The notes under the pieces are model-generated. The model was not told the origin of the DNA. It was given only the letters and a program-made list of their open reading frames with translations, and searched no databases. From Nonlabens marinus S1-08 (GTDB lineage Bacteria > Bacteroidota > Bacteroidia > Flavobacteriales > Flavobacteriaceae), in NCBI RefSeq assembly GCF_000831385.1, contig NZ_AP014548.1, positions 558,001 to 622,000 on the forward strand: a stretch of DNA of 64,000 nucleotides. Reading direction: 5' to 3'. Positions 1 through 64,000 of this stretch are shown here, piece after piece. A program made the translations under genes and the position numbers. Position 1 is the first letter of the stretch; each line of letters begins with the position of its first letter.

Positions 1-38
1 CCTATAAAACCTGCGGCTCCTGTTACTAATACTGTCAT
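1..38 (-). CDS. NAD-dependent epimerase/dehydratase, N-terminal fragment (partial)
   Basis: The first 38 bases, read on the minus strand from an ATG at 38, encode MTVLVTGAAGFIG and run off the window edge. This is the first beta strand and the glycine-rich GxxGxxG NAD(P)-binding loop of an extended short-chain dehydrogenase, the fold used by nucleotide-sugar epimerases and dehydratases. The substrate cannot be told from 12 residues. It is divergent from the glycosyltransferase operon that starts at 188, so a role in supplying a nucleotide sugar for envelope glycan or lipid A modification is possible but only inferred from position. Confidence 0.75.
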   Translation of the reverse strand, partial: MTVLVTGAAGFI

Positions 39-187
39 GGGCGAATAACTCATTTATCAAAAGAAACCATTATCAAGTGAGGCTCAAAGGATTTATTGAG
101 ATACTTGTAAAAATGGCAAAACTTCAAATTTACTTTAGAATATGCTCGTATTTTCGCAAATTAATCCAATCCTTTTGATAATTCTAC

Positions 188-901
188 ATGAATCAAGCGC
201 TTACTATCATCGTACCTGTTTATAATGAAGAAGAGAACCTGGCTCGTGTACGGCAAGAAATGGAGCGCTACATGGCAGTCGCCACGGTAAAAACAGGAGT
301 ACTATTTGTGAATGATGGCTCCCAAGATCAAAGTATAGATCTCATCAGGGAAATTTGTTCACAGAATCCCGCTTTTCAATACATCAATTTTGATAAGAAT
401 TATGGACTGAGTGCCGCGATAAAAGCAGGGTTTGACCATGTAGAAACAGAGTTTGTAGGTTACATTGATTCTGATTTGCAAACCACACCCATGGATTTTG
501 ATTTGCTTCTATCTCATATTGGAACCTACGATCTGGTTACTGGCGTGCGATCTAATCGCAAGGATAGTTTTGTAAAAAACATGTCTTCTACTATTGCTAA
601 CGGTATACGTCGCAGCTTTACTCATGACGGTATGGACGACACTGGGTGCCCATTAAAAGTCATCAAAACAGAATACGCTAAGCGTATACCAATGTTCAAG
701 GGATTGCACCGTTTTCTTCCAGCCATGATATTGCTACAAAACGGAAAAATAAAACAAGTACCCATTCAACACTTTGAACGTATTGCAGGAACCGCAAACT
801 TCGGAGTTTGGAATCGGTTGCTGGGACCCTTAATGGACTGCTTTGCTTATTTATGGATGAAAAAAAAATACATCAATTATAAGGTAGCAGATAAAGGATG
901 A
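188..901 (+). CDS. Family 2 glycosyltransferase, DPM1/ArnC-like polyprenyl-phosphate sugar transferase
   Basis: This 237-residue protein has the GT2 fold signatures: IIVPVYNEEENL (7-18), VNDGS (41-45) and the metal-binding D94-S-D96 followed by LQT, as in dolichyl/undecaprenyl-phosphate mannosyl- or aminoarabinosyltransferases. Such enzymes move a sugar from a nucleotide donor to a lipid phosphate on the cytoplasmic face. Unlike GtrB and ArnC, which usually have two C-terminal membrane segments, this protein ends soon after the catalytic domain with a basic, aromatic tail, so it is probably peripheral to the membrane. Its stop overlaps the next start (ATGA at 898-901), showing translational coupling to the LAB_N and ArnT-like genes. 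The sugar is not known. Confidence 0.85.
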   Translation: MNQALTIIVPVYNEEENLARVRQEMERYMAVATVKTGVLFVNDGSQDQSIDLIREICSQNPAFQYINFDKNYGLSAAIKAGFDHVETEFVGYIDSDLQTTPMDFDLLLSHIGTYDLVTGVRSNRKDSFVKNMSSTIANGIRRSFTHDGMDDTGCPLKVIKTEYAKRIPMFKGLHRFLPAMILLQNGKIKQVPIQHFERIAGTANFGVWNRLLGPLMDCFAYLWMKKKYINYKVADKG

Positions 902-1518
902 GTGATTGGTTAGTATATGCCATAGGGTTCATCGCACAAATTCTTTTTTCAGCAAGATCCATCATGCAATGGGTAGTGTCTGAAAAAAACAAAAGAGTGT
1001 TGACACCTGTGTTGTTTTGGCAACTCAGCTTGATTGCTTCATTCTTATTGTTCATTTACGGGTACCTGAGGGACGACTTTGCTATCATGCTAGGTCAAGT
1101 TCTCACTTACTTTATTTACATACGCAACATGCAATTGCAGCGCAGCTGGCAACTTTTTCCAGGATGGTTGCGGTTATTTTTGTACGCTTTTCCATTGATC
1201 ATTGTTATCATAGGGTTTAATAATCAAGTATACGATAGTGTCTCCTTGTTCCAAAACTCAAATATTCCGCTTTGGCTTTTAATCTTAGGAATTGTGGCAC
1301 AGGTAGTTTTTACTTTGCGATTTTTATACCAGTGGTTTTATTCTGAAAAAAGGAAAGAATCCTCACTACCTATGGGCTTTTGGGTACTGAGCCTTTTAGG
1401 TTCTTTATTAATTTTGACCTATGCGATTATACGTAAGGATCCTGTATTATTGGTAGGTCATTTGTTGGGTATGTTTTTATACTTGCGCAACATAGTAATC
1501 CTGAAAAAACAGTCATGA
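898..1518 (+). CDS. Membrane protein with two tandem LAB_N (lipid-A-disaccharide synthase N-terminal-like) domains
   Basis: This 206-residue protein is almost wholly hydrophobic and contains the LAB_N pattern twice. Unit 1 (about 12-80) has ARSIMQWVVSEK...FWQLSLIASFLLFIYGYLRDD...YIRNMQL; unit 2 (about 130-202) has LRFLYQWFYSEK...FWVLSLLGSLLILTYAIIRKD...YLRNIVI. Each unit should give about three membrane helices. LAB_N is named for a segment fused to some LpxB proteins and is common as a free membrane protein beside GT2 and ArnT-like genes. Overlapping ATGA junctions on both sides place it in the middle of the operon. A flippase or scaffold for the lipid-linked sugar is an inference from position; no enzymatic motif is visible. 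Confidence 0.85.
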   Translation: MSDWLVYAIGFIAQILFSARSIMQWVVSEKNKRVLTPVLFWQLSLIASFLLFIYGYLRDDFAIMLGQVLTYFIYIRNMQLQRSWQLFPGWLRLFLYAFPLIIVIIGFNNQVYDSVSLFQNSNIPLWLLILGIVAQVVFTLRFLYQWFYSEKRKESSLPMGFWVLSLLGSLLILTYAIIRKDPVLLVGHLLGMFLYLRNIVILKKQS

Positions 1519-3140
1519 GAGACCTGATAGAAAAACACCCATACTGGACCATCCTTATTTTATGGGGATGCGTTTTTCTAGCGCATCTAGGCGTTCTTTA
1601 TCCTAATATTATGGAAGCCCGCAATTTCATCACGGCTCGAGAAATGCTGACGGAGGGCAACTGGATATTGACCACCATGGACGGCTTGCCACGTTATGAA
1701 AAACCACCTTTACCTACTTGGCTTACTGCGTTTTCCGGAGCCCTTTTCGGTTTCAAAAGTCTTGCAGGGTTGCGACTTCCTGCAGCGTTCATAACACTTG
1801 TACTGTTGTTTGTGATGTATGCGCTTTCGCGAAAGCTGACTCACAACAAAACCTATGCACTTGTGACGACCTTAGTGCTAGGTACCTCATTTTACATCAT
1901 TTTTGCTGGCCGAAACGGCACATGGGACATATTTGCGCATAGTTTTATGCTGTTAGGAATTTACTTTCTGTTCCAGTTTTTTGAAACATCATGGCAGCTC
2001 TATACGAACTCTTTATTGGCAGGACTATTCATCGGTTTGTCCTTTATGAGTAAAGGTCCAGTGTCACATTATGCCTTGCTATTGCCATTTCTGATCGCAT
2101 ATGGCGTCATCTATCGCTTTGCAGATTTTAGAAAAAAATGGGTGCCACTCGCTCTTATGATTTTAATAATCACCATCCTTTCTGCCTGGTGGGGTTATTA
2201 TATTTATCTCTTTGACGCAGACGACGCGACCCGAATCGCAGAGAAAGAATCAGGTCGATGGATCGATTATGAAACCAAACCATTCTATTATTACTGGAGT
2301 TTTTTCACTCAATCAGGCATCTGGACCATTCCAGGCTTCATTTGTTTGCTGTACCCTTATTTGAAATCGCGGGTCTCTAATTTAAAGGCATATCAGTTTG
2401 TTCTATTATGGACACTTGCTTCTTTGTTACTTCTTTCCATCATTCCTACTAAAAAATCTAGGTATTTACTGCCCGTATTGATTCCGCTAGCCATGACTAT
2501 AGGTTTCTATATGGAATATTTATTCTTGTACTTTAAAACAACAACAAGGCGGTGGGAGACCTGGCCAGTCTATTTTAATTATGGATTGATTGCCACTATC
2601 GGGATCGCGTTTCCAATAGGAGCTTTTTTATATCTAGGACCCCAGTTGGAGGGACATTATGTGTCCTATATTCTCACCTCAATTGCGCTGGTCTGTGTAG
2701 GAGTCTTTTTATTTATACAACTTAGAAAAAAGAACTTTGCCAAAGTCTTTTACGGTACCATCTCCTTTATATTATTCACTGTAGCTCTAGGCTTCCCGTT
2801 AGCGAACGCATTATTGGGAAACCCTGAATATGAAACCTTTTCCGAACTTAAAAAATCCAGCCTACCGATCTTGACCTTAGACAATCTGACGCCAGAACTC
2901 GTGTGGGAATATGGAGAAATCACTAAGCACACCAGCATGAGTGAATTGCGTCAACAACAGCAGTTGGACTCGATTATGGTATTAACTACTTTTGAAAAAG
3001 ACAAAACCCGTCTGGATTCATTGAGGTCTGATTATAGTGTAGAATGGAAGGGCACCGTAGACCTCAACCCTTTAGACAGCACTAGAAGTTCTTACAAAGA
3101 CCGATTAAAAAGCGATTATTATTTGTTATCAAGGAATTAA
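1515..3140 (+). CDS. ArnT-like/GT-C family 39 glycosyltransferase, probable lipid A sugar transferase
   Basis: This 541-residue polytopic membrane protein begins with a short cytoplasmic segment and a membrane helix, followed by the periplasmic loop motif EARNFITAREM (34-44) and RYEKPPLPTW (60-69). That loop is typical of ArnT and PMT-type transferases, where acidic residues bind the metal and lipid phosphate. About ten further hydrophobic segments follow, then a soluble C-terminal domain from about residue 440. The family transfers a sugar from undecaprenyl phosphate to lipid A or to proteins in the periplasm. It is the last gene of an operon with a GT2 enzyme and a LAB_N protein, which favours lipid A. 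One palindrome copy (core at 1823) lies inside it and encodes ALSRKL. Confidence 0.85.
   Translation: MRDLIEKHPYWTILILWGCVFLAHLGVLYPNIMEARNFITAREMLTEGNWILTTMDGLPRYEKPPLPTWLTAFSGALFGFKSLAGLRLPAAFITLVLLFVMYALSRKLTHNKTYALVTTLVLGTSFYIIFAGRNGTWDIFAHSFMLLGIYFLFQFFETSWQLYTNSLLAGLFIGLSFMSKGPVSHYALLLPFLIAYGVIYRFADFRKKWVPLALMILIITILSAWWGYYIYLFDADDATRIAEKESGRWIDYETKPFYYYWSFFTQSGIWTIPGFICLLYPYLKSRVSNLKAYQFVLLWTLASLLLLSIIPTKKSRYLLPVLIPLAMTIGFYMEYLFLYFKTTTRRWETWPVYFNYGLIATIGIAFPIGAFLYLGPQLEGHYVSYILTSIALVCVGVFLFIQLRKKNFAKVFYGTISFILFTVALGFPLANALLGNPEYETFSELKKSSLPILTLDNLTPELVWEYGEITKHTSMSELRQQQQLDSIMVLTTFEKDKTRLDSLRSDYSVEWKGTVDLNPLDSTRSSYKDRLKSDYYLLSRN
1823..1836. repeat. Interspersed palindrome copy 1 (core GCTTTCGCGAAAGC)
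   Basis: Perfect 14-base palindrome inside the ArnT-like gene; it is read as LSRK in that frame. The flanks break the longer 20-base form on the right side (TGAC instead of GAA). Confidence 0.9.
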
Positions 3141-3456
3141 CACGATCTACATTACCATATTTCATTATTCTAGGTTGATACTTAGGAATGCCACTCTTAT
3201 TGCAAGAGTGAACAGCCTAAAAACTTTTCTGCTCAGGGAGCATAAATAATTGATTATCAGAAAGATCTTACAACTATTTTAAGGAGCAAACCCAATTAAG
3301 TTCACGAACTTAAATCATTGTAAGGCATCGCAGCGTATAATATTCGCCTGAGCAATACAGTGATTTGAATCTATCCCTTCACAAGTATTTCCAGAAGATG
3401 AAATATCAGTAAAATTGTAAGGTGGTGTCCATATTAAGAGATGAAAAACTAGATTT
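3141..3456. other. 316-base intergenic region with two small inverted repeats
   Basis: No convincing gene is seen here. A 7-bp hairpin with a 5-base loop (CACTCTT / AAGAGTG, 3192-3210) follows the ArnT-like gene but has no T-tract, so it is at best a weak terminator. An 8-bp inverted repeat with a 2-base centre (TTAAGTTC-AC-GAACTTAA, 3296-3313) lies about 145 bases before the DUF421 start and has the shape of an operator for a dimeric regulator. Confidence 0.5.
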
Positions 3457-4011
3457 ATGAAATTTGAAAACGCCTCAGAGTGGCTACTTTTTGACCTTTC
3501 TACAGCTGCTATTATTGCACTTAGTGTAATGATCATATTTAGCACGTTGATAGTTATTACTAGAATTTCTGGACTGCGCACGTTTGCTAAAATGACCAGC
3601 TTTGACTTTGCTACAACCATTGCGATTGGAAGTATCCTTGCGACCATATCTATTGATCCTAAGGTATCGATTACTAATGGTGCAGTGGCCTTAGTTTCCA
3701 TTATTGCCTTTCAGGTGATTTTTGCGTTGATACAGCGTAAATCAGAAGTCTTCAGAAAAACAGCTACCAACAAGCCTGTTTTATTAATGACGAATGGAAA
3801 AATTTTAGAGGATAATCTAGCGAACACCAATTTACATAGGTCTGAATTGATCGCAAAATTGAGAGAAGCAAATGTGTTGAAATTCGAAGATGTTAAAGCT
3901 GTAGTACTTGAAAGTACAGGAGACGTTAGCGTACTTCACGGGAGCAAAGATGTGACATTGGAAAGTCGCTTGCTGGACTTCTTAGAACCCTCTAAAAGTA
4001 AAAAAGAGTAG
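3457..4011 (+). CDS. DUF421 (YetF/YcaP-type) membrane protein
   Basis: This 184-residue protein has about three membrane segments between residues 15 and 88 (AAIIALSVMIIFSTLIVITRI, then two hydrophobic stretches around FATTIAIGSILA and ALVSIIAFQVIF). A cytoplasmic domain follows with the family pattern P-LLMTNGKILEDNL...ELIAKLREANV...DVKAVVLESTGDVSVL. DUF421 proteins are widespread and in Bacillus spores include YetF-like proteins; their molecular role is not settled. The protein is at the short end for the family, which often has a longer C-terminal domain. The start ATG at 3457 fits the first membrane helix. It stands alone between two intergenic regions. Confidence 0.85.
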   Translation: MKFENASEWLLFDLSTAAIIALSVMIIFSTLIVITRISGLRTFAKMTSFDFATTIAIGSILATISIDPKVSITNGAVALVSIIAFQVIFALIQRKSEVFRKTATNKPVLLMTNGKILEDNLANTNLHRSELIAKLREANVLKFEDVKAVVLESTGDVSVLHGSKDVTLESRLLDFLEPSKSKKE

Positions 4012-4190
4012 TAATGCTATAATCAATGAAAGGCGGTAAGTAGCTAGTCCCTTTTAAACCATTGACACTATCAAAATTTATTCTAGAATAACAACCGTAT
4101 TCCAAGTCATGTATCAAGGGCTTACCTGATATCAAAGTCGAAAGAAAAAGAATAAGATTAGGTTAGACAATCTAGCAAGTATTACAAAAC

Positions 4191-4221
4191 AAAACCCCAT
4201 CAGTACGACTAATGGAGTTTT
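4191..4221 (-). terminator. Probable terminator of the DUF2383 gene
   Basis: On the minus strand AAAACTCCAT and ATGGGGTTTT can pair with one mismatch around an 11-base loop, and a T-rich stretch follows. It lies about 20 bases past the stop of the ferritin-like gene at 4243. Confidence 0.5.
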
Positions 4222-4242
4222 CATTGCAATCAAAAGATCGTA

Positions 4243-4689
4243 TTACCAGGTTTTCTCTAATGAGTTTACCTTAGTCAATGCACTTTGAATATTATCTCGG
4301 TGCTTCGTCAGTACGCTTTTTGTAGAAGGTGGTAAGCTCGTCTCATTGATGATTTCATTATACTCTTCAACAGCGGTCTTTTCTCCACGAATCGCCTCTT
4401 CCAAGATGCTTTCTTCATTGTCACTGGAAAAAGTGGACTTAATGTTCATCCACATGCGGTGAGCATCTCCTGCCACACTTGTTCCTTTGTCTGGCTCCTG
4501 CCCGAAACTCTTTAATTCCGCTTTCAATTCATGACCGAAATTATAACGCTCCTGCGCCTGCTGTCCGAAAAAACTTTTCAACTGTGCATTTTTAACATTG
4601 TCTGCGGCGGCTTTATAACCAGCTTCTGCATCATAGTTTTTTTCTAATAACGCATTTAATTTTTTTCCTACTTCATCTGTATAGCTCAT
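4243..4689 (-). CDS. PA2169-type four-helix-bundle protein (DUF2383, ferritin-like)
   Basis: This 148-residue, all-helical protein carries ferritin-like E-x-x-(Y/H) patterns, including LEKNYDAEAGYKAAADNV near the N terminus, FFGQQAQERYNFGHELKAEL (about 40-59) and LEEAIRGEKTAVEEYNEII (about 97-115). The spacing of Glu, His and Tyr resembles the di-iron or four-helix bundle families used in stress and iron handling, but metal binding is not proven. There is no signal peptide. In other bacteria, DUF2383 proteins often respond to osmotic or oxidative stress. It is transcribed alone; a probable terminator follows it. Confidence 0.85.
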   Translation of the reverse strand: MSYTDEVGKKLNALLEKNYDAEAGYKAAADNVKNAQLKSFFGQQAQERYNFGHELKAELKSFGQEPDKGTSVAGDAHRMWMNIKSTFSSDNEESILEEAIRGEKTAVEEYNEIINETSLPPSTKSVLTKHRDNIQSALTKVNSLEKTW

Positions 4690-4930
4690 GATAATTAATT
4701 TAAAATTAGATCACTAAATTAGATTTAAGTAGGCTGTTTCTTACACCAATTAATACGGCTTTGGCTATGTTTTAGGTTGGATTTAACGATGTAAGATTTC
4801 TTTCAGCTAGTTGTTTATCTATCCTTAAAGCCAAAAGTAAATCAACAAGTAATAGTCAAAGTCCAGTTCGTGTAGACTGATTTCACTAGCTTTAAGCTAT
4901 AGATATTAAAACAACAACTAAAATTACTCT

Positions 4931-6046
4931 ATGAACCTCTCCTATTGGGAATGGAAGTCCTGGCTCACTGATGTAGATTTCACCATCATCGGTAGTGGTA
5001 TCGTAGGGCTCAATACAGCACTACATTTAAGAGATCGATTCCCGAATTCTAAAATTTTAGTTTTAGAGAAGGGGATTCTACCGCAAGGAGCCAGCACTAA
5101 GAATGCAGGTTTTGCGTGTTTTGGCAGTTTGAGCGAGCTCATAGATGACTTAGTTCACCACAGTGAAAATGAGGTTATTGAATTAGTACAGCAACGCATC
5201 GACGGCCTCAACCTGCTACACTCTACACTGGGAGATGACGCCATGGATTATCAAGAATTAGGTGGCTACGAATTGTTTTTAGAGTCCGATCCCCAACTAT
5301 ATGAGACCTGCAGGGATCAAGTGAATTTAATTAATGAGCTCCTAAAACCTATTTGTAAGAAACCTGTGTTTTCCTTTATCGACAACAGTCTCGCTTTTAA
5401 AAACATAAAAAGTCAATACAGCTTTAATCCTTTTGAAGGCCAAATTGACACAGGCAAAATGATGGAATCTCTATTGCGCCTAGTGCAAAGCAAAAACATC
5501 AATATTTTAAATAATATAACTGTAGAGAAACTCTCTCAAGGCGCTAATAAAGTTCACATAGCTACCAATCATTTCGAACTTACGACTTCTCATGTTTTTG
5601 TGGCGACTAATGGGTTTGCCTCGCAACTCTTAGAGGAGTCTGTCAAACCAGCTAGAGCTCAAGTCCTAATTACAAAGCCTATAAAAGACCTGCATATTAA
5701 AGGAACCTTCCATTTAGACCGTGGGTATTATTACTTTAGGAATATTGATGATAGAGTATTACTAGGTGGAGGCAGGAACTTAGACTTCAAAGCAGAGGAA
5801 ACTATTGAATTTACACAATCGAGATTGATTCAAGATAAATTAGAAGACCTATTAAAAACCACCATCTTACCTGACACTTATTTTGAAATAGACCACCGCT
5901 GGTCAGGAATTATGGGAATAGGAAACTCTAAAAAACCTATTGTTAAACAGCTGGATGCTAATATTTACTGTGGCGTACGCCTGGGCGGCATGGGTGTGGC
6001 CATAGGAAGTACGATAGGCAAAGACCTGGCCTATCTGTTAGAGTAA
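4931..6046 (+). CDS. FAD-dependent oxidoreductase of the DAO family
   Basis: This 371-residue protein begins with a Rossmann FAD-binding motif, FTIIGSGIVGL (GxGxxG at 21-26), then an acidic end of strand 2 (LVLEKG) and the DAO-family segment GASTKNAGFACFG, which contacts the flavin. The C-terminal part has RWSGIMGIG and GVRLGGMGVAIGSTIGKDLA, the second flavin-binding part of glycine/D-amino acid oxidase-like enzymes. The likely reaction is oxidation of an amine or amino acid, but the substrate cannot be read from sequence. It has no membrane segment or signal peptide and is a single-gene transcript ended by the hairpin at 6069-6102. Confidence 0.85.
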   Translation: MNLSYWEWKSWLTDVDFTIIGSGIVGLNTALHLRDRFPNSKILVLEKGILPQGASTKNAGFACFGSLSELIDDLVHHSENEVIELVQQRIDGLNLLHSTLGDDAMDYQELGGYELFLESDPQLYETCRDQVNLINELLKPICKKPVFSFIDNSLAFKNIKSQYSFNPFEGQIDTGKMMESLLRLVQSKNINILNNITVEKLSQGANKVHIATNHFELTTSHVFVATNGFASQLLEESVKPARAQVLITKPIKDLHIKGTFHLDRGYYYFRNIDDRVLLGGGRNLDFKAEETIEFTQSRLIQDKLEDLLKTTILPDTYFEIDHRWSGIMGIGNSKKPIVKQLDANIYCGVRLGGMGVAIGSTIGKDLAYLLE

Positions 6047-6068
6047 GCAAAAAGATACACTAAAAATG

Positions 6069-6102
6069 AAAGCCCAACTTTCAAAAGGAAATTGGGCTTT
6101 TT
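6069..6102 (+). terminator. Intrinsic terminator after the FAD oxidoreductase
   Basis: AAAGCCCAA (6069-6077) pairs perfectly with TTGGGCTTT (6092-6100), and a T-run follows. It starts 23 bases after the stop codon at 6046. Confidence 0.85.
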
Positions 6103-6188
6103 GCTTGCAGAAAGGAAGGATTAACTCACATTGATCCCATTTACAACACCTTGAAAATAAAGCCTCATATCGCTAACGCGATCTCTTT

Positions 6189-6247
6189 GCTTTTTCCATT
6201 TCTTAGACCTTCAAAGCGTTGCTTTAGGCCTTAAAAATGGAAAAAGC
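6189..6247. repeat. Long imperfect hairpin of about 59 bases beside tRNA-Ser
   Basis: GCTTTTTCCATTT (6189-6201) is exactly complementary to AAATGGAAAAAGC (6235-6247). An inner stem AAAGC-GTT-GCTTT closes the tip (6213-6225), and the sequence between pairs imperfectly. It overlaps the last bases of the tRNA-Ser terminator. It could be a second terminator, a processing structure or a small mobile inverted-repeat remnant. Confidence 0.6.
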
Positions 6248-6277
6248 CCGATTCCCTTTCGGGAATCAGGCTTTGCA
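6242..6277 (-). terminator. Intrinsic terminator after tRNA-Ser
   Basis: On the minus strand AAAGCCTGATTCCC, a GAAA-type loop and GGGAATCGGGCTTT form a strong stem with one G-T pair, followed by T residues. It starts about 7 bases past the tRNA 3' end. Confidence 0.85.
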
Positions 6278-6283
6278 TTAGTG

Positions 6284-6368
6284 CAGAGAGGAAGGGATTC
6301 GAACCCTCGAAACGTTGCCGTTTACACGCTTTCCAGGCGTGCGCCTTCGACCGCTCGGCCACCTCTCT
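6284..6368 (-). tRNA. tRNA-Ser (anticodon GGA)
   Basis: The 85-base minus-strand sequence folds as a class II tRNA. The acceptor stem is AGAGAGG/CCTCTCT with discriminator G. The D-arm contains GCCGAGCGGTCGAAGGC. The anticodon stem CACGC/GCGTG encloses the loop CTGGAAA, giving anticodon GGA. A long variable arm follows (TGTAAACGGCAACGTTTC region), and the T-arm has GGTTCGAATCC. GGA reads serine UCC and UCU codons. The 3' CCA is not encoded. Confidence 0.95.
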
Positions 6369-6418
6369 AAAACGAAATGCAAGATTACGACTTTAACTCG
6401 CTTCTTGCAAATAAGAAA

Positions 6419-7492
6419 TCATTCTGTCACCTCCCCACGCAAGGATTTTTCAAAATAATGCTTGAAGTCAGCAAGTGTTGTGGTGTAATTCAATAAGTAC
6501 ATCATTTTGGCCAGCGCAGTTTCCGTGGTCATGTCTTTACCAGACACCATCCCAATAGCTTTAAGCTGTACACTGGTTTCATATTTCCCCATGTCCACAG
6601 CACCTCCACGGCATTGGGTCACGTTTACAATATAAACGCCTTTATCAAGAGTTCTTTTCATCGCATCGACAAACCATTGCTCACTAGGGGCGTTCCCGCT
6701 GCCATAGGTTTCCAGTACGATGCCTTTCAATTCAGGAATATTACAAATCGCATTGACCACCTCAGGGGTTATTCCAGGAAACAGTTTGAGAATGACGACA
6801 TCATTGACAAAATCAGGGCGGTAAAACATCTTGTACTCATCTTCAGGAAGCTGTGGTTGGTTCGCTTTCGCGAAAGCGAACTCATCAAAAGTTCCCTGCC
6901 ATAAAAGATTCTGATCAATATTGAGATGTACCCCACTTATCGCTAGCGGCGGATAGTTAGGTGACATAAATGCTTCAAAATGATCTGCACTCACCTTAGC
7001 TGTCCGGTTTGCGCGATACAACTGATATTCAAAATAAATGCAAACTTCTCTAATGATAGGCCTACCGTTTTGAATCTGGGATGCCAGCTGTATGGTGGTA
7101 ATTAAATTTTCCTTAGCATCTGTTCTTAAGTCGCCTATAGGCAGCTGTGAGCCTGTTAGAATAATAGGCTTAGTCAAGTTCTCAAACATAAAGCTCAAGG
7201 CACTGCCGGTGTACGCCATAGTATCACTACCATGCAAGACAACAAAGCCATCAAAATCATCATAGCGCTCATGAATCATCTCTCCCAGCCGCTGCCAGCT
7301 TTTCAAGTTCATGTTAGAGGAATCTATGGGATGAGTATATGAGATTGTACTGATCTCGCAGTCCAGTTGTCGCAACTCTGGTATATGCAGGAGGAGTTCT
7401 TCAAAGTTAAATGATTTAAGAGCCCAGGTTTCTGGATCCTTCATCATCCCAATCGTACCGCCAGTATATATAAGAAGAATTCTAGGCTTCAT
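6419..7492 (-). CDS. ansA: Type I (cytoplasmic) L-asparaginase
   Basis: The 357-residue protein converts asparagine to aspartate and ammonia. It carries both halves of the asparaginase active site: IYTGGTIGMM near residues 8-17, where the first Thr is the nucleophile, and VLHGSDTMAYTGSALSFM (about 84-101) with the second Thr-Asp pair. TGSQLPI follows. There is no signal peptide, which fits the cytoplasmic AnsA type. I chose the ATG at 7492 over an upstream TTG at 7498; it overlaps the end of the acyltransferase gene by 11 bases, so the two are translated from one message. A palindrome copy (6861-6880) lies inside and encodes FAFAKAN in a non-catalytic region. Confidence 0.9.
   Translation of the reverse strand: MKPRILLIYTGGTIGMMKDPETWALKSFNFEELLLHIPELRQLDCEISTISYTHPIDSSNMNLKSWQRLGEMIHERYDDFDGFVVLHGSDTMAYTGSALSFMFENLTKPIILTGSQLPIGDLRTDAKENLITTIQLASQIQNGRPIIREVCIYFEYQLYRANRTAKVSADHFEAFMSPNYPPLAISGVHLNIDQNLLWQGTFDEFAFAKANQPQLPEDEYKMFYRPDFVNDVVILKLFPGITPEVVNAICNIPELKGIVLETYGSGNAPSEQWFVDAMKRTLDKGVYIVNVTQCRGGAVDMGKYETSVQLKAIGMVSGKDMTTETALAKMMYLLNYTTTLADFKHYFEKSLRGEVTE
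6861..6880. repeat. Interspersed palindrome copy 2 (full 20 bases)
   Basis: Perfect 20-base form TTCGCTTTCGCGAAAGCGAA, inside ansA; flanking G and C extend the symmetry to 22 bases. It is read as FAFAKA in the asparaginase frame. Confidence 0.9.
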
Positions 7493-8612
7493 AAGCAAGT
7501 TCTAGCTCTTCTTTATTAATGACCGGTCGGGCATACATATTTAAAAAACTTTTTACTGCTTCTGGATCTTTCATGTCAACTCGCAGGCGCAAACGGCGTT
7601 CGAATTGTTTTTGATCTTTATCGGTATAATGCTCTGTATATGACTGAGTATCGTTGAGCAAATCAAATGCGATATAATTTGTAGGCCACAAACGGTAATT
7701 ACTTTGAATCACACGATCCAGCTTGCTGACCACGTGTTGTAGCAATTGATTGACCGCCTCATCATCCTTAGTTTTCAATTCCAGAGGTTCAGAAGCATGT
7801 ATATGGATGTGCTTTTTCTGACCTAGCGCTCCCTTAAGAATGCTATTGAAATCTTCGTTTTCAGACTTGATGTATTCTTTTTGGGCTTTTTTGGCCAGTA
7901 ACTCGGGTACTTTGAGAATATCTGTAGGATCGTATTCATACGATATGGAGACTGGAACTATTTTGAGGCTGTTGAGATACTCTGCAACGGGTCGTTTGCC
8001 AGCAGCTAGGGCTATCATTTTCAAAACCCCCTGCTCCGTCACATCATTGCCATCTTTTGTACGTCCTTGTCGTTGAGCAATCCAGACACTGCGATTTCTT
8101 TCTTTAAGCAAATATTCTACATATTCACTAAGGTTCTTACTACTCATTAAAGTCTCTCGAGGAGTACCGCCACGCTTCACAATAAAATTGCGAGTCAATT
8201 TACTTAACGCGTTTACAAAAGGACGTTGCACCAGATTGTCACCTATCGCACTTGCAGTACGGATCAAATCGTAATTGAATAGAGTAAGATTGATCAAACA
8301 CGTATCTAAAACGATATCTCGGTGATTAGAAATGTACAGATAGGATTGCTCTGGATCTAATTTATCAAATCCAGTAGTCGTCAATCCTGCAGATGTTTCT
8401 TCTAACACCCGTTTTACAGTTACAGAAATGACCTCACGCTGAAAGTCGTTAACTGTTTTACAAGAAAGGACGATCTCCTTAATCTCCTCGTCCGTTTTAT
8501 CTGGGAAGGTGTATTGAAAAAGCGTCTTGATCATAGGGTGACGCACAGCACTCTTTAGGGCAACGCCCACTTCTTCCTCATTAAAGTACCGTATATCATC
8601 AAATTGCACCAA
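7482..8612 (-). CDS. Glycerophosphate/1-acyl-glycerol-3-phosphate acyltransferase family protein
   Basis: This 376-residue protein belongs to the PlsC/GPAT acyltransferase group. The block YLYISNHRDIVLDTCLINL (91-109) matches acyltransferase motif I, and SVWIAQRQGRTKDGNDVTEQGVLKMIAL (about 176-203) matches motif III, where phosphate of the acceptor is bound. The usual H-x4-D spacing is not seen: after H97 there is D99 and D103, so the catalytic pair may be H97 and D103 with one extra residue, or H97 and D99. It has no clear membrane helix. It lies in an operon with tatD upstream (41-base gap) and ansA downstream. The acyl donor and acceptor are not known. Confidence 0.75.
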   Translation of the reverse strand: MVQFDDIRYFNEEEVGVALKSAVRHPMIKTLFQYTFPDKTDEEIKEIVLSCKTVNDFQREVISVTVKRVLEETSAGLTTTGFDKLDPEQSYLYISNHRDIVLDTCLINLTLFNYDLIRTASAIGDNLVQRPFVNALSKLTRNFIVKRGGTPRETLMSSKNLSEYVEYLLKERNRSVWIAQRQGRTKDGNDVTEQGVLKMIALAAGKRPVAEYLNSLKIVPVSISYEYDPTDILKVPELLAKKAQKEYIKSENEDFNSILKGALGQKKHIHIHASEPLELKTKDDEAVNQLLQHVVSKLDRVIQSNYRLWPTNYIAFDLLNDTQSYTEHYTDKDQKQFERRLRLRVDMKDPEAVKSFLNMYARPVINKEELELAYEA

Positions 8613-8653
8613 AAGTCTATCTATTTAAACCTCAAAAATACGGATGTTCTGCC

Positions 8654-9424
8654 CTACACGCCGAAGACTTCACGAGAATTTAAGGTGGTGATGCGTGCAA
8701 CCTCTTCTACCTCTAACCCATAAATTTCTGCCACTTTAATCGCGACCCTCTCTATATAGGCGCTTTCATTGCGCTTACCGCGGTAAGGCACTGGCGCTAG
8801 GTAAGGAGCATCTGTCTCTAAAACAATCTGTTCTATGTCGATTTGATCTAGAAACTGATCAATTTTTCCATTCTTAAAAGTAACCACCCCACCTATGCCT
8901 AATTTCATTCCATAGGCAATGGCAAGTTGAGCTTGCTCCAGCGTTCCAGTAAAACAATGAAAAATTCCTTTTAATCTCCTCCCTTGATGTGATTTAAGCA
9001 CCTCAAAAACTTCATCAAACGCATCCCGGCAATGAATCACAATCGGCAATTCATACTCCAGCGCCCATTCGATTTGTTGATGAAAGGCTTGCATCTGCAA
9101 GTCGCGAGTGGACTGATCCCAGTATAAATCAACACCTATCTCACCAACGGCTACATAATCACCAGTGGCCAACTCCTCTTTTACATGCTGCAATTCCTCT
9201 GCATGATTTTCTTTTACATGGGTGGGATGTAAACCTGCCATAAGAAACATATGATCTGGGTAATTCTGCTTTAATTCTCGCATACCTGCGGTGTATGCAG
9301 AATCTATTGCAGGAATGAAAAATCGGCTCACTCCAGCTTCGAATGCTCGTTGAATCATGCTCTCGCGATCTTCATCAAATTGCTCGCTGTATAAATGTGT
9401 ATGCGTATCAGTTAAAATCATCAT
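8654..9424 (-). CDS. TatD family metal-dependent DNase
   Basis: This 256-residue amidohydrolase-fold protein has the full set of TatD metal-binding motifs: TDTHTHLY at 5-12, VGEIGVDLYWDQS with the bridging Glu, VIHCRDAFDEV, FHCFTGTLEQA and VLETDAPYLAP near the C terminus. TatD enzymes are Mg-dependent 3'-5' exonucleases acting on DNA and RNA ends, linked to repair and quality control. Two ATG codons stand together at 9424 and 9421. A TACCTTTG box at 9426-9433 abuts them, so the mRNA may begin at or near the start codon. It is the first gene of the tatD-acyltransferase-ansA operon. Confidence 0.9.
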   Translation of the reverse strand: MMILTDTHTHLYSEQFDEDRESMIQRAFEAGVSRFFIPAIDSAYTAGMRELKQNYPDHMFLMAGLHPTHVKENHAEELQHVKEELATGDYVAVGEIGVDLYWDQSTRDLQMQAFHQQIEWALEYELPIVIHCRDAFDEVFEVLKSHQGRRLKGIFHCFTGTLEQAQLAIAYGMKLGIGGVVTFKNGKIDQFLDQIDIEQIVLETDAPYLAPVPYRGKRNESAYIERVAIKVAEIYGLEVEEVARITTLNSREVFGV

Positions 9425-9425
9425 G

Positions 9426-9433
9426 CAAAGGTA
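9426..9433 (-). promoter_or_regulatory. Possible -7 element (TACCTTTG) of the tatD operon
   Basis: The minus-strand sequence TACCTTTG matches the Bacteroidota -7 consensus TAnnTTTG directly upstream of the tatD start. I see no TTG at the usual 18-21-base distance, so support is partial. Confidence 0.45.
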
Positions 9434-9507
9434 CGGGATGGTAAAGTGGCTGTAAAATCAATTCTAGGCTTATAGATTTATAGCTAAGGCTTAAGACTGT
9501 TTTTTAT

Positions 9508-9527
9508 TTCGCTTTCGCGAAAGCGAA
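9508..9527. repeat. Interspersed palindrome copy 3 (full 20 bases), intergenic
   Basis: Perfect 20-base form in the 129-base gap between the divergent tatD and aspartyl protease genes, 27 bases before the protease start. Confidence 0.9.
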
Positions 9528-9553
9528 CTTATCTTCACACTCTATTTTTATCT

Positions 9554-9994
9554 ATGGCATCGATTAAAAAGATTTTAAAGGAACAAGGTTACATTGCACA
9601 CCGCATACGCATTGCTAAAAAGAGCAGCCATATCGTTACCAAAGCACAACTTAACGGTCATCCTGGTAGGTTCATTATTGATACCGGTGCGAGTGCTACT
9701 TGTGTAGATCAAGCGCTTTACAAGGAATTTCAATTGACTACGGAGTTTATGGAGAAACAAATAGGTACAGCCAGCGGCTCCTTACGGCCACGAGTTTCTT
9801 ATAAAAATACACTAGAATTGGGTGACTGGAGCGATGAAGATGTGACCTTACTTTCTATGGACATGAGCTTTGTCAACAGTGCTTTGAAAGCAGAGGGTAT
9901 GCGATCTGTTCAAGGATTACTAGGTGCCGATTTTCTAATCGCAAGCGCCGCCATTATTGATTACCGCAGTAAATGGTTGTTTTTGAAATTATAG
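9554..9994 (+). CDS. Retropepsin-like aspartyl protease (clan AA)
   Basis: This 146-residue protein has one aspartyl protease motif, FIIDTGASATCVD, with the catalytic D-T-G at 43-45, and a second conserved piece VQGLLGADFLIASAAIIDYRSKWLFL at the C terminus, as in bacterial retropepsin-like proteins. With only one DTG motif it should work as a homodimer. There is no signal peptide or membrane segment, unlike some periplasmic relatives. The substrate is unknown. The last 6 bases overlap the convergent lipoprotein gene. The palindrome at 9508 lies just upstream. Confidence 0.85.
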   Translation: MASIKKILKEQGYIAHRIRIAKKSSHIVTKAQLNGHPGRFIIDTGASATCVDQALYKEFQLTTEFMEKQIGTASGSLRPRVSYKNTLELGDWSDEDVTLLSMDMSFVNSALKAEGMRSVQGLLGADFLIASAAIIDYRSKWLFLKL

Positions 9995-10801
9995 AGTGAT
10001 CGTAAAAGAACCTTGAGTGACCACCACATTTCCTGGAGGTCCAGACTCAAACTTAAACAAACCACTATATCGACCTGCCGCGCGATTCACAATAGAAACA
10101 TCTAGGGTTCCGGAGATTGCATCTGCATTAGTACCTCCACTGGAATAGGTTGCGCGATACATTCCAGTAGCAGAAAAATTATAGCTCCCTACAGTGACCG
10201 CTTCAGGAAAACTGAGAAGTAGAGTGTTGTTGCCGTTTGCAGCTTGAATGACGATGGTTCCAGGTCCTTTAGTAGCTGAAACTGATGATGGATTGAGTGC
10301 TGTACCATTAATCAAGGCTTTCAAGTCATTGACGCGATCAGAACCTACTTCAGTCCCAAAAGGCACTCTATAAATGACACCTTTACGCATGGTAAGTGTA
10401 TCTGTAGCTCCTGGCGTATAGCTCACAAAGCTAAAATTCCCTGTTACGGTACCGTCTGGTGATCCAGCATCAAGAATGACACTTCCCGCACCATTTCCTG
10501 TACGAGTAGAAAACTGTTGTTCGCCATTGAAGGTGTAAATGGCTTCATTAGCCTGACCTGACCCTAACTCATAAAATCCGGGAGTGGCTGAAGTCAAGCG
10601 TATCTGAAGTGTTTCTAGTGGGTTTTCTCCACCTATAGTGATGGTTCCATCAGTATTATTAGTCACTGAGGTTTTAGTGGCACCAAAAAACTCTCCATTT
10701 CGAGAAGCTTGTAAAGCAGGGGAGTTGATTTTATCGATGTTTTCTTCACATCCTGTAAATGCAATAGATAGGAGTACTATGAGTAATAAAAGTTTGTTCA
10801 T
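9989..10801 (-). CDS. Lipoprotein, DUF6252-like
   Basis: The 270-residue product starts with a lipoprotein signal, MNKLLLLIVLLSIAFTGC, with the lipid-attached Cys at 18. The following EEN acidic stretch would favour export to the cell surface in Bacteroidota. The mature part is beta-rich and low in charge, with two similar halves (NGEFFGATKTSV... and the second half after about residue 150), resembling the DUF6252 family, which is common in Flavobacteria. No catalytic motif is visible. The gene is transcribed alone and converges with the protease gene with a 6-base overlap. Confidence 0.75.
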   Translation of the reverse strand: MNKLLLLIVLLSIAFTGCEENIDKINSPALQASRNGEFFGATKTSVTNNTDGTITIGGENPLETLQIRLTSATPGFYELGSGQANEAIYTFNGEQQFSTRTGNGAGSVILDAGSPDGTVTGNFSFVSYTPGATDTLTMRKGVIYRVPFGTEVGSDRVNDLKALINGTALNPSSVSATKGPGTIVIQAANGNNTLLLSFPEAVTVGSYNFSATGMYRATYSSGGTNADAISGTLDVSIVNRAAGRYSGLFKFESGPPGNVVVTQGSFTITL

Positions 10802-10853
10802 GGGAGCAATGCTTGACTATAAAACTCAAAATTAAATAAAATAGTATGAGCGG

Positions 10854-10883
10854 TTGCTGATTCTCAAATAAATAGTATTTTTG
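10854..10883 (+). promoter_or_regulatory. Promoter of rpsP (Bacteroidota type)
   Basis: TTG (10854-10856), 19 bases, then TATTTTTG (10876-10883) match the Bacteroidota sigma-ABfr consensus TTTG/TTG-N19-TAnnTTTG. The leader to the rpsP ATG would be about 40 bases. Confidence 0.8.
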
Positions 10884-10930
10884 CAACCTCAAATTAATAA
10901 CCAGGGTCGAGAACCCCTAAATTTAATGTT

Positions 10931-11440
10931 ATGCCTGTAAAAATCAGACTTCAAAGACACGGTAAAAAAGGAAAACCTTTTTACTGGATCGTAGCTGCGG
11001 ATTCCCGCTCTAAAAGAGATGGTAAGTACCTAGACAAAATAGGAACTTATAATCCTAACACCAACCCTGCAACCATTAACCTAGACGTTGATAGCGCTGT
11101 ACAATGGTTAGAAAACGGTGCACAACCTACAGATACTGCAAGAGCAATATTAGGTTACAAAGGAGCTATGTTGAAAAGACACTTGAAAGGTGGTGTAAAG
11201 AAAGGTGCTTTTACTGAAGAGCAAATGGAGGAGAAATTCAACGCTTGGTTAGAAGAAAAAGAAGGAAAGATTGCTAACAAGGCGTCTGGACTTTCTAAAG
11301 AAGAAGATAAGAAAGCTGCTGAAGCTCTTGCTGCTGAAAAAGCGGTGAATGAAGCACGTATCGCTGCTAACACTCCAGAACCAGAAGCTCCAGCTGAGGA
11401 AGAAGCTCCTGCTGCTGAAGCATCTAGCGAAGAAGAATAA
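10931..11440 (+). CDS. rpsP: 30S ribosomal protein S16
   Basis: The first 80 residues are a standard S16: MPVKIRLQRHGKKGKPFYWIVAADSR, then DKIGTYNPNTNP and the turn AQPTDTARAILGYKGAM. S16 binds 16S rRNA and helps assemble the 30S body. After residue about 80 the protein continues for about 90 residues as a Lys/Glu- then Ala/Glu/Pro-rich tail (EEDKKAAEALAAEKAV... APAEEEAPAAEA), giving 169 residues against about 80-90 for E. coli. Such tails are usual in Bacteroidota. It is followed after 11 bases by rimM, the usual neighbour. A good promoter is at 10854-10883. Confidence 0.95.
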   Translation: MPVKIRLQRHGKKGKPFYWIVAADSRSKRDGKYLDKIGTYNPNTNPATINLDVDSAVQWLENGAQPTDTARAILGYKGAMLKRHLKGGVKKGAFTEEQMEEKFNAWLEEKEGKIANKASGLSKEEDKKAAEALAAEKAVNEARIAANTPEPEAPAEEEAPAAEASSEEE

Positions 11441-11451
11441 ATCGTACTGCC

Positions 11452-11982
11452 ATGCGTAAAGAGGAATGTTTCTACGTAGGCACGATTGTCAATAAATTTA
11501 GCTTTAAAGGGGAACTGCTTGTCAAATTAGACACAGATGAACCAGAGCTATTCTTAGAAATGGAATCAGTTTTTATCGAGATCGGTAAAAACTTGGTTCC
11601 ATTTTTTATTGAACACAGCCAGCTCCATAAATCCTTATTGCTGCGCGTTAAATTTGAGGATGTCGATGATGAACCCATGGCAGACAGCCTCATGAAACGT
11701 GAGTTGTACTTACCACTCGACGTACTTCCTAAACTGGAAGGAACTCAATTCTATTATCACGAGGTCATAGGTTTTGAAATGATCGATACCGAGTATGGAA
11801 GCGTGGGAACCATAACTGGAGTCAACGATACCACCTCACAAGCACTTTTTGAAGTAGATCACGATGGCAGCGAAGTGTTAATACCTATCAATGATGAGTT
11901 TATTGAAGAACTGGATCGCGATAAAAAAACCATTACCGTAACTACTCCTGAAGGTCTCATCGACCTCTATATTTCCGAATAA
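11452..11982 (+). CDS. rimM: 16S rRNA processing protein RimM
   Basis: This 176-residue protein has the RimM N-terminal barrel (CFYVGTIVNKFSFKGELLVKLDTDEPELF) and the C-terminal PRC-barrel (YYHEVIGFEMIDTEYGSVGTITGVNDTTSQALFEVDHDGSEVLIPINDEFI). RimM binds the head of the 30S subunit and protein S19 during maturation. It lies 11 bases after rpsP, matching the common rpsP-rimM operon. It is of normal family length. The start ATG at 11452 gives the expected N terminus. Confidence 0.93.
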   Translation: MRKEECFYVGTIVNKFSFKGELLVKLDTDEPELFLEMESVFIEIGKNLVPFFIEHSQLHKSLLLRVKFEDVDDEPMADSLMKRELYLPLDVLPKLEGTQFYYHEVIGFEMIDTEYGSVGTITGVNDTTSQALFEVDHDGSEVLIPINDEFIEELDRDKKTITVTTPEGLIDLYISE

Positions 11983-11993
11983 AATCTTTACTG

Positions 11994-12728
11994 ATGAGCA
12001 CCTTTAAGTTCAAGCAATTTGAAGTCGCTCAAGATCAATGTGCTCAAAAGATAGGCACTGACGCTGTCTTGTTAGGCGCATGGACTGATACAGTTGAACA
12101 GCCGCTGTCTATACTTGATATAGGCACAGGCACTGGAGTTATCGCACTTATAATGGCACAACGCTTTTCCAGAGCTCAAGTGGACGCTATTGAAATCGAT
12201 GATGCTGCTTTTGAACAAACCACTTCAAATTTTGAGAACAGTCCTTATGGCGATAGGCTTTACTGTTATCACGCTTCATTTCAAGAGTTTTATGAAGAGG
12301 TAGAAGAACGCTATGATCTCATCATTTCAAACCCTCCATTTTTTGATGGAAAGTTAAACCGCAATGATGCGATGATAGATGTAAAACGTCAACAAGCACG
12401 TTTTGATGATGCGTTGCCGTTTGAAGAATTGGTTTATGGCGTTTACAAACTCTTGGAAACTAGCGGTACTTTCGCCTGCATCATTCCATCAGATCGGGAA
12501 GAGGAATTCTTGAAAATCACCAGCCACTTTCAATTTGTCGCCACTCGCAAGACCTATGTGCGTGGTACAGATGCCAGTGCCGCGAAAAGAGTTTTGTTAG
12601 AATTTCGCTTTCGCGAAAGCGTAACAACCACCGAACCCTCCACCTCGCATTTGACCATTGAAAAGTCAAGACACATCTATACCGAAGACTACATTGATCT
12701 GGTTAAAGATTTCTATTTGAAAATGTAG
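11994..12728 (+). CDS. trmN6: tRNA1(Val) (adenine-37-N6)-methyltransferase-like SAM enzyme
   Basis: This 244-residue Rossmann methyltransferase has SAM motif I, ILDIGTGTGVIALIMAQR (about 37-54), the acidic motif II (VDAIEIDDAAFEQ), and the catalytic N6-adenine motif IISNPPFF (about 110-117). The N-terminal segment FKFKQFEVAQDQCAQKIGTDAVLLGAW is characteristic of the TrmN6/YfiC family that methylates A37 of tRNA1(Val). It lies 11 bases after rimM, so translation genes are grouped. A palindrome copy (12604-12621) lies near the C terminus and encodes RFRES. Confidence 0.85.
   Translation: MSTFKFKQFEVAQDQCAQKIGTDAVLLGAWTDTVEQPLSILDIGTGTGVIALIMAQRFSRAQVDAIEIDDAAFEQTTSNFENSPYGDRLYCYHASFQEFYEEVEERYDLIISNPPFFDGKLNRNDAMIDVKRQQARFDDALPFEELVYGVYKLLETSGTFACIIPSDREEEFLKITSHFQFVATRKTYVRGTDASAAKRVLLEFRFRESVTTTEPSTSHLTIEKSRHIYTEDYIDLVKDFYLKM
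12604..12621. repeat. Interspersed palindrome copy 4
   Basis: Eighteen bases of the repeat (TTCGCTTTCGCGAAAGCG), followed by TAA instead of AA; inside the trmN6-like gene, read as RFRES. Confidence 0.9.
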
Positions 12729-12865
12729 GTAAAGATCTACTGTGCATTACGACTGATTTTATGTAGAAATAGCGATTGAGATTCCTATTTTTACTACTCT
12801 TATGAAAACCGCAATTTGTTGCGATCGCGATTAAGAAATTGACAAACATCCCTTGAAACGCATTT

Positions 12866-14044
12866 ATGAAACCAGACTTATTTGAAGCTCCAGATTATTA
12901 TCAGCTAGACGATCTATTGACTGAGGAACACAAAATGATACGTGACACGGCTCGAGCATGGGTCAAACGTGACGTTTCTCCTATTATAGAACAAGCGGCT
13001 CAAGATGCTAAATTCCCTAAGAGCATCATACCAGGACTGGCTTCCATTGGCGCCTTCGGACCTTATATTCCAGAAGAATATGGCGGCGCTGGACTGGATC
13101 AAATCTCATACGGGTTGATCATGCAAGAAATTGAACGCGGCGATAGCGGCGTGCGTTCCACAGCCTCAGTACAATCATCATTAGTGATGTATCCCATCTG
13201 GAAATATGGTAGTGAGGAACAGAAAAAGAAATTCCTACCAAAGTTGGCCAGTGGAGAATTTATGGGAAGTTTTGGATTGACTGAGCCAGATTCTGGATCA
13301 GACCCAGGAAGTATGATTACTCGATTTAAAGATGCAGGCGATCATGTGATCTTGAATGGTGCCAAATTATGGATTTCTAACAGCCCTTTTTGTGATGTGG
13401 CTGTCGTTTGGGCAAAAGATGAAAATAACCGTATTCATGGTGTGATTGTAGAGCGTGGTATGGAAGGATTTACCACACCAGAAACTCACAACAAATGGTC
13501 CCTGCGCGCGAGCGCAACTGGCGAACTGATCTTCCATGACGTCAAAGTTCCTAAAGCAAATATTTTACCAGGCCGCACTGGTCTAGGAGCTCCATTGAGC
13601 TGCTTGGACAGCGCTCGTTTTGGTATCGCCTGGGGCGCCATAGGCGCTGCCATGGATTGCTATGATACAGCACTGCGGTATGCTAAGGAACGTAAGCAAT
13701 TTGGAAAACCGATTGCTGGATTCCAATTGCAACAAAAGAAACTGGCCGAAATGATTACTGAAATCACCAAAGCACAATTACTCGCATGGCGACTAGGTGT
13801 TTTGCGTGAAGAAGGAAAAGCGACCAGTGCTCAAATCTCAATGGCCAAAAGGAATAATGTAGAAATCGCCATCAACATCGCCCGCGAGGCACGCCAGATC
13901 TTAGGCGGTATGGGAATTACTGGCGAGTATAGCATCATGCGCCACAGCATGAATCTAGAAAGTGTGATTACTTATGAAGGTACACATGATATTCACTTGT
14001 TGATTACAGGTTTGGATATTACGGGTGAGAATGCGTTTTCATAA
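12866..14044 (+). CDS. gcdH: Glutaryl-CoA dehydrogenase-like acyl-CoA dehydrogenase
   Basis: The 392-residue flavoenzyme has the acyl-CoA dehydrogenase fold: helical N domain, FAD-binding strand motif MGSFGLTEPDSGSDPGSM (about 132-149), WISNSPFCDVAVVWA, and C-terminal RKQFGKPIAGFQLQQKKLAEM. The catalytic base is E371 in TYEGTHDIH, with the context typical of glutaryl-CoA dehydrogenase, and VRSTASVQSSLVMYPI also fits that subfamily. It oxidises and decarboxylates glutaryl-CoA to crotonyl-CoA in lysine and tryptophan breakdown. A tryptophan dioxygenase lies 14 kb away, though not in the same operon. It is preceded by 137 bases without a gene. Confidence 0.88.
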   Translation: MKPDLFEAPDYYQLDDLLTEEHKMIRDTARAWVKRDVSPIIEQAAQDAKFPKSIIPGLASIGAFGPYIPEEYGGAGLDQISYGLIMQEIERGDSGVRSTASVQSSLVMYPIWKYGSEEQKKKFLPKLASGEFMGSFGLTEPDSGSDPGSMITRFKDAGDHVILNGAKLWISNSPFCDVAVVWAKDENNRIHGVIVERGMEGFTTPETHNKWSLRASATGELIFHDVKVPKANILPGRTGLGAPLSCLDSARFGIAWGAIGAAMDCYDTALRYAKERKQFGKPIAGFQLQQKKLAEMITEITKAQLLAWRLGVLREEGKATSAQISMAKRNNVEIAINIAREARQILGGMGITGEYSIMRHSMNLESVITYEGTHDIHLLITGLDITGENAFS

Positions 14045-14087
14045 CCACAGATTATGATAGTGAGTTAATCCTATATTAAAAATCTTG

Positions 14088-14116
14088 AGGGCTGATTGTT
14101 AGTGACAATCAGCCCT
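14088..14116 (+). terminator. Hairpin after gcdH, probable terminator, overlapping a promoter
   Basis: AGGGCTGATTGT (14088-14099) pairs perfectly with ACAATCAGCCCT (14105-14116) around a 5-base loop, and TACTTTTG follows. It begins 43 bases past the gcdH stop. The same bases hold the -33 and spacer of a candidate promoter for the next gene. Confidence 0.75.
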
Positions 14117-14124
14117 TACTTTTG
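14096..14124 (+). promoter_or_regulatory. Promoter of the DUF3050 gene
   Basis: TTG (14096-14098), 18 bases, then TACTTTTG (14117-14124) match TTG-N18-TAnnTTTG. The start ATG at 14135 is 11 bases downstream, so the leader would be very short. Confidence 0.7.
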
Positions 14125-14134
14125 CAAAAAAAAT

Positions 14135-14899
14135 ATGCAAGCGCAGTTGAATGAGAGAATATCGCTTTCGCGAAAGCGATTACTACAACATCCTCTTTAC
14201 AAATCTATAGAGACCACCGCTCACTTACAGACTTTTATGCAATCCCATATCTATGCGGTCTGGGATTTTATGTCGTTACTCAAAGCGCTCCAGCAGCAAC
14301 TGACCTGTACCATCTTACCCTGGCAACCGGTAGGCAACCCACAATTGCGATACCTTATTAACGAAATAGTATTAGCCGAAGAAACTGACGAAATAGGAGA
14401 AGGACAGCGCATGAGTCATTATGAAATGTATCTCGACGCAATGCAGGCAGCAGGAATTGAAACGTCTGAGCTAGAGTCTCAAATTAGCAGCTGGAAAAGT
14501 GTTTCTCAAGTATTGAACCTCACCCAAGGCTCTGAGTTACCGGAACATATTAGCCAATTTTTAAACACCACGTTTAGCGTCATCCAGCGTGGAAAATCTC
14601 ACGAGATTGCTGCAGCATTTACCTATGGTCGCGAGGATTTGATCCCAGAAATGTTTACGGAAATCATTGGAGGTTTGGAAGGCTCAGGAGTGGATATTGA
14701 CTTGTCAAAAATAAAATATTATTTTGACCGTCATATTGAACTTGACGGCGATGAACATGGCCCTATGGCCCATCAAATGGTTGCCCTGCTGTGCGGCGAT
14801 GATCCAGTAAAATGGAATGAAGTAATTACTGTAAGCCAGCAGGCTTTAGAAAGTCGTTACCAACTTTTTGATGGAATCTTAAAGGAAATAAAATCTTAA
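14135..14899 (+). CDS. DUF3050 protein (heme-oxygenase-like fold)
   Basis: This 254-residue protein matches DUF3050: HPLYKSIETTAHLQTFMQSHIYAVWDFMSLLKALQQQLTC near the start, LINEIVLAEETDEIG...SHYEMYLDAMQAAGI in the middle, and YYFDRHIELDGDEHGPMAHQM near the C terminus. Conserved His and Glu residues on helices resemble the TenA/heme-oxygenase-like metal-binding fold, which includes di-iron enzymes, but the reaction is unknown. The frame is open upstream to a TTG at 14096, which lies inside the terminator hairpin and promoter, so I took the ATG at 14135. A palindrome copy (14161-14180) sits at residues 9-15 and encodes SLSRKR. Confidence 0.85.
   Translation: MQAQLNERISLSRKRLLQHPLYKSIETTAHLQTFMQSHIYAVWDFMSLLKALQQQLTCTILPWQPVGNPQLRYLINEIVLAEETDEIGEGQRMSHYEMYLDAMQAAGIETSELESQISSWKSVSQVLNLTQGSELPEHISQFLNTTFSVIQRGKSHEIAAAFTYGREDLIPEMFTEIIGGLEGSGVDIDLSKIKYYFDRHIELDGDEHGPMAHQMVALLCGDDPVKWNEVITVSQQALESRYQLFDGILKEIKS
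14161..14180. repeat. Interspersed palindrome copy 5
   Basis: ATCGCTTTCGCGAAAGCGAT, a perfect 20-base palindrome with A/T at the outer positions; at the N terminus of the DUF3050 gene, read as SLSRKR. Confidence 0.9.
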
Positions 14900-14911
14900 C
14901 GGAATAGCAGG

Positions 14912-15196
14912 TTAAGGGGTATCTAATTGATCTCTGTAATCTTCTTTCTCAGTCATAGAGGAAATATCTACCACGCTCTTTATTTGAGGAGCGTGTTTTT
15001 TTATGGTCAATTCCACTCCAGATTTCAGGGTCATTTGATTCACATGACAGCCCACGCAGGTTCCTAACAAGCGAACTTTCACATCTTTGCCATCAGTAAT
15101 AGAAACGAGTTCTATATCACCGCCATCCCGTTGTAAAAACGGGCGGATTTCTTCTAATCCTGCCTGTACTGCTACTTTAAGTTCGGTATCGTTCAT
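14912..15196 (-). CDS. NifU C-terminal-like (Nfu) Fe-S cluster carrier
   Basis: This 94-residue protein is a stand-alone Nfu domain. It has VQAGLEEIRPFLQRDGGDIELV at the N terminus and the cluster-binding C47-V-G-C50 in RLLGTCVGCHVNQMTLKSGVE. Nfu proteins hold a [4Fe-4S] cluster at a dimer interface and deliver it to client enzymes. It abuts the mrp gene (stop of mrp at 15197, start here at 15196), so the two form an Fe-S assembly operon. It converges with the DUF3050 gene with 12 bases between stops. Confidence 0.9.
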   Translation of the reverse strand: MNDTELKVAVQAGLEEIRPFLQRDGGDIELVSITDGKDVKVRLLGTCVGCHVNQMTLKSGVELTIKKHAPQIKSVVDISSMTEKEDYRDQLDTP

Positions 15197-16339
15197 TTAT
15201 TTTTTATTCACTGGACTACATCCTGCCATCGTTGTAATTTTTACAGCCTCTGTAGGAGGCATGTTTTCATTACGCCTTACCGTTTCAGTTACCACATTAC
15301 GGGTAATATCGATAAAGGATTTTTCTATATCAGTTCCATCCTGCATGGCTGCCGGACGGCCCACATCTCCTGCCTCACGTATACTTTGAATCAATGGAAG
15401 CTCACCTAAGAAAGGGATGTTTAGATCTGCCGCTAAATTACGAGCACCATCCTTACCGAAGATATGGTATTTATTTTCTGGAAGTTCTGGTGGAATGAAG
15501 TACGCCATATTTTCAATGATACCCAAAACTGGTACATTAATGCTTTCTTGCTGGAACATCGCTACACCTTTACGCGCATCAGCTAATGCTACATTTTGAG
15601 GAGTGCTTACCACTACCGCTCCTGTTAAAGGAAGCGCTTGCATGATACTCAAGTGAATGTCTCCGGTACCTGGAGGTAAATCTACCAGAAGAAAATCAAG
15701 CTTACCCCAGTCGGCATCAAAAATCATTTGATTCAATGCCTTGGAGGCCATAGGCCCACGCCATACCACTGCCTGGTCTAGTTTTGTGAAAAAACCTATA
15801 GATAGAATTTTTACCCCATAACTTTCTACGGGTTTCATTTTTGATTTCCCGTCTACATTCACTGACAAAGGTCTTTCATTCACTACATCAAACATAATCG
15901 TCGCTGATGGCCCGTAGATGTCAGCATCTAATAAGCCTACTTTGAAGCCCATTTTTGCCAGGGTGACCGCAAGATTTGCAGTAACTGTAGATTTACCTAC
16001 ACCGCCTTTACCAGATGCGACTGCAATAATATTATCGATTCCTGGAATAGGTTTACCTTTTATTTCAGGAGCCTTATTTTCATTAACCGGTGCTTCTACT
16101 TTTAAGTTGACCTTGATTTGCGCTTTCTCATAAACTTCTTTATGAATGGCTTGCATTATGGACACTTCTGTCTTCTTCTTAGCTTGTAAACTTGGATTAT
16201 TAATAGTGATATCTACTATTACTTCTTCGCCAAAAACAAGAACATTTTTTACCGCACCGCTTTCTACCATATTCTGGCCTTCACCAGGAACTGAAATGGT
16301 TTCTAAAGCTTTAAGGACGTCTTTCTTTTCTATCTTCAT
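15197..16339 (-). CDS. mrp: Mrp/ApbC-type Fe-S carrier P-loop ATPase
   Basis: The 380-residue protein has an N-terminal MIP18/DUF59 domain (about 1-85: KALETISVPGEGQNMVESGAVKNV) and a C-terminal ParA/Mrp P-loop ATPase. The deviant Walker A SGKGGVGKST is at about 109-118, LLDADIYGPS follows, and LLVDLPPGTGDIHL is Walker B. It loads [4Fe-4S] clusters onto target proteins with ATP hydrolysis. The CxxC typical of many Mrp proteins is not evident; a single late Cys is in TMAGCSPVNKK. I took the ATG at 16339 rather than a GTG at 16357, because a TATCTTTG box covers 16357-16364. Nfu follows directly. Confidence 0.9.
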   Translation of the reverse strand: MKIEKKDVLKALETISVPGEGQNMVESGAVKNVLVFGEEVIVDITINNPSLQAKKKTEVSIMQAIHKEVYEKAQIKVNLKVEAPVNENKAPEIKGKPIPGIDNIIAVASGKGGVGKSTVTANLAVTLAKMGFKVGLLDADIYGPSATIMFDVVNERPLSVNVDGKSKMKPVESYGVKILSIGFFTKLDQAVVWRGPMASKALNQMIFDADWGKLDFLLVDLPPGTGDIHLSIMQALPLTGAVVVSTPQNVALADARKGVAMFQQESINVPVLGIIENMAYFIPPELPENKYHIFGKDGARNLAADLNIPFLGELPLIQSIREAGDVGRPAAMQDGTDIEKSFIDITRNVVTETVRRNENMPPTEAVKITTMAGCSPVNKK

Positions 16340-16356
16340 TTTACAATCAATTGGCA

Positions 16357-16364
16357 CAAAGATA
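16357..16364 (-). promoter_or_regulatory. -7 element (TATCTTTG) of mrp-nfu
   Basis: Minus-strand TATCTTTG matches TAnnTTTG and lies 17 bases before the mrp ATG at 16339. No TTG is visible at the normal -33 distance. Confidence 0.55.
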
Positions 16365-16526
16365 AGGTCTAGACTTGCGTATTGAAAATCATTCTAAATT
16401 ATTAAATTGAATTGTAAACAAATCAACTTAAGTTATAAAAAGTTAAAATTTATCTGGATTCGTAGTTTTTTAATAATTCTTAATCTAATTCAGTAACTTA
16501 CTGGTTCGGTTTTTAAATGTTTCATT

Positions 16527-16991
16527 ATGGGGATCAAAAGTTTTATGGGCCGCAGGTCTGAAGAGAAGGTAGATAAGCGCGAGTCTATACGAGTTCGTGA
16601 TTATATGAAGCGCAAACTGATCACATTTACCGTCGATCAGAATATCAATGAAGTCATGGAAACCATTTTGAAGCAACGCATTACCGGTGGACCCGTTGTG
16701 GATGATCAAAAAAATCTTATTGGAATCATCAGTGATACTGATTTAATGCAAGTCATAGGAGATAGTAGATACCACAACATGCCTGTGGGAGATAAAACTG
16801 TAGCAGATTATATGAGTCATCAAGTCTCCACAATAGACGCGGAAGCGGATATATTTGATGCTGCCGCTCGCTTTTTAAAAACAGGCCATCGCCGTTTCCC
16901 AGTTATCGAAGACGGGAAACTAATTGGCCAAATTTCAAGAATGGATGTCATCATCGCTGCTTCTAATCTTAAGAAAAATCACTGGAGGTAA
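16527..16991 (+). CDS. CBS-pair domain protein
   Basis: This 154-residue protein is two CBS domains and little else: VRDYMKRKLITFTVDQNINEVMETILKQRITGGPVVDDQKNLIGIISDTDLM (about 23-74) and VADYMSHQVSTIDAEADIFDAAARFLKTGHRRFPVIEDGKLIGQISRMDVI (about 92-142). CBS pairs bind adenine nucleotides and act as energy sensors or partners of enzymes and transporters; the partner here is not known. The N terminus (GIKSFMGRRSEEK) is short and basic. The stop codon abuts the stop of the convergent Gre-like gene: TAA and TTA lie side by side at 16989-16994. Confidence 0.9.
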   Translation: MGIKSFMGRRSEEKVDKRESIRVRDYMKRKLITFTVDQNINEVMETILKQRITGGPVVDDQKNLIGIISDTDLMQVIGDSRYHNMPVGDKTVADYMSHQVSTIDAEADIFDAAARFLKTGHRRFPVIEDGKLIGQISRMDVIIAASNLKKNHWR

Positions 16992-17492
16992 TTAGTAGTT
17001 GATTTCTAAAATTTTTAATTTCTGGATTTCATTTCCCAACTTAAATTCTACTACATCTTCTTTTTTAGCACCTGCTAGAGCTTTAGCAATAGGAGTTGTA
17101 AAAGCGATTTTGCCTTTGGACACATCTGCTTCATCAACACCCACAATGCTTATTACCTGAGTCAACATAGCTGCCATATTTTTATACTTGACCTGTGCAC
17201 CAAATCGCACTTCATCTTGTGCTTGATCTTCAGGGTTTATAATACGAGCAGAAGCTATTCTCTCTTTCAGTAATTTAATCTTGCCGTGAATCATATTTTG
17301 CTCACGACGCAAATCGATTTCATTTTCAATTTCTAAGTTTCCGTATTGTTTTTCTAGAAGACTAGATTCTTCTTGTAATTCTTCAAATCCCACTGGAGTA
17401 ACATAGTTGATCACACCATCGGGAAGTATCGCTCTAGGTGGTATTACTAGTGGCTCTTCTTGATCTCCTTCTTTTACAAATCCTCTACTCAT
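16992..17492 (-). CDS. GreA/GreB-family transcription elongation factor-like protein
   Basis: This 166-residue protein has an N-terminal coiled-coil region (GFEELQEESSLLEKQYGNLEIENEIDLRREQNMIHGKIKLLKERIASARII, about 33-83) and a C-terminal GreA/GreB FKBP-like domain (RFGAQVKYKNM...VGVDEADVSKGKIAFTTPIAKALAGAKKEDVVEF). Gre factors enter the RNA polymerase secondary channel and stimulate cleavage of backtracked RNA using acidic residues at the coiled-coil tip. Here the tip carries few clear acidic pairs, so it may be a regulator rather than a cleavage factor. The start overlaps the DUF2237 stop (ATGA), so the two are cotranscribed. Confidence 0.8.
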   Translation of the reverse strand: MSRGFVKEGDQEEPLVIPPRAILPDGVINYVTPVGFEELQEESSLLEKQYGNLEIENEIDLRREQNMIHGKIKLLKERIASARIINPEDQAQDEVRFGAQVKYKNMAAMLTQVISIVGVDEADVSKGKIAFTTPIAKALAGAKKEDVVEFKLGNEIQKLKILEINY

Positions 17493-17851
17493 ATCGCATA
17501 GGTTTTAAGGACATGAATGCTAGTGTATTGTAATGCCTTTTGATCTGTAGCCTCTAAATCAATGAACGGCGCTACTCCAGCTTTCTCTGCCTCTAACCAG
17601 CGATTGACACAAAGGCACCATTTATCTCCTGGTTTCAAACCTGGAAATTGATACGCTGGTATAGGGGTAGACAAGTCGTTTCCTTTAGATTTTGTGTAAT
17701 CCAAAAACTCTTCCGTCATGACCGCACATACTACGTGAGTTCCTGTATCTGCTGGAGAGGTTCTACAATAGCCGTCCCTGTAAAATCCAGTCATAGGATC
17801 AGTACAGCAACCAATTAATTTTTCACCAAAAACATTTTTCACATCATTCAT
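17489..17851 (-). CDS. DUF2237 protein
   Basis: This 120-residue protein matches DUF2237 throughout: NVFGEKLIGCCTDPMTGFYRDGYCRTSPADTGTHVVCAVMTEEFL and FPGLKPGDKWCLCVNRWLEA, ending ALQYTSIHVLKTY. Five or more conserved Cys residues suggest metal or redox chemistry, but no function is established. There is no signal peptide. It overlaps the downstream Gre-like gene by 4 bases. About 140 bases separate it from the hydrolase gene. Confidence 0.88.
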   Translation of the reverse strand: MNDVKNVFGEKLIGCCTDPMTGFYRDGYCRTSPADTGTHVVCAVMTEEFLDYTKSKGNDLSTPIPAYQFPGLKPGDKWCLCVNRWLEAEKAGVAPFIDLEATDQKALQYTSIHVLKTYAI

Positions 17852-17990
17852 TTAAACAGCTTATTAGAAGTGTTATTGAATATACTTATTAGATTTTTTT
17901 AAAGACCTAACTGTTCCATAAACTTCAGAGTTCGTCTGCAAGTAACTTCAAAAGAATAGCCTCGACAGGTTGTCTAGGTCGTTTTCAGAT

Positions 17991-19388
17991 TTAAAATCTC
18001 TCATTGATCCAGCTAGAAATGATGTCCAGCGTTGCAGGGTCAAAGGTTTCCTCGATCGTTGCATATTCACTGCCACTGCCGGTAATCGCATTTTGGAACA
18101 AATGGTTCAAACCTGGTCGTATTGTTATGGTGACGTCTGAGTTGTTCGCTTTCGCGAAAGCGGACTTCATACCAGGCAAATTAATTTCAGGAATCACTTG
18201 ATAATCCAAAGATCCATTGAGCGCCAAAACAGGACAACTTACTTTCTCTAAATAAGGAGTTGGGTCGTAGGAAACAAAATATCGAAACCACGTATCGCTG
18301 AATTGAGAGGCTACTATTTGCGCATATTCAGACGTGTATTTAGATCCTAAATTCTCAGGTGCCGCATCTGCTTTAGTTTCAATGATCTCTAGAATAGCAT
18401 CTTTAACCTCTTGATTGCTAGAGTCAGGAGTGTTTTTAATTTTTTCTAAGATCGCTTCCATAATCTCCATTTCGAGAGCCACAGCTTCTGGACTGGCTCC
18501 TTGAAACTCTACAGATTTTTGCATTTGTGGCAGCAACACATCAGTACCAGAAACTCCTGGTCCTGCAAGAGAGACGAAAAAGGCAATATCCTTAGGATTA
18601 GCGGCAATAACTATAGGCGCAATTAATCCGCCTTCACTGTGACCTATCAAACCTATTTTTTCAGGATCGATGTCATTGCGCGTTTTCAAAAAAGCTACCG
18701 CAGCCTCAACATCAGTAGCAAAATCTAAACTTGTAGCGTTGGCTTGTGTGCCTTCAGATTGCGCCACGCCGCGATCATCATATCTCAATACAGCAATCCC
18801 TTTCTTAGCGAGATGATCTGCAATGACAAGAAAAGGCTTGTGAAAAAAGAGTTGCTCATCCCGATCCTGAGGGCCCGAACCAGAAATCATGATCGCCACT
18901 GGGGGATTCTCAACATCAGCAGGCATGGTTAAAGTCCCGGCGAGTTTGATATTTCCAGCTTTAGGGTTTTCAAAAACTACATCTTCTACTTTATATGGAA
19001 AAGGTGCTTTGGGTTCTTGGGGTCTATCGGGCACAACTTCTTCATATGCTTTCTTTTCTAGAGTCATGGGTGCAGATCCAGGCCCTTGGGTGAAGGTTCC
19101 TTCAATTTTGCCATCTTTCAACTCTCCTACATATTTAATCTTATAGGCATCGAAAATTATAGTGATGAGTCCATCTTCAACCGTAGCACTGTCCATTTCG
19201 AAAAAGTTTTTAGACTGTTTCGGACTTTGCATTTTAGCGCTATAGCCATCTCCTAAGGGTGTAATTTCAAAAATAAGCGGCATGCCTTGAATGGAGCCCG
19301 TCCATGACCCTTCAAAAGCTTGTGCATGATTAAGGCATGAGAAAAAAAGGATGACCAGCCATAATGCGATGTTGAGTGTAGTTTTCAT
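17991..19388 (-). CDS. Secreted alpha/beta hydrolase (esterase or S9-like peptidase)
   Basis: This 465-residue protein has a Sec signal peptide (1-24, ending HAQA) and an N-terminal beta domain of about 100 residues (FEGSWTGSIQGMPLIFEITPLGDGYSAKMQSP). The alpha/beta hydrolase domain follows: VAIMISGSGPQDRDE for the oxyanion region, the nucleophile Ser251 in IGLIGHSEGGL, the likely Asp in LALNGSLDYQV and the His in PGLNHLFQNA. It acts outside the cytoplasm on an unknown ester or amide. The gene is probably transcribed alone. A palindrome copy (18145-18164) near the C terminus encodes AFAKAN. Confidence 0.88.
   Translation of the reverse strand: MKTTLNIALWLVILFFSCLNHAQAFEGSWTGSIQGMPLIFEITPLGDGYSAKMQSPKQSKNFFEMDSATVEDGLITIIFDAYKIKYVGELKDGKIEGTFTQGPGSAPMTLEKKAYEEVVPDRPQEPKAPFPYKVEDVVFENPKAGNIKLAGTLTMPADVENPPVAIMISGSGPQDRDEQLFFHKPFLVIADHLAKKGIAVLRYDDRGVAQSEGTQANATSLDFATDVEAAVAFLKTRNDIDPEKIGLIGHSEGGLIAPIVIAANPKDIAFFVSLAGPGVSGTDVLLPQMQKSVEFQGASPEAVALEMEIMEAILEKIKNTPDSSNQEVKDAILEIIETKADAAPENLGSKYTSEYAQIVASQFSDTWFRYFVSYDPTPYLEKVSCPVLALNGSLDYQVIPEINLPGMKSAFAKANNSDVTITIRPGLNHLFQNAITGSGSEYATIEETFDPATLDIISSWINERF
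18145..18164. repeat. Interspersed palindrome copy 6
   Basis: TTCGCTTTCGCGAAAGCGGA: one change from the full 20-base form. Inside the secreted hydrolase gene, read as AFAKA. Confidence 0.9.
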
Positions 19389-19495
19389 AGGTTGAGTTTT
19401 AAAGTTTTTCCAAAACTAGGAGACAGTTTCAAGCCACGGAAGTATATTATGACGAACGGTAAGCTGAAGATGACTAGCGGTTTTGTACGAGGGAA

Positions 19496-19792
19496 TCACC
19501 CGGCCTTTTGAATTTGATGTTTTAAATCGGCTAATGGCTGTACTCCTGCACCTCGCCAGATTTGCTTGCCATTTTTAAAAATAAGGAATGCTGGAACACC
19601 GCGCACATTGAACTGGGCCGCAAGAGGCTGATTCTTATCCACATCTACTTTGATGATTTTCACTTGATCCCCTAGATCTTTTTTAAGTTCCTCTAACACA
19701 GGCATCATCGTCTGACATGGGCCACACCAGGTAGCATAAAAATCAACAAGCACTGGCACTTCCTGATCTACTATTTCACTGAACTTTGCCAT
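19496..19792 (-). CDS. Thioredoxin
   Basis: This 98-residue single-domain protein has the classic active site W22-C-G-P-C26 in VDFYATWCGPCQTMMPVLEEL, the cis-Pro region VRGVPAFLIFKNGKQIWRGAG, and no signal peptide. It is a cytoplasmic disulfide reductase. It is slightly shorter than E. coli TrxA (108), and lacks the extra N-terminal helix residues, as in some Bacteroidota proteins. It lies between the secreted hydrolase and uvrC and appears to be transcribed alone. Confidence 0.93.
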   Translation of the reverse strand: MAKFSEIVDQEVPVLVDFYATWCGPCQTMMPVLEELKKDLGDQVKIIKVDVDKNQPLAAQFNVRGVPAFLIFKNGKQIWRGAGVQPLADLKHQIQKAG

Positions 19793-19975
19793 AATGATAG
19801 TTTTTTACCAAATTACAAAATGTTCTATTTATGGATGAGTTATTAGAATGTCTTTTGTTTAGAAAGCATATTCTCCTGAAATGCCAATAGCACTAATCAA
19901 AACTTTATTTCTCTTTTCAACGTACACTTTTAGGCTCCAATTAGGATTCTATTGATTTCAAGGAGCCTGTAAAAT

Positions 19976-21793
19976 ATGTACCTTTACCTTGCTATGGAAG
20001 TACCACCACTAGAGGTTCAAATACAGACACTACCGCTATCTCCTGGAGTCTATTTGTATTTTGACAAGAACGACCGGCTCCTTTATGTAGGGAAAGCTAA
20101 AAAACTCAAAAAGCGAGTTTCCTCTTACTTTACGAAAAATCACGACAGCTATCGCATCAAGACGATGGTTCAAAAGATCTTTCGCATCGAGCACATCGTT
20201 GTTCAAACCGAGACAGATGCATTACTACTCGAGAATAGCTTGATCAAGTCCAGGTCTCCTAAATACAACATCATGTTGCGGGACGACAAAACTTATCCGT
20301 GGCTTTGTATCAAAAACGAACGCTTCCCTAGGATTTTCTTGACTAGAAAAATGATCAAGGATGGTAGTGAATATTTTGGACCTTATACCAGTGTTCGAAC
20401 CGTGCGAACACTATTGGAATTAGTCAAATCCTTGTATCCAATTAGAACATGCAAATATGATTTACAGGAAGAAAAAATACAAGCAGGCAAATACAAGCTT
20501 TGCTTAGAATATCATATAGGAAATTGCAAGGGTCCTTGTGTTGCTCTTCAAACTGAAGCAGCATATAATAGAAATATCGAGGCTATTCGGAATATCGTAA
20601 AAGGAGATTTCAAAGATGCAGTGAACCATTTTCAAGGTTTAATGAAGGAAATGGCTTCTAACATGGAATTTGAAGAGGCTCAAATCATTAAGGATAAACT
20701 GGACATCCTGACCAGATATCAAGCAAAATCAACAGTAGTCAATCCTAATATCTCTAATGTTGACATTTTCACCATTGTTAGTGATGAGGCTGCAGGATAT
20801 GTCAATTACATCCAAATCAATCATGGTTCCATAACCAGGTCGCACACCATGGAACTTAAGAAGCAGCTGGACGAGAGTGATAAAGAATTACTCCAACTCG
20901 CTATTGTCGAATTGCGTACCCGATTTGATTCTCAAAGCAAAGAAGTATACACTCAATTTGATGTGGATTTAGGAGAACATATTAAGGTGACCGTCCCTAA
21001 ATTAGGAGATAAAAAACGTGTGGTCGAATTGTCAGAACGCAACGCAAAATTCTTCCGTCAAGAGCAGTTTAAAACAATTAAAATCGTAGATCCAGACCGT
21101 CATGTCAATAGATTAATGACCCAAATGAAAGCCGACTTGCGACTCGACGAGGAACCGCGTCATATGGAATGTTTTGACAATTCCAATATTCAAGGAACTA
21201 ATCCTGTGGCCGCATGCGTTGTATTTAAAGATGGTAAGCCTAGCAAAAGTGATTACCGACATTTCAACATCAAAACTGTTGATGGTCCAGATGATTTTGC
21301 CAGTATGGAGGAAGTTGTTTATAGAAGATACCGGCGTTTACTAGAAGAAGATGAACCCTTACCTCAACTAGTCATCGTTGACGGTGGTAAAGGACAGTTG
21401 TCTAGCGGAGTCACCGCTTTGGAACGATTAGGTTTAAGAGGTAAAATTCCCATTATAGGAATTGCAAAGCGATTGGAAGAACTGTTTTATCCTAACGATC
21501 CCGTACCTTTATATTTAGACAAACGATCTGAAACGCTGAAAGTTATCCAGCAAATGCGTAACGAGGCGCACCGTTTCGGTATCTCGCATCATAGAAATAA
21601 GCGGAGCAAACAGGCGATAGAGACCGAGCTTGATGAAATACCTGGAATAGGTGAGAAAACAACAGTGGAGCTACTGCGTCATTTTAGGTCAGTCAAGAGA
21701 GTAAAAGAAGCTAGTAAACAAGAGTTAATCCCTATAGTTGGGACGAGTAAAGCACAGAGGATTATAGATTTTTACAAAGAGCACAGTGAATAG
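19976..21793 (+). CDS. uvrC: UvrABC excinuclease subunit C
   Basis: The 605-residue protein has the domains of UvrC in order. These are the N-terminal GIY-YIG nuclease (SPGVYLYFDKNDRLLYVGKAKKLKKRVSSYF, about 22-53), the UVR/UvrB-binding domain (MEFEEAQIIKDKLDILTRYQ, about 228-247), the RNase H-like nuclease domain with MECFDNSNIQG and IVDGGKGQLSSG, and two C-terminal helix-hairpin-helix motifs (IPGIGEKTTVELLRHF; IVGTSKAQRI). It makes both incisions in nucleotide excision repair. The start may be the ATG at 19976 or the ATG at 19994 (MEVPPLEVQ), which better matches relatives. Its last 8 bases overlap the next gene. Confidence 0.93.
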   Translation: MYLYLAMEVPPLEVQIQTLPLSPGVYLYFDKNDRLLYVGKAKKLKKRVSSYFTKNHDSYRIKTMVQKIFRIEHIVVQTETDALLLENSLIKSRSPKYNIMLRDDKTYPWLCIKNERFPRIFLTRKMIKDGSEYFGPYTSVRTVRTLLELVKSLYPIRTCKYDLQEEKIQAGKYKLCLEYHIGNCKGPCVALQTEAAYNRNIEAIRNIVKGDFKDAVNHFQGLMKEMASNMEFEEAQIIKDKLDILTRYQAKSTVVNPNISNVDIFTIVSDEAAGYVNYIQINHGSITRSHTMELKKQLDESDKELLQLAIVELRTRFDSQSKEVYTQFDVDLGEHIKVTVPKLGDKKRVVELSERNAKFFRQEQFKTIKIVDPDRHVNRLMTQMKADLRLDEEPRHMECFDNSNIQGTNPVAACVVFKDGKPSKSDYRHFNIKTVDGPDDFASMEEVVYRRYRRLLEEDEPLPQLVIVDGGKGQLSSGVTALERLGLRGKIPIIGIAKRLEELFYPNDPVPLYLDKRSETLKVIQQMRNEAHRFGISHHRNKRSKQAIETELDEIPGIGEKTTVELLRHFRSVKRVKEASKQELIPIVGTSKAQRIIDFYKEHSE

Positions 21794-24032
21794 AATATTT
21801 CTTATGATAACGCTGGTTTTGATGGGGCAGTTTTGCCTATCACAAACTACGCCTGTCAAAGACTCCCTACTTCATTATGATGGCTCCCAAAAAATTGGTC
21901 TCGTTTTATCTGGAGGTGGTGCCAAAGGCTTAGCACATATAGGCACACTTAAGGTGATAGACTCTCTCGGTATTAAAATTGATTATATAGCAGGAACCAG
22001 CATGGGAGCCATTGTAGGTTCCCTATACGCCTCAGGTTATACCGGTCAACAAATAGATTCAATTTTCAAAGTCACTAATTTCAACAACATCATCTCTGAC
22101 GAGATTCCTCGCAGTGCCAAAACATTTTATGAACGCCGTGAAAACGAGCGTTATGCAGTAACCCTACCCTTTGAAGATTTCAAAATCAAGCTGCCCAACT
22201 CCTTGAGTAAAGGTCAGAACGTTTATAATTTACTGTCTCAAGTTTTATCACACGTCAATGATGTGAATGATTTTACAAAACTTCCGATTCCCTTTTTCTG
22301 CCTCGCAACTGATATAGAAACAGGACAAGAAGTTGTTCTCGATTCTGGCTACTTACCCAGAGCCGTAAACGCCAGCGGAGCCTTACCGTCCCTATTTGCT
22401 CCCGTACAAATAGATAATAGAATGCTTATCGATGGGGGCGTTACGGATAATTACCCCATTGAAAAATTACGTGCCAAAGGCATGGATATCATCATAGGTG
22501 TGGACGTACAAGATGATTTTAAATCGCTCGATGAACTTACAGATGCTTTTAGCATACTGACTCAAATCAACAACTTTAGGACCATTAATGACATGAAGTT
22601 GAAGGCTCCAAAGACAGATATTTATATCCAACCCAATATTAAAAACTTTACCGTCATCTCATTTGACCAGGGAACCGCTATTGTTGAAAAAGGAAGAGTA
22701 GCAGCTCTGGCTCAAATAGGCTTGTTGAATCAATTATCTAATGCTGCTTATCAAAAGCCAAAACTAAAAACCGTCTCAAATGACCGTCTGTATTTGAGCA
22801 ATATCAACATCAATGGTAATGAACGCTACACGAGGTCCTATGTGATTGGCAAATTTAAATTGACCACCCCAGGATTCACCACTTATGAAAACATCAAGAA
22901 TGGTGTAAATAATCTACAAGCCACAAACAACTTCACTAAGATCAATTATGAGCTGATCCCTCATGAAGAAGGTCTAGAGCTTGACGTCACTGTAGAAGAA
23001 TCGACTGTACGCAACTACTTAAGGCTTAGCTTACACTATGATGAATTGTTGCGCAGCGCAGCTTTAGTAAATCTTACCAGGAAAAACGTTCTCTTTAACA
23101 ATGATGTAGTGTCTGCTGATTTTATTCTAGGTGACAATTTGCGCTATGTTGCAGATTATTACATCGATAAAGGAAATTACTGGTCCATTGGATTGCACAG
23201 CGAGTTCACTCAGTTTGAAAAAGATATTCCAACAAGCTTCATAAACTCCGTAACTGGAACTCTTCCCGTAGGTGTAAATAGTGTGGAGATCAACTATTAT
23301 GATTGGACACAGCAGTTTTATTTACAAACCCGACTAGATAAAGGCTTCAATGTCATTGCGGGAGCAGAACTTAAATCTCTTGATATTTTTACGAATACTC
23401 TAGTTACAGGAAGCGTTACCGACAACCGCACTGATTTTGAAAACAGCACCACGGGCAGTATTTATGGTAAAGCGCTGTACGACACCTATGACAACAATTT
23501 CTTTCCCTCCTCTGGCTGGAAAGTAGACGCAGATTTTCACTTGTATTTATATAATGATGTACTTCAAGAAGATTTTAGTGAGTATTCTATCGCTCAACTA
23601 CAAGTGGGGTATGCGAGAGCTTTCGGGAAATTTAGTTTAAGAGCAGAAGGACATGTTGGTATTTCCATCGGGAATCCTGAGACTTCATCGCTCGATTTCG
23701 TTTTGGGCGGTTATGGTGCTAGACGTATAAATAACCTTATTCCCTTTTACGGCTATGATTTTATAAGTTTAAGCGGGAACACCATGATGCGCAGCTTGTT
23801 TGAGCTGGATTACGAGATCTTCCGTAAAAACCATGTGGTGTTGAGTGCAAATTTTGCAAATCTGGACGACGATCTGTTTGAACAAGACGACTGGTACAGC
23901 AAGGCACGCTATTCTGGTTTTGCCGTTGGTTATGGTGTGGAGACCTTTTTGGGACCTTTAGAATTAAAATACAGCTTTAGCCCACAGCAAGATGACGGTG
24001 AGTTTTTTGTTAGGCTAGGTTTTAATTTTTAG
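21786..24032 (+). CDS. Patatin-like phospholipase fused to POTRA and Omp85-type beta-barrel
   Basis: The 748-residue protein has a signal peptide (to about 20) and a patatin domain: oxyanion loop GGGAKG (43-48), nucleophile Ser72 in GTSMG, and the Asp of the dyad in LIDGGVTDNYPIE (about 218). A POTRA-like segment (NININGNERYTRSYVIGKF, about 338-356) follows, then a C-terminal 16-strand-type barrel ending in Phe (FFVRLGFNF). This is the architecture of the PlpD-type (type Vd) secreted or surface lipases. It starts at a GTG inside uvrC; an in-frame ATG at 21804 would lose part of the signal peptide. Release of the lipase domain is not evident. Confidence 0.88.
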   Translation: MNRIFLMITLVLMGQFCLSQTTPVKDSLLHYDGSQKIGLVLSGGGAKGLAHIGTLKVIDSLGIKIDYIAGTSMGAIVGSLYASGYTGQQIDSIFKVTNFNNIISDEIPRSAKTFYERRENERYAVTLPFEDFKIKLPNSLSKGQNVYNLLSQVLSHVNDVNDFTKLPIPFFCLATDIETGQEVVLDSGYLPRAVNASGALPSLFAPVQIDNRMLIDGGVTDNYPIEKLRAKGMDIIIGVDVQDDFKSLDELTDAFSILTQINNFRTINDMKLKAPKTDIYIQPNIKNFTVISFDQGTAIVEKGRVAALAQIGLLNQLSNAAYQKPKLKTVSNDRLYLSNININGNERYTRSYVIGKFKLTTPGFTTYENIKNGVNNLQATNNFTKINYELIPHEEGLELDVTVEESTVRNYLRLSLHYDELLRSAALVNLTRKNVLFNNDVVSADFILGDNLRYVADYYIDKGNYWSIGLHSEFTQFEKDIPTSFINSVTGTLPVGVNSVEINYYDWTQQFYLQTRLDKGFNVIAGAELKSLDIFTNTLVTGSVTDNRTDFENSTTGSIYGKALYDTYDNNFFPSSGWKVDADFHLYLYNDVLQEDFSEYSIAQLQVGYARAFGKFSLRAEGHVGISIGNPETSSLDFVLGGYGARRINNLIPFYGYDFISLSGNTMMRSLFELDYEIFRKNHVVLSANFANLDDDLFEQDDWYSKARYSGFAVGYGVETFLGPLELKYSFSPQQDDGEFFVRLGFNF

Positions 24033-24044
24033 AATTGTAAGAAG

Positions 24045-24064
24045 TCCGCTTTCGCGAAAGCGAA
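24045..24064. repeat. Interspersed palindrome copy 7, intergenic
   Basis: TCCGCTTTCGCGAAAGCGAA, 13 bases after the stop of the patatin-Omp85 gene. Confidence 0.9.
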
Positions 24065-24214
24065 ATACCACATCATCACCCTGCAAAATCAGTTAAAGAA
24101 ATCACTGTATTTGAGTAATTGTAACATTTAACCTACAATCGCATCTAATTTATAGAGGTTCCTTATGGAATGGTCTAGAGAATTTCCGAAATTTACGTTC
24201 ACAACACTACAGCT

Positions 24215-25378
24215 ATGCCTTTTTATCATAAAATGGGAAAAATACCGCACAAGCGCCACACGGTCTTTAAAAAACCAGACGGCTCGCTGTATTACGAACA
24301 ACTATTTGGAACCATAGGTTTTGATGGGATGTATACGAACTCGTATCACACACATCGCCCTACTATGGTTAAGGAAATACAAGGCAGTTATAGCGTTAAA
24401 CCTGAAATTGCCCTTGAAAATCATTTAAAATCTTATCGCTTGAAAGGTTTTCAGGTACCACCGCAACCCGACTATCTGGATAGCAGAACGACGGCGCTGG
24501 TAAATAGCGATGTGGCTATTGTGCTGGCAGCACCTCAAGAATCTCTGAGAGATTATTTTTATAAAAATGCAGATTCTGATGAGTTGCTTTTTGTGCATCA
24601 AGGAACTGGAACCTTGAGAACCCATTTAGGAAGTCTTGAGTTTAAGTATGGAGATTATCTATTGATTCCTAGAGGTGTTATTTATCAAATTGATTTCGAC
24701 ACCCCTGTCAATCGATTTTTTATAGTAGAGAGTCGACGACCTATTTATACTCCTAAGAGGTATCGCAACGGGTTTGGTCAATTGTTAGAGCATTCACCGT
24801 TTTGTGAACGCGATTTGCGCAGACCAGAACAGTTGGAGACTCATGATGAAAAAGGAGAGTTTTTGATCAAGATTAAGAAACAAGACGAGATTTTTGAAAT
24901 GGTCTATGCCTCCCACCCTTTTGATGTGGTAGGCTATGATGGCTACAACTACCCCTATGCGTTTTCCATTCACGATTTTGAACCTATAACTGGCCGCATT
25001 CACCAACCGCCGCCTGTCCACCAAACATTTGAGACGGATGCGTTTGTAGTATGTAGTTTTGTGCCGCGCAAATACGATTACCATCCGGACAGCATCCCTG
25101 CACCCTATAATCATAGCAATATTGACAGCGATGAAGTGTTGTATTATGTCGACGGAGATTTTATGAGTCGTAACGATATCGAGAAGGGGCATATTTCCCT
25201 TCATCCAGCAGGCATTCCACATGGGCCACATCCTGGTGCGGTGGAACGTAGTATAGGCCAAACAGAAACTGAAGAGCTGGCTGTAATGGTAGATACGTTT
25301 AAGCCATTAAAAGTAACTAAAGCAGGTCTCGCGATTGCTGATGATTCGTATCATAAAAGCTGGCTAGATCATAAATAA
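24215..25378 (+). CDS. hmgA: Homogentisate 1,2-dioxygenase
   Basis: The 387-residue protein opens the ring of homogentisate to maleylacetoacetate, the third step of tyrosine catabolism. The C-terminal cupin part carries the iron-binding region: PPPVHQTFETDAFVVCSFVPRKYDYHPDSIPAPYNHSNIDSDEVLYYVDGDF with its His/Glu ligands, then ISLHPAGIPHGPHPG. The N-terminal part (PFYHKMGKIPHKRHTVFKKPDGSLYYEQLFGT) is typical of Bacteroidota enzymes, which are shorter than the human one (445). It lies next to hppD, the enzyme that makes its substrate, with one small membrane protein gene between. Confidence 0.93.
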   Translation: MPFYHKMGKIPHKRHTVFKKPDGSLYYEQLFGTIGFDGMYTNSYHTHRPTMVKEIQGSYSVKPEIALENHLKSYRLKGFQVPPQPDYLDSRTTALVNSDVAIVLAAPQESLRDYFYKNADSDELLFVHQGTGTLRTHLGSLEFKYGDYLLIPRGVIYQIDFDTPVNRFFIVESRRPIYTPKRYRNGFGQLLEHSPFCERDLRRPEQLETHDEKGEFLIKIKKQDEIFEMVYASHPFDVVGYDGYNYPYAFSIHDFEPITGRIHQPPPVHQTFETDAFVVCSFVPRKYDYHPDSIPAPYNHSNIDSDEVLYYVDGDFMSRNDIEKGHISLHPAGIPHGPHPGAVERSIGQTETEELAVMVDTFKPLKVTKAGLAIADDSYHKSWLDHK

Positions 25379-25398
25379 CAACTATTAAAACTATCACA

Positions 25399-25881
25399 TT
25401 GAACGAAATTCAAAACAAATTACCTGCAGATCCTGGAGCGATGATCCTGGGAATCATCGCTTTAATTATAAGTTTGATAGGCTGTTGTTGCGGCATTCTT
25501 GCCATTCCAACGGTTATTATGAGCATCATAGGACTGGTATGGGCAAACAAAAGTGTCAAGGCCTATAAAATGGCTCCTGACTCTTACAACCCAAGAAGTT
25601 ACAGCAATGTAAAATCAGCAAAAATTGTCAACATCATTGCACTTGTGCTAAGCGTCATCGGTTTTGTAATTTCCTTGATTTGGTTCGGTACTGCTATGCT
25701 GGATCCAGAAGGGGTTTTCAAAAAACTAGAAAACGGAGATTTTAAAAGACAGATAGATGGTTTTGAAGATGACGGCGAGGTGGATGAAGAAATAGATACT
25801 TGGAAGTATGAAGATGCTGTGGACAGCACTCAGGTCAACCAAGAAGTGATTGAAGTGGAACAAGTGACTGACAGTATCTAA
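25399..25881 (+). CDS. CCC-motif (DUF4190-like) small membrane protein
   Basis: This 160-residue protein has two or three membrane helices: MILGIIALIISLIGCCCGILAIPTVIMSIIGLVWA (about 15-50) with a triple Cys, and IVNIIALVLSVIGFVISLIWF (about 77-97). A very acidic soluble tail (DGEVDEEIDTWKYEDAVDS) makes up the last 55 residues. The family is common in Flavobacteria and has no known function. The start used is a TTG at 25399; an ATG at 25441 is a possible alternative that would begin at the first helix. It lies between hmgA (20 bases) and hppD, so it may be part of the tyrosine operon. Confidence 0.75.
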   Translation: MNEIQNKLPADPGAMILGIIALIISLIGCCCGILAIPTVIMSIIGLVWANKSVKAYKMAPDSYNPRSYSNVKSAKIVNIIALVLSVIGFVISLIWFGTAMLDPEGVFKKLENGDFKRQIDGFEDDGEVDEEIDTWKYEDAVDSTQVNQEVIEVEQVTDSI

Positions 25882-25988
25882 AAAAATGAAGATCAAAAAG
25901 TCTTTTTTAGCATTTCAAACCAGAGCCATGTGGTGATTGTAGAAATAAATCCGTTTCACAATTATTTCACCCTCAAAAATTCAATGCC

Positions 25989-27152
25989 ATGCCTGCAGAA
26001 ATCAAAAAATTAAAAGATCTAAAAAATACGGAATACAGCCTCAAGAAGTTATTCAATGAGGCCGAAGACTTTTTGCCTTTATTAGGAACAGACTACGTCG
26101 AGCTTTATGTAGGAAACGCAAAGCAAGCCGCGCATTTTTACAAAACAGCTTTCGGTTTCCAGTCCTTAGCCTATGCTGGATTAGAGACTGGGCTTAAAGA
26201 CCGAGTTTCTTATGTTCTACAACAAGGTAAAATAAGATTAGTCCTTACCACTCCCTTGCAAAAAGGTGGCGAAATCAATAGACATATTGAAGAACATGGA
26301 GATGGTGTTAAAGTTGTTGCCTTGTGGGTAGAAGATGCGACTAAAGCGTTTGAGGAAACCACAAAAAGAGGAGCTAAACCTTTTCAGGAACCTACCAAAG
26401 AAACGGACGAGCATGGAGAAGTGGTCCGCTCGGGAATCTATACCTATGGAGAAACCGCACATACGTTTGTGGAACGCAAAAACTATAACGGCATTTTCTT
26501 ACCTGGATTCAAGAAATGGGAATCTCATTACAACCCTGAGCCAGTAGGTTTAAAGTTTATCGACCATATGGTAGGTAACGTGGGCTGGGATGAAATGAAT
26601 ACCTGGTGTAAGTTTTATGGCGAGGTGATGGGATTTGCCCAAATCATCTCCTTTGCAGATGATGATATAGCAACAGAATATACTGCGTTGATGAGCAAGG
26701 TAATGAGTAATGGTAATGGCCGTGTCAAGTTCCCTATCAACGAACCTGCAAAAGGAAAAAAGAAATCTCAAATTGAAGAATATTTAGATTTCTACAATGG
26801 GCCTGGAGTACAGCACATTGCCGTGGCTACAGATGATATCGTTAAAACAGTAAGCGCCATGAGGGATCGCGGTGTGGAATTTTTATATGTTCCAGATGAG
26901 TATTATGATGATTTGTTAGAGCGTGTAGGAGAAATTGATGAAGATGTAGAAGTACTGAAGAAGCATGGCATTTTGATCGATCGCGATGAAGAAGGTTACT
27001 TATTGCAGTTATTTACAAAAACAATTGTCGACAGACCAACTATGTTCATTGAAGTTATTCAGCGTAAAGGCGCTCAGTCTTTCGGAGTAGGTAATTTTAA
27101 AGCATTGTTTGAGGCTATTGAAAGAGAACAAGCCCTGAGAGGCACATTATAA
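25989..27152 (+). CDS. hppD: 4-hydroxyphenylpyruvate dioxygenase
   Basis: The 387-residue enzyme turns 4-hydroxyphenylpyruvate into homogentisate. It has two glyoxalase/VOC halves: YVELYVGNAKQAAHFYKTAFGFQ (about 36-58) and FIDHMVGNVGWDEMNTWCKFYGEVMGF (about 190-216). The iron ligands are His in IDHMVGNV, His in GVQHIAVATDDI and Glu in MFIEVIQRKGAQSFGVGNFKALFEAIE at the C terminus. It is of usual length. The substrate-product link to hmgA 1.9 kb upstream on the same strand shows a tyrosine degradation cluster; later steps (maleylacetoacetate isomerase, fumarylacetoacetase) are not in the window. Confidence 0.95.
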   Translation: MPAEIKKLKDLKNTEYSLKKLFNEAEDFLPLLGTDYVELYVGNAKQAAHFYKTAFGFQSLAYAGLETGLKDRVSYVLQQGKIRLVLTTPLQKGGEINRHIEEHGDGVKVVALWVEDATKAFEETTKRGAKPFQEPTKETDEHGEVVRSGIYTYGETAHTFVERKNYNGIFLPGFKKWESHYNPEPVGLKFIDHMVGNVGWDEMNTWCKFYGEVMGFAQIISFADDDIATEYTALMSKVMSNGNGRVKFPINEPAKGKKKSQIEEYLDFYNGPGVQHIAVATDDIVKTVSAMRDRGVEFLYVPDEYYDDLLERVGEIDEDVEVLKKHGILIDRDEEGYLLQLFTKTIVDRPTMFIEVIQRKGAQSFGVGNFKALFEAIEREQALRGTL

Positions 27153-27214
27153 AAAATTGGAATAGGTTTTGTATTCCTATCGTAGAGGCAACTAAAAGGC
27201 GCCTTACCACAGTC

Positions 27215-28006
27215 ATGAAACGAATTATACCAGTACTGCTCACATTGTTCACTATAAGCGTGGGCTTTGCTCCTGCTTATGAAACAGCCCCACAACGAGC
27301 TTATGCAGATGGGGAGTGGTTTAAATTCCGCATACACTATGGGATGTTTAATGCGAGTTATGCGACGCTAGAGGTTAAGGATACAAAGCTTAACGGTAAA
27401 AAAGTATATCATTTAAAAGGTAAAGGAAAATCCACAGGATTGATGCACTTGTTTTTTGAAGTCAATGATCGCTATGAAAGCTATATTGATAAAGAAACTG
27501 GAGCACCTTATAGATTTATACGGGATATAGATGAAGGTGGTCATACCAAGGATATTCAAATCGATTTTGATCATGCCACAAAAGTTGCTACGATCAACAA
27601 CAAGAAGCGCAAGGAAATAACTCAAATGAGCATCAAACCAGGGACTCAAGATATGATCTCTGCATTTTATCATTTGCGCAATATTGTGGATGCCACCAAA
27701 CTGAAAAAAAATGATGAATTCATCGTTCCTATGTTTTTTGATAACGAGAATTATGATTTCAAAATGAAATTTTTAGAGCGCGAAGTGGTTCGTACTAAAT
27801 TTGGAAAAATCAATGCGCTCAAATTCCGTCCCTATGTTCAATCCGGTCGTGTTTTTGAAGAAGAAGAAAGTCTGACCGTATGGATTAGCGATGATGAGAA
27901 TAAATTGCCTCTTAAAATTCAGGCAAAGCTAGCCGTGGGATCTTTGACTGCAGACCTAGACGCTTTTAAAGGCTTGAGTCATTCTTTTAAAAAGATTGCC
28001 GATTAA
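27215..28006 (+). CDS. DUF3108 periplasmic protein
   Basis: This 263-residue protein has a signal peptide (MKRIIPVLLTLFTISVGFAPAYE) and a beta-rich body that fits DUF3108: AYADGEWFKFRIHYGMFNASYATLEVKDTKLNGKKVYHLKGKGKSTGLMHLFFEVNDRYESYID, then DMISAFYHLRNI and EEESLTVWISDDENKLPLKIQAKLAVGSLTADL. The family is common in periplasm of Gram-negative bacteria, with no settled function; the fold resembles lipoprotein carriers of the LolA or DUF4412 kind only by general shape. It is 62 bases after hppD, so it may share its transcript. Confidence 0.85.
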   Translation: MKRIIPVLLTLFTISVGFAPAYETAPQRAYADGEWFKFRIHYGMFNASYATLEVKDTKLNGKKVYHLKGKGKSTGLMHLFFEVNDRYESYIDKETGAPYRFIRDIDEGGHTKDIQIDFDHATKVATINNKKRKEITQMSIKPGTQDMISAFYHLRNIVDATKLKKNDEFIVPMFFDNENYDFKMKFLEREVVRTKFGKINALKFRPYVQSGRVFEEEESLTVWISDDENKLPLKIQAKLAVGSLTADLDAFKGLSHSFKKIAD

Positions 28007-28069
28007 CTAAAGCTTTGCCCATTTGTGGTAAATAGCAGCGGATTAAACTCGCAATTCGCTCAGGTTGTT

Positions 28070-28077
28070 TATTTTTG
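28070..28077 (+). promoter_or_regulatory. -7 element (TATTTTTG) before tryptophan dioxygenase
   Basis: TATTTTTG matches TAnnTTTG and lies 21 bases before the ATG at 28099. No TTG stands at the expected -33 distance. Confidence 0.5.
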
Positions 28078-28098
28078 GGGCAATCTTAACATACATTA

Positions 28099-29067
28099 AT
28101 GTCGGACCAGATATCCCCTGAAATCGCGGAACGTATCCATTTGCTAGAAAAGAAGTTTAAAAACTCTGGGCAGGACATGCTTTCTTATCTTGATGGGCTG
28201 CTCTACGACCAGTACATAACTTACTGGGACTACATACGTCTTGACACCTTATTAAGCCTTCAAGTACCATCCACGTCTTTTCCTGACGAGATGATTTTTA
28301 TAGGCTACCATCAGATTACAGAGCTTTATTTCAAATTGGTCATTCACGAGCAAATGCAGATCATAGAGCAAGAGCATTTGACCGGCACTTACTTTTTAGA
28401 GAAAATTCGACGCATCAACAGGTACTTCAATGTGATGATCAACAGCTTTGAGGTTATGATTAAAGGAATGGAGCGCGAGCAGTTTCTTAAATTCCGCATG
28501 TCTTTGCTGCCTGCTAGTGGCTTTCAAAGTGCGCAGTTCCGTATGATAGAGTTTTATTCGACAGACATGTTGAATCTTGTTCATTATGAGGAGCGAGCAC
28601 GCTTTCGCGAAAGCGAAAAAACCAACAACATCCCAACACTTTTTGAAAATATCTACTGGAAACGTGGTGGGATTGACAAAGCAACTGGAGAAAAAACGCT
28701 TACACTAAAGCAATTTGAGAAGCGTTATACTCCTAGATTTTTAAGAATCGCAGAGCAAGTGAAGCATACTAATATTTATCAACGATACCTTTCCCTACCA
28801 CCGGAAGAACAAATCCCGGAATTGAAGGAAGAACTACGCAACATGGATTTGAGCGTAAATGTGAATTGGTTATTGATGCATATGGGAGCAGCTCACCGCT
28901 ATTTACGTAAAGAAGGTGGCGCTGTTAAAGCCACTGGAGGCACCAACTGGAAAGAATTTTTACCACCTAGTTTTCAAAAGATTTCATTTTTCCCAAGTTT
29001 ATGGACTGATCAAGAACATGATGAATGGGGAAAACAATGGGTGGATCACTTATTTAATACAAAATAA
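28099..29067 (+). CDS. Tryptophan 2,3-dioxygenase family protein
   Basis: This 322-residue heme enzyme family oxidises L-tryptophan to N-formylkynurenine, the first step of the kynurenine path. The family core is clear: YDQYITYWDYIRLDTLLSLQ (about 35-54), EMIFIGYHQITELYFKLVIHEQMQII (about 62-87), then FRMSLLPASGFQSAQFRMIE, where Arg and Ser bind the substrate, and LLMHMGAAHRYLRKEGGAVKATGGTNW with the substrate carboxylate contact near the C terminus. It is somewhat longer than the bacterial type (about 280). It is the first gene of an operon with an M23 peptidase and pgi. A palindrome (28599-28617) encodes RFRESE inside the variable middle. Confidence 0.9.
   Translation: MSDQISPEIAERIHLLEKKFKNSGQDMLSYLDGLLYDQYITYWDYIRLDTLLSLQVPSTSFPDEMIFIGYHQITELYFKLVIHEQMQIIEQEHLTGTYFLEKIRRINRYFNVMINSFEVMIKGMEREQFLKFRMSLLPASGFQSAQFRMIEFYSTDMLNLVHYEERARFRESEKTNNIPTLFENIYWKRGGIDKATGEKTLTLKQFEKRYTPRFLRIAEQVKHTNIYQRYLSLPPEEQIPELKEELRNMDLSVNVNWLLMHMGAAHRYLRKEGGAVKATGGTNWKEFLPPSFQKISFFPSLWTDQEHDEWGKQWVDHLFNTK
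28599..28617. repeat. Interspersed palindrome copy 8
   Basis: ACGCTTTCGCGAAAGCGAA; inside the tryptophan dioxygenase gene, read as ARFRESE. Confidence 0.9.
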
Positions 29068-29071
29068 CAGA

Positions 29072-30319
29072 ATGAAGAAATTAATAGCCCTTGCATTTAC
29101 TGCATGCCTAATAGTCCTTACTTCCTGTAATGATAATGAAGAGACAAAAGACTTGGCTGTTTTAGAACAAATTAAAATTGCACCTGTTTATTTATACGGC
29201 TATGATTTGAATAACTATAATGTAGTTGAAGACACTGTTCAATCAGGGGCTACGTTTAATGACTTGATTGCGCCGCATCTGGTTCAAGGTCAAAGTGCTT
29301 ATGAAGCTGCAATCACTATGGATTCTGTTTTCCCCCTGAGAAAGATCCAGGCTGGAAAACCCTATAAAATCATCAAACGCAAGGATAAAGCGGGAACTCC
29401 AGAGGCTTTTATTTATGAGGCAACTCGCATGGAGTATGTGCAACTCAAATTAACAGGCCAGCTAGAGGCAAAAGCAAATCAACATCCGTTAACCGTAAGA
29501 CGTAAAACGGCATCTGGAGTAATTCACTCCACTCTTTCAGAGGCAATGGAAGAAGAAGGTCTAGGAATGAGCGCCATTTATGAATTAAGTGATATTTATA
29601 AATGGACCATCGACTTTTTCAAATTACAAGAAGGGGATAAGTTTAAAATGATCTATCAAGAGCGTTATATCAATGACTCTATATATGCTGGGATTGAAGC
29701 AATTGATGTGGCCGTATTTGAAACTGGCGGTAAACCGTATTACGCATTTGATTATGTAACTGATAGTATCAAGGGGAAAAGAGATTATTACAGTGATAAA
29801 GGAACGACTTTAAGAAATTTCTTCCTAAAGGCACCCGTAAATTATACGCGTATCTCTAGTAGGTACAGCGGTAACCGCTTTCACCCAGTTCAAAAACGAT
29901 GGAAAGCTCATAGAGGTACAGACTACGCCGCTGGTTATGGAACACCTATCGTTTCTACTGCAAATGGTGTGGTTACTAAGTCTGGTTATACTAGAGGTAA
30001 TGGAAACTATGTAAAAGTACGCCACAATGGAACCTATGAGACCCAGTACCTGCACATGACTAAAAGACTGGTTAAAGTGGGACAAAGTGTTGCGCAGGGA
30101 CAAACCATTGGTACTGTGGGAAGCACAGGACTCGCTACAGGACCGCACGTATGCTACAGATTTTGGGTAAATGGAGTACAAGTAGATCCCTACAAACAAA
30201 ACCTGCCTAGTGCAGATCCATTACCTAAAGATCAAATGTCGCTATTCCAAAAACACATTGAGCCTTTAAAAGCTGAAATCGACAACCTACCTTACAAAGA
30301 CACTGCAGCAGTTTTATGA
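29072..30319 (+). CDS. M23-type metallopeptidase lipoprotein
   Basis: This 415-residue lipoprotein has signal MKKLIALAFTACLIVLTSC with lipid Cys at 19, followed by an OapA/LysM-like N-terminal part (about 40-190) and a C-terminal LytM/M23 domain. The first metal pair is in AHRGTDYAAGYGTPI (His and Asp). The second site reads GPHVCYRFWVNG, so the usual H-x-H is H-x-C. It should cut peptide cross-links of peptidoglycan if active. The frame is open upstream to 28916, but that region is the end of the dioxygenase; the ATG at 29072 gives a clean lipoprotein signal. It lies 4 bases after the dioxygenase and overlaps pgi by 4. Confidence 0.88.
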   Translation: MKKLIALAFTACLIVLTSCNDNEETKDLAVLEQIKIAPVYLYGYDLNNYNVVEDTVQSGATFNDLIAPHLVQGQSAYEAAITMDSVFPLRKIQAGKPYKIIKRKDKAGTPEAFIYEATRMEYVQLKLTGQLEAKANQHPLTVRRKTASGVIHSTLSEAMEEEGLGMSAIYELSDIYKWTIDFFKLQEGDKFKMIYQERYINDSIYAGIEAIDVAVFETGGKPYYAFDYVTDSIKGKRDYYSDKGTTLRNFFLKAPVNYTRISSRYSGNRFHPVQKRWKAHRGTDYAAGYGTPIVSTANGVVTKSGYTRGNGNYVKVRHNGTYETQYLHMTKRLVKVGQSVAQGQTIGTVGSTGLATGPHVCYRFWVNGVQVDPYKQNLPSADPLPKDQMSLFQKHIEPLKAEIDNLPYKDTAAVL

Positions 30320-31953
30320 AAAATGTAAATCCAACCGAAACAAATTCATGGAACATTCTAAAAGAACACTACCGGAATCTCAAAAACTTTGATTTAAAGG
30401 AGGCTTTTGCTGGAAACCCTTCTAGAGCAGAGAACTTCACATTAGTCGATGATGATTTTTATGTAGATCTTTCTAAGAACTTACTTACAACTGCCACTAG
30501 AGATGCATTGGTAGCCTTAGCGGAAGAGTGCCATTTATCTGAAGCAATGGACTCCTATTTTAACGGAGAGCCAATTAACCTTACAGAAGGTAGAGCAGTT
30601 TTGCACACCGCTTTAAGAACTCCTCTAGCTAAAGCAGATGACAAAGTGAAAAGCTTTGTGAAAGAAGCGCTTGAGAGTAAAAAGAAAATGTTTGATTATG
30701 TGGATCAAATACACAATGGTGATCTACTAGCATCAAATGGTGAAAAGTTTGATACTGTCGTCAATATAGGCATAGGCGGGAGTGATTTAGGACCAGTGAT
30801 GATCTATCAGGCGCTGGAGGCATACCAGAATAATTTGAAAGTTCATTTCGTTTCTAATGTTGAGGGAGATCATGTAGAAGAAGTCTTGAAAAAGATTCAG
30901 CCAGAAAGAACCTTATTCGTTATTGTTTCTAAATCTTTTGGAACTCAAGAAACACTTACCAACGCCACAACCATAAGAAATTGGTTTACCGGCAAGGTGA
31001 ATGCGGAGGCTGTAAGCCAGCATTTTATAGCCGTAAGCAGTAATGTGGATCGTGCCACCGCATTCGGTGTGGACGAAAACAACATTTTCCCCATGTTTGA
31101 TTGGGTAGGTGGTAGATTTTCCTTGTGGAGTACCGTGGGTATGTCCGTTGCGTTAGGAGTGGGAACTTCAAATTTTCAAGAATTGCTAGATGGCGCCCAT
31201 AGCATGGACGTTCATTTTAAAGAAACCCCTTTACTAGAAAACATACCTGTACAGCTCGCACTATTAACCATTTGGTATAATAATTTCTTTAAGGCAGAAA
31301 GTGAGGCCGTGATTCCTTATACCCAATACTTACAAAAACTTCCAGCTTATTTGCAGCAAGCAATCATGGAAAGTAATGGTAAGAGCGTGGATAGAACTGG
31401 AGAATCTGTGGATTATCAAACCGGCAATATTGTTTGGGGAGAACCAGGCACTAACTCGCAACATGCTTTCTTCCAATTGATCCATCAAGGAACTAAGTTG
31501 ATTCCTGCTCATTTTATCGCTTTCGCGAAAGCGAAATACCCACAGCCAGATCACCACAACAAATTAATGGCCAACTTCTTTGCACAAACAGAAGCCCTCA
31601 TGAACGGCAAATCTGAGGAAGAGGTAAAAGCAGACCTTGATCAAACAGATCTCACTGAAATTGAAAAGAAAAGACTACAACCCTTTAAGGTATTTGCAGG
31701 TAACAAGCCGACGACGACAATTTTAATCGATGAATTATCCCCTAAAAGTATAGGAAAGTTAGTTGCGATGTATGAACACAAGATTTTTGTAGAAGGTGTT
31801 ATATGGAATGTCTACAGTTATGATCAATGGGGTGTCGAACTAGGGAAAATTTTGGCAGATCGCATACTTGATGATATTGAACAACTTAAATCTGACGGTC
31901 ATGACGCTTCTACCACCGCATTGCTTAAACAGTTTTATTCTAAATTATCTTAA
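30316..31953 (+). CDS. pgi: Glucose-6-phosphate isomerase
   Basis: The 545-residue enzyme interconverts glucose 6-phosphate and fructose 6-phosphate. Motifs are VVNIGIGGSDLGPVMIYQAL, FVIVSKSFGTQETLTNA, the PGI signature FDWVGGRFSLWSTVGMSVAL, PYTQYLQKLPAYLQQAIMESNGKSV, LIHQGTKLIPAHFIAF...PDHHNKLMANFFAQTEAL and, near the end, the second signature VYSYDQWGVELGK. Length agrees with the E. coli enzyme (549). The start overlaps the stop of the M23 gene (ATGA). A palindrome copy at 31516-31535 encodes IAFAKAK in a loop just before the conserved DHH. Confidence 0.95.
   Translation: MKNVNPTETNSWNILKEHYRNLKNFDLKEAFAGNPSRAENFTLVDDDFYVDLSKNLLTTATRDALVALAEECHLSEAMDSYFNGEPINLTEGRAVLHTALRTPLAKADDKVKSFVKEALESKKKMFDYVDQIHNGDLLASNGEKFDTVVNIGIGGSDLGPVMIYQALEAYQNNLKVHFVSNVEGDHVEEVLKKIQPERTLFVIVSKSFGTQETLTNATTIRNWFTGKVNAEAVSQHFIAVSSNVDRATAFGVDENNIFPMFDWVGGRFSLWSTVGMSVALGVGTSNFQELLDGAHSMDVHFKETPLLENIPVQLALLTIWYNNFFKAESEAVIPYTQYLQKLPAYLQQAIMESNGKSVDRTGESVDYQTGNIVWGEPGTNSQHAFFQLIHQGTKLIPAHFIAFAKAKYPQPDHHNKLMANFFAQTEALMNGKSEEEVKADLDQTDLTEIEKKRLQPFKVFAGNKPTTTILIDELSPKSIGKLVAMYEHKIFVEGVIWNVYSYDQWGVELGKILADRILDDIEQLKSDGHDASTTALLKQFYSKLS
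31516..31535. repeat. Interspersed palindrome copy 9
   Basis: ATCGCTTTCGCGAAAGCGAA; inside pgi, read as IAFAKAK. Confidence 0.9.
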
Positions 31954-32014
31954 TCTAAACATTATCAACACCTTATAGTTGAAAAGTTACGAGTTAATTA
32001 ATGTTAGCTTAATG

Positions 32015-32043
32015 TTGGAGAACTGTTAAACGACTTATTTTTG
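32015..32043 (+). promoter_or_regulatory. Promoter of the Oar-like TonB receptor
   Basis: TTG (32015-32017), 18 bases, TATTTTTG (32036-32043); ATG follows at 32072. This fits the Bacteroidota consensus well. Confidence 0.75.
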
Positions 32044-32071
32044 CACTAACCAAAAATTAAATCGTTTCAAA

Positions 32072-35000
32072 ATGAACAAATCACTACAAATTTTCCTCTT
32101 TCTAGGAATAATTTTAAGCTCGATGGCTGCCATGGGACAAGGGGTTACTACCTCATCCATTAACGGTCGAGTATTAGAAGGAGAAAACCAGCCACTTTTG
32201 GGTGCTACCGTTATAGCGGTACACACTCCTACAGGAACTAAGTATGGTTCTGTAACTGACTTTGAAGGATACTACCGTATCAACAACATGCGCGTCGGTG
32301 GACCGTATAACATTACTATTACTTATGTAGGTAAACAAGATCTTGCCCTTACTGACATCTACTTACAACTAGGTGAGTCTGAGCAAATCAACGCTACACT
32401 TGCAGAATCTACAAATGCTCTTGATGAGATCGTCATCCAGGCACAACGTAATGGTATTTTTGACAGTAGTCAAACAGGACCTTCAACAAACATCTCTACT
32501 CGTGAGATTCAAGCACTTCCTACTGTAACTAGAGACATCTCAGATTTGTTGAGAAAAACACCTCAAGCTTCTGTTGGAGAAAATGGATCCATAAGTTTAG
32601 CTGGTGTGAACAACCGTTACAACTCCTTCTATATTGACGGCGCAGTAAGCAATGATGTTTTTGGACTTGCTGGATCTGGAACTAATGGTGGTCAGATAGG
32701 CGTTAACCCTATTTCTTTAGACGCTATTGAATCTTTCTCTGTAAACCTAGCTCCTTTTGACGTACGTCAATCTGGTTTTGCTGGTGGAGCGATCAATGCA
32801 ATTACACGTTCTGGAACTAACACTTGGTCTGGATCTGCTTATGGATATTATAGAGATGAAAATCTAGCTGGTAAAACTCCAGGTGGGTTCAATGCTGAAG
32901 ATAGAGAGAAATTAGATCCATTTACAGCTTCTCGAATAGGAGCACGTATTGGTGGACCTATCATTGAGGACAAATTGTTCTTCTTTTTGAACTATGAGCG
33001 TCAAGATGAAGAAAGCCCACGTTTCTTTGATGCAGCTGCATACAATGGAGACTCTAGCGTAACCGATATTCAGAACTTACGACAGAATTTGATCGATACT
33101 TTCAATTATAACCCAGGAGGTTTTGAAGATGGTACACAATCTTTAATTTCAGATACGTTTACTGCCCGTTTAGACTACAACCTTGATGATAAGAACACTT
33201 TTACTTTAAAGCATAACTACGTTAGTGGTGAATCTAACTCGCCTAGCCTAAGTAATGCAAACAACATCAACTTTGCGAATGCTGGTGTCTTGTTTCTATC
33301 TGAAACTAATAGTTCTACTTTTGAATGGAGAACTACCAATGGTTCTAATTTATCTAACAATTTAGTAATTGGGTACACTACAGTGAATGACGATAGAGAT
33401 CCTATCGGGCGTAACTTCCCAAGAGTACAGATTGAAGATGGAAATAACGGGAGCATCACTTTAGGTTCTGAAGCTTTCTCTACTGGTAACATCCTAGACC
33501 AGACTTTATTCAATGTTACCAATAACTTTGAAATTCAATCGGGAGCTCACAATTTTACACTGGGTGCAAACTTTGAATATTTTGATGTAAGAAACGTTTT
33601 TGTTCGTCAAAACTTCGGTCAATACCAATTCTTGAGTCTTGCTGACTTCAACACTTATTTTGACAACAACCCTAATAACGATGTGGCTGCAGATGCGTAT
33701 GACTATAGTTATTCATTATTAGACCCTGCAGGAACTACTGGAGATGATATTACAGCAGCGGCAGCAGCTTTTAATTATTCTCAATTAGGCTTCTACGCGC
33801 AAGATGCTTGGAACCTTACTGAAAACTTCCGTTTGACGTATGGTATTCGTGTAGATGTTCCTTATTTTGAAGATGGAACTGTAAATGATGATTTCAACAC
33901 TAGAACGGTAGCTTTGCTTGAAGCAGCTGGTAAAGACTTGCAAGGTGCACGCGTTGGTAAACCAATCGCAAGCAGACTTCATGTTGCTCCACGTTTGGGA
34001 ATCAACTGGGATGTTAAGGGTGATAACACAACACAGGTACGTGGTGGTATAGGAATCTTTACTTCTAGAATACCTTTAGTATGGCCAGGTGGTGCTTATA
34101 ATAATAATGGTGTATCAGTTGGTTCTGTAGATGAAAGAGACTTCCCTAATAGAGAAGTATTCTTTAATGCTGATCCTAGCAACCAGCCTATTGGTAATGG
34201 TGCAGCTCCAGGAAGTGGAGAATTAGGTGGGCAGATTGATTTATTCGCTCCTGACTTTAAATTGCCACAACGCTTAAAATACAATATAGGTATTGATCAA
34301 AAATTAGGCGTATGGGGATTGATCGCATCAGCTGACTTCTTGTACAATGATGTTATCAACGATGTTACTTACCAAAACTTAAATACTGTAGGACCTATTG
34401 GAACTTTAAATGGTGCTGACAATCGTTTCTTCTACGGTAGAAATAGAATTGATGACACTTACAGCAACATTTATTTAGGAACTAATACAAATGACGGCTA
34501 CTCCTATAATGCGACATTTACTTTAACTAAGCCTGTACAAAACGGATTTGGTGGTCAAGTGTCTTATACTTATGGTGATGGTGAAGCTGTATTTGAAGGA
34601 ACTTCTTCTCAAAACAGCAGCCAGTGGAGAAATGTTTTGACTGTTAATGGTAAAAACACTGCAACGTTACAAAACTCTCAATTTGCAACAGGTCACCAGA
34701 TCATTGCAAACGCCACTTATGACTTGACATGGAATGAAAACATTTCTACAACCTTTGGATTGTTCTACACTGGACAAAATGGTGGTCGTATATCTTACAT
34801 CTATAATGAAGGAAGAGACTTATTAGGTGATGATTCACGTGATAATGCTTTGCTTTATGTTCCTGCTAACGCAAGTGAGATTAACCTTGTTCCTTTGACT
34901 AGAAATGGTGTAACCTTTTCTCCAGCAGAGCAGTATGCAGCTCTTGACCAATTCATTGAAAACGATGAGTACCTAAGAACGCGTCGTGGTCAGTATGCTG

Positions 35001-35341
35001 AGGCTAATGCAAGTCGTGCATCCTGGAACCACAGTATCGACTTGAAAATATTGCAAAACTTCTCTATCTACACAGGAGCAGATAAGCAGAATAAAAACAC
35101 GTTACAACTTTCTGTTGACTTATTCAACGTGGCTAACTTGCTGAACAAAGACTGGGGTGAACGTACATTCGTTCCTGGATTTGGTGAAGTTGGTTTAGTT
35201 ACTACAGAGAGAGGTGGTCCAAACCCAGAATTTACGTTTGATCCTACCTTCACTAATGATGACGTAGAAGTTATCGATGATGGTGGTACAAGATCTTCAA
35301 GATGGCAAGGTCAGATAGGTCTTAGATATATTTTCAACTAG
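32072..35341 (+). CDS. TonB-dependent outer-membrane receptor, Oar-like, with carboxypeptidase-regulatory N-domain
   Basis: This 1089-residue protein has a signal peptide (to about 22, AAMGQG), a CarboxypepD-type beta domain (SSINGRVLEGENQPLLGATVIAVHTPTGTKYGSVTDFEGYYRINNMRVGGPY, about 29-81), a TonB plug (ISDLLRKTPQASVGENGSISLAGVNNRYNSFYIDGAVSNDVFG, about 152-195; SGFAGGAINAITRSGTN) and a large barrel ending LGLRYIFN-like. Size and gapped architecture match Oar/OmpA-related receptors, which import or export large ligands in Bacteroidota. There is no SusD partner next to it, so it is unlikely to be a SusCD sugar system. It has a good promoter and an 11-bp terminator; single-gene transcript. 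Confidence 0.88.
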   Translation: MNKSLQIFLFLGIILSSMAAMGQGVTTSSINGRVLEGENQPLLGATVIAVHTPTGTKYGSVTDFEGYYRINNMRVGGPYNITITYVGKQDLALTDIYLQLGESEQINATLAESTNALDEIVIQAQRNGIFDSSQTGPSTNISTREIQALPTVTRDISDLLRKTPQASVGENGSISLAGVNNRYNSFYIDGAVSNDVFGLAGSGTNGGQIGVNPISLDAIESFSVNLAPFDVRQSGFAGGAINAITRSGTNTWSGSAYGYYRDENLAGKTPGGFNAEDREKLDPFTASRIGARIGGPIIEDKLFFFLNYERQDEESPRFFDAAAYNGDSSVTDIQNLRQNLIDTFNYNPGGFEDGTQSLISDTFTARLDYNLDDKNTFTLKHNYVSGESNSPSLSNANNINFANAGVLFLSETNSSTFEWRTTNGSNLSNNLVIGYTTVNDDRDPIGRNFPRVQIEDGNNGSITLGSEAFSTGNILDQTLFNVTNNFEIQSGAHNFTLGANFEYFDVRNVFVRQNFGQYQFLSLADFNTYFDNNPNNDVAADAYDYSYSLLDPAGTTGDDITAAAAAFNYSQLGFYAQDAWNLTENFRLTYGIRVDVPYFEDGTVNDDFNTRTVALLEAAGKDLQGARVGKPIASRLHVAPRLGINWDVKGDNTTQVRGGIGIFTSRIPLVWPGGAYNNNGVSVGSVDERDFPNREVFFNADPSNQPIGNGAAPGSGELGGQIDLFAPDFKLPQRLKYNIGIDQKLGVWGLIASADFLYNDVINDVTYQNLNTVGPIGTLNGADNRFFYGRNRIDDTYSNIYLGTNTNDGYSYNATFTLTKPVQNGFGGQVSYTYGDGEAVFEGTSSQNSSQWRNVLTVNGKNTATLQNSQFATGHQIIANATYDLTWNENISTTFGLFYTGQNGGRISYIYNEGRDLLGDDSRDNALLYVPANASEINLVPLTRNGVTFSPAEQYAALDQFIENDEYLRTRRGQYAEANASRASWNHSIDLKILQNFSIYTGADKQNKNTLQLSVDLFNVANLLNKDWGERTFVPGFGEVGLVTTERGGPNPEFTFDPTFTNDDVEVIDDGGTRSSRWQGQIGLRYIFN

Positions 35342-35364
35342 AACCTTTCTTACATTAAGATTCA

Positions 35365-35399
35365 GAACCCGACTCAAACGAGTCGGGTTCTTTGTTTTT
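35365..35399 (+). terminator. Intrinsic terminator after the Oar-like receptor
   Basis: GAACCCGACTC (35365-35375) pairs perfectly with GAGTCGGGTTC (35380-35390), loop AAAC, followed by a T-rich run. Confidence 0.92.
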
Positions 35400-35403
35400 G
35401 GAG

Positions 35404-35411
35404 TATTTTTG
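35404..35411 (+). promoter_or_regulatory. -7 element (TATTTTTG) of the four-helix membrane protein gene
   Basis: TATTTTTG matches TAnnTTTG, 17 bases before the ATG at 35429; the -33 TTG is not clear because the terminator occupies that place. Confidence 0.5.
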
Positions 35412-35428
35412 TTGAAAGCAAAACGACC

Positions 35429-35863
35429 ATGTACAACATTCTTAAAGCAGCTCACTCTGGCTGGGCATACCTTCTCTTATTAGTTCTAGTCATCGCAACC
35501 GTCAATGCGCTTATTGGCTTATTCGGTAAGAGAGAATTTGGAAATAGAGACTTTAGTTTTGCACTTATAGGGTTGATCGTTACACACATCCAGTTGTTGA
35601 TAGGACTAGTTCTGTGGGCATTATCACCTTACTCCAGCGCACTTTTTTCAAATACCTCTGAGGTCATGGCGACTCCAGCACTACGCCTTTTAGCACTAGA
35701 GCACCCACTCATGATGATCATCGCAGTAGCCCTTTTGACGATAGGATATTCTAAACACAAAAAGAAAATCGTTAGCAATGGCAAATTCAAGATGTTAGCG
35801 ATCTTTTATTCACTTGCTTTTATTGTCGTTCTCAGCCGCCTGCCTTGGTCTCAATGGATGTAG
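35429..35863 (+). CDS. Four-helix membrane protein, uncharacterised
   Basis: This 144-residue protein has four predicted membrane helices: HSGWAYLLLLVLVIATVNALIGLFG (9-33), FSFALIGLIVTHIQLLIGLVLWAL (43-66), HPLMMIIAVALLTIGYSK (90-107) and FKMLAIFYSLAFIVVLSRLPW (121-141). His residues at the starts of helices (H9, in THIQ, in EHPL) could bind heme in the way of cytochrome b561-type four-helix proteins, but this is only a suggestion. Related flavobacterial proteins are conserved and unnamed. It follows the receptor's terminator, so it has its own transcript. Confidence 0.75.
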   Translation: MYNILKAAHSGWAYLLLLVLVIATVNALIGLFGKREFGNRDFSFALIGLIVTHIQLLIGLVLWALSPYSSALFSNTSEVMATPALRLLALEHPLMMIIAVALLTIGYSKHKKKIVSNGKFKMLAIFYSLAFIVVLSRLPWSQWM

Positions 35864-35878
35864 GAGAATGGAAATGAG

Positions 35879-35898
35879 TTCGCTTTCGCGAAAGCGAA
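35879..35898. repeat. Interspersed palindrome copy 10 (full 20 bases), intergenic
   Basis: Perfect 20-base form in the gap between two convergent genes, 16 bases after the stop at 35863 and 31 bases before the mfd stop. Confidence 0.9.
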
Positions 35899-35928
35899 AA
35901 ACCAATCTATCTTAAATATAAAAAGAGT

Positions 35929-38900
35929 TTAAGTTGTTGCCGTAGTAGCTTGCTGCAATGGCATCACGGAATTCAAATGCTCAAATGCTTTATCAATAGA
36001 TTTGATATGATCCATTTTGAGTAACAAGCGCATTCCACTTCTGGTTTGTTTTTGTTTCATTTGCATCTTACTGTCGCGATGACTCATGGATTGAATCAAT
36101 TGACCAAACGTATCACTCTTGTAGAATCTGTGTTCTTGATCTGCAATGAAGTAACCAACAAATTGGCCTTGCTTCATAATAATCTTTTCTAGTCCCATAC
36201 GGCTAGCAATCCACTTGACCTTGATACTAGTCAAGAGATCTTCCGCAGGATCTGGTAGCTCACCAAAACGGTCCAATAGCTCCTTACGGAACACCTCTAG
36301 TCCCGTTTCATTCTCAACATCATTCAGCTTTGAATACAATGCGAGTCGCTCTGTAACGCTGTTAATATAATCATCTGGGAATAACAGTTCAAAGTCTGTA
36401 TCTATGGTTACATCGCTCACGTGCTTCTTGTTGGGCTGATCAGTGGTAGGGTACAAATCTTTAAATTCGTTTTCCTTTAACTCTTCTATCGCCTCACTTA
36501 AAATCTTTTGGTAGGTATCAAAGCCGATCTCGTTGATAAAACCACTCTGCTCTCCACCCAGAATATCTCCTGCACCACGTATCTCTAAATCCTTCATCGC
36601 GATGTTGAAACCGCTACCCAACTCTGAGAAACTTTCTACCGCTTGAATGCGCTTGCGGGCATCGTCCGTCATCATATCGTATGGCGGCGTGATGAAATAG
36701 CAAAAGGCTTTCTTGTTGCTTCGACCCACACGACCGCGCATCTGGTGCAAATCAGACAGTCCAAAGTTATTTGCATTATTGATGAAAATGGTATTTGCAT
36801 TAGGAACATCCAATCCACTTTCAATAATCGTAGTACTAATCAATACATCAAACTCGCCGTTCATAAAAGCGAGCATGATGGATTCTAGTTTCTTCCCGTC
36901 CATTTGACCATGACCTATACCTATTTTGGCATCTGGCACTGATCGCTGAATCATACCTGCGACTTCCTTGATATTTTCAATGCGATTGTGCACAAAGAAT
37001 ACCTGGCCACCACGTGAAATCTCATAACTCACTGCATCCCTGATGGTTTCTTCTGAAAAACGAACCACGTGAGTTTCTATGGGGTGCCTGTTGGGTGGTG
37101 GTGTCTTGATAACACTTAAATCACGAGCCGCCATCAATGAGAACTGTAAAGTTCTGGGTATAGGTGTCGCTGTGAGGGTAAGCGTATCTATATTTTCTTT
37201 GAGTGTCTTTAACTTGTCCTTGACAGCCACACCAAATTTTTGCTCCTCATCAATAATGAGCAACCCAATATCCTTAAACTTAACAGATTTGCTCACCAGT
37301 TGATGCGTACCGATGACGATGTCAATAGACCCATTTGCTAGACCTTCTAAAACTTCTTTACGCTCTTTAGCGGTGCGGAATCGATTCAAATAGTCGACCC
37401 TCACCGGCATATCTGCAAGACGTTCCCTAAATGTTTTTGCATGTTGGAATGCTAGAATGGTCGTAGGTACTAGAACAGCGACCTGTTTACCATTGACCGC
37501 GGCCTTAAAGGCTGCTCGAATGGCAACTTCTGTCTTTCCAAAACCTACATCACCACACACCAATCGATCCATAGGGCGCTCGCTTTCCATGTCATTTTTG
37601 ACATCTTGGGTCGCGGTACTTTGATCTGGCGTGTCTTCATAAATAAAGCTCGCCTCTAATTCGTTTTGAAGGTAACCGTCAGGTTCATATTGATAGCCTT
37701 TATTTGCCCTGCGTTTTGCGTATAGCTTGATCAGGTCAAAAGCGATTTGCTTAACTCTAGTTTTGGTCTTCGCTTTTAATTTTTTCCAGGCAGGACTTCC
37801 TAACTTATATATCTTAGGAACTTTTCCATCCTTAGCGGCGTATCTGGTGATTTTGTGTAACGAGTGAATCGATACGTACAAAATATCTCGCTCCCCATAA
37901 AAAAGTTTGATGGCCTCCTGCATCTTGCCATTGACATCAATCTTTTGTAGCCCGCCAAATTTCCCGATACCGTGATCAATATGAGTTACATAATCACCAA
38001 TCTCGAGAGTGTTGAGTTCCTTTAAAGTAATCGCTTGCTTTTTAGCATAGCCATTTTTCAAATGGAACTTGTGGTAGCGGTCAAATATCTCATGATCTGT
38101 ATAGCAAGCGATACGCAAGTCGTGATCAATAAATCCTTGATATAAAGTCATGATCACCGTTTCATAAGAAACATTAGCGCCCATATCATCAAAAATGTCC
38201 TTAAAACGTTTAGCCTGTTGTGCTGAACTACAAAATAGGATGGTTTTATATCCATCATCCTCGTTTTGTTTAAGGTTATCAATGAGTAATTCAAACTGCT
38301 TATTAAAAGAAGGCTGCGGTGCGGTGCGGTACACCACATCAGCATTACTTCCTGAAAACTCTACCGTATTAAAATCTGGTAGCTGACTTTTTAATAAATC
38401 AGACGTGCAAAAAATATCTTGAGGTTCCAGTTGCTTGATCTCACCTTGCAGATTCTTGTAGGCTATTTCCGCTTTCGCGAAAAGCGAATCCATCTTACCA
38501 TACAGCATGTCCAGGTTTTGCGCAAAAACCACTGTTTTTGAAGATAGATATTTGAAGAAGCTCTCCCGCCGCTCATCGGAATGCTTGTTCTCTACATTTG
38601 GAATGATGCTTATTTTTTTGATCTTGTCTTGCGAGAGTTGCGATTCTACATCAAAAACTCTAATAGAATCAATCTCGTTACCAAAAAACTCTATCCGGTA
38701 AGGCTCATCATTTGAAAATGAGAACACATCTAAAATACCGCCGCGCAAAGAAAACTCTCCTGGCTCTGTTACAAAATCAACCCGTTTAAAAGCGTATTCA
38801 AACAATACTTCATTAGCAAAGTCGATGGAGATCTGGTCTCCTACAGCTATTTTCAATGTGTTTTTCTCCAGCTCTTTACGAGTAACCACTTTCTCAAATA

Positions 38901-39282
38901 GGGCTTCTGGATAAGTAACTATGATCGCTGGCTTCTTGCGCGAATTGATACGATTCAACACCTCAGCACGTAGCAGGACATTAGCGTTATCTGTATTTTC
39001 AATCTGATAAGGCCTTCTATAGCTACCTGGGTAAAACAAAACATCTTTCTCCCCCACCATTTTCTCCAGATCATTCAGGTAGTAAGCCGCCTCTTCTTTA
39101 TCATTTAGAATGAGAAGAAATGGCTTTTCTGAATCATTGAAAAGGTTTTTTAATATGAAGGAAAGCGAGCTTCCTACTAAACCTTGAACCCTTAAAGATC
39201 CTTGAGGTAATTCCACATGCTCCTTAAGGCGAACCGTGTTGACTGCCTTTGCGTAAGCTTCAATGATTTCTGGATATCCCAA
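35929..39282 (-). CDS. mfd: Transcription-repair coupling factor Mfd
   Basis: Mfd displaces stalled RNA polymerase and recruits UvrA. Domains in order: UvrB-like N-terminal region (GSSLSFILKNLF...PGSYRRPYQIENTDNANVLLRAEVL), the CarD-like RNA polymerase interaction domain (IGDYVTHIDHGIGKFGGLQKI), the RecG-type helicase with Walker A CGDVGFGKTEVAIRAAF and DEEQ box LLIIDEEQKFGV, RQxGR-type QMRGRVGRSNKKAFCYFI, and the TRCF C-terminal domain. Length is about 1117. The frame stays open to a TTG at 39333, but that TTG and TATCTTTG at 39302-39309 form a promoter, so the start must lie downstream; a TTG at 39282 (MGYPEIIEAY) is the best candidate. A damaged palindrome (38471) encodes FAKAE. Confidence 0.88.
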   Translation of the reverse strand: MGYPEIIEAYAKAVNTVRLKEHVELPQGSLRVQGLVGSSLSFILKNLFNDSEKPFLLILNDKEEAAYYLNDLEKMVGEKDVLFYPGSYRRPYQIENTDNANVLLRAEVLNRINSRKKPAIIVTYPEALFEKVVTRKELEKNTLKIAVGDQISIDFANEVLFEYAFKRVDFVTEPGEFSLRGGILDVFSFSNDEPYRIEFFGNEIDSIRVFDVESQLSQDKIKKISIIPNVENKHSDERRESFFKYLSSKTVVFAQNLDMLYGKMDSLFAKAEIAYKNLQGEIKQLEPQDIFCTSDLLKSQLPDFNTVEFSGSNADVVYRTAPQPSFNKQFELLIDNLKQNEDDGYKTILFCSSAQQAKRFKDIFDDMGANVSYETVIMTLYQGFIDHDLRIACYTDHEIFDRYHKFHLKNGYAKKQAITLKELNTLEIGDYVTHIDHGIGKFGGLQKIDVNGKMQEAIKLFYGERDILYVSIHSLHKITRYAAKDGKVPKIYKLGSPAWKKLKAKTKTRVKQIAFDLIKLYAKRRANKGYQYEPDGYLQNELEASFIYEDTPDQSTATQDVKNDMESERPMDRLVCGDVGFGKTEVAIRAAFKAAVNGKQVAVLVPTTILAFQHAKTFRERLADMPVRVDYLNRFRTAKERKEVLEGLANGSIDIVIGTHQLVSKSVKFKDIGLLIIDEEQKFGVAVKDKLKTLKENIDTLTLTATPIPRTLQFSLMAARDLSVIKTPPPNRHPIETHVVRFSEETIRDAVSYEISRGGQVFFVHNRIENIKEVAGMIQRSVPDAKIGIGHGQMDGKKLESIMLAFMNGEFDVLISTTIIESGLDVPNANTIFINNANNFGLSDLHQMRGRVGRSNKKAFCYFITPPYDMMTDDARKRIQAVESFSELGSGFNIAMKDLEIRGAGDILGGEQSGFINEIGFDTYQKILSEAIEELKENEFKDLYPTTDQPNKKHVSDVTIDTDFELLFPDDYINSVTERLALYSKLNDVENETGLEVFRKELLDRFGELPDPAEDLLTSIKVKWIASRMGLEKIIMKQGQFVGYFIADQEHRFYKSDTFGQLIQSMSHRDSKMQMKQKQTRSGMRLLLKMDHIKSIDKAFEHLNSVMPLQQATTATT
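38468..38488. repeat. Interspersed palindrome copy 11, with one extra base
   Basis: TTCCGCTTTCGCGAAAAGCGAA-type sequence: the core reads GCTTTCGCGAAAAGC, one A longer than the other 17 copies. Inside mfd, read on the minus strand as LFAKAE. Confidence 0.75.
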
Positions 39283-39301
39283 AAGGTATAAGAATTGGCT
39301 G

Positions 39302-39333
39302 CAAAGATAGCTTGCTATCGCACCTCTTCCCAA
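39302..39333 (-). promoter_or_regulatory. Promoter of mfd
   Basis: On the minus strand TTG (39333-39331), 21 bases, then TATCTTTG (39309-39302) match the Bacteroidota promoter. This decides against the TTG at 39333 as a start codon. Confidence 0.7.
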
Positions 39334-39384
39334 ATATTGAGAATTCTTTCACAGCCTATAACATCCTGCGGTGTACATTTAGAC

Positions 39385-40722
39385 ATGAAGCATTATGACG
39401 TATTTATTTTAGGGACTGGAACCGCTGGTAAGTTAGTAGCTAATCGCTGCGCCGATGCTGGTCTAACTGTAGGAATCATTGACAACCGGGAATATGGGGG
39501 AACTTGCTCGCAGCGCGGTTGCGACCCTAAAAAACTGATGTTAGCAAGCAGTGAAGCGCTGGAAGCAGCTAGAAATATGAAAGGTGATGGTATCACAGGA
39601 GATATTGCCATCAATTGGATAGATGTTTACAATTATGCCAGACGTTATGCTCAAGACATTCCCGATAATACTGAGGAATTTTTAAAAGAGCTGGGAGTAG
39701 ATCGCCACCATGGAGAAGGCTATTTTGTCGACGAGAAAACTTTCCGCTATGGCGATACTTCCCTTACTGCAGATAAATTTGTCATAGCTACAGGAATGAA
39801 GCCGCTGGAGTTAAAAATTCCAGGAGCAGAGCATTTATTGACCAGTGATGATTTTTTCAATTTAAAAGATCTACCAGAAAAAGTTCTCTTTATAGGCGGT
39901 GGTTATGTAGGAATGGAATTCAGTCACATGCTAGCGCGGGCAGGAGTTAAAGTTACTGTTGTAGAGCAAGGTGAACAGCTGCTTCCTCCTTTTGAAAAAT
40001 ATACAGTTGATTTCCTGAAAGAATGCAGTGAAGAATTAGGCATCGATATCCTATTAAACTCTCAAGCAGCAGCAGTTGAAAAAGATGGTGATCGATTTAT
40101 AGTGAAGTACAGTAAAGACGGTATTTTACATCAGGTTACCTCAGATCTTATTTTTAATACGGCAGGTAGAGTCCCCTCCATAAAGCAGCTTCAACTAGAA
40201 AATGCAGGAGTAGTAACAGATCGTTCGGGTATTGTTGTGAACGAATACTTTCAAAGCACAAGCAATGAAAGGTTCTATGCTTGTGGTGATGTATCTAGTA
40301 AGAATGTACCCCTAACCCCATTAAGCGGACTTGAAGCTAATATTGCTGCTAAAAATATAACCGAAGGAAAGCATGCTTTTATTCCTGTAGATATACCAAG
40401 CGTTGCGTTTACCATACCCCAAGTCGCAGGAATAGGACTAACTGAAAAACAAGCTAAGGCTACAGGTAAAAAGTTTAAGGTATTTTTCCAAAATGCCAGT
40501 GGATGGTTCAACACCAGACGCATCAAGGCTGGATGCTATGCCTATAAAGTTATAGTAGACGAGGAGACAAGAATGGTGTTAGGAGCGCATATCATATCTC
40601 ATGAAGCGGGTGAAACCATCAATATATTTTCAGTTGCGATGAATCACGATATTACATTCCAGTACCTGCAACAGACGATATTTACATACCCCAGCTGGGC
40701 AAACGATATCAAAAGCTTTTAA
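39385..40722 (+). CDS. Glutathione reductase-like FAD/NAD(P) oxidoreductase
   Basis: This 445-residue flavoprotein has FAD motif VFILGTGTAGK (6-16), the redox-active pair C41-S-Q-R-G-C46 in YGGTCSQRGCDPKKLM, an NAD(P)-binding GxGxxG-type loop VLFIGGGYVGMEFSHML (about 171-187), and FYACGDVSS...LTPLSGLEANIAA for FAD phosphate binding. The C-terminal dimerisation domain ends FTYPSWANDIKSF, where canonical family members have H-P-T-x-x-E supplying the catalytic His. So the base is missing or replaced. I took the ATG at 39385; the frame is open to 39295 but crosses the mfd promoter. Substrate unknown. Confidence 0.85.
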   Translation: MKHYDVFILGTGTAGKLVANRCADAGLTVGIIDNREYGGTCSQRGCDPKKLMLASSEALEAARNMKGDGITGDIAINWIDVYNYARRYAQDIPDNTEEFLKELGVDRHHGEGYFVDEKTFRYGDTSLTADKFVIATGMKPLELKIPGAEHLLTSDDFFNLKDLPEKVLFIGGGYVGMEFSHMLARAGVKVTVVEQGEQLLPPFEKYTVDFLKECSEELGIDILLNSQAAAVEKDGDRFIVKYSKDGILHQVTSDLIFNTAGRVPSIKQLQLENAGVVTDRSGIVVNEYFQSTSNERFYACGDVSSKNVPLTPLSGLEANIAAKNITEGKHAFIPVDIPSVAFTIPQVAGIGLTEKQAKATGKKFKVFFQNASGWFNTRRIKAGCYAYKVIVDEETRMVLGAHIISHEAGETINIFSVAMNHDITFQYLQQTIFTYPSWANDIKSF

Positions 40723-41543
40723 GCTTTAGAAGCACGCCATTGTTTAAATTTGAGCATCGGATTGGTAGCTCTGTTTTGATATCCATGTATGCAGACATTG
40801 ACAAAAATGACTGCAGCACAGCCTAGTGCTAAATAAGAAATATCATTCATGGTTCCTGAATGTCTCACATAAATAGCAACCAGCGCCCATATGGCGACAC
40901 TCGCATATTCACGCATGTTTCGATACCACACCATCATTAAGTTGATTACAGTGGCTACGACAATTAAAGCTAAAGTGGCTAATATTTGTTGGTTTTCTGG
41001 GATATCAAACATGCCATTAAGGTAGCTGGCAACGTTTGCGATTATAGCCACACTTATCCAACCTGTATAAAGGCATAAGGGCCACCATACAAAAGCAATT
41101 ATAGGAAGTGGGGCGTCCCATATTTCCATATCAAGTTGCTTGACACAAATCAATAAACTTACTAAAATACCTATCATACAAAGCACCGAAGCCCCTATCA
41201 TTTCTTCCAACCATAAGGCAACCCAAATGGTGCAAAAAATATTAGCCAGTAAGAAATAAGGAAAAGTAGTTATGATAAAGTTGGTTCGATAACCACGAGG
41301 TTGAAGGGATTTCGCTTTCGCGAAAGCGATATAAACTCCATAAATTCCAAAAGCTAAAAGCATCAGAAATATCAACCCCCATATAGAGAATGCATAACTC
41401 GCTGGAGTAAACAAATTGTTGTACTCTGCACTCAAGTCGCCTACTGTTTTACCCTTAAAATTACCGGTATTTGCATAGCCATTCCAAGCAATTAAAACAA
41501 TAATAATAAGCAAGTTGAGAGCACTGATGAGTTTTTTGTACAT
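40719..41543 (-). CDS. TspO/MBR-like tryptophan-rich membrane protein
   Basis: This 274-residue protein has about eight membrane segments and is rich in Trp and Tyr. It has the TspO-like pattern LFTPASYAFSIWGLIFLMLLAFGIYGVYIAF (about 46-76) near the N terminus, with AFVWWPLCLYTGWISVAIIANVASYL (about 150-175) later. Related proteins are annotated as TspO/MBR-type; ligand and role are unknown. Its stop and that of the flavoprotein share the TTAA at 40719-40722. An upstream TATATTTA resembles a -7 box, but pdeM is only 34 bases away, so it may be cotranscribed. A palindrome copy (41311-41330) encodes IAFAKAK. Confidence 0.8.
   Translation of the reverse strand: MYKKLISALNLLIIIVLIAWNGYANTGNFKGKTVGDLSAEYNNLFTPASYAFSIWGLIFLMLLAFGIYGVYIAFAKAKSLQPRGYRTNFIITTFPYFLLANIFCTIWVALWLEEMIGASVLCMIGILVSLLICVKQLDMEIWDAPLPIIAFVWWPLCLYTGWISVAIIANVASYLNGMFDIPENQQILATLALIVVATVINLMMVWYRNMREYASVAIWALVAIYVRHSGTMNDISYLALGCAAVIFVNVCIHGYQNRATNPMLKFKQWRASKA
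41311..41330. repeat. Interspersed palindrome copy 12
   Basis: TTCGCTTTCGCGAAAGCGAT; inside the TspO-like gene, read as IAFAKAK in a loop after a membrane helix. Confidence 0.9.
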
Positions 41544-41577
41544 GTGGTAGGTTTAGCGAACTAAATATAACGCACTT

Positions 41578-42213
41578 TTAGGACAACTCGAACACCTCAT
41601 CTTCCACGCACACAAATACGCGGTTTCCCCTCTTAGGCTTGAGGGCGTAGGTTCCAGTAAAATCACCATAGGCAGGAAGAATCATCCCGAATTCTGTACA
41701 AAAATAACAAGGCACTTTCATACGCTGACGACCTACTCCAGTTAGCTTCACCGCAGGATGTATATGTCCTGCAACATTAAAAACTCCCTGCTTCTCTATA
41801 GGGTGGTGAGTTAACAAAATCGTGCCTATTTGGATTTGGTCAACAGTGGTTACTCCCAGCGCTTCAAAATGATTTCTAGAAATGATGTCGTGATTTCCCA
41901 TCACTAGTACTATCTCAATAGATTGCATTCGTACCCACTGCTCAAAAAAGTGCCATTCGGCATTTTGATGGGAATGAAACAGATCTCCTAAAAACCAAAT
42001 GCGCGACGGTTGAAACTGGGCAATTACTGCGTTAAGCTTGTCGTATTCATTATCGTCAGCCTGGGATGGGACGGCCATGCCGTGCTTTCTAAAATGGGCG
42101 CTTTTCCCTAAGTGAACATCAGCCAGTAGAATCACGTCTTGCTGTTCCCAGTAACACGCACCAGATGGGTGCAAGTGAAAGGTTTGATCGTGTAATTGTA
42201 CCTTGAGACTCAA
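41578..42213 (-). CDS. pdeM: Ligase-associated DNA damage response endonuclease PdeM (metallophosphoesterase)
   Basis: This 211-residue calcineurin-type phosphoesterase has the motif set D-x-H (LLADVHLGKSAHFRKHGMAVP, about 29-49), GD (IWFLGDLFHSHQNAEW), GNHD (LVMGNHDIISRNHF) and later HHP and AGHIHPAVKL. PdeM proteins are usually near lhr-type helicase, exonuclease and DNA ligase genes in a repair cluster. Here those partners are absent; instead it follows a TonB receptor by 12 bases and shares the operon with recO, another repair gene. The nuclease substrate is inferred from the family. Confidence 0.85.
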   Translation of the reverse strand: MSLKVQLHDQTFHLHPSGACYWEQQDVILLADVHLGKSAHFRKHGMAVPSQADDNEYDKLNAVIAQFQPSRIWFLGDLFHSHQNAEWHFFEQWVRMQSIEIVLVMGNHDIISRNHFEALGVTTVDQIQIGTILLTHHPIEKQGVFNVAGHIHPAVKLTGVGRQRMKVPCYFCTEFGMILPAYGDFTGTYALKPKRGNRVFVCVEDEVFELS

Positions 42214-42225
42214 TTCAATAACGGG

Positions 42226-44637
42226 TTAAAAAGTATAATTGAGAGCCATAATGAGGTTGCGACCGGCTGCTGCAATTCCAGACGAGTAGGTACGGTACCG
42301 TTGATCTGTTATATTTTCTAGGGTAGCGATAGCACTTAAACTATTGGTAAATTGATACTGCGTTCGCAAATTGAGAGTATACCAGGAAGGAGAATATGGG
42401 TTCCCGTTAGCGTCTGATGCATACAAGTAATCCCGATCCTGCTGCTCTGGAGCTAGCTCATCAAAATCAAACTGGCCATTGAAAATTGTATAGGCATCTA
42501 CTTTCCATTTATTCTGATCATAAACAAGATGTGCATCGCCGAAGGCAGGTGCAACATGACGCACTGCCACCTCGCTCCCGTCTTCTTCTTCCTGCACCCC
42601 ATCTAGCCAGGTATAATGCCCGTACAAACGCCATTGATCAGACCACTGATAGTCCACTCCTAATTCAAACCCGTAAATTTCAGAACGTTCTGAATTTTGT
42701 ATGGCTTGTACTTGACTCAACTCTCCCTGGTATAAAACTTCATCTTGACCATTTAGTTGAAAATCTCTAGCGACTAACGCATCTTTTAAAATGGTAAAAT
42801 ACCCGGCACCATCGATCGTCAGTCGTTCAGTCACACGTTTTTTTACTCCTACCTCTGTATTATAAGAGTATTCAGACTCTAAGTCTGGATTAGGCACGAC
42901 CACTGTTCCTGGGCTAGGATCGAATATTTTCCCTATGTCATCGATATTAGGAGCGCGGAATGCAGTACTTAAATTCGCTCGCAATTCCCAGCTAGGATCT
43001 GGTAAATAGGTAGCTCCAATTGCTCCGGTTAAAGCGCCTGTTCGTACGGTAGCTTCTTCAAACGGGAACTCGAAAAATTGATCATCAAAATCTGCATCAA
43101 TCCAGATGTAATTATATCGCGCTCCTGTTTGCAGGGTAAGGTTACTTTTAATTTTCCATTGGTAACTGGCATAAGCAGCCATGGATTGCCAGGTGGAACC
43201 GTCTGGGTATCGGGTAGGTGCCTCTCGCTCCTCTCCAGTTTCAATGTTGCGTACGCTGCCATCAGAAGTTACCTTATTGTGCAAGTACTCCAGTCCGTAA
43301 AAAAGGGCGTTATTTTCCCGATCGCGACGTTCAAAATCTATGGCCGTACTTAAAGCATCCACTCGTTCATCGTTTTCAAACAAGTCTGTAGATCTGAAAT
43401 TTCTAGTATTGCGACCTTCATCAAACTTTTGGTACGCTTGGGTAATTATCATTTTATCGTACCATTTCCCGTCGCCTCGATGCTGGGCTTTTGCATTCAC
43501 CATCAACCACTTTTGTGGTCCATAATACCACTCAGAATTTCTGGGGTTTCCGCTTTCGCGAAAGCGAGTTAACGCATCATACCTGCTAAAATCTGATGTC
43601 GCGGTGTAAATAAGCCCTAAATCAAACCTCCATGAAAGACTGGGTCGGTAGCTAAATTTTTGCAACAAATTAAGTTGATCGAAGCCCGTAGGTACTTGCA
43701 CCTCTGGATCTGGATTATCGATGACTATGTCCTGATTATCACGCCTGATGGTATAGCGATTTCTCAAATAATCATCAGGGCCATGCGAACCCATTTTCAA
43801 ATCACCGAAGTTATTTATGCTAATGCTGGTAGCACTTGCAAATTTATCTGTACTGTAATTGAAATCGAGGTGGGCCGTTTTTTCATCATTTGCGGTAGCA
43901 TACCGTAGCAAACTATTACCACTTAATTCTGTCGTTTTTGTAGATGTAAATTTAGGCGTTTGAGTGAAGAAGTTCATCACACCGCCTATGGCATCACTTC
44001 CATACACCACACTGCCTGGTCCTAGAATAACCTCAGTACGCTCAACGCTCAACGGGTCAATGGATATTACATTTTGCAGATTGCCACCACGAAAAATGGC
44101 CGTGTTCATACGGACGCCATCTACAGTGATCAACAACCGATTGGTCGAAAACCCTCTTATCAAAGGGCTACCGCCACCTTGTTGGGATTTTTGAATGTAA
44201 ACCTGGCCAGTTTGCTGTAATAAATCAGCACTGGTTTGAGGGTTTTGGAAAACGATTTCCTCTTTACTGGTGCTGATGATGGATTGCGGGATATCCTGTT
44301 TGCGCTGTTCAAATTTAGAAACCGAAACAACCACAGGGTTCATCTCTTCAGATTTAGGCGGTAACTGTACTTTAAAATTTGATTCTTCTATTTCTTCTTT
44401 TGTAGCTCTATAAGTTACATAGGCAACGTCTTGAAAATAGATAAGCTCATAAAAATCAAATGCACTTATATCAGCATATCCATTAATGTCTGTATAGGTA
44501 GATTTTTGTTTCTTCTTATTATAGATAGCTACAGCGCCTACTGGCTCACCCGTTAATTGATCAACAACTTGTATTTTTTGCGCAAAAAGAGTGCTGGTCA
44601 TGAATAATCCAGCAAGTAGTAGAAGGTAAATTTTCAC
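42226..44637 (-). CDS. TonB-dependent outer-membrane receptor
   Basis: This 803-residue receptor has a signal peptide (1-19, LFAQ), a short carboxypeptidase-like beta domain (IQVVDQLTGEPVGAVAIYNKKKQKSTYTDINGYADISAF, about 21-60), a plug (TSADLLQQTGQVYIQKSQQGGGSPLIRGFSTNRLLITVDGVRMNTAIFRGGNLQNVISIDPLSVERTEVILGPGSVVYGSDAIGGVMNF), and a 22-strand barrel with the closing terminal strand LIMALNYTF. The plug resembles siderophore, heme and vitamin receptors. It overlaps recO by 4 bases. A palindrome (43549-43568) in the barrel encodes RFRESG. Ligand unknown. Confidence 0.88.
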   Translation of the reverse strand: MKIYLLLLAGLFMTSTLFAQKIQVVDQLTGEPVGAVAIYNKKKQKSTYTDINGYADISAFDFYELIYFQDVAYVTYRATKEEIEESNFKVQLPPKSEEMNPVVVSVSKFEQRKQDIPQSIISTSKEEIVFQNPQTSADLLQQTGQVYIQKSQQGGGSPLIRGFSTNRLLITVDGVRMNTAIFRGGNLQNVISIDPLSVERTEVILGPGSVVYGSDAIGGVMNFFTQTPKFTSTKTTELSGNSLLRYATANDEKTAHLDFNYSTDKFASATSISINNFGDLKMGSHGPDDYLRNRYTIRRDNQDIVIDNPDPEVQVPTGFDQLNLLQKFSYRPSLSWRFDLGLIYTATSDFSRYDALTRFRESGNPRNSEWYYGPQKWLMVNAKAQHRGDGKWYDKMIITQAYQKFDEGRNTRNFRSTDLFENDERVDALSTAIDFERRDRENNALFYGLEYLHNKVTSDGSVRNIETGEEREAPTRYPDGSTWQSMAAYASYQWKIKSNLTLQTGARYNYIWIDADFDDQFFEFPFEEATVRTGALTGAIGATYLPDPSWELRANLSTAFRAPNIDDIGKIFDPSPGTVVVPNPDLESEYSYNTEVGVKKRVTERLTIDGAGYFTILKDALVARDFQLNGQDEVLYQGELSQVQAIQNSERSEIYGFELGVDYQWSDQWRLYGHYTWLDGVQEEEDGSEVAVRHVAPAFGDAHLVYDQNKWKVDAYTIFNGQFDFDELAPEQQDRDYLYASDANGNPYSPSWYTLNLRTQYQFTNSLSAIATLENITDQRYRTYSSGIAAAGRNLIMALNYTF
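43549..43568. repeat. Interspersed palindrome copy 13
   Basis: TCCGCTTTCGCGAAAGCGAG-type sequence with a perfect core at 43552-43565; inside the TonB receptor, read as RFRES. Confidence 0.9.
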
Positions 44638-45356
44638 GAATCGAATAACTGTTTGAGGATGTCTAGAGAAGCTGGTTTTTTAAATGTATGAAGGTGAATC
44701 TTAAAATAATCCAACACCAAATGAAGTAAAGTACCGCGCTGCTCTCTGTTAATTTTGATAGTTGGGATAGCATCAAAATTTGTACCAACAAACTCTTTAA
44801 ATAAAGAACTTTCAGCTTCAGATAAATGATGTGGTAACATACCATTGTTGTCAAAGGTACCGTCCAACATATTGAAGTAAGGGTAATCCATAGATGTTTG
44901 ATCCATCCCAAAACCCATCAGCCCGCTGATGTCCAGCAAGGTCTTGATGGTAAAGTTAGCCACATGATCCGTTTGGTCTAGATAAGAAAAGACGTTACTC
45001 AGGTAATTATACAATTGTTCATCAGGTTGTTGTTCTGTCAAAAGTTGTGACAACACTTCTCCAAAGAATAGCGCAACGCTGCTTTTTGCAATGTCTGCTG
45101 GAATGGAAACATATACGTAAGAAAGGTTCGCTTCCTTAATGTACTCTAGGGTTCCTTTGCCTTTATGCTGCGTCTCGATCTCTAATTGAGTCAGCGGTTG
45201 AAATAAAGACACCCGCAACTTCCCTTTTCTAGACTTGCGGATTCCCTTGAGCATATAGCTTTGAGTGCCCAAATCTCTAGTATAGATCCTTGCGATCAAG
45301 TCGGACTCGCCATATTTGAGCGTTGAAAGAACTATGGCTGGAGTGCGGATCAACAT
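44634..45356 (-). CDS. recO: DNA repair protein RecO
   Basis: The 240-residue protein has the RecO N-terminal OB-fold (TPAIVLSTLKYGESDLIARIYTRDLGTQSYMLKGIRKSRKGKLRVSLFQPLTQLEIETQHK) and the helical C-terminal domain (FTIKTLLDISGLMGFGMDQ). It anneals and loads RecA with RecR. Cys zinc ligands of the C-terminal domain, present in some RecO proteins, are absent, as in E. coli-type. The start codon directly follows the stop of the porZ-like gene (TAG-ATG), and the end overlaps the TonB receptor start by 4 bases, so all three are one message. Confidence 0.9.
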   Translation of the reverse strand: MLIRTPAIVLSTLKYGESDLIARIYTRDLGTQSYMLKGIRKSRKGKLRVSLFQPLTQLEIETQHKGKGTLEYIKEANLSYVYVSIPADIAKSSVALFFGEVLSQLLTEQQPDEQLYNYLSNVFSYLDQTDHVANFTIKTLLDISGLMGFGMDQTSMDYPYFNMLDGTFDNNGMLPHHLSEAESSLFKEFVGTNFDAIPTIKINREQRGTLLHLVLDYFKIHLHTFKKPASLDILKQLFDS

Positions 45357-47642
45357 CTATCGTATCACCATGATTTTTGAAACCTTAGTTTCAATATTAT
45401 CGTCAGTAGAAATGAACAACATGTAAACTCCTGATGACACTTGATTACCGTTAAAGCTACGGGTATCCCATTGCACACTTCCTCCCTGAGAGACTATCTC
45501 AAAAACCAAGTTTCCTTCAATATCAGTAATCTTGATACGAGCGCGATCTGTCAATCCGTCTATGGTGACATTTCCATCAAATCCTGGTTTCACTGGATTA
45601 GGAAATGCATACACATTCTCTAAATTCTCTGACGGCTGGCTGGTACGATCGCCCTGAAAGGCAACAATGCCGTTGTCCGTCCCGAAATATACTTTACCTG
45701 TTGCCTCATCAATAGCAATGTCATTAACTGTATTTGATGGTAGCGGCGAGTTATTCTTAGTGAATTGAAAAATGGTTTCTTGACCAGAGGGAGAAAATAA
45801 GAACGCCCCAGAGCTGGCGGTGGCAATCCATTTACGATTGTTTCCATCCACTTCTATATCTAGAATGGCTTCATCTGCTAGCAATTCTCTTGGAATACCA
45901 TTGACATCTTCAATGATAATGGCTCGTGCATCTGGTGGATTTTCTGAAAGAATGCTGTTTGCATTAAATAAAACTCGCAAACCTAGATTACTACCTATCC
46001 ACAACTGTCCATTTTGATCGACTGTTAACTCGCTCACATAATTATTGATCAAATTACCTCTCTGGATCTCGTCAATCAGTCTGCCATAGCTATTGTTATT
46101 AGGATTGTAGGCTATGACGCCCTGCCCAGTAGTTCCAAAAATGACATTTCCCGCTCTAGTAACTACTAGTTTTGTAGTGCTCTCTTTATTAGAACCCGCC
46201 AGTTCCGAATAACCTTCAGAAACATCAATTGCTTCCCAAGAACCGCTAGGATTACGTTTATTGATTACATCGCTTACTTGAGATGCAATTGCCCAAAAAT
46301 TACCAGCGTCGTCAAAAGTACTGGAAGGTACTCGTACGAACTCAGCACTGGGCGGCAATATGCTGTTCAATGTGCTGTTGTTGATACCATATTGAGTTGT
46401 CGCTGTACCGTCTACAAACTGTAAAATCCCATTGTGCATGGAATTAAGATAGACCTCATCTGGGTTCTCAGGATTAATGGTGATGCTCGAAATACTGCTG
46501 ATGTTATTTACCTCTGACGTAGAATAATTAATCCAAACATCTTCCTCCAGATGGCTAACACCAAATTGCTCTAAAGGGAATGGATCATAGAATAAGTTGT
46601 AATCTCCATAGCCTACCCACAATTCATTAGGCGAAGTGGATAGTGAAAACGCCCGGTTTCTCGTTGGGCCGTCAGCAACAATAATTTCAGCAATACTGGA
46701 GTCCTGCGTATCTAAGCGTATCATTCCGTTTTCAAATGTTCCTATATAGATCTCATTGCCGCTTACATTAGCGCTTGTAAATCGATAACTGATACCGTTG
46801 ACATCTGTAATACTAGTCCTGATATTTTGGCCAGCGTCTAGAATCTGGACATAGTTTTGACCTGCAACCGTTAATTCATTATCTAAAGAAGTTGCATCTA
46901 GACTGCCGGACGGGAAACGATAGCCTGTAGGCTGAAAGGAATTGCCTGCTAAACTATAGAGTCCACCTGCGTTGTCAATGGCAAACACTTCATTATCTAA
47001 GGCTGCGACCTCATCAAAAACTCCTGCGTTGATTCGGCTCCAGTTTTCAAAGTCAATTAAAAAGGGGTCACTAATATCTGCACGTCTTATTCCATCATCC
47101 TCAGTTGCAGCATATAGGAATCCTTCAAACATCTCGATCGAATTGACCCGCAATTGAGCCCCATTATCGCCTATAAAATAGGTGTCATTAAACTCCAGTC
47201 GATCAAGATCGTACAATGCAATACCAAAATCTGTAGCGATATATAGCAAACCATCATTTTGTTTGAACTCATTGATACGTTTACGGTCTGGAGTGATGAC
47301 TTGTTTATCCCTTATAGCAACCACATCTAACACGACATCGTCTTGAACAATTTGCAGTAAGCCATTTTGATAGCCTATGACCAACTGATCTTCAGTTTCT
47401 CTATAAAAAATCTGCGAAATCAGGTCGCCGCTCAAACCATTTACCGTCGTGATGGTAGTAAAACTGCGTGTGGGTATATCATAAACAAAGATGGCATTTT
47501 CACTAGCAGCATATACTTTGCCGTCCGTTTGTTCAATATCTAAGATTTGATTGAAAGAGAACAGCCCAGTCCATTGCTCTGTAAAATCTTGAGCTTGCCC
47601 TACTGCAACTATTAATAATAAAATTAGAAATCTGTAGTTCAT
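45357..47642 (-). CDS. porZ: PorZ-like beta-propeller protein with type IX secretion C-terminal domain
   Basis: This 761-residue secreted protein has signal MNYRFLILLLIVAVGQAQ, then many short propeller-type repeats (VNGLSGDLISQIFYRETEDQLVIGYQNGLLQIV; INPENPDEVYLNSMHNGI; LTVDQNGQLWIGSNLGLRVLF; IAIDEATGKVYFGTDNGIVAF), and a type IX C-terminal domain from about residue 680 (YAFPNPVKPGFDGNVTIDGL...GVYMLFISTDD...VSKIMVIR). Length and order match PorZ, a part of the attachment complex that delivers anionic LPS to sortase PorU. The TTG at 47684 is the tail of a promoter box, so I took the ATG at 47642. It is the first gene of an operon with recO, a TonB receptor and pdeM. Confidence 0.75.
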   Translation of the reverse strand: MNYRFLILLLIVAVGQAQDFTEQWTGLFSFNQILDIEQTDGKVYAASENAIFVYDIPTRSFTTITTVNGLSGDLISQIFYRETEDQLVIGYQNGLLQIVQDDVVLDVVAIRDKQVITPDRKRINEFKQNDGLLYIATDFGIALYDLDRLEFNDTYFIGDNGAQLRVNSIEMFEGFLYAATEDDGIRRADISDPFLIDFENWSRINAGVFDEVAALDNEVFAIDNAGGLYSLAGNSFQPTGYRFPSGSLDATSLDNELTVAGQNYVQILDAGQNIRTSITDVNGISYRFTSANVSGNEIYIGTFENGMIRLDTQDSSIAEIIVADGPTRNRAFSLSTSPNELWVGYGDYNLFYDPFPLEQFGVSHLEEDVWINYSTSEVNNISSISSITINPENPDEVYLNSMHNGILQFVDGTATTQYGINNSTLNSILPPSAEFVRVPSSTFDDAGNFWAIASQVSDVINKRNPSGSWEAIDVSEGYSELAGSNKESTTKLVVTRAGNVIFGTTGQGVIAYNPNNNSYGRLIDEIQRGNLINNYVSELTVDQNGQLWIGSNLGLRVLFNANSILSENPPDARAIIIEDVNGIPRELLADEAILDIEVDGNNRKWIATASSGAFLFSPSGQETIFQFTKNNSPLPSNTVNDIAIDEATGKVYFGTDNGIVAFQGDRTSQPSENLENVYAFPNPVKPGFDGNVTIDGLTDRARIKITDIEGNLVFEIVSQGGSVQWDTRSFNGNQVSSGVYMLFISTDDNIETKVSKIMVIR

Positions 47643-47681
47643 AGTAGGATAACGCTGTTTTCCTGAAAATCTGATTGCGCA

Positions 47682-47689
47682 CAAAAATA
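47682..47689 (-). promoter_or_regulatory. -7 element (TATTTTTG) of the porZ-recO operon
   Basis: Minus-strand TATTTTTG; a TTG lies at 47705-47707, with a 15-base spacer, which is shorter than usual. The TTTG end overlaps the false TTG start at 47684. Confidence 0.5.
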
Positions 47690-47708
47690 GACTTATTTAT
47701 ATGCCAAT

Positions 47709-47736
47709 AAAAAACCCCTGAGTTGTTCAGGGGTTT
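47709..47736 (-). terminator. Intrinsic terminator of gdhA
   Basis: On the minus strand AAACCCCTGA pairs perfectly with TCAGGGGTTT across a 5-base loop, followed by TTT. It lies between gdhA and the palindrome on one side and the porZ promoter on the other. Confidence 0.88.
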
Positions 47737-47745
47737 ATGGTTTAG

Positions 47746-47765
47746 TTCGCTTTCGCGAAAGCGAA
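47746..47765. repeat. Interspersed palindrome copy 14 (full 20 bases), intergenic
   Basis: Perfect 20-base form, 26 bases past the gdhA stop and just upstream of the gdhA terminator on the minus strand. Confidence 0.9.
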
Positions 47766-47791
47766 ATAAAGAAAGCGGAAAGAATTATAAT

Positions 47792-49135
47792 TTATACAAT
47801 CCCTTGAGCAAGCATAGCATCTGCCACCTTTACGAAACCTGCAATGTTAGCGCCTTTCACATAGTCTGTGAAGCCATCCTTGTCCGTTCCATACTGCACA
47901 CATGCCTCGTGGATGTCATTCATAATGGAATGTAGCCTGTTATCTACCTCATCAGCAGTCCAACTGTAACGCAAGGAATTTTGAGACATTTCCAATCCAG
48001 AGGTAGCAACACCACCGGCATTACTTGCTTTCCCTGGGCTGAACAAGATTTTCTTTTCAAGGAAGTACTCAATAGCTTCTGGTGTACAAGGCATGTTAGC
48101 ACCTTCACCTACACACATACAGCCGTTGTCCACTAAGGTCTTAGCTTCATCGCCGTTCAACTCATTTTGAGTGGCACATGGTAATGCAATATCACATTTG
48201 ATACCCCATGGACGCTCGTCTGCATGGAATGTTGCCTCTGGGTATTTCTCCAAATACTCCTTTATACGGCCACGTTTTTCATTCTTGATGTACATGATAT
48301 GGGCCAACTTGTCTGCATGAATACCTTCTTTATCATAGATAAACCCATCAGAGTCGGACATAGTGAGCACCTTTCCACCTAGCTGGATGATCTTTTCAGC
48401 GGCATATTGCGCCACGTTTCCAGATCCAGAGATGACCACGGTCTTGCCTTCAATCTTTTCATTACGGGTCTTTAACATATTTTCAGCAAAGTATACGTTA
48501 CCGTAACCTGTTGCCTCTGGACGTATTAAGGAACCTCCATAAGATCTTCCTTTACCAGTTAAAATACCTGTAAACTCATTACGGATCTTTTTATACTGTC
48601 CAAAAAGGTATCCGATCTCACGACCACCTACACCTATATCTCCAGCAGGAACATCAGTATCTGCACCTATCACCCTTTGCAACTCAGTCATGAAAGACTG
48701 GCAAAAACGCATTACCTCACGGTCAGACTTTCCTTTAGGGTCAAAGTCAGAACCACCTTTTCCACCGCCCATAGGCAATGTGGTCAAGCTATTTTTGAAG
48801 GTTTGCTCAAAAGCAAGAAACTTGAGAATGGACAAGTTCACGGTTGGGTGAAATCTTAAGCCGCCTTTATAGGGACCTATGGCGCTGTTCATCTGGATGC
48901 GGTATCCACGATTTACATGAACTTCATTATTGTCGTCCGTCCACGGCACTCTAAACATGGTAACACGTTCTGGCTCTGCCATGCGCTCCAACAACTTGTC
49001 TGCACCATATTTTGGGTTATCTTCAATAAAAGGAAGGACAGCTTCTGCCACCTCAGTAACAGCCTGAATGAATTCAGGCTCGTTAGGATTCCTTTTTTCT
49101 ACTAAATCAATAAAATCTTGGATGTTTTTTTCCAT
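47792..49135 (-). CDS. gdhA: NADP-type glutamate dehydrogenase
   Basis: The 447-residue hexameric-type enzyme interconverts glutamate and 2-oxoglutarate plus ammonia. Motifs are MFRVPWTDDNNEVHVNRGYRIQMNSAIGPYKGGLRFHPTVN, the catalytic Lys in LTTLPMGGGKGGSDFDPKGKSDREVMRFCQSFM, PAGDIGVGGREIGYLFGQYKKI, and the Rossmann GSGNVAQYAAEKIIQLGGKV with S after strand 2 typical of NADP use. Length matches the E. coli enzyme (447). A TATATTTG box lies at 49180-49187 with no clear -33 TTG. It is divergent from the outer-membrane protein gene. The terminator is at 47709-47736. Confidence 0.95.
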   Translation of the reverse strand: MEKNIQDFIDLVEKRNPNEPEFIQAVTEVAEAVLPFIEDNPKYGADKLLERMAEPERVTMFRVPWTDDNNEVHVNRGYRIQMNSAIGPYKGGLRFHPTVNLSILKFLAFEQTFKNSLTTLPMGGGKGGSDFDPKGKSDREVMRFCQSFMTELQRVIGADTDVPAGDIGVGGREIGYLFGQYKKIRNEFTGILTGKGRSYGGSLIRPEATGYGNVYFAENMLKTRNEKIEGKTVVISGSGNVAQYAAEKIIQLGGKVLTMSDSDGFIYDKEGIHADKLAHIMYIKNEKRGRIKEYLEKYPEATFHADERPWGIKCDIALPCATQNELNGDEAKTLVDNGCMCVGEGANMPCTPEAIEYFLEKKILFSPGKASNAGGVATSGLEMSQNSLRYSWTADEVDNRLHSIMNDIHEACVQYGTDKDGFTDYVKGANIAGFVKVADAMLAQGIV

Positions 49136-49179
49136 TATTTATAAAATAAGCGTTTTAAAAAACGTTTTCGTTAATCGTG

Positions 49180-49187
49180 CAAATATA
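49180..49187 (-). promoter_or_regulatory. -7 element (TATATTTG) of gdhA
   Basis: Minus-strand TATATTTG fits TAnnTTTG; the leader to the gdhA ATG is about 38 bases and contains a CGTTTT-AA-AAAACG inverted repeat (49151-49164) that could be an operator. No clear -33 TTG. Confidence 0.5.
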
Positions 49188-49312
49188 AAATTATCGCTTA
49201 TACCACGTTATTATTTGCAATTATTTTAGCTTATGACGCCCCATGAATTATTAACTAGATGGGAGAACCTGCTTTTTGTCTAAACTAAAATAGTGATTCC
49301 AGCGTTACTGAC

Positions 49313-49341
49313 TTGATCTGAACCCTATTTTGTTATATTTG
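49313..49341 (+). promoter_or_regulatory. Promoter of the THC0290_0291-like gene
   Basis: TTG (49313-49315), 18 bases, TATATTTG (49334-49341), 23 bases before the ATG at 49365. Full match to the Bacteroidota consensus. Confidence 0.75.
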
Positions 49342-49364
49342 GCGTTACTACTTAAGACTATTGA

Positions 49365-50135
49365 ATGAGAACTAGATCCCGACTAGTTGTACTGGTTTAT
49401 TTTTTAATCGCCTGCGCGTTGCAATCCCAAGCTCAATTTGGTTTTTCTCATGAAGTAGGTGTCATTGCTGGACCAGTCGCTTTTCAAAGTGATTACGGAG
49501 AACGTTATGATTTTGATACCAACAAGGGAAACGTTGGTATGGGAATAGGAATCATTCACTACATCAACTTTGCCTATAGAGCCGATTGTAATTGTTACAG
49601 CCGCGACACCTACTGGAACGACCATTTTAAAATACGATCCCAACTCAATTATAGCGTGACTACTTTAAACCACTTGAGCGAGCTTGCAGAGCGAAATAGC
49701 ATAGGCGGTTTACAGTTGCGATCCATGGAAGGAAAAGCCAAAGTGTTAGAACTAGGTGCTCACTTAGAATATTATCCATTAAGCATACGTGACTTTCAAA
49801 ACGGTGGTGAAAAATGGGCCCCATATATAGGACTGGGTGCACATTATGTAAATTACAAACCTGAGGCAGAAAGCTCACTTGGACCACTAGGTAACTCCAT
49901 TACAACCTTCCCTACTTTCATAGATAGGATTGATACCTCTAGAGGCAGTACGATTGCCTATGTCGCTGATCTAGGTGTTCGGTATAAATTGACACCTCTT
50001 AGTGATTTACTCATCTCCTCCGCATGGCATTACTATGATGACAATTATGTCGATGGATTGAGTCCTGATAATGTCAACAATCGTGCAAATGATTGGATCT
50101 GGTGGTTCAATGTGGGTTACATCTATTATTTATAG
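49365..50135 (+). CDS. Outer-membrane beta-barrel protein, THC0290_0291-like
   Basis: This 256-residue protein has a signal peptide (to about 23, LQSQAQ) and alternating beta strands ending in aromatic residues (NDWIWWFNVGYIYYL), the pattern of a small outer-membrane barrel. I recognise it as the flavobacterial family sometimes called THC0290_0291, often placed next to gdhA and wrongly named glutamate dehydrogenase. It has a Cys-rich short loop (RADCNCYSRD, about 68-77). Its own promoter is at 49313-49341. A palindrome follows the stop without a gap. Function unknown. Confidence 0.75.
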   Translation: MRTRSRLVVLVYFLIACALQSQAQFGFSHEVGVIAGPVAFQSDYGERYDFDTNKGNVGMGIGIIHYINFAYRADCNCYSRDTYWNDHFKIRSQLNYSVTTLNHLSELAERNSIGGLQLRSMEGKAKVLELGAHLEYYPLSIRDFQNGGEKWAPYIGLGAHYVNYKPEAESSLGPLGNSITTFPTFIDRIDTSRGSTIAYVADLGVRYKLTPLSDLLISSAWHYYDDNYVDGLSPDNVNNRANDWIWWFNVGYIYYL

Positions 50136-50155
50136 TTCGCTTTCGCGAAAGCGAA
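50136..50155. repeat. Interspersed palindrome copy 15 (full 20 bases), intergenic
   Basis: Perfect 20-base form that begins at the base after the stop codon at 50135. Confidence 0.9.
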
Positions 50156-50194
50156 TTTCTCCAAAGTATATTAACGCATAACTGATTTAAAGAT

Positions 50195-51337
50195 TTAAGA
50201 CAAAGCTTGTTCTAAGTCGGCAATCAAATCGTCTATATCCTCGATACCAACTGATAACCGGATCAAGGAATCTACCACTCCCGTTTTTTCTCGATCTTCT
50301 TTAGGAATACTGGCGTGAGTCATAGTAGCAGGATGGCCGGCTAGGGATTCCACACCGCCAAGACTTTCGGCAAGCGTGAAGACTTTCAATTTGCTCACAA
50401 ATTCTAACGCGCTTTCTAAAGTGCCTTTTTGAGTAGTAAAAGAAACCATACCGCCATAGTCCTTCATTTGTTTTTGAGCAACCTCATGATTTGGGTGATC
50501 TTCAAAACCAGGCCAATACACCTTGTCCACTTCGGCATTTGTTTTTAAACAGTGAGCGACCGCTGCTCCGTTCTCACAATGCCGCTGCATACGTACATGT
50601 AGGGTTTTAATCCCACGCAGCACCAGAAAACAATCTTGAGGTCCTGGAACGGCGCCGCTGGCATTTTGAATAAAGTAAAGTTGGTCTGCAAGATCTTTGT
50701 CGTTCACCACCAAAGAACCCATGATCACATCACTGTGTCCTCCTAGATATTTAGTGGCGCTGTGCATCACTATATCAGCACCTAGATCTAAAGGTTGTTG
50801 CAAATATGGAGTAGCGAACGTGTTGTCAACAGCCAGTAATAAATTGTACTTATTCGTAATTTTAGAAATAGCCTGGATGTCGATAAGGTTCATCATAGGA
50901 TTAGTAGGCGTTTCTGTCCAGACTAATTTTGTGTTATCGTTGATGTATGATTCTACAGCCTGCGGATTACTCATGCCTACAAAATGAAACTTGATTCCAA
51001 ATTTTTTAAAAATAGAAGTAAACAAACGATAGGATCCACCATATAAATCGCTAGTAGAAATCACCTCATCACCAGGTTTCAATAATTTGAGTACAGCATC
51101 AATAGCCGCTAACCCAGACCCAAAAGCTATCCCGTACGTTCCGTTCTCTAAACTCGCGAGAGATTTTTCTAGCGCAGATCGCGTTGGGTTCCCACTACGG
51201 GCATATTCAAATTCAGGATGTTGACCTGGAGCAGTTTGTTTAAAAGTGCTGGTTTGATAAATAGGTGGCATCACAGAGTTGTAAGCAGGATCTATGTTTT
51301 CTTGACCACCGTGGATGACTTTAGTGTTGAATTTCAT
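50195..51337 (-). CDS. Cys/Met metabolism PLP enzyme (cystathionine gamma-synthase or gamma-lyase type)
   Basis: This 380-residue protein has the family pattern: FNTKVIHGGQENIDPAYNSVMPPIYQTSTF, EYARSGNPTRSALEKSLASLENG, GIAFGSGLAAIDAVLKLLKPGDEVISTSDLYGGSYRLF, TNPMMNLIDIQAI, and the PLP Lys in IVMHSATKYLGGHSDVIMGSLVV. It works with cysteine/homocysteine through cystathionine. Synthase and lyase cannot be told apart from these motifs, although flavobacterial enzymes at this place are often called gamma-synthase. No partner beta-synthase is in the window. It is a single gene downstream of a DinB gene. Confidence 0.85.
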   Translation of the reverse strand: MKFNTKVIHGGQENIDPAYNSVMPPIYQTSTFKQTAPGQHPEFEYARSGNPTRSALEKSLASLENGTYGIAFGSGLAAIDAVLKLLKPGDEVISTSDLYGGSYRLFTSIFKKFGIKFHFVGMSNPQAVESYINDNTKLVWTETPTNPMMNLIDIQAISKITNKYNLLLAVDNTFATPYLQQPLDLGADIVMHSATKYLGGHSDVIMGSLVVNDKDLADQLYFIQNASGAVPGPQDCFLVLRGIKTLHVRMQRHCENGAAVAHCLKTNAEVDKVYWPGFEDHPNHEVAQKQMKDYGGMVSFTTQKGTLESALEFVSKLKVFTLAESLGGVESLAGHPATMTHASIPKEDREKTGVVDSLIRLSVGIEDIDDLIADLEQALS

Positions 51338-51389
51338 TTTTTGGGTTTTAATGTGACGTTAGGGTTACAACTTCTAGGGGTTCCTTTTT

Positions 51390-51863
51390 TTATGCATCTT
51401 TCAATGCTTTCCTTAATGCCAGTACGTAACCCAGGTGTATCCCGTCGTGAATATTTACCAGATTCATAGCATCATCAATATTTCTAAGTAAGTAACCAGT
51501 ACTGGTAGTGTATTCTTTGAAGTTATCAAATTTGTCGTTTTGATAATCTGAGGTCATTTGATCTAGCTGTGGGATCAATTGGTTTTTGAATTCTTCAATC
51601 TCTCCGGAACTCACATCTTTTTCTGGTCTAGTACCATGCTTATAGAAGAGGATAGTTCCCTTAGACATATGTTGTTCCAGGCCTGCTAGACCATAGGTCA
51701 GCCCTTGCTGTGTTACCATGCAATGGACGATATTCCAAATGATATTATTAGAAAAACCAACTGGAATTTTATTGAGATCTGTAGTACTTAACTCTTCTAG
51801 TATGGCAACAAAATGCGCTCTGGTACACTTGTTATGTGCTAATCTTATGTCCATTATTTTCAT
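51390..51863 (-). CDS. DinB-like domain protein
   Basis: The 157-residue protein (from the ATG at 51863) is a four-helix bundle of the DinB/YfiT type: TRAHFVAILEELSTTDLNKIPVGFSNNIIWNIVHCMVTQQGLTYGLAG with His near 46, and MNLVNIHDGIHLGYVLALRKALKD with the C-terminal HxxxH. These His residues form the metal site in the family. Role is unknown; DinB-like proteins often act as thiol-dependent transferases. The frame is open to 51926, but that would overlap the divergent ArsC-like start at 51910; an ATG at 51854 is also possible. Confidence 0.75.
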   Translation of the reverse strand: MKIMDIRLAHNKCTRAHFVAILEELSTTDLNKIPVGFSNNIIWNIVHCMVTQQGLTYGLAGLEQHMSKGTILFYKHGTRPEKDVSSGEIEEFKNQLIPQLDQMTSDYQNDKFDNFKEYTTSTGYLLRNIDDAMNLVNIHDGIHLGYVLALRKALKDA

Positions 51864-51909
51864 TTTTATAAAGGTATTATTAAAGCAGCGGCTGTTGTAG
51901 ATTTGTTGC

Positions 51910-52269
51910 ATGGAAAATCGATTCATCTATTTAGACAGTTGCAATACATGTCAACGTATCATGAAAGAATTGGAATTATCCGATTCTGTCAGCCTTCAAA
52001 ATACTAAGGAAAATCCTGTTACAGAAGAGCAGATAGAATTTCTCAAAGACCAAAGCTGTTCTTACGAATCCTTATTCAATCGCCGTGCGCAATTATACAG
52101 AGGTAGAAATCTCCATGAAAAAGAGCTCACCGAGTCTGATTACAAAGAGTTGCTCTTGGATCACTATACTTTTATCAAAAGACCCATTCTTATTTACAAT
52201 AGTGTTGCCTACATCGGTAATTCTAAAAAAGTTGTTGCTGCCGCTGTAAAAGCTGTCAAAAATGACTAA
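51910..52269 (+). CDS. ArsC/Spx-family thiol reductase-like protein
   Basis: This 119-residue protein has the ArsC fold with the redox site C11-N-T-C14 in IYLDSCNTCQRIMKEL, the LFNRRAQLYRGRNLHEK region in the middle, and IKRPILIYNSVAYIGNSKKVVAA near the C terminus, which is the RP motif of Spx and ArsC. It could be an arsenate reductase or an Spx-like regulator of thiol stress. There are no ars genes nearby. Its last 8 bases overlap the EamA transporter gene, so they share a message. Confidence 0.8.
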   Translation: MENRFIYLDSCNTCQRIMKELELSDSVSLQNTKENPVTEEQIEFLKDQSCSYESLFNRRAQLYRGRNLHEKELTESDYKELLLDHYTFIKRPILIYNSVAYIGNSKKVVAAAVKAVKND

Positions 52270-53179
52270 GCGACAGGTAGCTATATTATGCGCTACGTTT
52301 GTGGCTCTATTTTACGCTATCAACTTTTCATCTGCTAAGGAAGTGACTCCAGAGCACGTTGGCCCATTTGGTCTTACCTGGTACCGCGTGATTTTCACTT
52401 GTGCTATTTTTTGGACGATTTCACTTTTTGCTGGCCCTAAAGAAAAGGTACCCTTGAAGGAACTGCCCTTGATTGCTCTAGCTGCTTTTTGTGGTGTAGG
52501 ATTCAACATGCTCACATTTATGTGGGGTTTATCCCTGACCACACCTATTAGCGCATCTGTTTTAATGGTGACCACTCCTATAATAGTGGTGGTATTGAGT
52601 GCTATATTTTTAAAAGAGCGTTTATTTCCCATGAAGATTGTAGGTATCGCCACAGGGTTTGCTGGTGCTGCCTTATTGATATTTCTATCCTCAGCACCCA
52701 ACCAAATAGGCGCTGACCCCACCACTGGAAATATATTAATATTCCTCAACTCGATATCTTATTCCTTTTACATTCTGCTAGCGAATAGGCTTACCAAAAA
52801 ATACCATGTTTTCACGTTGATGAAATGGTTATATCTATTTGGAGTACTTTTTATTACTCCCTTTGGAATTCAACAAGGTTTAGCATTTGAGGTTGGTGAA
52901 GCTTCCAACTTTGTGTTGTTGAACATTGCTTACGTGATCTTGTTCGCCACTTTTGGTACTTATATGCTCAATATTATTGCGATACGTACTTTGAAACCTA
53001 GTGTGGTTGCTGTATTTGTGTATCTACAGCCATTACTCGCTGCTCTTATTGCCGTAGGGTTAGGAACAGATCAAATGACCTGGACTAAAGCAGGTGCTGG
53101 TGCATTGATATTCTTTGGAGTATATCTGGCTGGGAAAAAGAAAAAAATCCGTGAAGATTTTAAACCTTCAACTAATTAA
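52262..53179 (+). CDS. EamA-type (DMT superfamily) transporter
   Basis: This 305-residue protein has ten membrane helices in two EamA repeats (about 5-135 and 150-290). The first contains FAINFSSAKEVTPEHVGPFGLTWYRVIFTCAIFW and the GLSLTTPISASVLMVTTPIIVVVLSAIFLKERLF block; the second contains TLKPSVVAVFVYLQPLLAALIAVGLGTDQM. These are metabolite exporters in the inner membrane. It ends with a basic tail (GKKKKIREDFKPSTN). The start overlaps the ArsC-like gene by 8 bases and the end overlaps the convergent 53172 gene by 8 bases. Confidence 0.88.
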   Translation: MTKRQVAILCATFVALFYAINFSSAKEVTPEHVGPFGLTWYRVIFTCAIFWTISLFAGPKEKVPLKELPLIALAAFCGVGFNMLTFMWGLSLTTPISASVLMVTTPIIVVVLSAIFLKERLFPMKIVGIATGFAGAALLIFLSSAPNQIGADPTTGNILIFLNSISYSFYILLANRLTKKYHVFTLMKWLYLFGVLFITPFGIQQGLAFEVGEASNFVLLNIAYVILFATFGTYMLNIIAIRTLKPSVVAVFVYLQPLLAALIAVGLGTDQMTWTKAGAGALIFFGVYLAGKKKKIREDFKPSTN

Positions 53180-53609
53180 GACGGTGCTTTCCTTGCAATT
53201 CAACAGCCCATTGAACCGCCGTTTCAAGATTATTGAAAAATTGGAACTTGCATGGAACAAATTGTTTTTCTAAAAAAGCATTTTGCTCTGCTCTAACGCG
53301 ATCATCTATGATACCATAACCTTTTAAGTACTGGTCCATAAATTTGAAATCCAACCAGTCGACTGGACGTGTGGAATAAGAGTTCACTCTGTTGGAAAGG
53401 TAAACAAATTCCATAGACCGTTTGACGCCGTCGTAAAACTCCATTAGTAGACTAAAAATATCTAAGGCTTCCATCCCGCCAAATATGGCTCCTTCATGAA
53501 CTTCAGACACTACAAAGTTATCGAATAGGTAAAAGTCAGCGTAGGGTCTATGAATTTTATGTAAGATGTATTGTGAGTAGTCCGATTCTTTAATAGAATA
53601 TAATGGCAT
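53172..53609 (-). CDS. Hypothetical protein, STAS/SpoIIAA-like features
   Basis: I do not recognise a named family. The 145-residue protein is soluble and has an alternating beta-alpha pattern: DFYLFDNFVVSEVHEGAIFGGMEALDIFSLLMEFY, then SMEFVYLSNRVNSYSTRPVDWL, then FFNNLETAVQWAVELQ near the end, which recalls SpoIIAA/STAS-like proteins that flavobacteria carry in many copies. No signal peptide or catalytic motif is present. Its end overlaps the EamA gene by 8 bases. Confidence 0.65.
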   Translation of the reverse strand: MPLYSIKESDYSQYILHKIHRPYADFYLFDNFVVSEVHEGAIFGGMEALDIFSLLMEFYDGVKRSMEFVYLSNRVNSYSTRPVDWLDFKFMDQYLKGYGIIDDRVRAEQNAFLEKQFVPCKFQFFNNLETAVQWAVELQGKHRLN

Positions 53610-54085
53610 TACTAATTTTGCTTTTAGGGGAACACAAATCTAGTTAACATTAGTTAAATACTAAAGTGTTTTAAACTTTATTGTTTAACATATATATCCA
53701 ATTCATAGTATCCTCTAAACAAAAAAAGCTTCCGGATTTGGTAGATACAAATTTGGGTTCCAGCACTGAATTTGTATCTACCATCAACTCTAGAGTAGGC
53801 CACACCGTAACACAATAAGCTAATTAGATAAAAGTTTAAAAGAAAGCCAACTGACTGACATAACCGAATAGGAGTTATTTCTGTTTGAGAAATACACCCT
53901 TTTTCTTTACACTACTATCGATGCTTTTAGAAAAGCCATCGTGGCTTCTTTCAAGCCTTAGAGTGGTTCTCCTTCAACTATAGATGTGATCTCCTGATCA
54001 GGTACATACAATTACCAAAAATAGCTTCAGATTAAGTAATCGCCATAAACAGACGCGGTTTGCTCAAATAAGATAACGACTTGAC
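53610..54085. other. 476-base gene-free region
   Basis: No credible gene. It contains a 15-bp perfect inverted repeat with a 15-base loop (53739-53783, see separate entry), a small hairpin AAGCCA-TCG-TGGCTT near 53934-53948, and the 10-base palindrome CCTGATCAGG at 53993-54002. The region is AT-rich, with no open frame of note. Confidence 0.6.
53739..53783. repeat. 15-bp inverted repeat with 15-base loop
   Basis: TGGTAGATACAAATT (53739-53753) and AATTTGTATCTACCA (53769-53783) are exact complements. No T-run follows on either side. It could be a structured RNA, a protein-binding site or a remnant of a small inverted-repeat element. Confidence 0.8.
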
Positions 54086-54565
54086 TTAAGAATTGAGGTT
54101 GACGGGCTTTTGTCCGTGTGCTCGGGTTTCCTCTTTTTGAATGATTTTAAAATCTGCCGATTTCTGGAAATTGGATATTTTTTTTAGTAAGTCCTTATGA
54201 AGACTAGTAATACGTCGCTCTTGAAGATTCATCCACGCTCCCATCATGATTCCACGAGCAACATTATTGCCTCTATGATCATAAAAATTATGGCGGAAAC
54301 TAAAAAAACTCCCATCCTCACTCATACCTGTCCACTCACAAGAAACCGTGATAGGAGGGCCTTGATGTATTTCTTTAAAATAGTAGATGTTCTCTGTAAA
54401 AATGACCGGACCTGTCTTGTATAACTCCATTTCCTGATGACCGAATCCATTTTCCATAAGATAAGCCATGCGCGCATGGCTCATGAAATTTTGATAAGCA
54501 CTGTTTGCCATGTGCCTATTGGCATCCAGATCACTCCAGCGTACTTCAAATTCTTTTGAATACAT
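54086..54565 (-). CDS. Hotdog-fold acyl-CoA thioesterase (4HBT-like)
   Basis: This 159-residue protein has the hotdog-fold catalytic pattern: FEVRWSDLDANRHMANSAYQNFMSHARMAYL (about 6-36) with the conserved Asp in the SDLDANRHM motif of 4-hydroxybenzoyl-CoA thioesterase relatives, then YYFKEIHQGPPITVSCEW. It hydrolyses acyl-CoA, substrate unknown. I took the ATG at 54565 because the TTG at 54574 would be very near the TATCTTTG box at 54583-54590. It is separate from the MATE gene behind it by 91 bases. Confidence 0.85.
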   Translation of the reverse strand: MYSKEFEVRWSDLDANRHMANSAYQNFMSHARMAYLMENGFGHQEMELYKTGPVIFTENIYYFKEIHQGPPITVSCEWTGMSEDGSFFSFRHNFYDHRGNNVARGIMMGAWMNLQERRITSLHKDLLKKISNFQKSADFKIIQKEETRAHGQKPVNLNS

Positions 54566-54582
54566 ATCTTCCAATTTTCAAG

Positions 54583-54590
54583 CAAAGATA
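54583..54590 (-). promoter_or_regulatory. -7 element (TATCTTTG) of the thioesterase gene
   Basis: Minus-strand TATCTTTG, 17 bases before the ATG at 54565; no TTG at the usual -33 distance. Confidence 0.5.
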
Positions 54591-54630
54591 AAGCGATAAT
54601 TTAGCTTGTTATCATTTGCGAAGTGGTTGT

Positions 54631-54650
54631 TACGCTTTCGCGAAAGCGAA
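54631..54650. repeat. Interspersed palindrome copy 16, intergenic
   Basis: TACGCTTTCGCGAAAGCGAA; 6 bases after the stop (on the minus strand) of the MATE gene and about 40 bases upstream of the thioesterase promoter. Confidence 0.9.
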
Positions 54651-54656
54651 CTCAAC

Positions 54657-56051
54657 CTAAGCTTCGTGTGGCTCTAGAGCATCCTGGTGTCCAGGAGCAT
54701 CTTTTAGTTTTTTCATGGCTCTCCAAAGAAAAAATGCAGTAATCAGTGTACTTGAAACATCAGCAATCGGGAAACTGATCCATACGCCTTGCAGTCCATA
54801 CGTATCGCTCAAAATCCATATCAACGGTATAAGAATAATTCCAGTGCGCAAAGTGGTCAGTAGTAAGGCTGGCAATGCTTTACCAATTGCCTGATAATAA
54901 GCCGCTCCTATTAACTGGATCGCTATAATCGGCACAGCAAGAAAAACAATAGGTACCGCTGCAGCTGTTTGATCTATTATGGACTGGCTCTCTATAAAAA
55001 TGGCAGAGATGTCTGCTGCAAAAACAAACAACAAAACAAAGATGACCGCACCCATGATGCAAGCAAATTTGATGGATGTAAAAATGACTTCTCTTACTCT
55101 TTTAAACTGTTGCGCGCCATAGTTATAGCCTGCAATAGGCAAGAATCCTTGAGTAATTCCCAATACTGGGAAAATAGCAAACATCATCAATCGGCCAATG
55201 ATTCCAAAAACTGTGACACTATCCTCACCACCTAGATCTAGTAGAATATTGTTCAATATTAGATAAAGAACACTTGTAGTTGCTTGACGTCCTAGCGTCA
55301 CAAAACCTAAGCTGCCGATCTCTCCTAAGATTTTCCAATCTGGCAACAGCTGGGATAACGAGGGCATCAATTCACTGCGTCCTGAAAGAAAAAACCAGGC
55401 GACGTATGCAAAGCACAATCCGTAACTTATGGTGGTTGCCCAGGCAGCACCTTCCATACCCATATTTAGTTGATTAATAAGGACATAATCCAAAACTAAA
55501 TTTCCAACCGAAGGTATGAGCATGGCAATCATGGCATGTTTAGGAGCACCTTCAGCACGTATCACATTGTTTCCCATCATGCAAAGCGCAAGCACAGGAA
55601 CACCATACAAAACGATACGGTAATAGATTTTAGCGGGTTCAAAAATAGCTTCCCTACCTCCAAACGCAGGCACTAAGCTGTTGATGTAGATCAGGCCAAA
55701 AACGACCATCAGGACCGTAATCAATAAAGTGATAGAAAGCTGATTCCCAAAGGTGCGCTTAGCCTTTTCTGTATCGCCCTTACCTAGCGCTCTTGAAATA
55801 ATACTTGCACCGCCTATTCCTATCGCCATACCTAGTGCAGCAATAAAAAAAGAAACAGGCAAAACGACATTTATTGCGGCGATGGCGACTGGGCCTATCC
55901 AGTTTCCAACAAATATGGTGTCCACCAGAATATTGAGCGACATGACCAATATCCCGATGGATGCAGGCACCGCTTGCTGGATCAACAAGCTAGGAATGGA
56001 TTTAGTTCCTAAAAGGGCACTTTTTTTAGAAGAAATTACAGGACGAGCCAA
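54657..56051 (-). CDS. MATE family efflux transporter
   Basis: This 464-residue protein has twelve membrane helices in two halves typical of MATE: IPSLLIQQAVPASIGILVMSLNILVDTIFVGNWIGPVAIAAINVVLPVSFF and the second half FVTLGRQATTSVLYLILNNILLDLGGEDSVTVFGIIGRLMMFAIFPVLGITQGFLPIAGYNYGAQQFKRVREVI. It exports cationic compounds with Na+ or H+. The start codon is TTG at 56051; a stop lies upstream in frame and the next Met (residue 37) lies inside the first helix. It is a single gene between the thioesterase and hemH. Confidence 0.88.
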   Translation of the reverse strand: MARPVISSKKSALLGTKSIPSLLIQQAVPASIGILVMSLNILVDTIFVGNWIGPVAIAAINVVLPVSFFIAALGMAIGIGGASIISRALGKGDTEKAKRTFGNQLSITLLITVLMVVFGLIYINSLVPAFGGREAIFEPAKIYYRIVLYGVPVLALCMMGNNVIRAEGAPKHAMIAMLIPSVGNLVLDYVLINQLNMGMEGAAWATTISYGLCFAYVAWFFLSGRSELMPSLSQLLPDWKILGEIGSLGFVTLGRQATTSVLYLILNNILLDLGGEDSVTVFGIIGRLMMFAIFPVLGITQGFLPIAGYNYGAQQFKRVREVIFTSIKFACIMGAVIFVLLFVFAADISAIFIESQSIIDQTAAAVPIVFLAVPIIAIQLIGAAYYQAIGKALPALLLTTLRTGIILIPLIWILSDTYGLQGVWISFPIADVSSTLITAFFLWRAMKKLKDAPGHQDALEPHEA

Positions 56052-56129
56052 TAGTGGTTGTTAAAATGTTTTCAAGACAGAAAAAGCTTGTTGTGAAGCA
56101 TGTGTTTCTAGTCGCTCAAGTCAAATTGA

Positions 56130-57164
56130 CTAGACCGCAGCCACTTCACTCATCGCCCATTCATCAATCCATCGGCTCATTACTTTTACCCAATCCTCTC
56201 GTGTATTTAAACAAGGGATCACATGAAATTCTTTCCCACCTACTTCGTGGAAAATTTCCTCACCTTCCATTGCAATTTCTTCTAGAGTTTCTAGACAATC
56301 GCTTACAAAAGCAGGCGTTGCAATCGCCATTTTTTTAGTGCCTCCTAGACCCATGCGTTCTATGGTACGATCTGTATAAGGCGTCAACCATGGATCAAAT
56401 CCTAATCTCGATTGGAACGAGGTGGAATAGGTTCCCTCTTCTAATTCAAGGTATTCACCCACTAATCTTGTCACTTCCTTGCACTGGTGGCTGTAACAAA
56501 ATTGATGCGCTGGTGATGGTGTCTCACAACACTTCCCGTCCATTTTACAGTGCCCATTAGTGATATCACTTTTACGTATGTGTCTTTTAGGGACACCGTG
56601 ATAGGAGAACAATAGATGTTCATAGTCTTTCCCCTCAAGAGATTCTTTGATCGAGTTTGACAATACTCGTATATAGTCTGGATGGTTGTAAAACGGTGGC
56701 ATTTGGGTAAAGCTCATGTGAGGGAACTTTTCTTTACGCAGTTCATCTGCTTTCACCACAATTGTTTCCGTGGTTGCCATGGCAAATTGAGGGTACAATG
56801 GCACAAGCAATACTTCTGTAACGCCTTGATCGCTTAGTTCCTTCATTCCGTTTTCAATGGTCATGCTGCCGTAACGCATGGCTAGAGAAATAGGAACACT
56901 GGTGTACTGATCGATTTTTTCTTGCAGTCGCTCAGAAAGCACAATCAACGGGCTGCCTTCTTCCCACCAGATTTTACTGTAGGCTTCGGCACTTTTCTTA
57001 GGTCTGGTATTAAGCACAATTCCTTTTACCAGGATTGCCCTTAAAATGTACGGTAGGTCAATGACGCGCTCGTCCATTAGGAATTCATCCAGGTATCGTT
57101 TCACATCCTTAGGCTGCGGCGTGTCTGGCGACCCCAGATTGACTAAAAGAACTCCTTTTTTCAT
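56130..57164 (-). CDS. hemH: Ferrochelatase
   Basis: The 344-residue enzyme inserts Fe2+ into protoporphyrin IX in the last step of heme synthesis. Motifs are KKGVLLVNLGSPDTPQPKDVKRYLDEFLMDERVIDLP (about 2-38), LLFSYHGVPKRHIRKSD with the catalytic His, SRLGFDPWLTPYTD and VSDCLETLEEI near the C terminus with the Glu ligand. Four Cys at HCKMDGKCCETPSPAHQFCYSHQC could hold a [2Fe-2S] cluster as in some ferrochelatases, but are in the middle rather than the C terminus. I took the ATG at 57164; the upstream TTG at 57182 is in the promoter box TATTTTTG (57180-57187). Confidence 0.93.
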   Translation of the reverse strand: MKKGVLLVNLGSPDTPQPKDVKRYLDEFLMDERVIDLPYILRAILVKGIVLNTRPKKSAEAYSKIWWEEGSPLIVLSERLQEKIDQYTSVPISLAMRYGSMTIENGMKELSDQGVTEVLLVPLYPQFAMATTETIVVKADELRKEKFPHMSFTQMPPFYNHPDYIRVLSNSIKESLEGKDYEHLLFSYHGVPKRHIRKSDITNGHCKMDGKCCETPSPAHQFCYSHQCKEVTRLVGEYLELEEGTYSTSFQSRLGFDPWLTPYTDRTIERMGLGGTKKMAIATPAFVSDCLETLEEIAMEGEEIFHEVGGKEFHVIPCLNTREDWVKVMSRWIDEWAMSEVAAV

Positions 57165-57179
57165 GTGCTGAATTTTGTG

Positions 57180-57187
57180 CAAAAATA
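57180..57187 (-). promoter_or_regulatory. -7 element (TATTTTTG) of hemH
   Basis: Minus-strand TATTTTTG, 16 bases before the hemH ATG. The -33 TTG is not clear. Confidence 0.55.
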
Positions 57188-57258
57188 ATGGTTTTGTAGT
57201 CGGCTCTATTTCTCATTCATTACCCTAAACTTTATAGCAGTATTAGTTCTGGCTATAT

Positions 57259-57278
57259 ATCGCTTTCGCGAAAGCGAA
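57259..57278. repeat. Interspersed palindrome copy 17, intergenic
   Basis: ATCGCTTTCGCGAAAGCGAA in the gap between divergent hemH and the zinc-ribbon gene, upstream of both. Confidence 0.9.
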
Positions 57279-57395
57279 CTCCCCCTCACTTTAATTACAC
57301 CTATCCTGTTGAAAGTTAGCTATAAGCTTAGGGCATTTGAGTTTTTCCTAACAGCCATTTACAAACATTTAGTACATTTATCAAAACCAATGATC

Positions 57396-57749
57396 ATGGC
57401 CGTTAAAAAATGTCCAGAATGTGGCGACGAGGTACGCGGCCGTGCCGACAAGCGGTTTTGTAGCGACTATTGCCGTAACGTGGCAAACAATAACTTGAAC
57501 CGTGACAGCAGTGCGCTCATGCGTAATATCAACAACAGACTGCGTAAAAACTGGCGCATTCTCGACAGCCTCAATCCTACAGGAAAATTTACCACCACAA
57601 GAAATAAATTGCTATCAAAGGGATTTGATTTCACTCTTTTCACCAGCATTTACACCACTAAAAAAGGTGCGATCTATTATTTTGTTTATGATCAAGGCTA
57701 CCTAAGTATGGAAGACGACAAGTTCTTGATTGTAAAACGCGACACTTAA
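57396..57749 (+). CDS. Small zinc-ribbon protein
   Basis: The 117-residue protein starts with a zinc ribbon, C6-P-E-C9 and C22-S-D-Y-C26 in KKCPECGDEVRGRADKRFCSDYCRNVANN, followed by a basic helical part (RNINNRLRKNWRILDSL) and a C-terminal region FTSIYTTKKGAIYYFVYDQGYL that is beta-rich. The family is common in Bacteroidota with no known function; nucleic acid binding is possible. I took the ATG at 57396; 57390 is as good. It is followed by the M28 peptidase gene 10 bases downstream. Confidence 0.8.
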   Translation: MAVKKCPECGDEVRGRADKRFCSDYCRNVANNNLNRDSSALMRNINNRLRKNWRILDSLNPTGKFTTTRNKLLSKGFDFTLFTSIYTTKKGAIYYFVYDQGYLSMEDDKFLIVKRDT

Positions 57750-57759
57750 AACCAACTTT

Positions 57760-60126
57760 ATGAGACCTAAATCACACGTAACCTCAGCTTTATCATTTTT
57801 ACTGCTTATGGCGCTAGTGTGGTATGCTTTCTCTTCTCAAACGCCTAGTGGCACCGTCGATAAAAATGTTCCTGAAAATCAATGGTCCACCGCCAGAGCA
57901 TTAGCCCATGTCAAAGCTCTCTCGACCGCACCGCATTACCTAGGGAGTGAAGCACACGAGCAAAATAGAAATTACATCAAACGGGAGCTGGAGAAAATAG
58001 GTCTCAAAACTGAAGTCCAAACAGGTTTCACCGTCGACGAATACGGCAACCTGTCCCGCCCTGTAAATATTATGGCGCGTGTGGAAGGAACTGCAGGAAC
58101 AGACGATGCACTGGTATTGATGAGCCATTACGACAGTGATCCACACTCCGCATTAGGTGCCAGTGATGCGGCGTCTGGTGTAGCCACAATCCTGGAAGGC
58201 ATCCGAGCTTATTTAAAAGACGATCAACCTGAAAACGATGTCATTATTCTCATCACTGATGGCGAAGAATTAGGGCTAAATGGTGCGGATCTTTTTGTAA
58301 GCGAGCACCGCTGGGCAAAAGATGTACGGATCGCGTTGAACTTTGAGGCACGTGGTAGCGGCGGTCCTAGCTATATGTTATTAGAAACCAATGGCGGAAA
58401 TCGCAAAATCATCAAAGTTTTTAAGGAAGCGGGTGTTGACTATCCCGTAGCCCACTCCCTAGCTTACAGCATCTATAAAAAATTACCCAACGATACAGAT
58501 TTGACCGTTTTTAGAGAAAAAGGAAATATCAACGGGCTCAATTTTGCTTTTATAGGCGATCACATTGATTACCACACACAACTGGACAATTATGAAAATC
58601 TAGACCGCAATACCCTTGCTCATCAAGGCAGTTATTTGATGCCATTACTTTCCTATCTCGCTACAGCTGATTTGAGTGACGGTTTAAAAGTAGAAGCAGG
58701 CATGGACGACATTTACTTTCCCATGCCCATTTTAGGGTTGGTGAATTTCCCGTTCACCTGGATGCCTTTTCTAATCATCATCAGCGGGATACTATTTATA
58801 GGTTTAATTTTTTACGGAGTACGTAAAAAAAGAGTGTCGATAGCGCAATTGTTCTTAGGTTTTGTTCCTTTATTTGGAAGTCTGATTCTAGGTTTTTTAA
58901 TTCCTAAATACACTTGGGAAGTTCTAAAAACAACTGATTTTTACATTGAGCAACCTTCAGTTTTTCCTGCTACGGGATATTTGTGGGTTGCAGCGGCAGC
59001 CTTTTTTGGGATCGCTGTTTCCTTTTATTTATATCACTTAGTGTTTAAAAAAGACAGGGTGGCAAGCCATATGGTTGCGCCACTGGTCTTGTTATGGATC
59101 ATCTGCTTGTTGGTCGCGTTTCCAGTGGGAGACTCTGGATTAATACCTGCGGCTTATTTACCTGGCGCTGGCTATTTTACCGTACCACTGTTTGCAGGAT
59201 TAATCATGTTATGGTTGCACTTGTTTAGAAAACGAGTCAGCTACATCGTCATGTTGGTATTTTCAGTTCCTGCTATTTTTATTTTCGCACCATTTGTGGT
59301 GGCATTTCCCGTTGCGTTGGGAATGGGAATCCTATTTGTTGCAGCCATTCTCAGTTCATTCCTTTTCAGTTTGCTATTGCCTGTTCTAGGACATTACCGC
59401 AGGAAAGATGTTTTGGCCGTGATCTCTCTTGTAGCGACGGTAATATTTGTTTGTGCCGCTTTCGCGAAAGCGGAATTCACCACCACCCAACCACAAAAAA
59501 CAAGCTTGGTCTATTTTCAAGATGTAGATGAACAAACCGCACAATGGGCCACCTATGATAGAAATTTGAGCGATTGGACGAAAGAGAAACTGGGCAGCGA
59601 TCCCACAGGTCCAGACGATACAACTAACGTTATAGATTCTAAGTATGGAGGGCGATTCACCTATGTAAAAGAAGCGTCGCTCATGAAGCTCCCGGCGCTG
59701 GAACATCAAATAACGGTAGACACCACCGTTGAAGGAAAACGTACCATCAAGCTATTACTGCGCAGTGACCGCAATGTGGAACGCTGGGAGGTATTTAGTA
59801 AGAATGAATTTCAATTTACAAACGCCGTGCTCAATGGCAAACAGGTTCCCGTAAATGAGCAAGGAATTCCATTTGCAAAGCGCTATGGCAACCGGATTGC
59901 TTCTTATTATGTTTCAAATCGATCACCGCTTGTGATGGAATTGACTTTTGACGCATCGCGGTCTCCTGAATTTGACGTGTACGCTGCAAGTTTTGATTTA
60001 CTAGATCAACCCGATTTTCAAGTGGCTCCAAGACCTGAGAATACCATGCCCATGCCTTTTGTATTGAACGACGCTGTAGTGGTGAAAAAGCATATTACGA
60101 CTAACTCTAAAAATAGAGATGAATAA
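57760..60126 (+). CDS. M28-family metallopeptidase with multi-pass membrane domain
   Basis: This 788-residue protein has one N-terminal membrane segment (SALSFLLLMALVWYAFSS) and an M28 zinc-peptidase domain (about 45-310): LMSHYDSDPHSALGASDAASGVATILE with His and Asp ligands, ITDGEELGLNGADLF with the Glu pair, FEARGSGGPSYML, and GDHIDYHTQLDNYENL with the final His. About seven membrane helices follow (about 325-570), then a soluble C-terminal domain. This is the Fxna/ERMP1-like architecture in the inner membrane, with the peptidase outside. A palindrome (59455-59475) sits at the end of the last helix and encodes AFAKAE. It overlaps the SDR gene by 8 bases. Confidence 0.88.
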   Translation: MRPKSHVTSALSFLLLMALVWYAFSSQTPSGTVDKNVPENQWSTARALAHVKALSTAPHYLGSEAHEQNRNYIKRELEKIGLKTEVQTGFTVDEYGNLSRPVNIMARVEGTAGTDDALVLMSHYDSDPHSALGASDAASGVATILEGIRAYLKDDQPENDVIILITDGEELGLNGADLFVSEHRWAKDVRIALNFEARGSGGPSYMLLETNGGNRKIIKVFKEAGVDYPVAHSLAYSIYKKLPNDTDLTVFREKGNINGLNFAFIGDHIDYHTQLDNYENLDRNTLAHQGSYLMPLLSYLATADLSDGLKVEAGMDDIYFPMPILGLVNFPFTWMPFLIIISGILFIGLIFYGVRKKRVSIAQLFLGFVPLFGSLILGFLIPKYTWEVLKTTDFYIEQPSVFPATGYLWVAAAAFFGIAVSFYLYHLVFKKDRVASHMVAPLVLLWIICLLVAFPVGDSGLIPAAYLPGAGYFTVPLFAGLIMLWLHLFRKRVSYIVMLVFSVPAIFIFAPFVVAFPVALGMGILFVAAILSSFLFSLLLPVLGHYRRKDVLAVISLVATVIFVCAAFAKAEFTTTQPQKTSLVYFQDVDEQTAQWATYDRNLSDWTKEKLGSDPTGPDDTTNVIDSKYGGRFTYVKEASLMKLPALEHQITVDTTVEGKRTIKLLLRSDRNVERWEVFSKNEFQFTNAVLNGKQVPVNEQGIPFAKRYGNRIASYYVSNRSPLVMELTFDASRSPEFDVYAASFDLLDQPDFQVAPRPENTMPMPFVLNDAVVVKKHITTNSKNRDE
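59455..59475. repeat. Interspersed palindrome copy 18
   Basis: GCCGCTTTCGCGAAAGCGGAA; a 16-base perfect palindrome extended by a CC/GG pair; inside the M28 peptidase gene, read as AFAKAE. Confidence 0.9.
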
Positions 60127-60886
60127 CACGGTAGGTATTATGGGTTGTGGCTGGCTAGGTACGCCGCTAGCGCTGTCGCTTTTAAAGAAAGGTCACGTTG
60201 TGAAGGGAACCACTACCCAGATCATGAAGCTGCAGGAACTAAGAGATGCTGGAATTGATCCCTACCTGGTCGAACTCAAGGAAACTTTTATCCACGGTGG
60301 CGTGGATGAGTTTTTAAAAGATTTGGATGTTCTCATCATCAACATCCCTCCAGGATTACGTAAAAATCCGGAAAGTGATTATCCGGGACGGATGGAATTA
60401 CTGCTGCACACGATACAAAAGCATAACATTGAGCAACTCATCTATATATCGAGCACGGCAGTTTTTGAAGACCGAAAGGAAATCCCAACGTATACAGAAT
60501 CCGATGCTGCCAATGCTACAGACTTGAAAGGGCAAAAACTGATAGCTGCAGAAGAGAAAATCATCCAATATCCTGGATCGACAACCATTATCAGACCAGG
60601 CGGCTTAATAGGCGGCGACCGTCATCCCATCCAAATGCTGGCAGGACGCGATGGAGTTTCAAATCCTGATGCACCCATAAATCTGACCGATCGAGAGTAT
60701 TTAATCCAACTTATTTTAAAAGTGATAGAAGGCGAAATTGAAGCGCCTATTTTTCATGCGATTAGTGAACCACATGAAGATCGAAAATCATATTATGAAA
60801 AGACGGCTCAAAAATTCAATCTTGATAAGCCAGAATTTGAGATTGGGTACACCGTAGGCAAAAAGGTAGTGTCGGAAATATATTAA
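60119..60886 (+). CDS. NAD(P)-dependent SDR protein (YeeZ-like)
   Basis: This 255-residue protein begins with a Rossmann NAD(P) motif, VGIMGCGWLGTPLALSLLKKGHVVKGTTT (5-33), followed by the extended-SDR pieces VLIINIPPGLRK, LIYISSTAVF, and TTIIRPGGLIGGDRHP. The Tyr-x-x-x-Lys of classic SDR enzymes is not evident (position would be near TDLKGQKLI), so a reductase or epimerase activity is unsure. Relatives are called YeeZ or WcaG-like. It overlaps the peptidase gene by 8 bases and closes that operon. Confidence 0.75.
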   Translation: MNNTVGIMGCGWLGTPLALSLLKKGHVVKGTTTQIMKLQELRDAGIDPYLVELKETFIHGGVDEFLKDLDVLIINIPPGLRKNPESDYPGRMELLLHTIQKHNIEQLIYISSTAVFEDRKEIPTYTESDAANATDLKGQKLIAAEEKIIQYPGSTTIIRPGGLIGGDRHPIQMLAGRDGVSNPDAPINLTDREYLIQLILKVIEGEIEAPIFHAISEPHEDRKSYYEKTAQKFNLDKPEFEIGYTVGKKVVSEIY

Positions 60887-61387
60887 CCTTTTTGAGAAAA
60901 GCAGTTTAAAAACCTTCCTAATCCCACTTTTTGGATGAACTAATTAGCTTGGAACTCTTTATTGATGCACCGATTACCACCTCGCGATCATCTTTATTTT
61001 TTCGTTTTTAATCTATTTATTATACCTTACCTAAAGCAGTGCTTCTTTTTTTTTAAATTGACCTAAGCAGGTTAAAGTTTTAGCCGATTCCTTCTGAATG
61101 CGTCACAATTATCATCTTATTTGTTAATTATTACAAATGCTGTGGTGAAACTTATCCATTATTCCAACGCGTCAACGAGTTTGTGCCATTGTACTCATAA
61201 TCAACTTGTAATATATTTATATTTAAGTTGACTTTCTCAATTTATGTCTTCCATAAGTGGCCATCTGCTGCGATTAATTATTGAAGATAATCTCAGCGGT
61301 ATATTAAAAATCGCAAGTAATTCATTCGCACTCATTTTAGTGATGTGGATGGCTCAAACACGTTTTTTAATTCTAAATTTTATAAAT
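60887..61387. other. 501-base region upstream of the curlin-repeat gene
   Basis: No gene that I trust; an open frame from 61244 runs into the curlin gene but its first 48 codons look like noncoding AT-rich leader. There is a T-run near 61045-61056 and a 7-bp inverted repeat TCAACTT/AAGTTGA at 61201-61231. No TAnnTTTG box is evident. Its length and AT content fit a regulated promoter region. Confidence 0.5.
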
Positions 61388-62800
61388 ATGAAGAAGTTAA
61401 TTTTATGTGCAACGGCTTTAATGGCGGGAGCAGTTATGTATGGACAAAGTAATGACTCGGGAGTCATGCAGTCCGGAAACAATAACAATGCGGATGTAAT
61501 CCAAACAGGTAATTCCAATAAGGCAAGATTAGAACAAGGAGTTCAAAATGTTTCGGCGGCCGCTTCAAATAATAACACAGCCATCGCAACCCAAAGAGGA
61601 AGTATCAATGATGCCAATGTCGTTCAAATAGGCAATAGCAATATTGTAAGAATAGATCAAGTAGGGGCAAATAATATAGCCAATGCGAACCAAGGCACGG
61701 CTAGAAGACTCTTCGGCACCTTTTTCCAAGTTACCAAAAGTTTGAATAATGAAATAAATCAAGATCAAGATGGTAATAGAAATGAAGTAGATGCTGATCA
61801 GTTGGGCGCAGCTTTTGGAGGCGGAGGAAATAATTTAATCAATCAAAACCAGTTAGGAGATGATAACTTTTCAAGAGCACAACAAGATGCTGGTGCTTCA
61901 AGAAATACTATTAATCAAACTCAAACTGGTGACAATAATGATGCGTTAGGACTTCAAGGTTCTGGAGGTGGAATTGGTACTTTTGATAATACAATAAACC
62001 AAACACAGACTGGGGATAATAATGATGCACAAGCTCGCCAATTAATAACTACTAAAAATTCTAGCTCCACCCAAGATCAAATTGGCGACGGGAATTTTGG
62101 AGGAGTAAGACAGCAAGGTGATACTAATACTGCCTTACAATTACAAACAGGTGATGACAATAATGCGGCAATTGAACAAGACGGTACTTTTGCTGGAACG
62201 AGTTTTTTAAACGAAGCTAGTCAAGAGCAAACTGGAAATTCAAATGAGGCGTCATCAGATCAAAAAGGGGCACTTAACAATTCTATTGAAACCCAAAGGG
62301 GAAATGAAAACACGTCTGACATAGTTCAAACAGGAGATTCCAACCGTTCAGAAGTAAAACAATTAGGCAATGGCAATATTGGTGCAACTGAACAAATTGG
62401 AAATATCAATAGAGCTCGTGTTAGTCAAGATGGGAACCTTAATTCTGGAGAAACCCAACAGACTGGAGCAGATAACGATGCTCAAATCGCTTCAGAAGGA
62501 AATTTAAATATGGGCTTGATTGCTCAGATAAACGACTTAAATGATGCGTTCATCTTTCAGATAGGGAATGAAAACATTTCTAACATCAGTCAAAATGGAA
62601 ATCAAAACTTTGCAGACAGTGACCAAACGGGTAATCAAAACAAATCTTTTATGACTCAGGATGGAACTTCAAACCGCAGTATCGCTAATCAAATAGGAAA
62701 CCTTAATATGAGCACAGTTTCTCAAAGCGGATCTATGAATATCTCTAATGTATTGCAAAGAGGAAACAGTAATACTAGTACAGTGACTCAGGGAAACTAA
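61388..62800 (+). CDS. Curlin-repeat (CsgA/B-like) amyloid protein
   Basis: The 470-residue product has a signal peptide (MKKLILCATALMAGAVMYGQ) and about 29 repeats of the pattern Q-x-G-x-x-N, spaced by 11 residues in the last third (for example QNGNQNFADSD, QTGNQNKSFMT, QDGTSNRSIAN, QIGNLNMSTVS). This is the curlin pattern that stacks into functional amyloid fibres. The first half is less regular, with inserts such as GTARRLFGTFFQVTKSLNN, AAFGGGGNNL and GSGGGIGTFDN. E. coli CsgA has five repeats in 151 residues, so this is much longer. No csgE, F or G homologue is in the window. Terminator at 62836. Confidence 0.9.
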   Translation: MKKLILCATALMAGAVMYGQSNDSGVMQSGNNNNADVIQTGNSNKARLEQGVQNVSAAASNNNTAIATQRGSINDANVVQIGNSNIVRIDQVGANNIANANQGTARRLFGTFFQVTKSLNNEINQDQDGNRNEVDADQLGAAFGGGGNNLINQNQLGDDNFSRAQQDAGASRNTINQTQTGDNNDALGLQGSGGGIGTFDNTINQTQTGDNNDAQARQLITTKNSSSTQDQIGDGNFGGVRQQGDTNTALQLQTGDDNNAAIEQDGTFAGTSFLNEASQEQTGNSNEASSDQKGALNNSIETQRGNENTSDIVQTGDSNRSEVKQLGNGNIGATEQIGNINRARVSQDGNLNSGETQQTGADNDAQIASEGNLNMGLIAQINDLNDAFIFQIGNENISNISQNGNQNFADSDQTGNQNKSFMTQDGTSNRSIANQIGNLNMSTVSQSGSMNISNVLQRGNSNTSTVTQGN

Positions 62801-62835
62801 ACCTGTTAAGTAAATAGGCTATTCTATTAAATATG

Positions 62836-62868
62836 AAACCAGTGGAGAAAATCTTCAGTGGTTTTTTT
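62836..62868 (+). terminator. Probable terminator after the curlin-repeat gene
   Basis: AAACCAGTGGAG pairs imperfectly with CTTCAGTGGTTT around a 7-base loop, followed by a run of seven T. It starts 36 bases past the stop. Confidence 0.75.
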
Positions 62869-63059
62869 GTGATTTGTCTAAATTGTTTAGCCGATGTATA
62901 AGTCATTATTATGAGGTATTTACGATCGCGACATATGTATCTCATGTAATCAATGAGCATCTTGATTCTTGAAAATTATATGGGCTATAATAGACTGACA
63001 GAATGTATCTAAAAACCAAATGTGTTTGATGAAAGAATTAAGAATGCAATACGAATTGG

Positions 63060-63734
63060 TTAAAATTGATATCCTAAGCTTGCAGTAAATACAGAATGTC
63101 TAAATTCTTCATAGGAAAATGTTCGTCCGGTATCTTGTGCAAACTGTTCGTCTTTAAATATATCATAAACCCCAAACTCGTATTGACCTTGAACAAATAT
63201 GTTCTTATACAAAAAGACTTTTACTCCCAGTGTAGCAGATAGCGATAGTTCTTGAACGTTCTCTGATTCAAAATCAAAATCTCTATTTCCAGAATAAAGT
63301 CCATCCTCTACAAACTCGTATTGCTCCTTATTGCCCACTAAAAATCCTATCTGAGGACCTATAAACAAAGACGCATTAGGTATTACCTCGTACTCTATAA
63401 ACAAAGGGATTTTCAGGTAGTCTAGCTTCAAGGAAGCCTTGTAGTCTAAATCTGGACCATCGAAAATACTAATAAATGAAACATCACGTTTAGCGCCTAG
63501 TTGAGAATAAAGTAGTCCAGAAGTAAAGCTCAATGGAGAATCAAGAAAATCATAGGAGACAAAAATTCCCGCATTCAATCCAATTCGGTTTTCAAAATCT
63601 TGATCTTCCGTAAAATTTGCAAGGTTAATTCCTGCCTGAGCACCGTAAGTAAATTGGTTTTTAGAATCTTGTTGGGCACTTGAAAATTGAAAGACTGCTA
63701 GAGTCAAAAGCAGCAAGCAGAGTATGGTCTTCAT
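63060..63734 (-). CDS. PorT-like outer-membrane beta-barrel protein
   Basis: This 224-residue protein has a signal peptide (to about 20, FSSAQQ) and the small-barrel pattern of the PorT/OMP_b-brl family: FTYGAQAGINLANFTEDQDFENRIGLNAGIFVSYDFLDSPLSFTSGLLYSQLGAKRD, then LKLDYLKIPLFIEYEVIPNASLFIGPQIGFLVG and the terminal strand FRHSVFTASLGYQF. Such proteins have no assigned role in general. It lies 24 bases after the CYTH gene stop on the same strand, so the two may be cotranscribed. Confidence 0.85.
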   Translation of the reverse strand: MKTILCLLLLTLAVFQFSSAQQDSKNQFTYGAQAGINLANFTEDQDFENRIGLNAGIFVSYDFLDSPLSFTSGLLYSQLGAKRDVSFISIFDGPDLDYKASLKLDYLKIPLFIEYEVIPNASLFIGPQIGFLVGNKEQYEFVEDGLYSGNRDFDFESENVQELSLSATLGVKVFLYKNIFVQGQYEFGVYDIFKDEQFAQDTGRTFSYEEFRHSVFTASLGYQF

Positions 63735-63758
63735 AATTAATGTTGGATAGGTTTCCTA

Positions 63759-64000
63759 CTAGATGCTCCAAACCGCAAAAGGTTGCGCAACAAGAAAAGA
63801 ATTATAATACCGCACATCTCCTGTGACCTCTTCTCCTAACCATTCTGGCTTTTCAAATTTTTCGTTTTCATCGCTAAGCTCTATTTCAGCAATGATGAGA
63901 CCTTTGTTTTCTCCTTCAAAAACATCCACTTCGTAAACATGATTCCCAAGCTGGATTTCATATCTAGTTTTATCGATGACACCAGGAAGGCAGAGTTTTA
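63759..64000 (-). CDS. CYTH-domain protein, C-terminal fragment (partial)
   Basis: On the minus strand from the window edge to a TAG at 63759, a frame of 79 residues is open: RYEIQLGNHVYEVDVFEG and then NKGLIIAEIELSDENEKF, with KPEWLGEEVTGDVRYYN near the end and WSI at the C terminus. This is the second half of a CYTH domain, the triphosphate tunnel fold of inorganic triphosphatases and class IV adenylate cyclases, with the acidic EVDVF and AEIEL strands that hold metal. The N terminus lies outside the window. In this group the usual activity is triphosphatase; I infer this from the family. Confidence 0.8.
   Translation of the reverse strand, partial: KLCLPGVIDKTRYEIQLGNHVYEVDVFEGENKGLIIAEIELSDENEKFEKPEWLGEEVTGDVRYYNSFLVAQPFAVWSI

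Follow-up and report, generated by a model that had tools for sequence, protein, structure and literature searches.

A 16-bp palindrome repeated throughout the chromosomes of Nonlabens and few other flavobacteria as a possible uptake-sequence-like site

The 2.9-Mb Nonlabens genome studied here holds 728 exact copies of the 14-base palindrome GCTTTCGCGAAAGC, against none of a reversed-pattern control. In the preliminary description of the window, i. e. the whole stretch of 64,000 nucleotides that was analysed, the palindrome was taken for a chromosome-wide site. It is indeed genome-wide and genus-wide, its positions are conserved between species, and the excess is not limited to the window. Beyond that first reading, we observed a 16-bp core, strand-asymmetric flanks, even spacing, other genera that are loaded with the site, and independent positions. 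We suggest, tentatively and with somewhat less than even confidence, that the palindrome is a predicted recognition site in a system resembling those of DNA uptake sequences; it may be likened to the DUS and USS words rather than classed as one of them.

Results

All 18 core coordinates reported earlier for the window are right: 17 copies are exact, and the copy at 38471 is GCTTTCGCGAAAAGC, the 14-mer with one extra A. A scan of the window with up to two mismatches gave no further copies (0.22 expected from 100 dinucleotide shuffles, largest value 2). The earlier statement that many copies extend to a 20-base palindrome applies to only 5 copies in the window, whereas 16 copies there are CGCTTTCGCGAAAGCG. 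The copies are listed below; no strand is assigned to any of them.

1823..1836, exact 14-mer, within ORF 1515-3140
6864..6877, exact, full 20-base palindrome, within ORF 6419-7498
9511..9524, exact, full 20-base palindrome, between divergent ORFs 8654-9424 (-) and 9554-9994 (+)
12607..12620, exact, within ORF 11994-12728
14164..14177, exact, near the start of ORF 14096-14899 (TTG; perhaps upstream of the true start)
18148..18161, exact, within ORF 17991-19388 (alpha/beta hydrolase)
24048..24061, exact, intergenic; 10-base core in 5/6 alignable relatives
28601..28614, exact, within ORF 28099-29067; identical in 9/10 relatives
31519..31532, exact, within ORF 30316-31953; identical in 8/10 relatives
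35882..35895, exact, full 20-base palindrome, between convergent ORFs 35429-35863 (+) and 35929-39333 (-)
38471..38485, extra-A variant in mfd; same variant in 8/9 alignable relatives
41314..41327, exact, within ORF 40719-41543
43552..43565, exact, within ORF 42226-44637 (TonB-dependent receptor)
47749..47762, exact, full 20-base palindrome, intergenic; 10-base core in 6/8 alignable relatives
50139..50152, exact, full 20-base palindrome, intergenic; 10-base core in 4/6 alignable relatives, flanks align poorly
54634..54647, exact, intergenic
57262..57275, exact, intergenic, between divergent ORFs
59458..59471, exact, within ORF 57760-60126 (peptidase M28)

The 14-mer is abundant in all 23 Nonlabens genomes counted, with 288-857 copies per genome. 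Among 237 Flavobacteriaceae genera sampled, the only other loaded ones are g206, which we take to be Dokdonia (18 of 18 genomes, 369-905 copies each), and g190 (one genome, 408 copies); G165, G108 and G134 represent genera that are close but unloaded, the first two being presumably Leeuwenhoekiella and Croceibacter. Genome size does not set the copy number: there are 899 copies in 3.3 Mb and 903 in 5.5 Mb. A search for a repeated word peculiar to other genera covered a small sample, 17 loci of 14.6-23.3 kb from outside Nonlabens; the words that emerged there were all A/T-rich, with 3-5 copies (10- and 12-base palindromes, 11-mers). Sites are missing from the Nonlabens phages P12024S and P12024L and from Nonlabens phages that encode ERF and YqaJ-type recombinases of their own; several sites occur in certain phages that have capsid and portal genes. 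The palindrome is also present in genes elsewhere that resemble metal-efflux genes. Searches of titles and abstracts in the openly licensed literature for the 14-mer, Nonlabens, Dokdonia and flavobacterial palindromes found no prior description; the 10-base core does occur in 10 openly licensed papers, the 14-mer in none.

The structure of the site was studied in a 464-kb sample of the genome made up of 21 stretches (the window and twenty 20-kb stretches). This sample contains 111 exact copies, 10 with one mismatch and six with two, one of the six being the extra-A copy, whereas Markov models of orders 1-6 with the motif masked predict at most about 0.01. The fuller site, CGCTTTCGCGAAAGCG as in the window, is a perfect palindrome without a spacer, with a weaker preference out to about 24 bp; beyond this, only composition is conserved, but no sequence. 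On each strand, about 30 nt 5' of the site are C-poor and G/T-rich, at coding and noncoding sites alike and also in relatives and in G227. A 22-mer can form a DNA hairpin of -8.0 kcal/mol, and the bare 14-mer does not exceed its shuffles in stability. An extended hairpin is ruled against by the missing left-right covariation at flank positions 6-25 (in the sample, 623 matches against 654), position 2 alone covarying from left to right (z 3.2).

The flanks bear on the idea of a palindromic two-way Chi-like site, at which a helicase-nuclease resecting a broken end would switch from either side and the C-poor, G/T-rich strand 5' of the palindrome would become the 3' tail for RecA loading. Chi is located in G/T-rich islands preferred by RecA, and the flank found here lies on exactly the strand and the side of the would-be RecA tail, in either direction. 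Moreover, the density is near that of Chi in E. coli, and the phages with their own recombinases are site-free while some other phages bear sites. However, the known Chi sites are, to our knowledge, short and none of them is palindromic, whereas the palindrome studied here is perfect. An AddB-like protein is encoded in 41/41 genomes, loaded or not, the AddB tree is vertical with loaded rows that need two changes (one change in 0% of 200 bootstrap trees), and in AddA and AddB the loaded groups do not have more columns in common than other clade pairs do. We consider such a site unlikely. A swap of AddAB between the clades is unsupported by both the AddB tree and the shared-column counts, and although the loaded genomes share in AddA, ahead of the DYK motif, an R-to-I change, other clade pairs show as much.

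Alternatively, the palindrome might have arisen around a methylated core, as a by-product of an orphan methyltransferase and mismatch repair. Such an origin would parallel HIP1, the best known iterated palindrome, which tracks methyltransferases and is replaced in some genomes by other highly iterated words, according to PMC4390886. Against this very unlikely origin, an exact word of 14 to 16 bp with directional flanks of 30 nt far exceeds a methyltransferase site, and neither TCGCGA (55 versus 65 expected from base composition) nor CGCG (520 versus 718) is in excess outside the motif in the 464-kb sample. The latter result is not decisive, since CGATCG likewise has no excess once HIP1 is removed (PMC4390886).

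Along the chromosome, 60 of the 111 sampled copies are coding and 51 noncoding; the latter lie in 10.2% of the sampled sequence and are thus 7.5-fold denser per base. This enrichment is independent of gene orientation, with 13 copies in 9.0 kb between divergent genes and 10 in 6.7 kb between convergent ones. Each of the twenty 20-kb stretches holds 2-9 copies, the density is about one site per 3-4 kb, and one 16-kb ribosomal operon has no site. Only 5 of 90 gaps in G000 are shorter than 1.5 kb, against 32 expected, indicating even spacing; in G211 the spacing is more even than in all random sets, and in G416 the evenness is weaker and within the random range. A close pair of sites, 270 bp apart in locus L011, was read from the sequence as lying within a HisB-like ORF, and the idea that close pairs reflect autoregulation of the recogniser was rejected on this ground. 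The HisB-like ORF is among the places that naturally favour AFAKA.

The spacing would suit a nucleoid or chromosome-structure site at which an abundant dimeric protein, bound every 3-4 kb, forms bridges or loops of the chromosome, in the manner of Noc, MatP and SlmA at their rarer sites. The long, fully specified palindrome without a spacer, its spread over the whole chromosome and its conservation at the DNA level are in line with this idea. Yet sites of nucleoid proteins are usually degenerate, whereas near-matches are rare here, and the copy number is independent of genome size; we regard this explanation as rather unlikely. A Noc-like second ParB does not serve as a general explanation: each of the genomes examined (58/58) has one strong ParB match; weak second matches occur in 2/19 loaded and 9/39 other genomes, and the sample contains two parS-like sites of the canonical type.

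Coding sites are conserved as DNA: in codon windows that are ungapped by construction, they are DNA-identical in 28/31 comparisons with conserved amino acids, versus 408/6224 (6.6%) overlapping control windows. The word is shared by Nonlabens and the other loaded genera, but within the same genes its places mostly differ between them. The Mfd proteins of G164 and G063 contain the same LFAKAE, encoded without the palindrome. One loop of Mfd exceeds that of the other rows by as many as five residues in g206 and g190, where a small insertion is possible; the placement of G211 as sister of g206 comes from Mfd alone.

The preliminary description had argued against an insertion element, and this view is borne out by the 60 copies within ORFs and by coding alignments without a 14-base gap in relatives that lack the site. 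REP or insertion elements are disfavoured, given also that sequence conservation stops at about 24 bp. It is highly improbable that the copies are transcription terminators or mobile elements, REP-like or other, or that they result by coincidence from the encoded peptides AFAKA, LSRK and FRES. The possible hairpin of the 22-mer, the AFAKA-favouring HisB-like ORF and the longer Mfd loop of g206 and g190 could be cited in favour. But terminators are opposed by the equal densities between divergent and convergent genes; an extended hairpin by the lack of covariation at positions 6-25; a peptide origin by the noncoding copies and the site-free LFAKAE codons of G164 and G063; and mobility by position 43552, where two site-lacking relatives align without gaps.

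Discussion

The mostly different positions in the separate clades imply at least two colonisations, and thus speak for a shared trans-acting recogniser rather than for inherited sites: the sites were probably gained independently at least twice, and the trans factor is probably shared. In the mechanism that we propose, a symmetric, probably homodimeric, sequence-specific DNA-binding factor confined to few flavobacterial lineages would read the palindrome and favour site-bearing DNA during uptake from the surroundings. Homologous recombination would then spread site-bearing alleles through the population. Sites would build up singly, at any place in a gene or spacer that can bear them, up to roughly one for each fragment of uptake length (3-4 kb). 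The C-poor, G/T-rich 5' flank may be an extended footprint or reflect a preference for one strand during entry or when RecA is loaded. We infer the trans-acting factor, its dimeric nature and the spread by biased recombination; uptake bias, competence and a receptor are predictions of the proposal.

Several observations argue for recognition during uptake: the hundreds of copies in 23/23 Nonlabens and 18/18 g206 genomes, the noncoding bias whatever the gene orientation together with a copy number that does not track genome size, the even spacing and the empty ribosomal operon, and the conservation of coding sites together with the site-free phages P12024S and P12024L. The coding share (60/111) also counts in its favour, the coding shares of known uptake sequences being 65% (Haemophilus) and 35% (Neisseria; PMC1939737). 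Uptake sequences are depleted in rRNA genes, in coding DNA under constraint and in segments acquired recently, and uptake drive is expected to yield a 'relatively even distribution' (both PMC7811141). Of the three analogies first put forward (HIP1, DNA uptake sequences and a nucleoid site), uptake sequences match most features.

Other observations count against uptake. The palindromic core is a mismatch with the known uptake sequences, which PMC1939737 describes as non-palindromic, a property typical of them but not defining. Near-matches are few (10 with one mismatch versus 111 exact), and uptake drive predicts graded over-representation; this objection is softened by the kingDUS, for which allowing one mismatch adds only 21% (PMC3630211). 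The several sites in some phages are not obviously explained, strand-asymmetric flanks are not predicted, and Karlin, as cited in PMC1939737, saw in even spacing a sign of replication, repair or compaction. Short signature patterns, used with no positive control, detected no ComEC, DprA, ComEA or secretion ATPase in partial DNA of the loaded genomes (about 18% of this genome).

Taken more broadly, a palindromic self-DNA recogniser may have moved between flavobacterial lineages, or been kept by few of them, and at least twice have rewritten the chromosome with several hundred identical 16-bp sites flanked by inverted G/T-rich strands, a picture that we put forward with considerable reserve. If true, it would represent a palindromic uptake or recombination-signal system in the Bacteroidota, for which we found no precedent, with natural replicates of the invasion. 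As an uptake signal, the site would reveal a DNA receptor reshaping the genome in another phylum, and the independent replicates and dozens of sequenced species would make the drive model testable; as a chromosomal or recombination site, it would be very sharp and evenly spaced and open a way to study how marine flavobacteria organise their chromosome or repair breaks. On either reading, it is a precise bait for the protein that would bind it; as a tag, it may also help to trace genes transferred from the loaded genera to others, perhaps including the metal-efflux-like genes.

The site shares features with several known systems. Chi of RecBCD and AddAB has a similar density and a G/T-rich strand 5' of the site; however, Chi has 5-8 nt and is oriented, whereas the site here is palindromic, and AddAB has no joint signature in the loaded genomes. 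Noc sites, parS, matS and SlmA sites are likewise palindromes read by dimeric chromosomal proteins, and they occur in tens of copies or fewer. Noc sites and parS both have TTTC...GAAA arms, whereas here GAAA is one base closer to the dyad and the loaded genomes have no general second ParB. HIP1 of cyanobacteria (GCGATCGC) is also a highly iterated, lineage-specific palindrome of unsettled function, but it has 8 bp and is linked to GATC/CGATCG methyltransferases (PMC4390886), whereas the word here is GCTTTCGCGAAAGC rather than GCGATCGC, with 14-16 bp and long directional flanks. The DUS of Neisseriaceae and the USS of Pasteurellaceae are hundreds to thousands of near-exact short words spread evenly over the genome, with a bias towards noncoding DNA, an avoidance of genes under constraint, a restriction to certain lineages and flanks beyond the core (PMC1939737, PMC7811141, PMC3630211). 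The site described here differs from them as a perfect palindrome with a 14-16 bp core and symmetric 30-nt flanks, present about once per 4 kb in Bacteroidota and as the same word in separate clades.

Abundance and chromosomal distribution

All 18 sites that the preliminary description had claimed for the window (chromosome positions 558001-622000) were recovered, 17 as exact copies and the other with an additional A, and a search of the 64 kb with up to two mismatches added no copy. The proposal of a chromosome-wide site was borne out as well: The single Nonlabens marinus chromosome (2,915,920 bp) carries 728 exact 14-mers and no copy of the control word, the reversed pattern of the palindrome, and the 23 Nonlabens genomes searched hold 288-857 each, with a control count of zero. 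In a 464-kb genome sample, 111 exact copies (and 10 with one mismatch and 6 with two) stand against at most about 0.01 expected from a Markov model with the motif masked. Six of the 10 one-mismatch copies share one identical half-site change, GCTTCCGCGAAAGC in either reading direction. The extra-A variant lies in mfd (window 38471-38485) and is itself kept in 8 of 9 alignable relatives; this points either to tolerance of a single asymmetric spacing or to constraint by the protein.

Two draws from the family located the loaded genomes, i.e. those with hundreds of copies. Among 149 genomes of 148 genera scored by the exact 14-mer, both Nonlabens genomes were loaded, and the other 147 had 1-17 copies (29 genomes) or none (118). 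Among 397 genomes of 237 genera scored by the 10-base core, all four Nonlabens genomes (595-774), G211 (559) and G227 (1107) were loaded, and all remaining genomes had 0-34. The exact counts are 857 for G227 and 408 for G211, the single representative of its genus g190. In g206, the genus of G227, 18 of 18 genomes are loaded (369-905 copies), independently of genome size: 899 copies in 3.3 Mb, 903 in 5.5 Mb and 570 in 4.3 Mb. This lack of scaling does not fit a nucleoid or chromosome-structure site, nor do the exactness of the copies and the absence of a general second ParB from the loaded genomes; the palindromic form fits such a site best, and we consider it unlikely, yet one of three readings that survive, together with an uptake signal and a palindromic Chi-like site.

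According to simple ORF calling, 51 of the 111 exact copies in the sample are noncoding, in 10.2% noncoding DNA, a density 7.5 times that of coding DNA. Density is about equal between convergent (10 in 6.7 kb) and divergent genes (13 in 9.0 kb) and somewhat lower between co-directional genes (25 in 27.9 kb); three copies lie at stretch ends. That the copies are terminators or mobile elements is hardly credible. Spacing is even: 5 of 90 gaps in the sample are shorter than 1.5 kb versus 32 expected (minimum 19 in 2000 draws preserving coding and noncoding counts), with a gap CV of 0.52 versus 0.95 expected. Over the first 100 sites, the CV is 0.61 in N. marinus and 0.68 in G211, both below all 5000 random sets, and 0.74 in genome G416, low yet inside the random range. 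The widest gap among these N. marinus sites, 15.9 kb, is a ribosomal protein operon (10 of its 15 larger ORFs were scanned, all ten ribosomal, SecY or RpoA). At about 853-855 kb, two parS-like sites lie close together (L014) and perhaps mark the origin region.

Anatomy of the site and its flanks

The full word is CGCTTTCGCGAAAGCG in 98 of the 111 copies. Beyond it, T or G is found at -4 and T at -3, and C is nearly excluded at -5, mirrored on the other side. On either strand, the sequence 5' of the palindrome is C-poor and G- and T-rich, alike in noncoding and coding sites: C amounts to 6-7% at -10 to -6, 8-11% at -20 to -11, 11-16% at -30 to -21 and 18-19% at -40 to -31. Nonlabens relatives and G227 have the same bias, G211 weakly (26 half-flanks). 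A longer hairpin was rejected as the source of the flanks: When the two flanks of a single site were compared over positions 6-25, they gave 623 matches versus 654 for flanks of different sites (sd 21), and thus the flank belongs to each half. Position 2 covaries between left and right (z 3.2). These flanks fit a Chi-like site best; the vertical evolution of AddB and the lack of a joint AddAB signature in loaded genomes argue against it, and we regard it as quite improbable. In the AddA nuclease domain (L330-L369), the residues before the DYK motif read IPDR instead of RPDR in all 9 loaded genomes for which the fetched DNA included an AddA ORF of at least 1040 aa, and in 1 of 24 others (G134, from a near unloaded genus).

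Maintenance and separate colonisations

Five coding sites were compared in ten relatives, and 40 of these 50 comparisons had an ungapped codon window and were counted (10 left out): All 14 bases are identical in 28. Where the five residues are conserved, the palindrome is identical in 28 of 31 cases versus 408 of 6224 overlapping windows taken from these genes as controls. At noncoding sites, the 10-base core is kept in 5 of 6 (24048), 6 of 8 (47749) and 4 of 6 (50139) alignable relatives, with partly unalignable surroundings; for 35882 and 54634, no relative could be aligned. The palindrome is maintained at the DNA level, or restored repeatedly. Since two relatives with an unrecognisable site align gap-free at 43552 and the gaps in three such relatives at 41314 measure 1-3 bases, no 14-base insert was seen in these alignments. 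In an Mfd loop, the rows of loaded g206 and g190 have as many as five extra residues, and small insertions may thus be an additional origin of sites.

In a quick Mfd tree of 60 genomes, Nonlabens stands apart from the other loaded genera, and the loaded label needs two changes, which the starred branches force; G211 joins g206 (90% SH-aLRT), with the unloaded G165 next. The AddB tree (40 rows) also requires two changes, a single one being found in 0% of 200 bootstrap trees, and groups G211 not with g206 but with the congeners G165 and G349 (99/97). The two trees, which thus place G211 differently, give at least two loaded lineages. The sites themselves mostly differ: In AddA, one site (near residue 660-680) is common to 3 of 8 Nonlabens and another (829-854) to 5 of 5 g206 genomes; in AddB, one (187-198) is common to 4 of 8 Nonlabens, and the three sites of G211 differ from all of these. 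In 23 of the 60 Mfd rows, the 10-base core in the loop is common to g206 (3 genomes) and G211, as the exact 14-mer in 3 of 4, and the LFAKAE segment has its own variant in 5 of 5 Nonlabens; in G164 and G063, LFAKAE is encoded at this place and the palindrome is absent. An exception to the trend is G428 of g206, in which the core, though not the full 14-mer, sits at the LFAKAE column. Of the coding sites that could be compared across the groups (8 and 10), a single pair falls at the same place; the gene is HisD-like. As the groups have the word in common but mostly not its positions, the simplest cause would be a recogniser common to the loaded groups. The sites of G211 (L126-L130) are fewer (408), with weaker flank and -1/+1 preference than in Nonlabens or g206, and look as if younger or decaying.

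Several of the stray copies outside the loaded genera (20 loci, L029-L048) occupy the same codons across different genera, in genes that by eye, from translations without family search, resemble TolC, CusA-type efflux, Fur-like and P-type ATPase genes. The copies cluster in these genes, which suggests that loaded genes were transferred, as if from a loaded donor. In several loaded genes (L030-L043), AFAKA falls at the apparent end of a signal peptide (VSAFAKAQ; judged without prediction), seemingly a place where the palindrome costs little.

Scans of viral contigs gave 41 stretches for the 16-mer and 19 for a 17-mer. Some are clear phages (tape measure, capsid, portal, terminase or sheath genes) with several copies, e.g. 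three in 14 kb of L211; in L201, L211, L218 and L221, some copies are position-matched in related contigs. Their flank bias appears weak by inspection, without averaging, and lone copies in GC-rich viral contigs may reflect chance or other hosts. The palindrome was not found in the Nonlabens phages P12024S and P12024L (35.7 kb each), presumably lytic, which encode ERF and YqaJ-type recombinases, nor in one Winogradskyella and one Cellulophaga phage.

Comparison with known systems

An uptake signal is the highest-ranked of the readings, though a tentative one, which we hold at somewhat below an even chance; a scan of partial DNA, run without a positive control, identified no competence parts. 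A methylation by-product, as considered for HIP1, is very unlikely, and what probability remains falls to an unknown cause. Searches of openly licensed papers turned up no title or abstract that describes the word or, for Nonlabens or Dokdonia, any repeated palindrome. Identification of the recogniser might yet show the site to be of a categorically new kind. On present analysis, the palindrome is best described as a lineage-specific iterated palindrome with uptake-sequence-like behaviour, which differs from uptake sequences in being palindromic and in its strand-asymmetric flanks.
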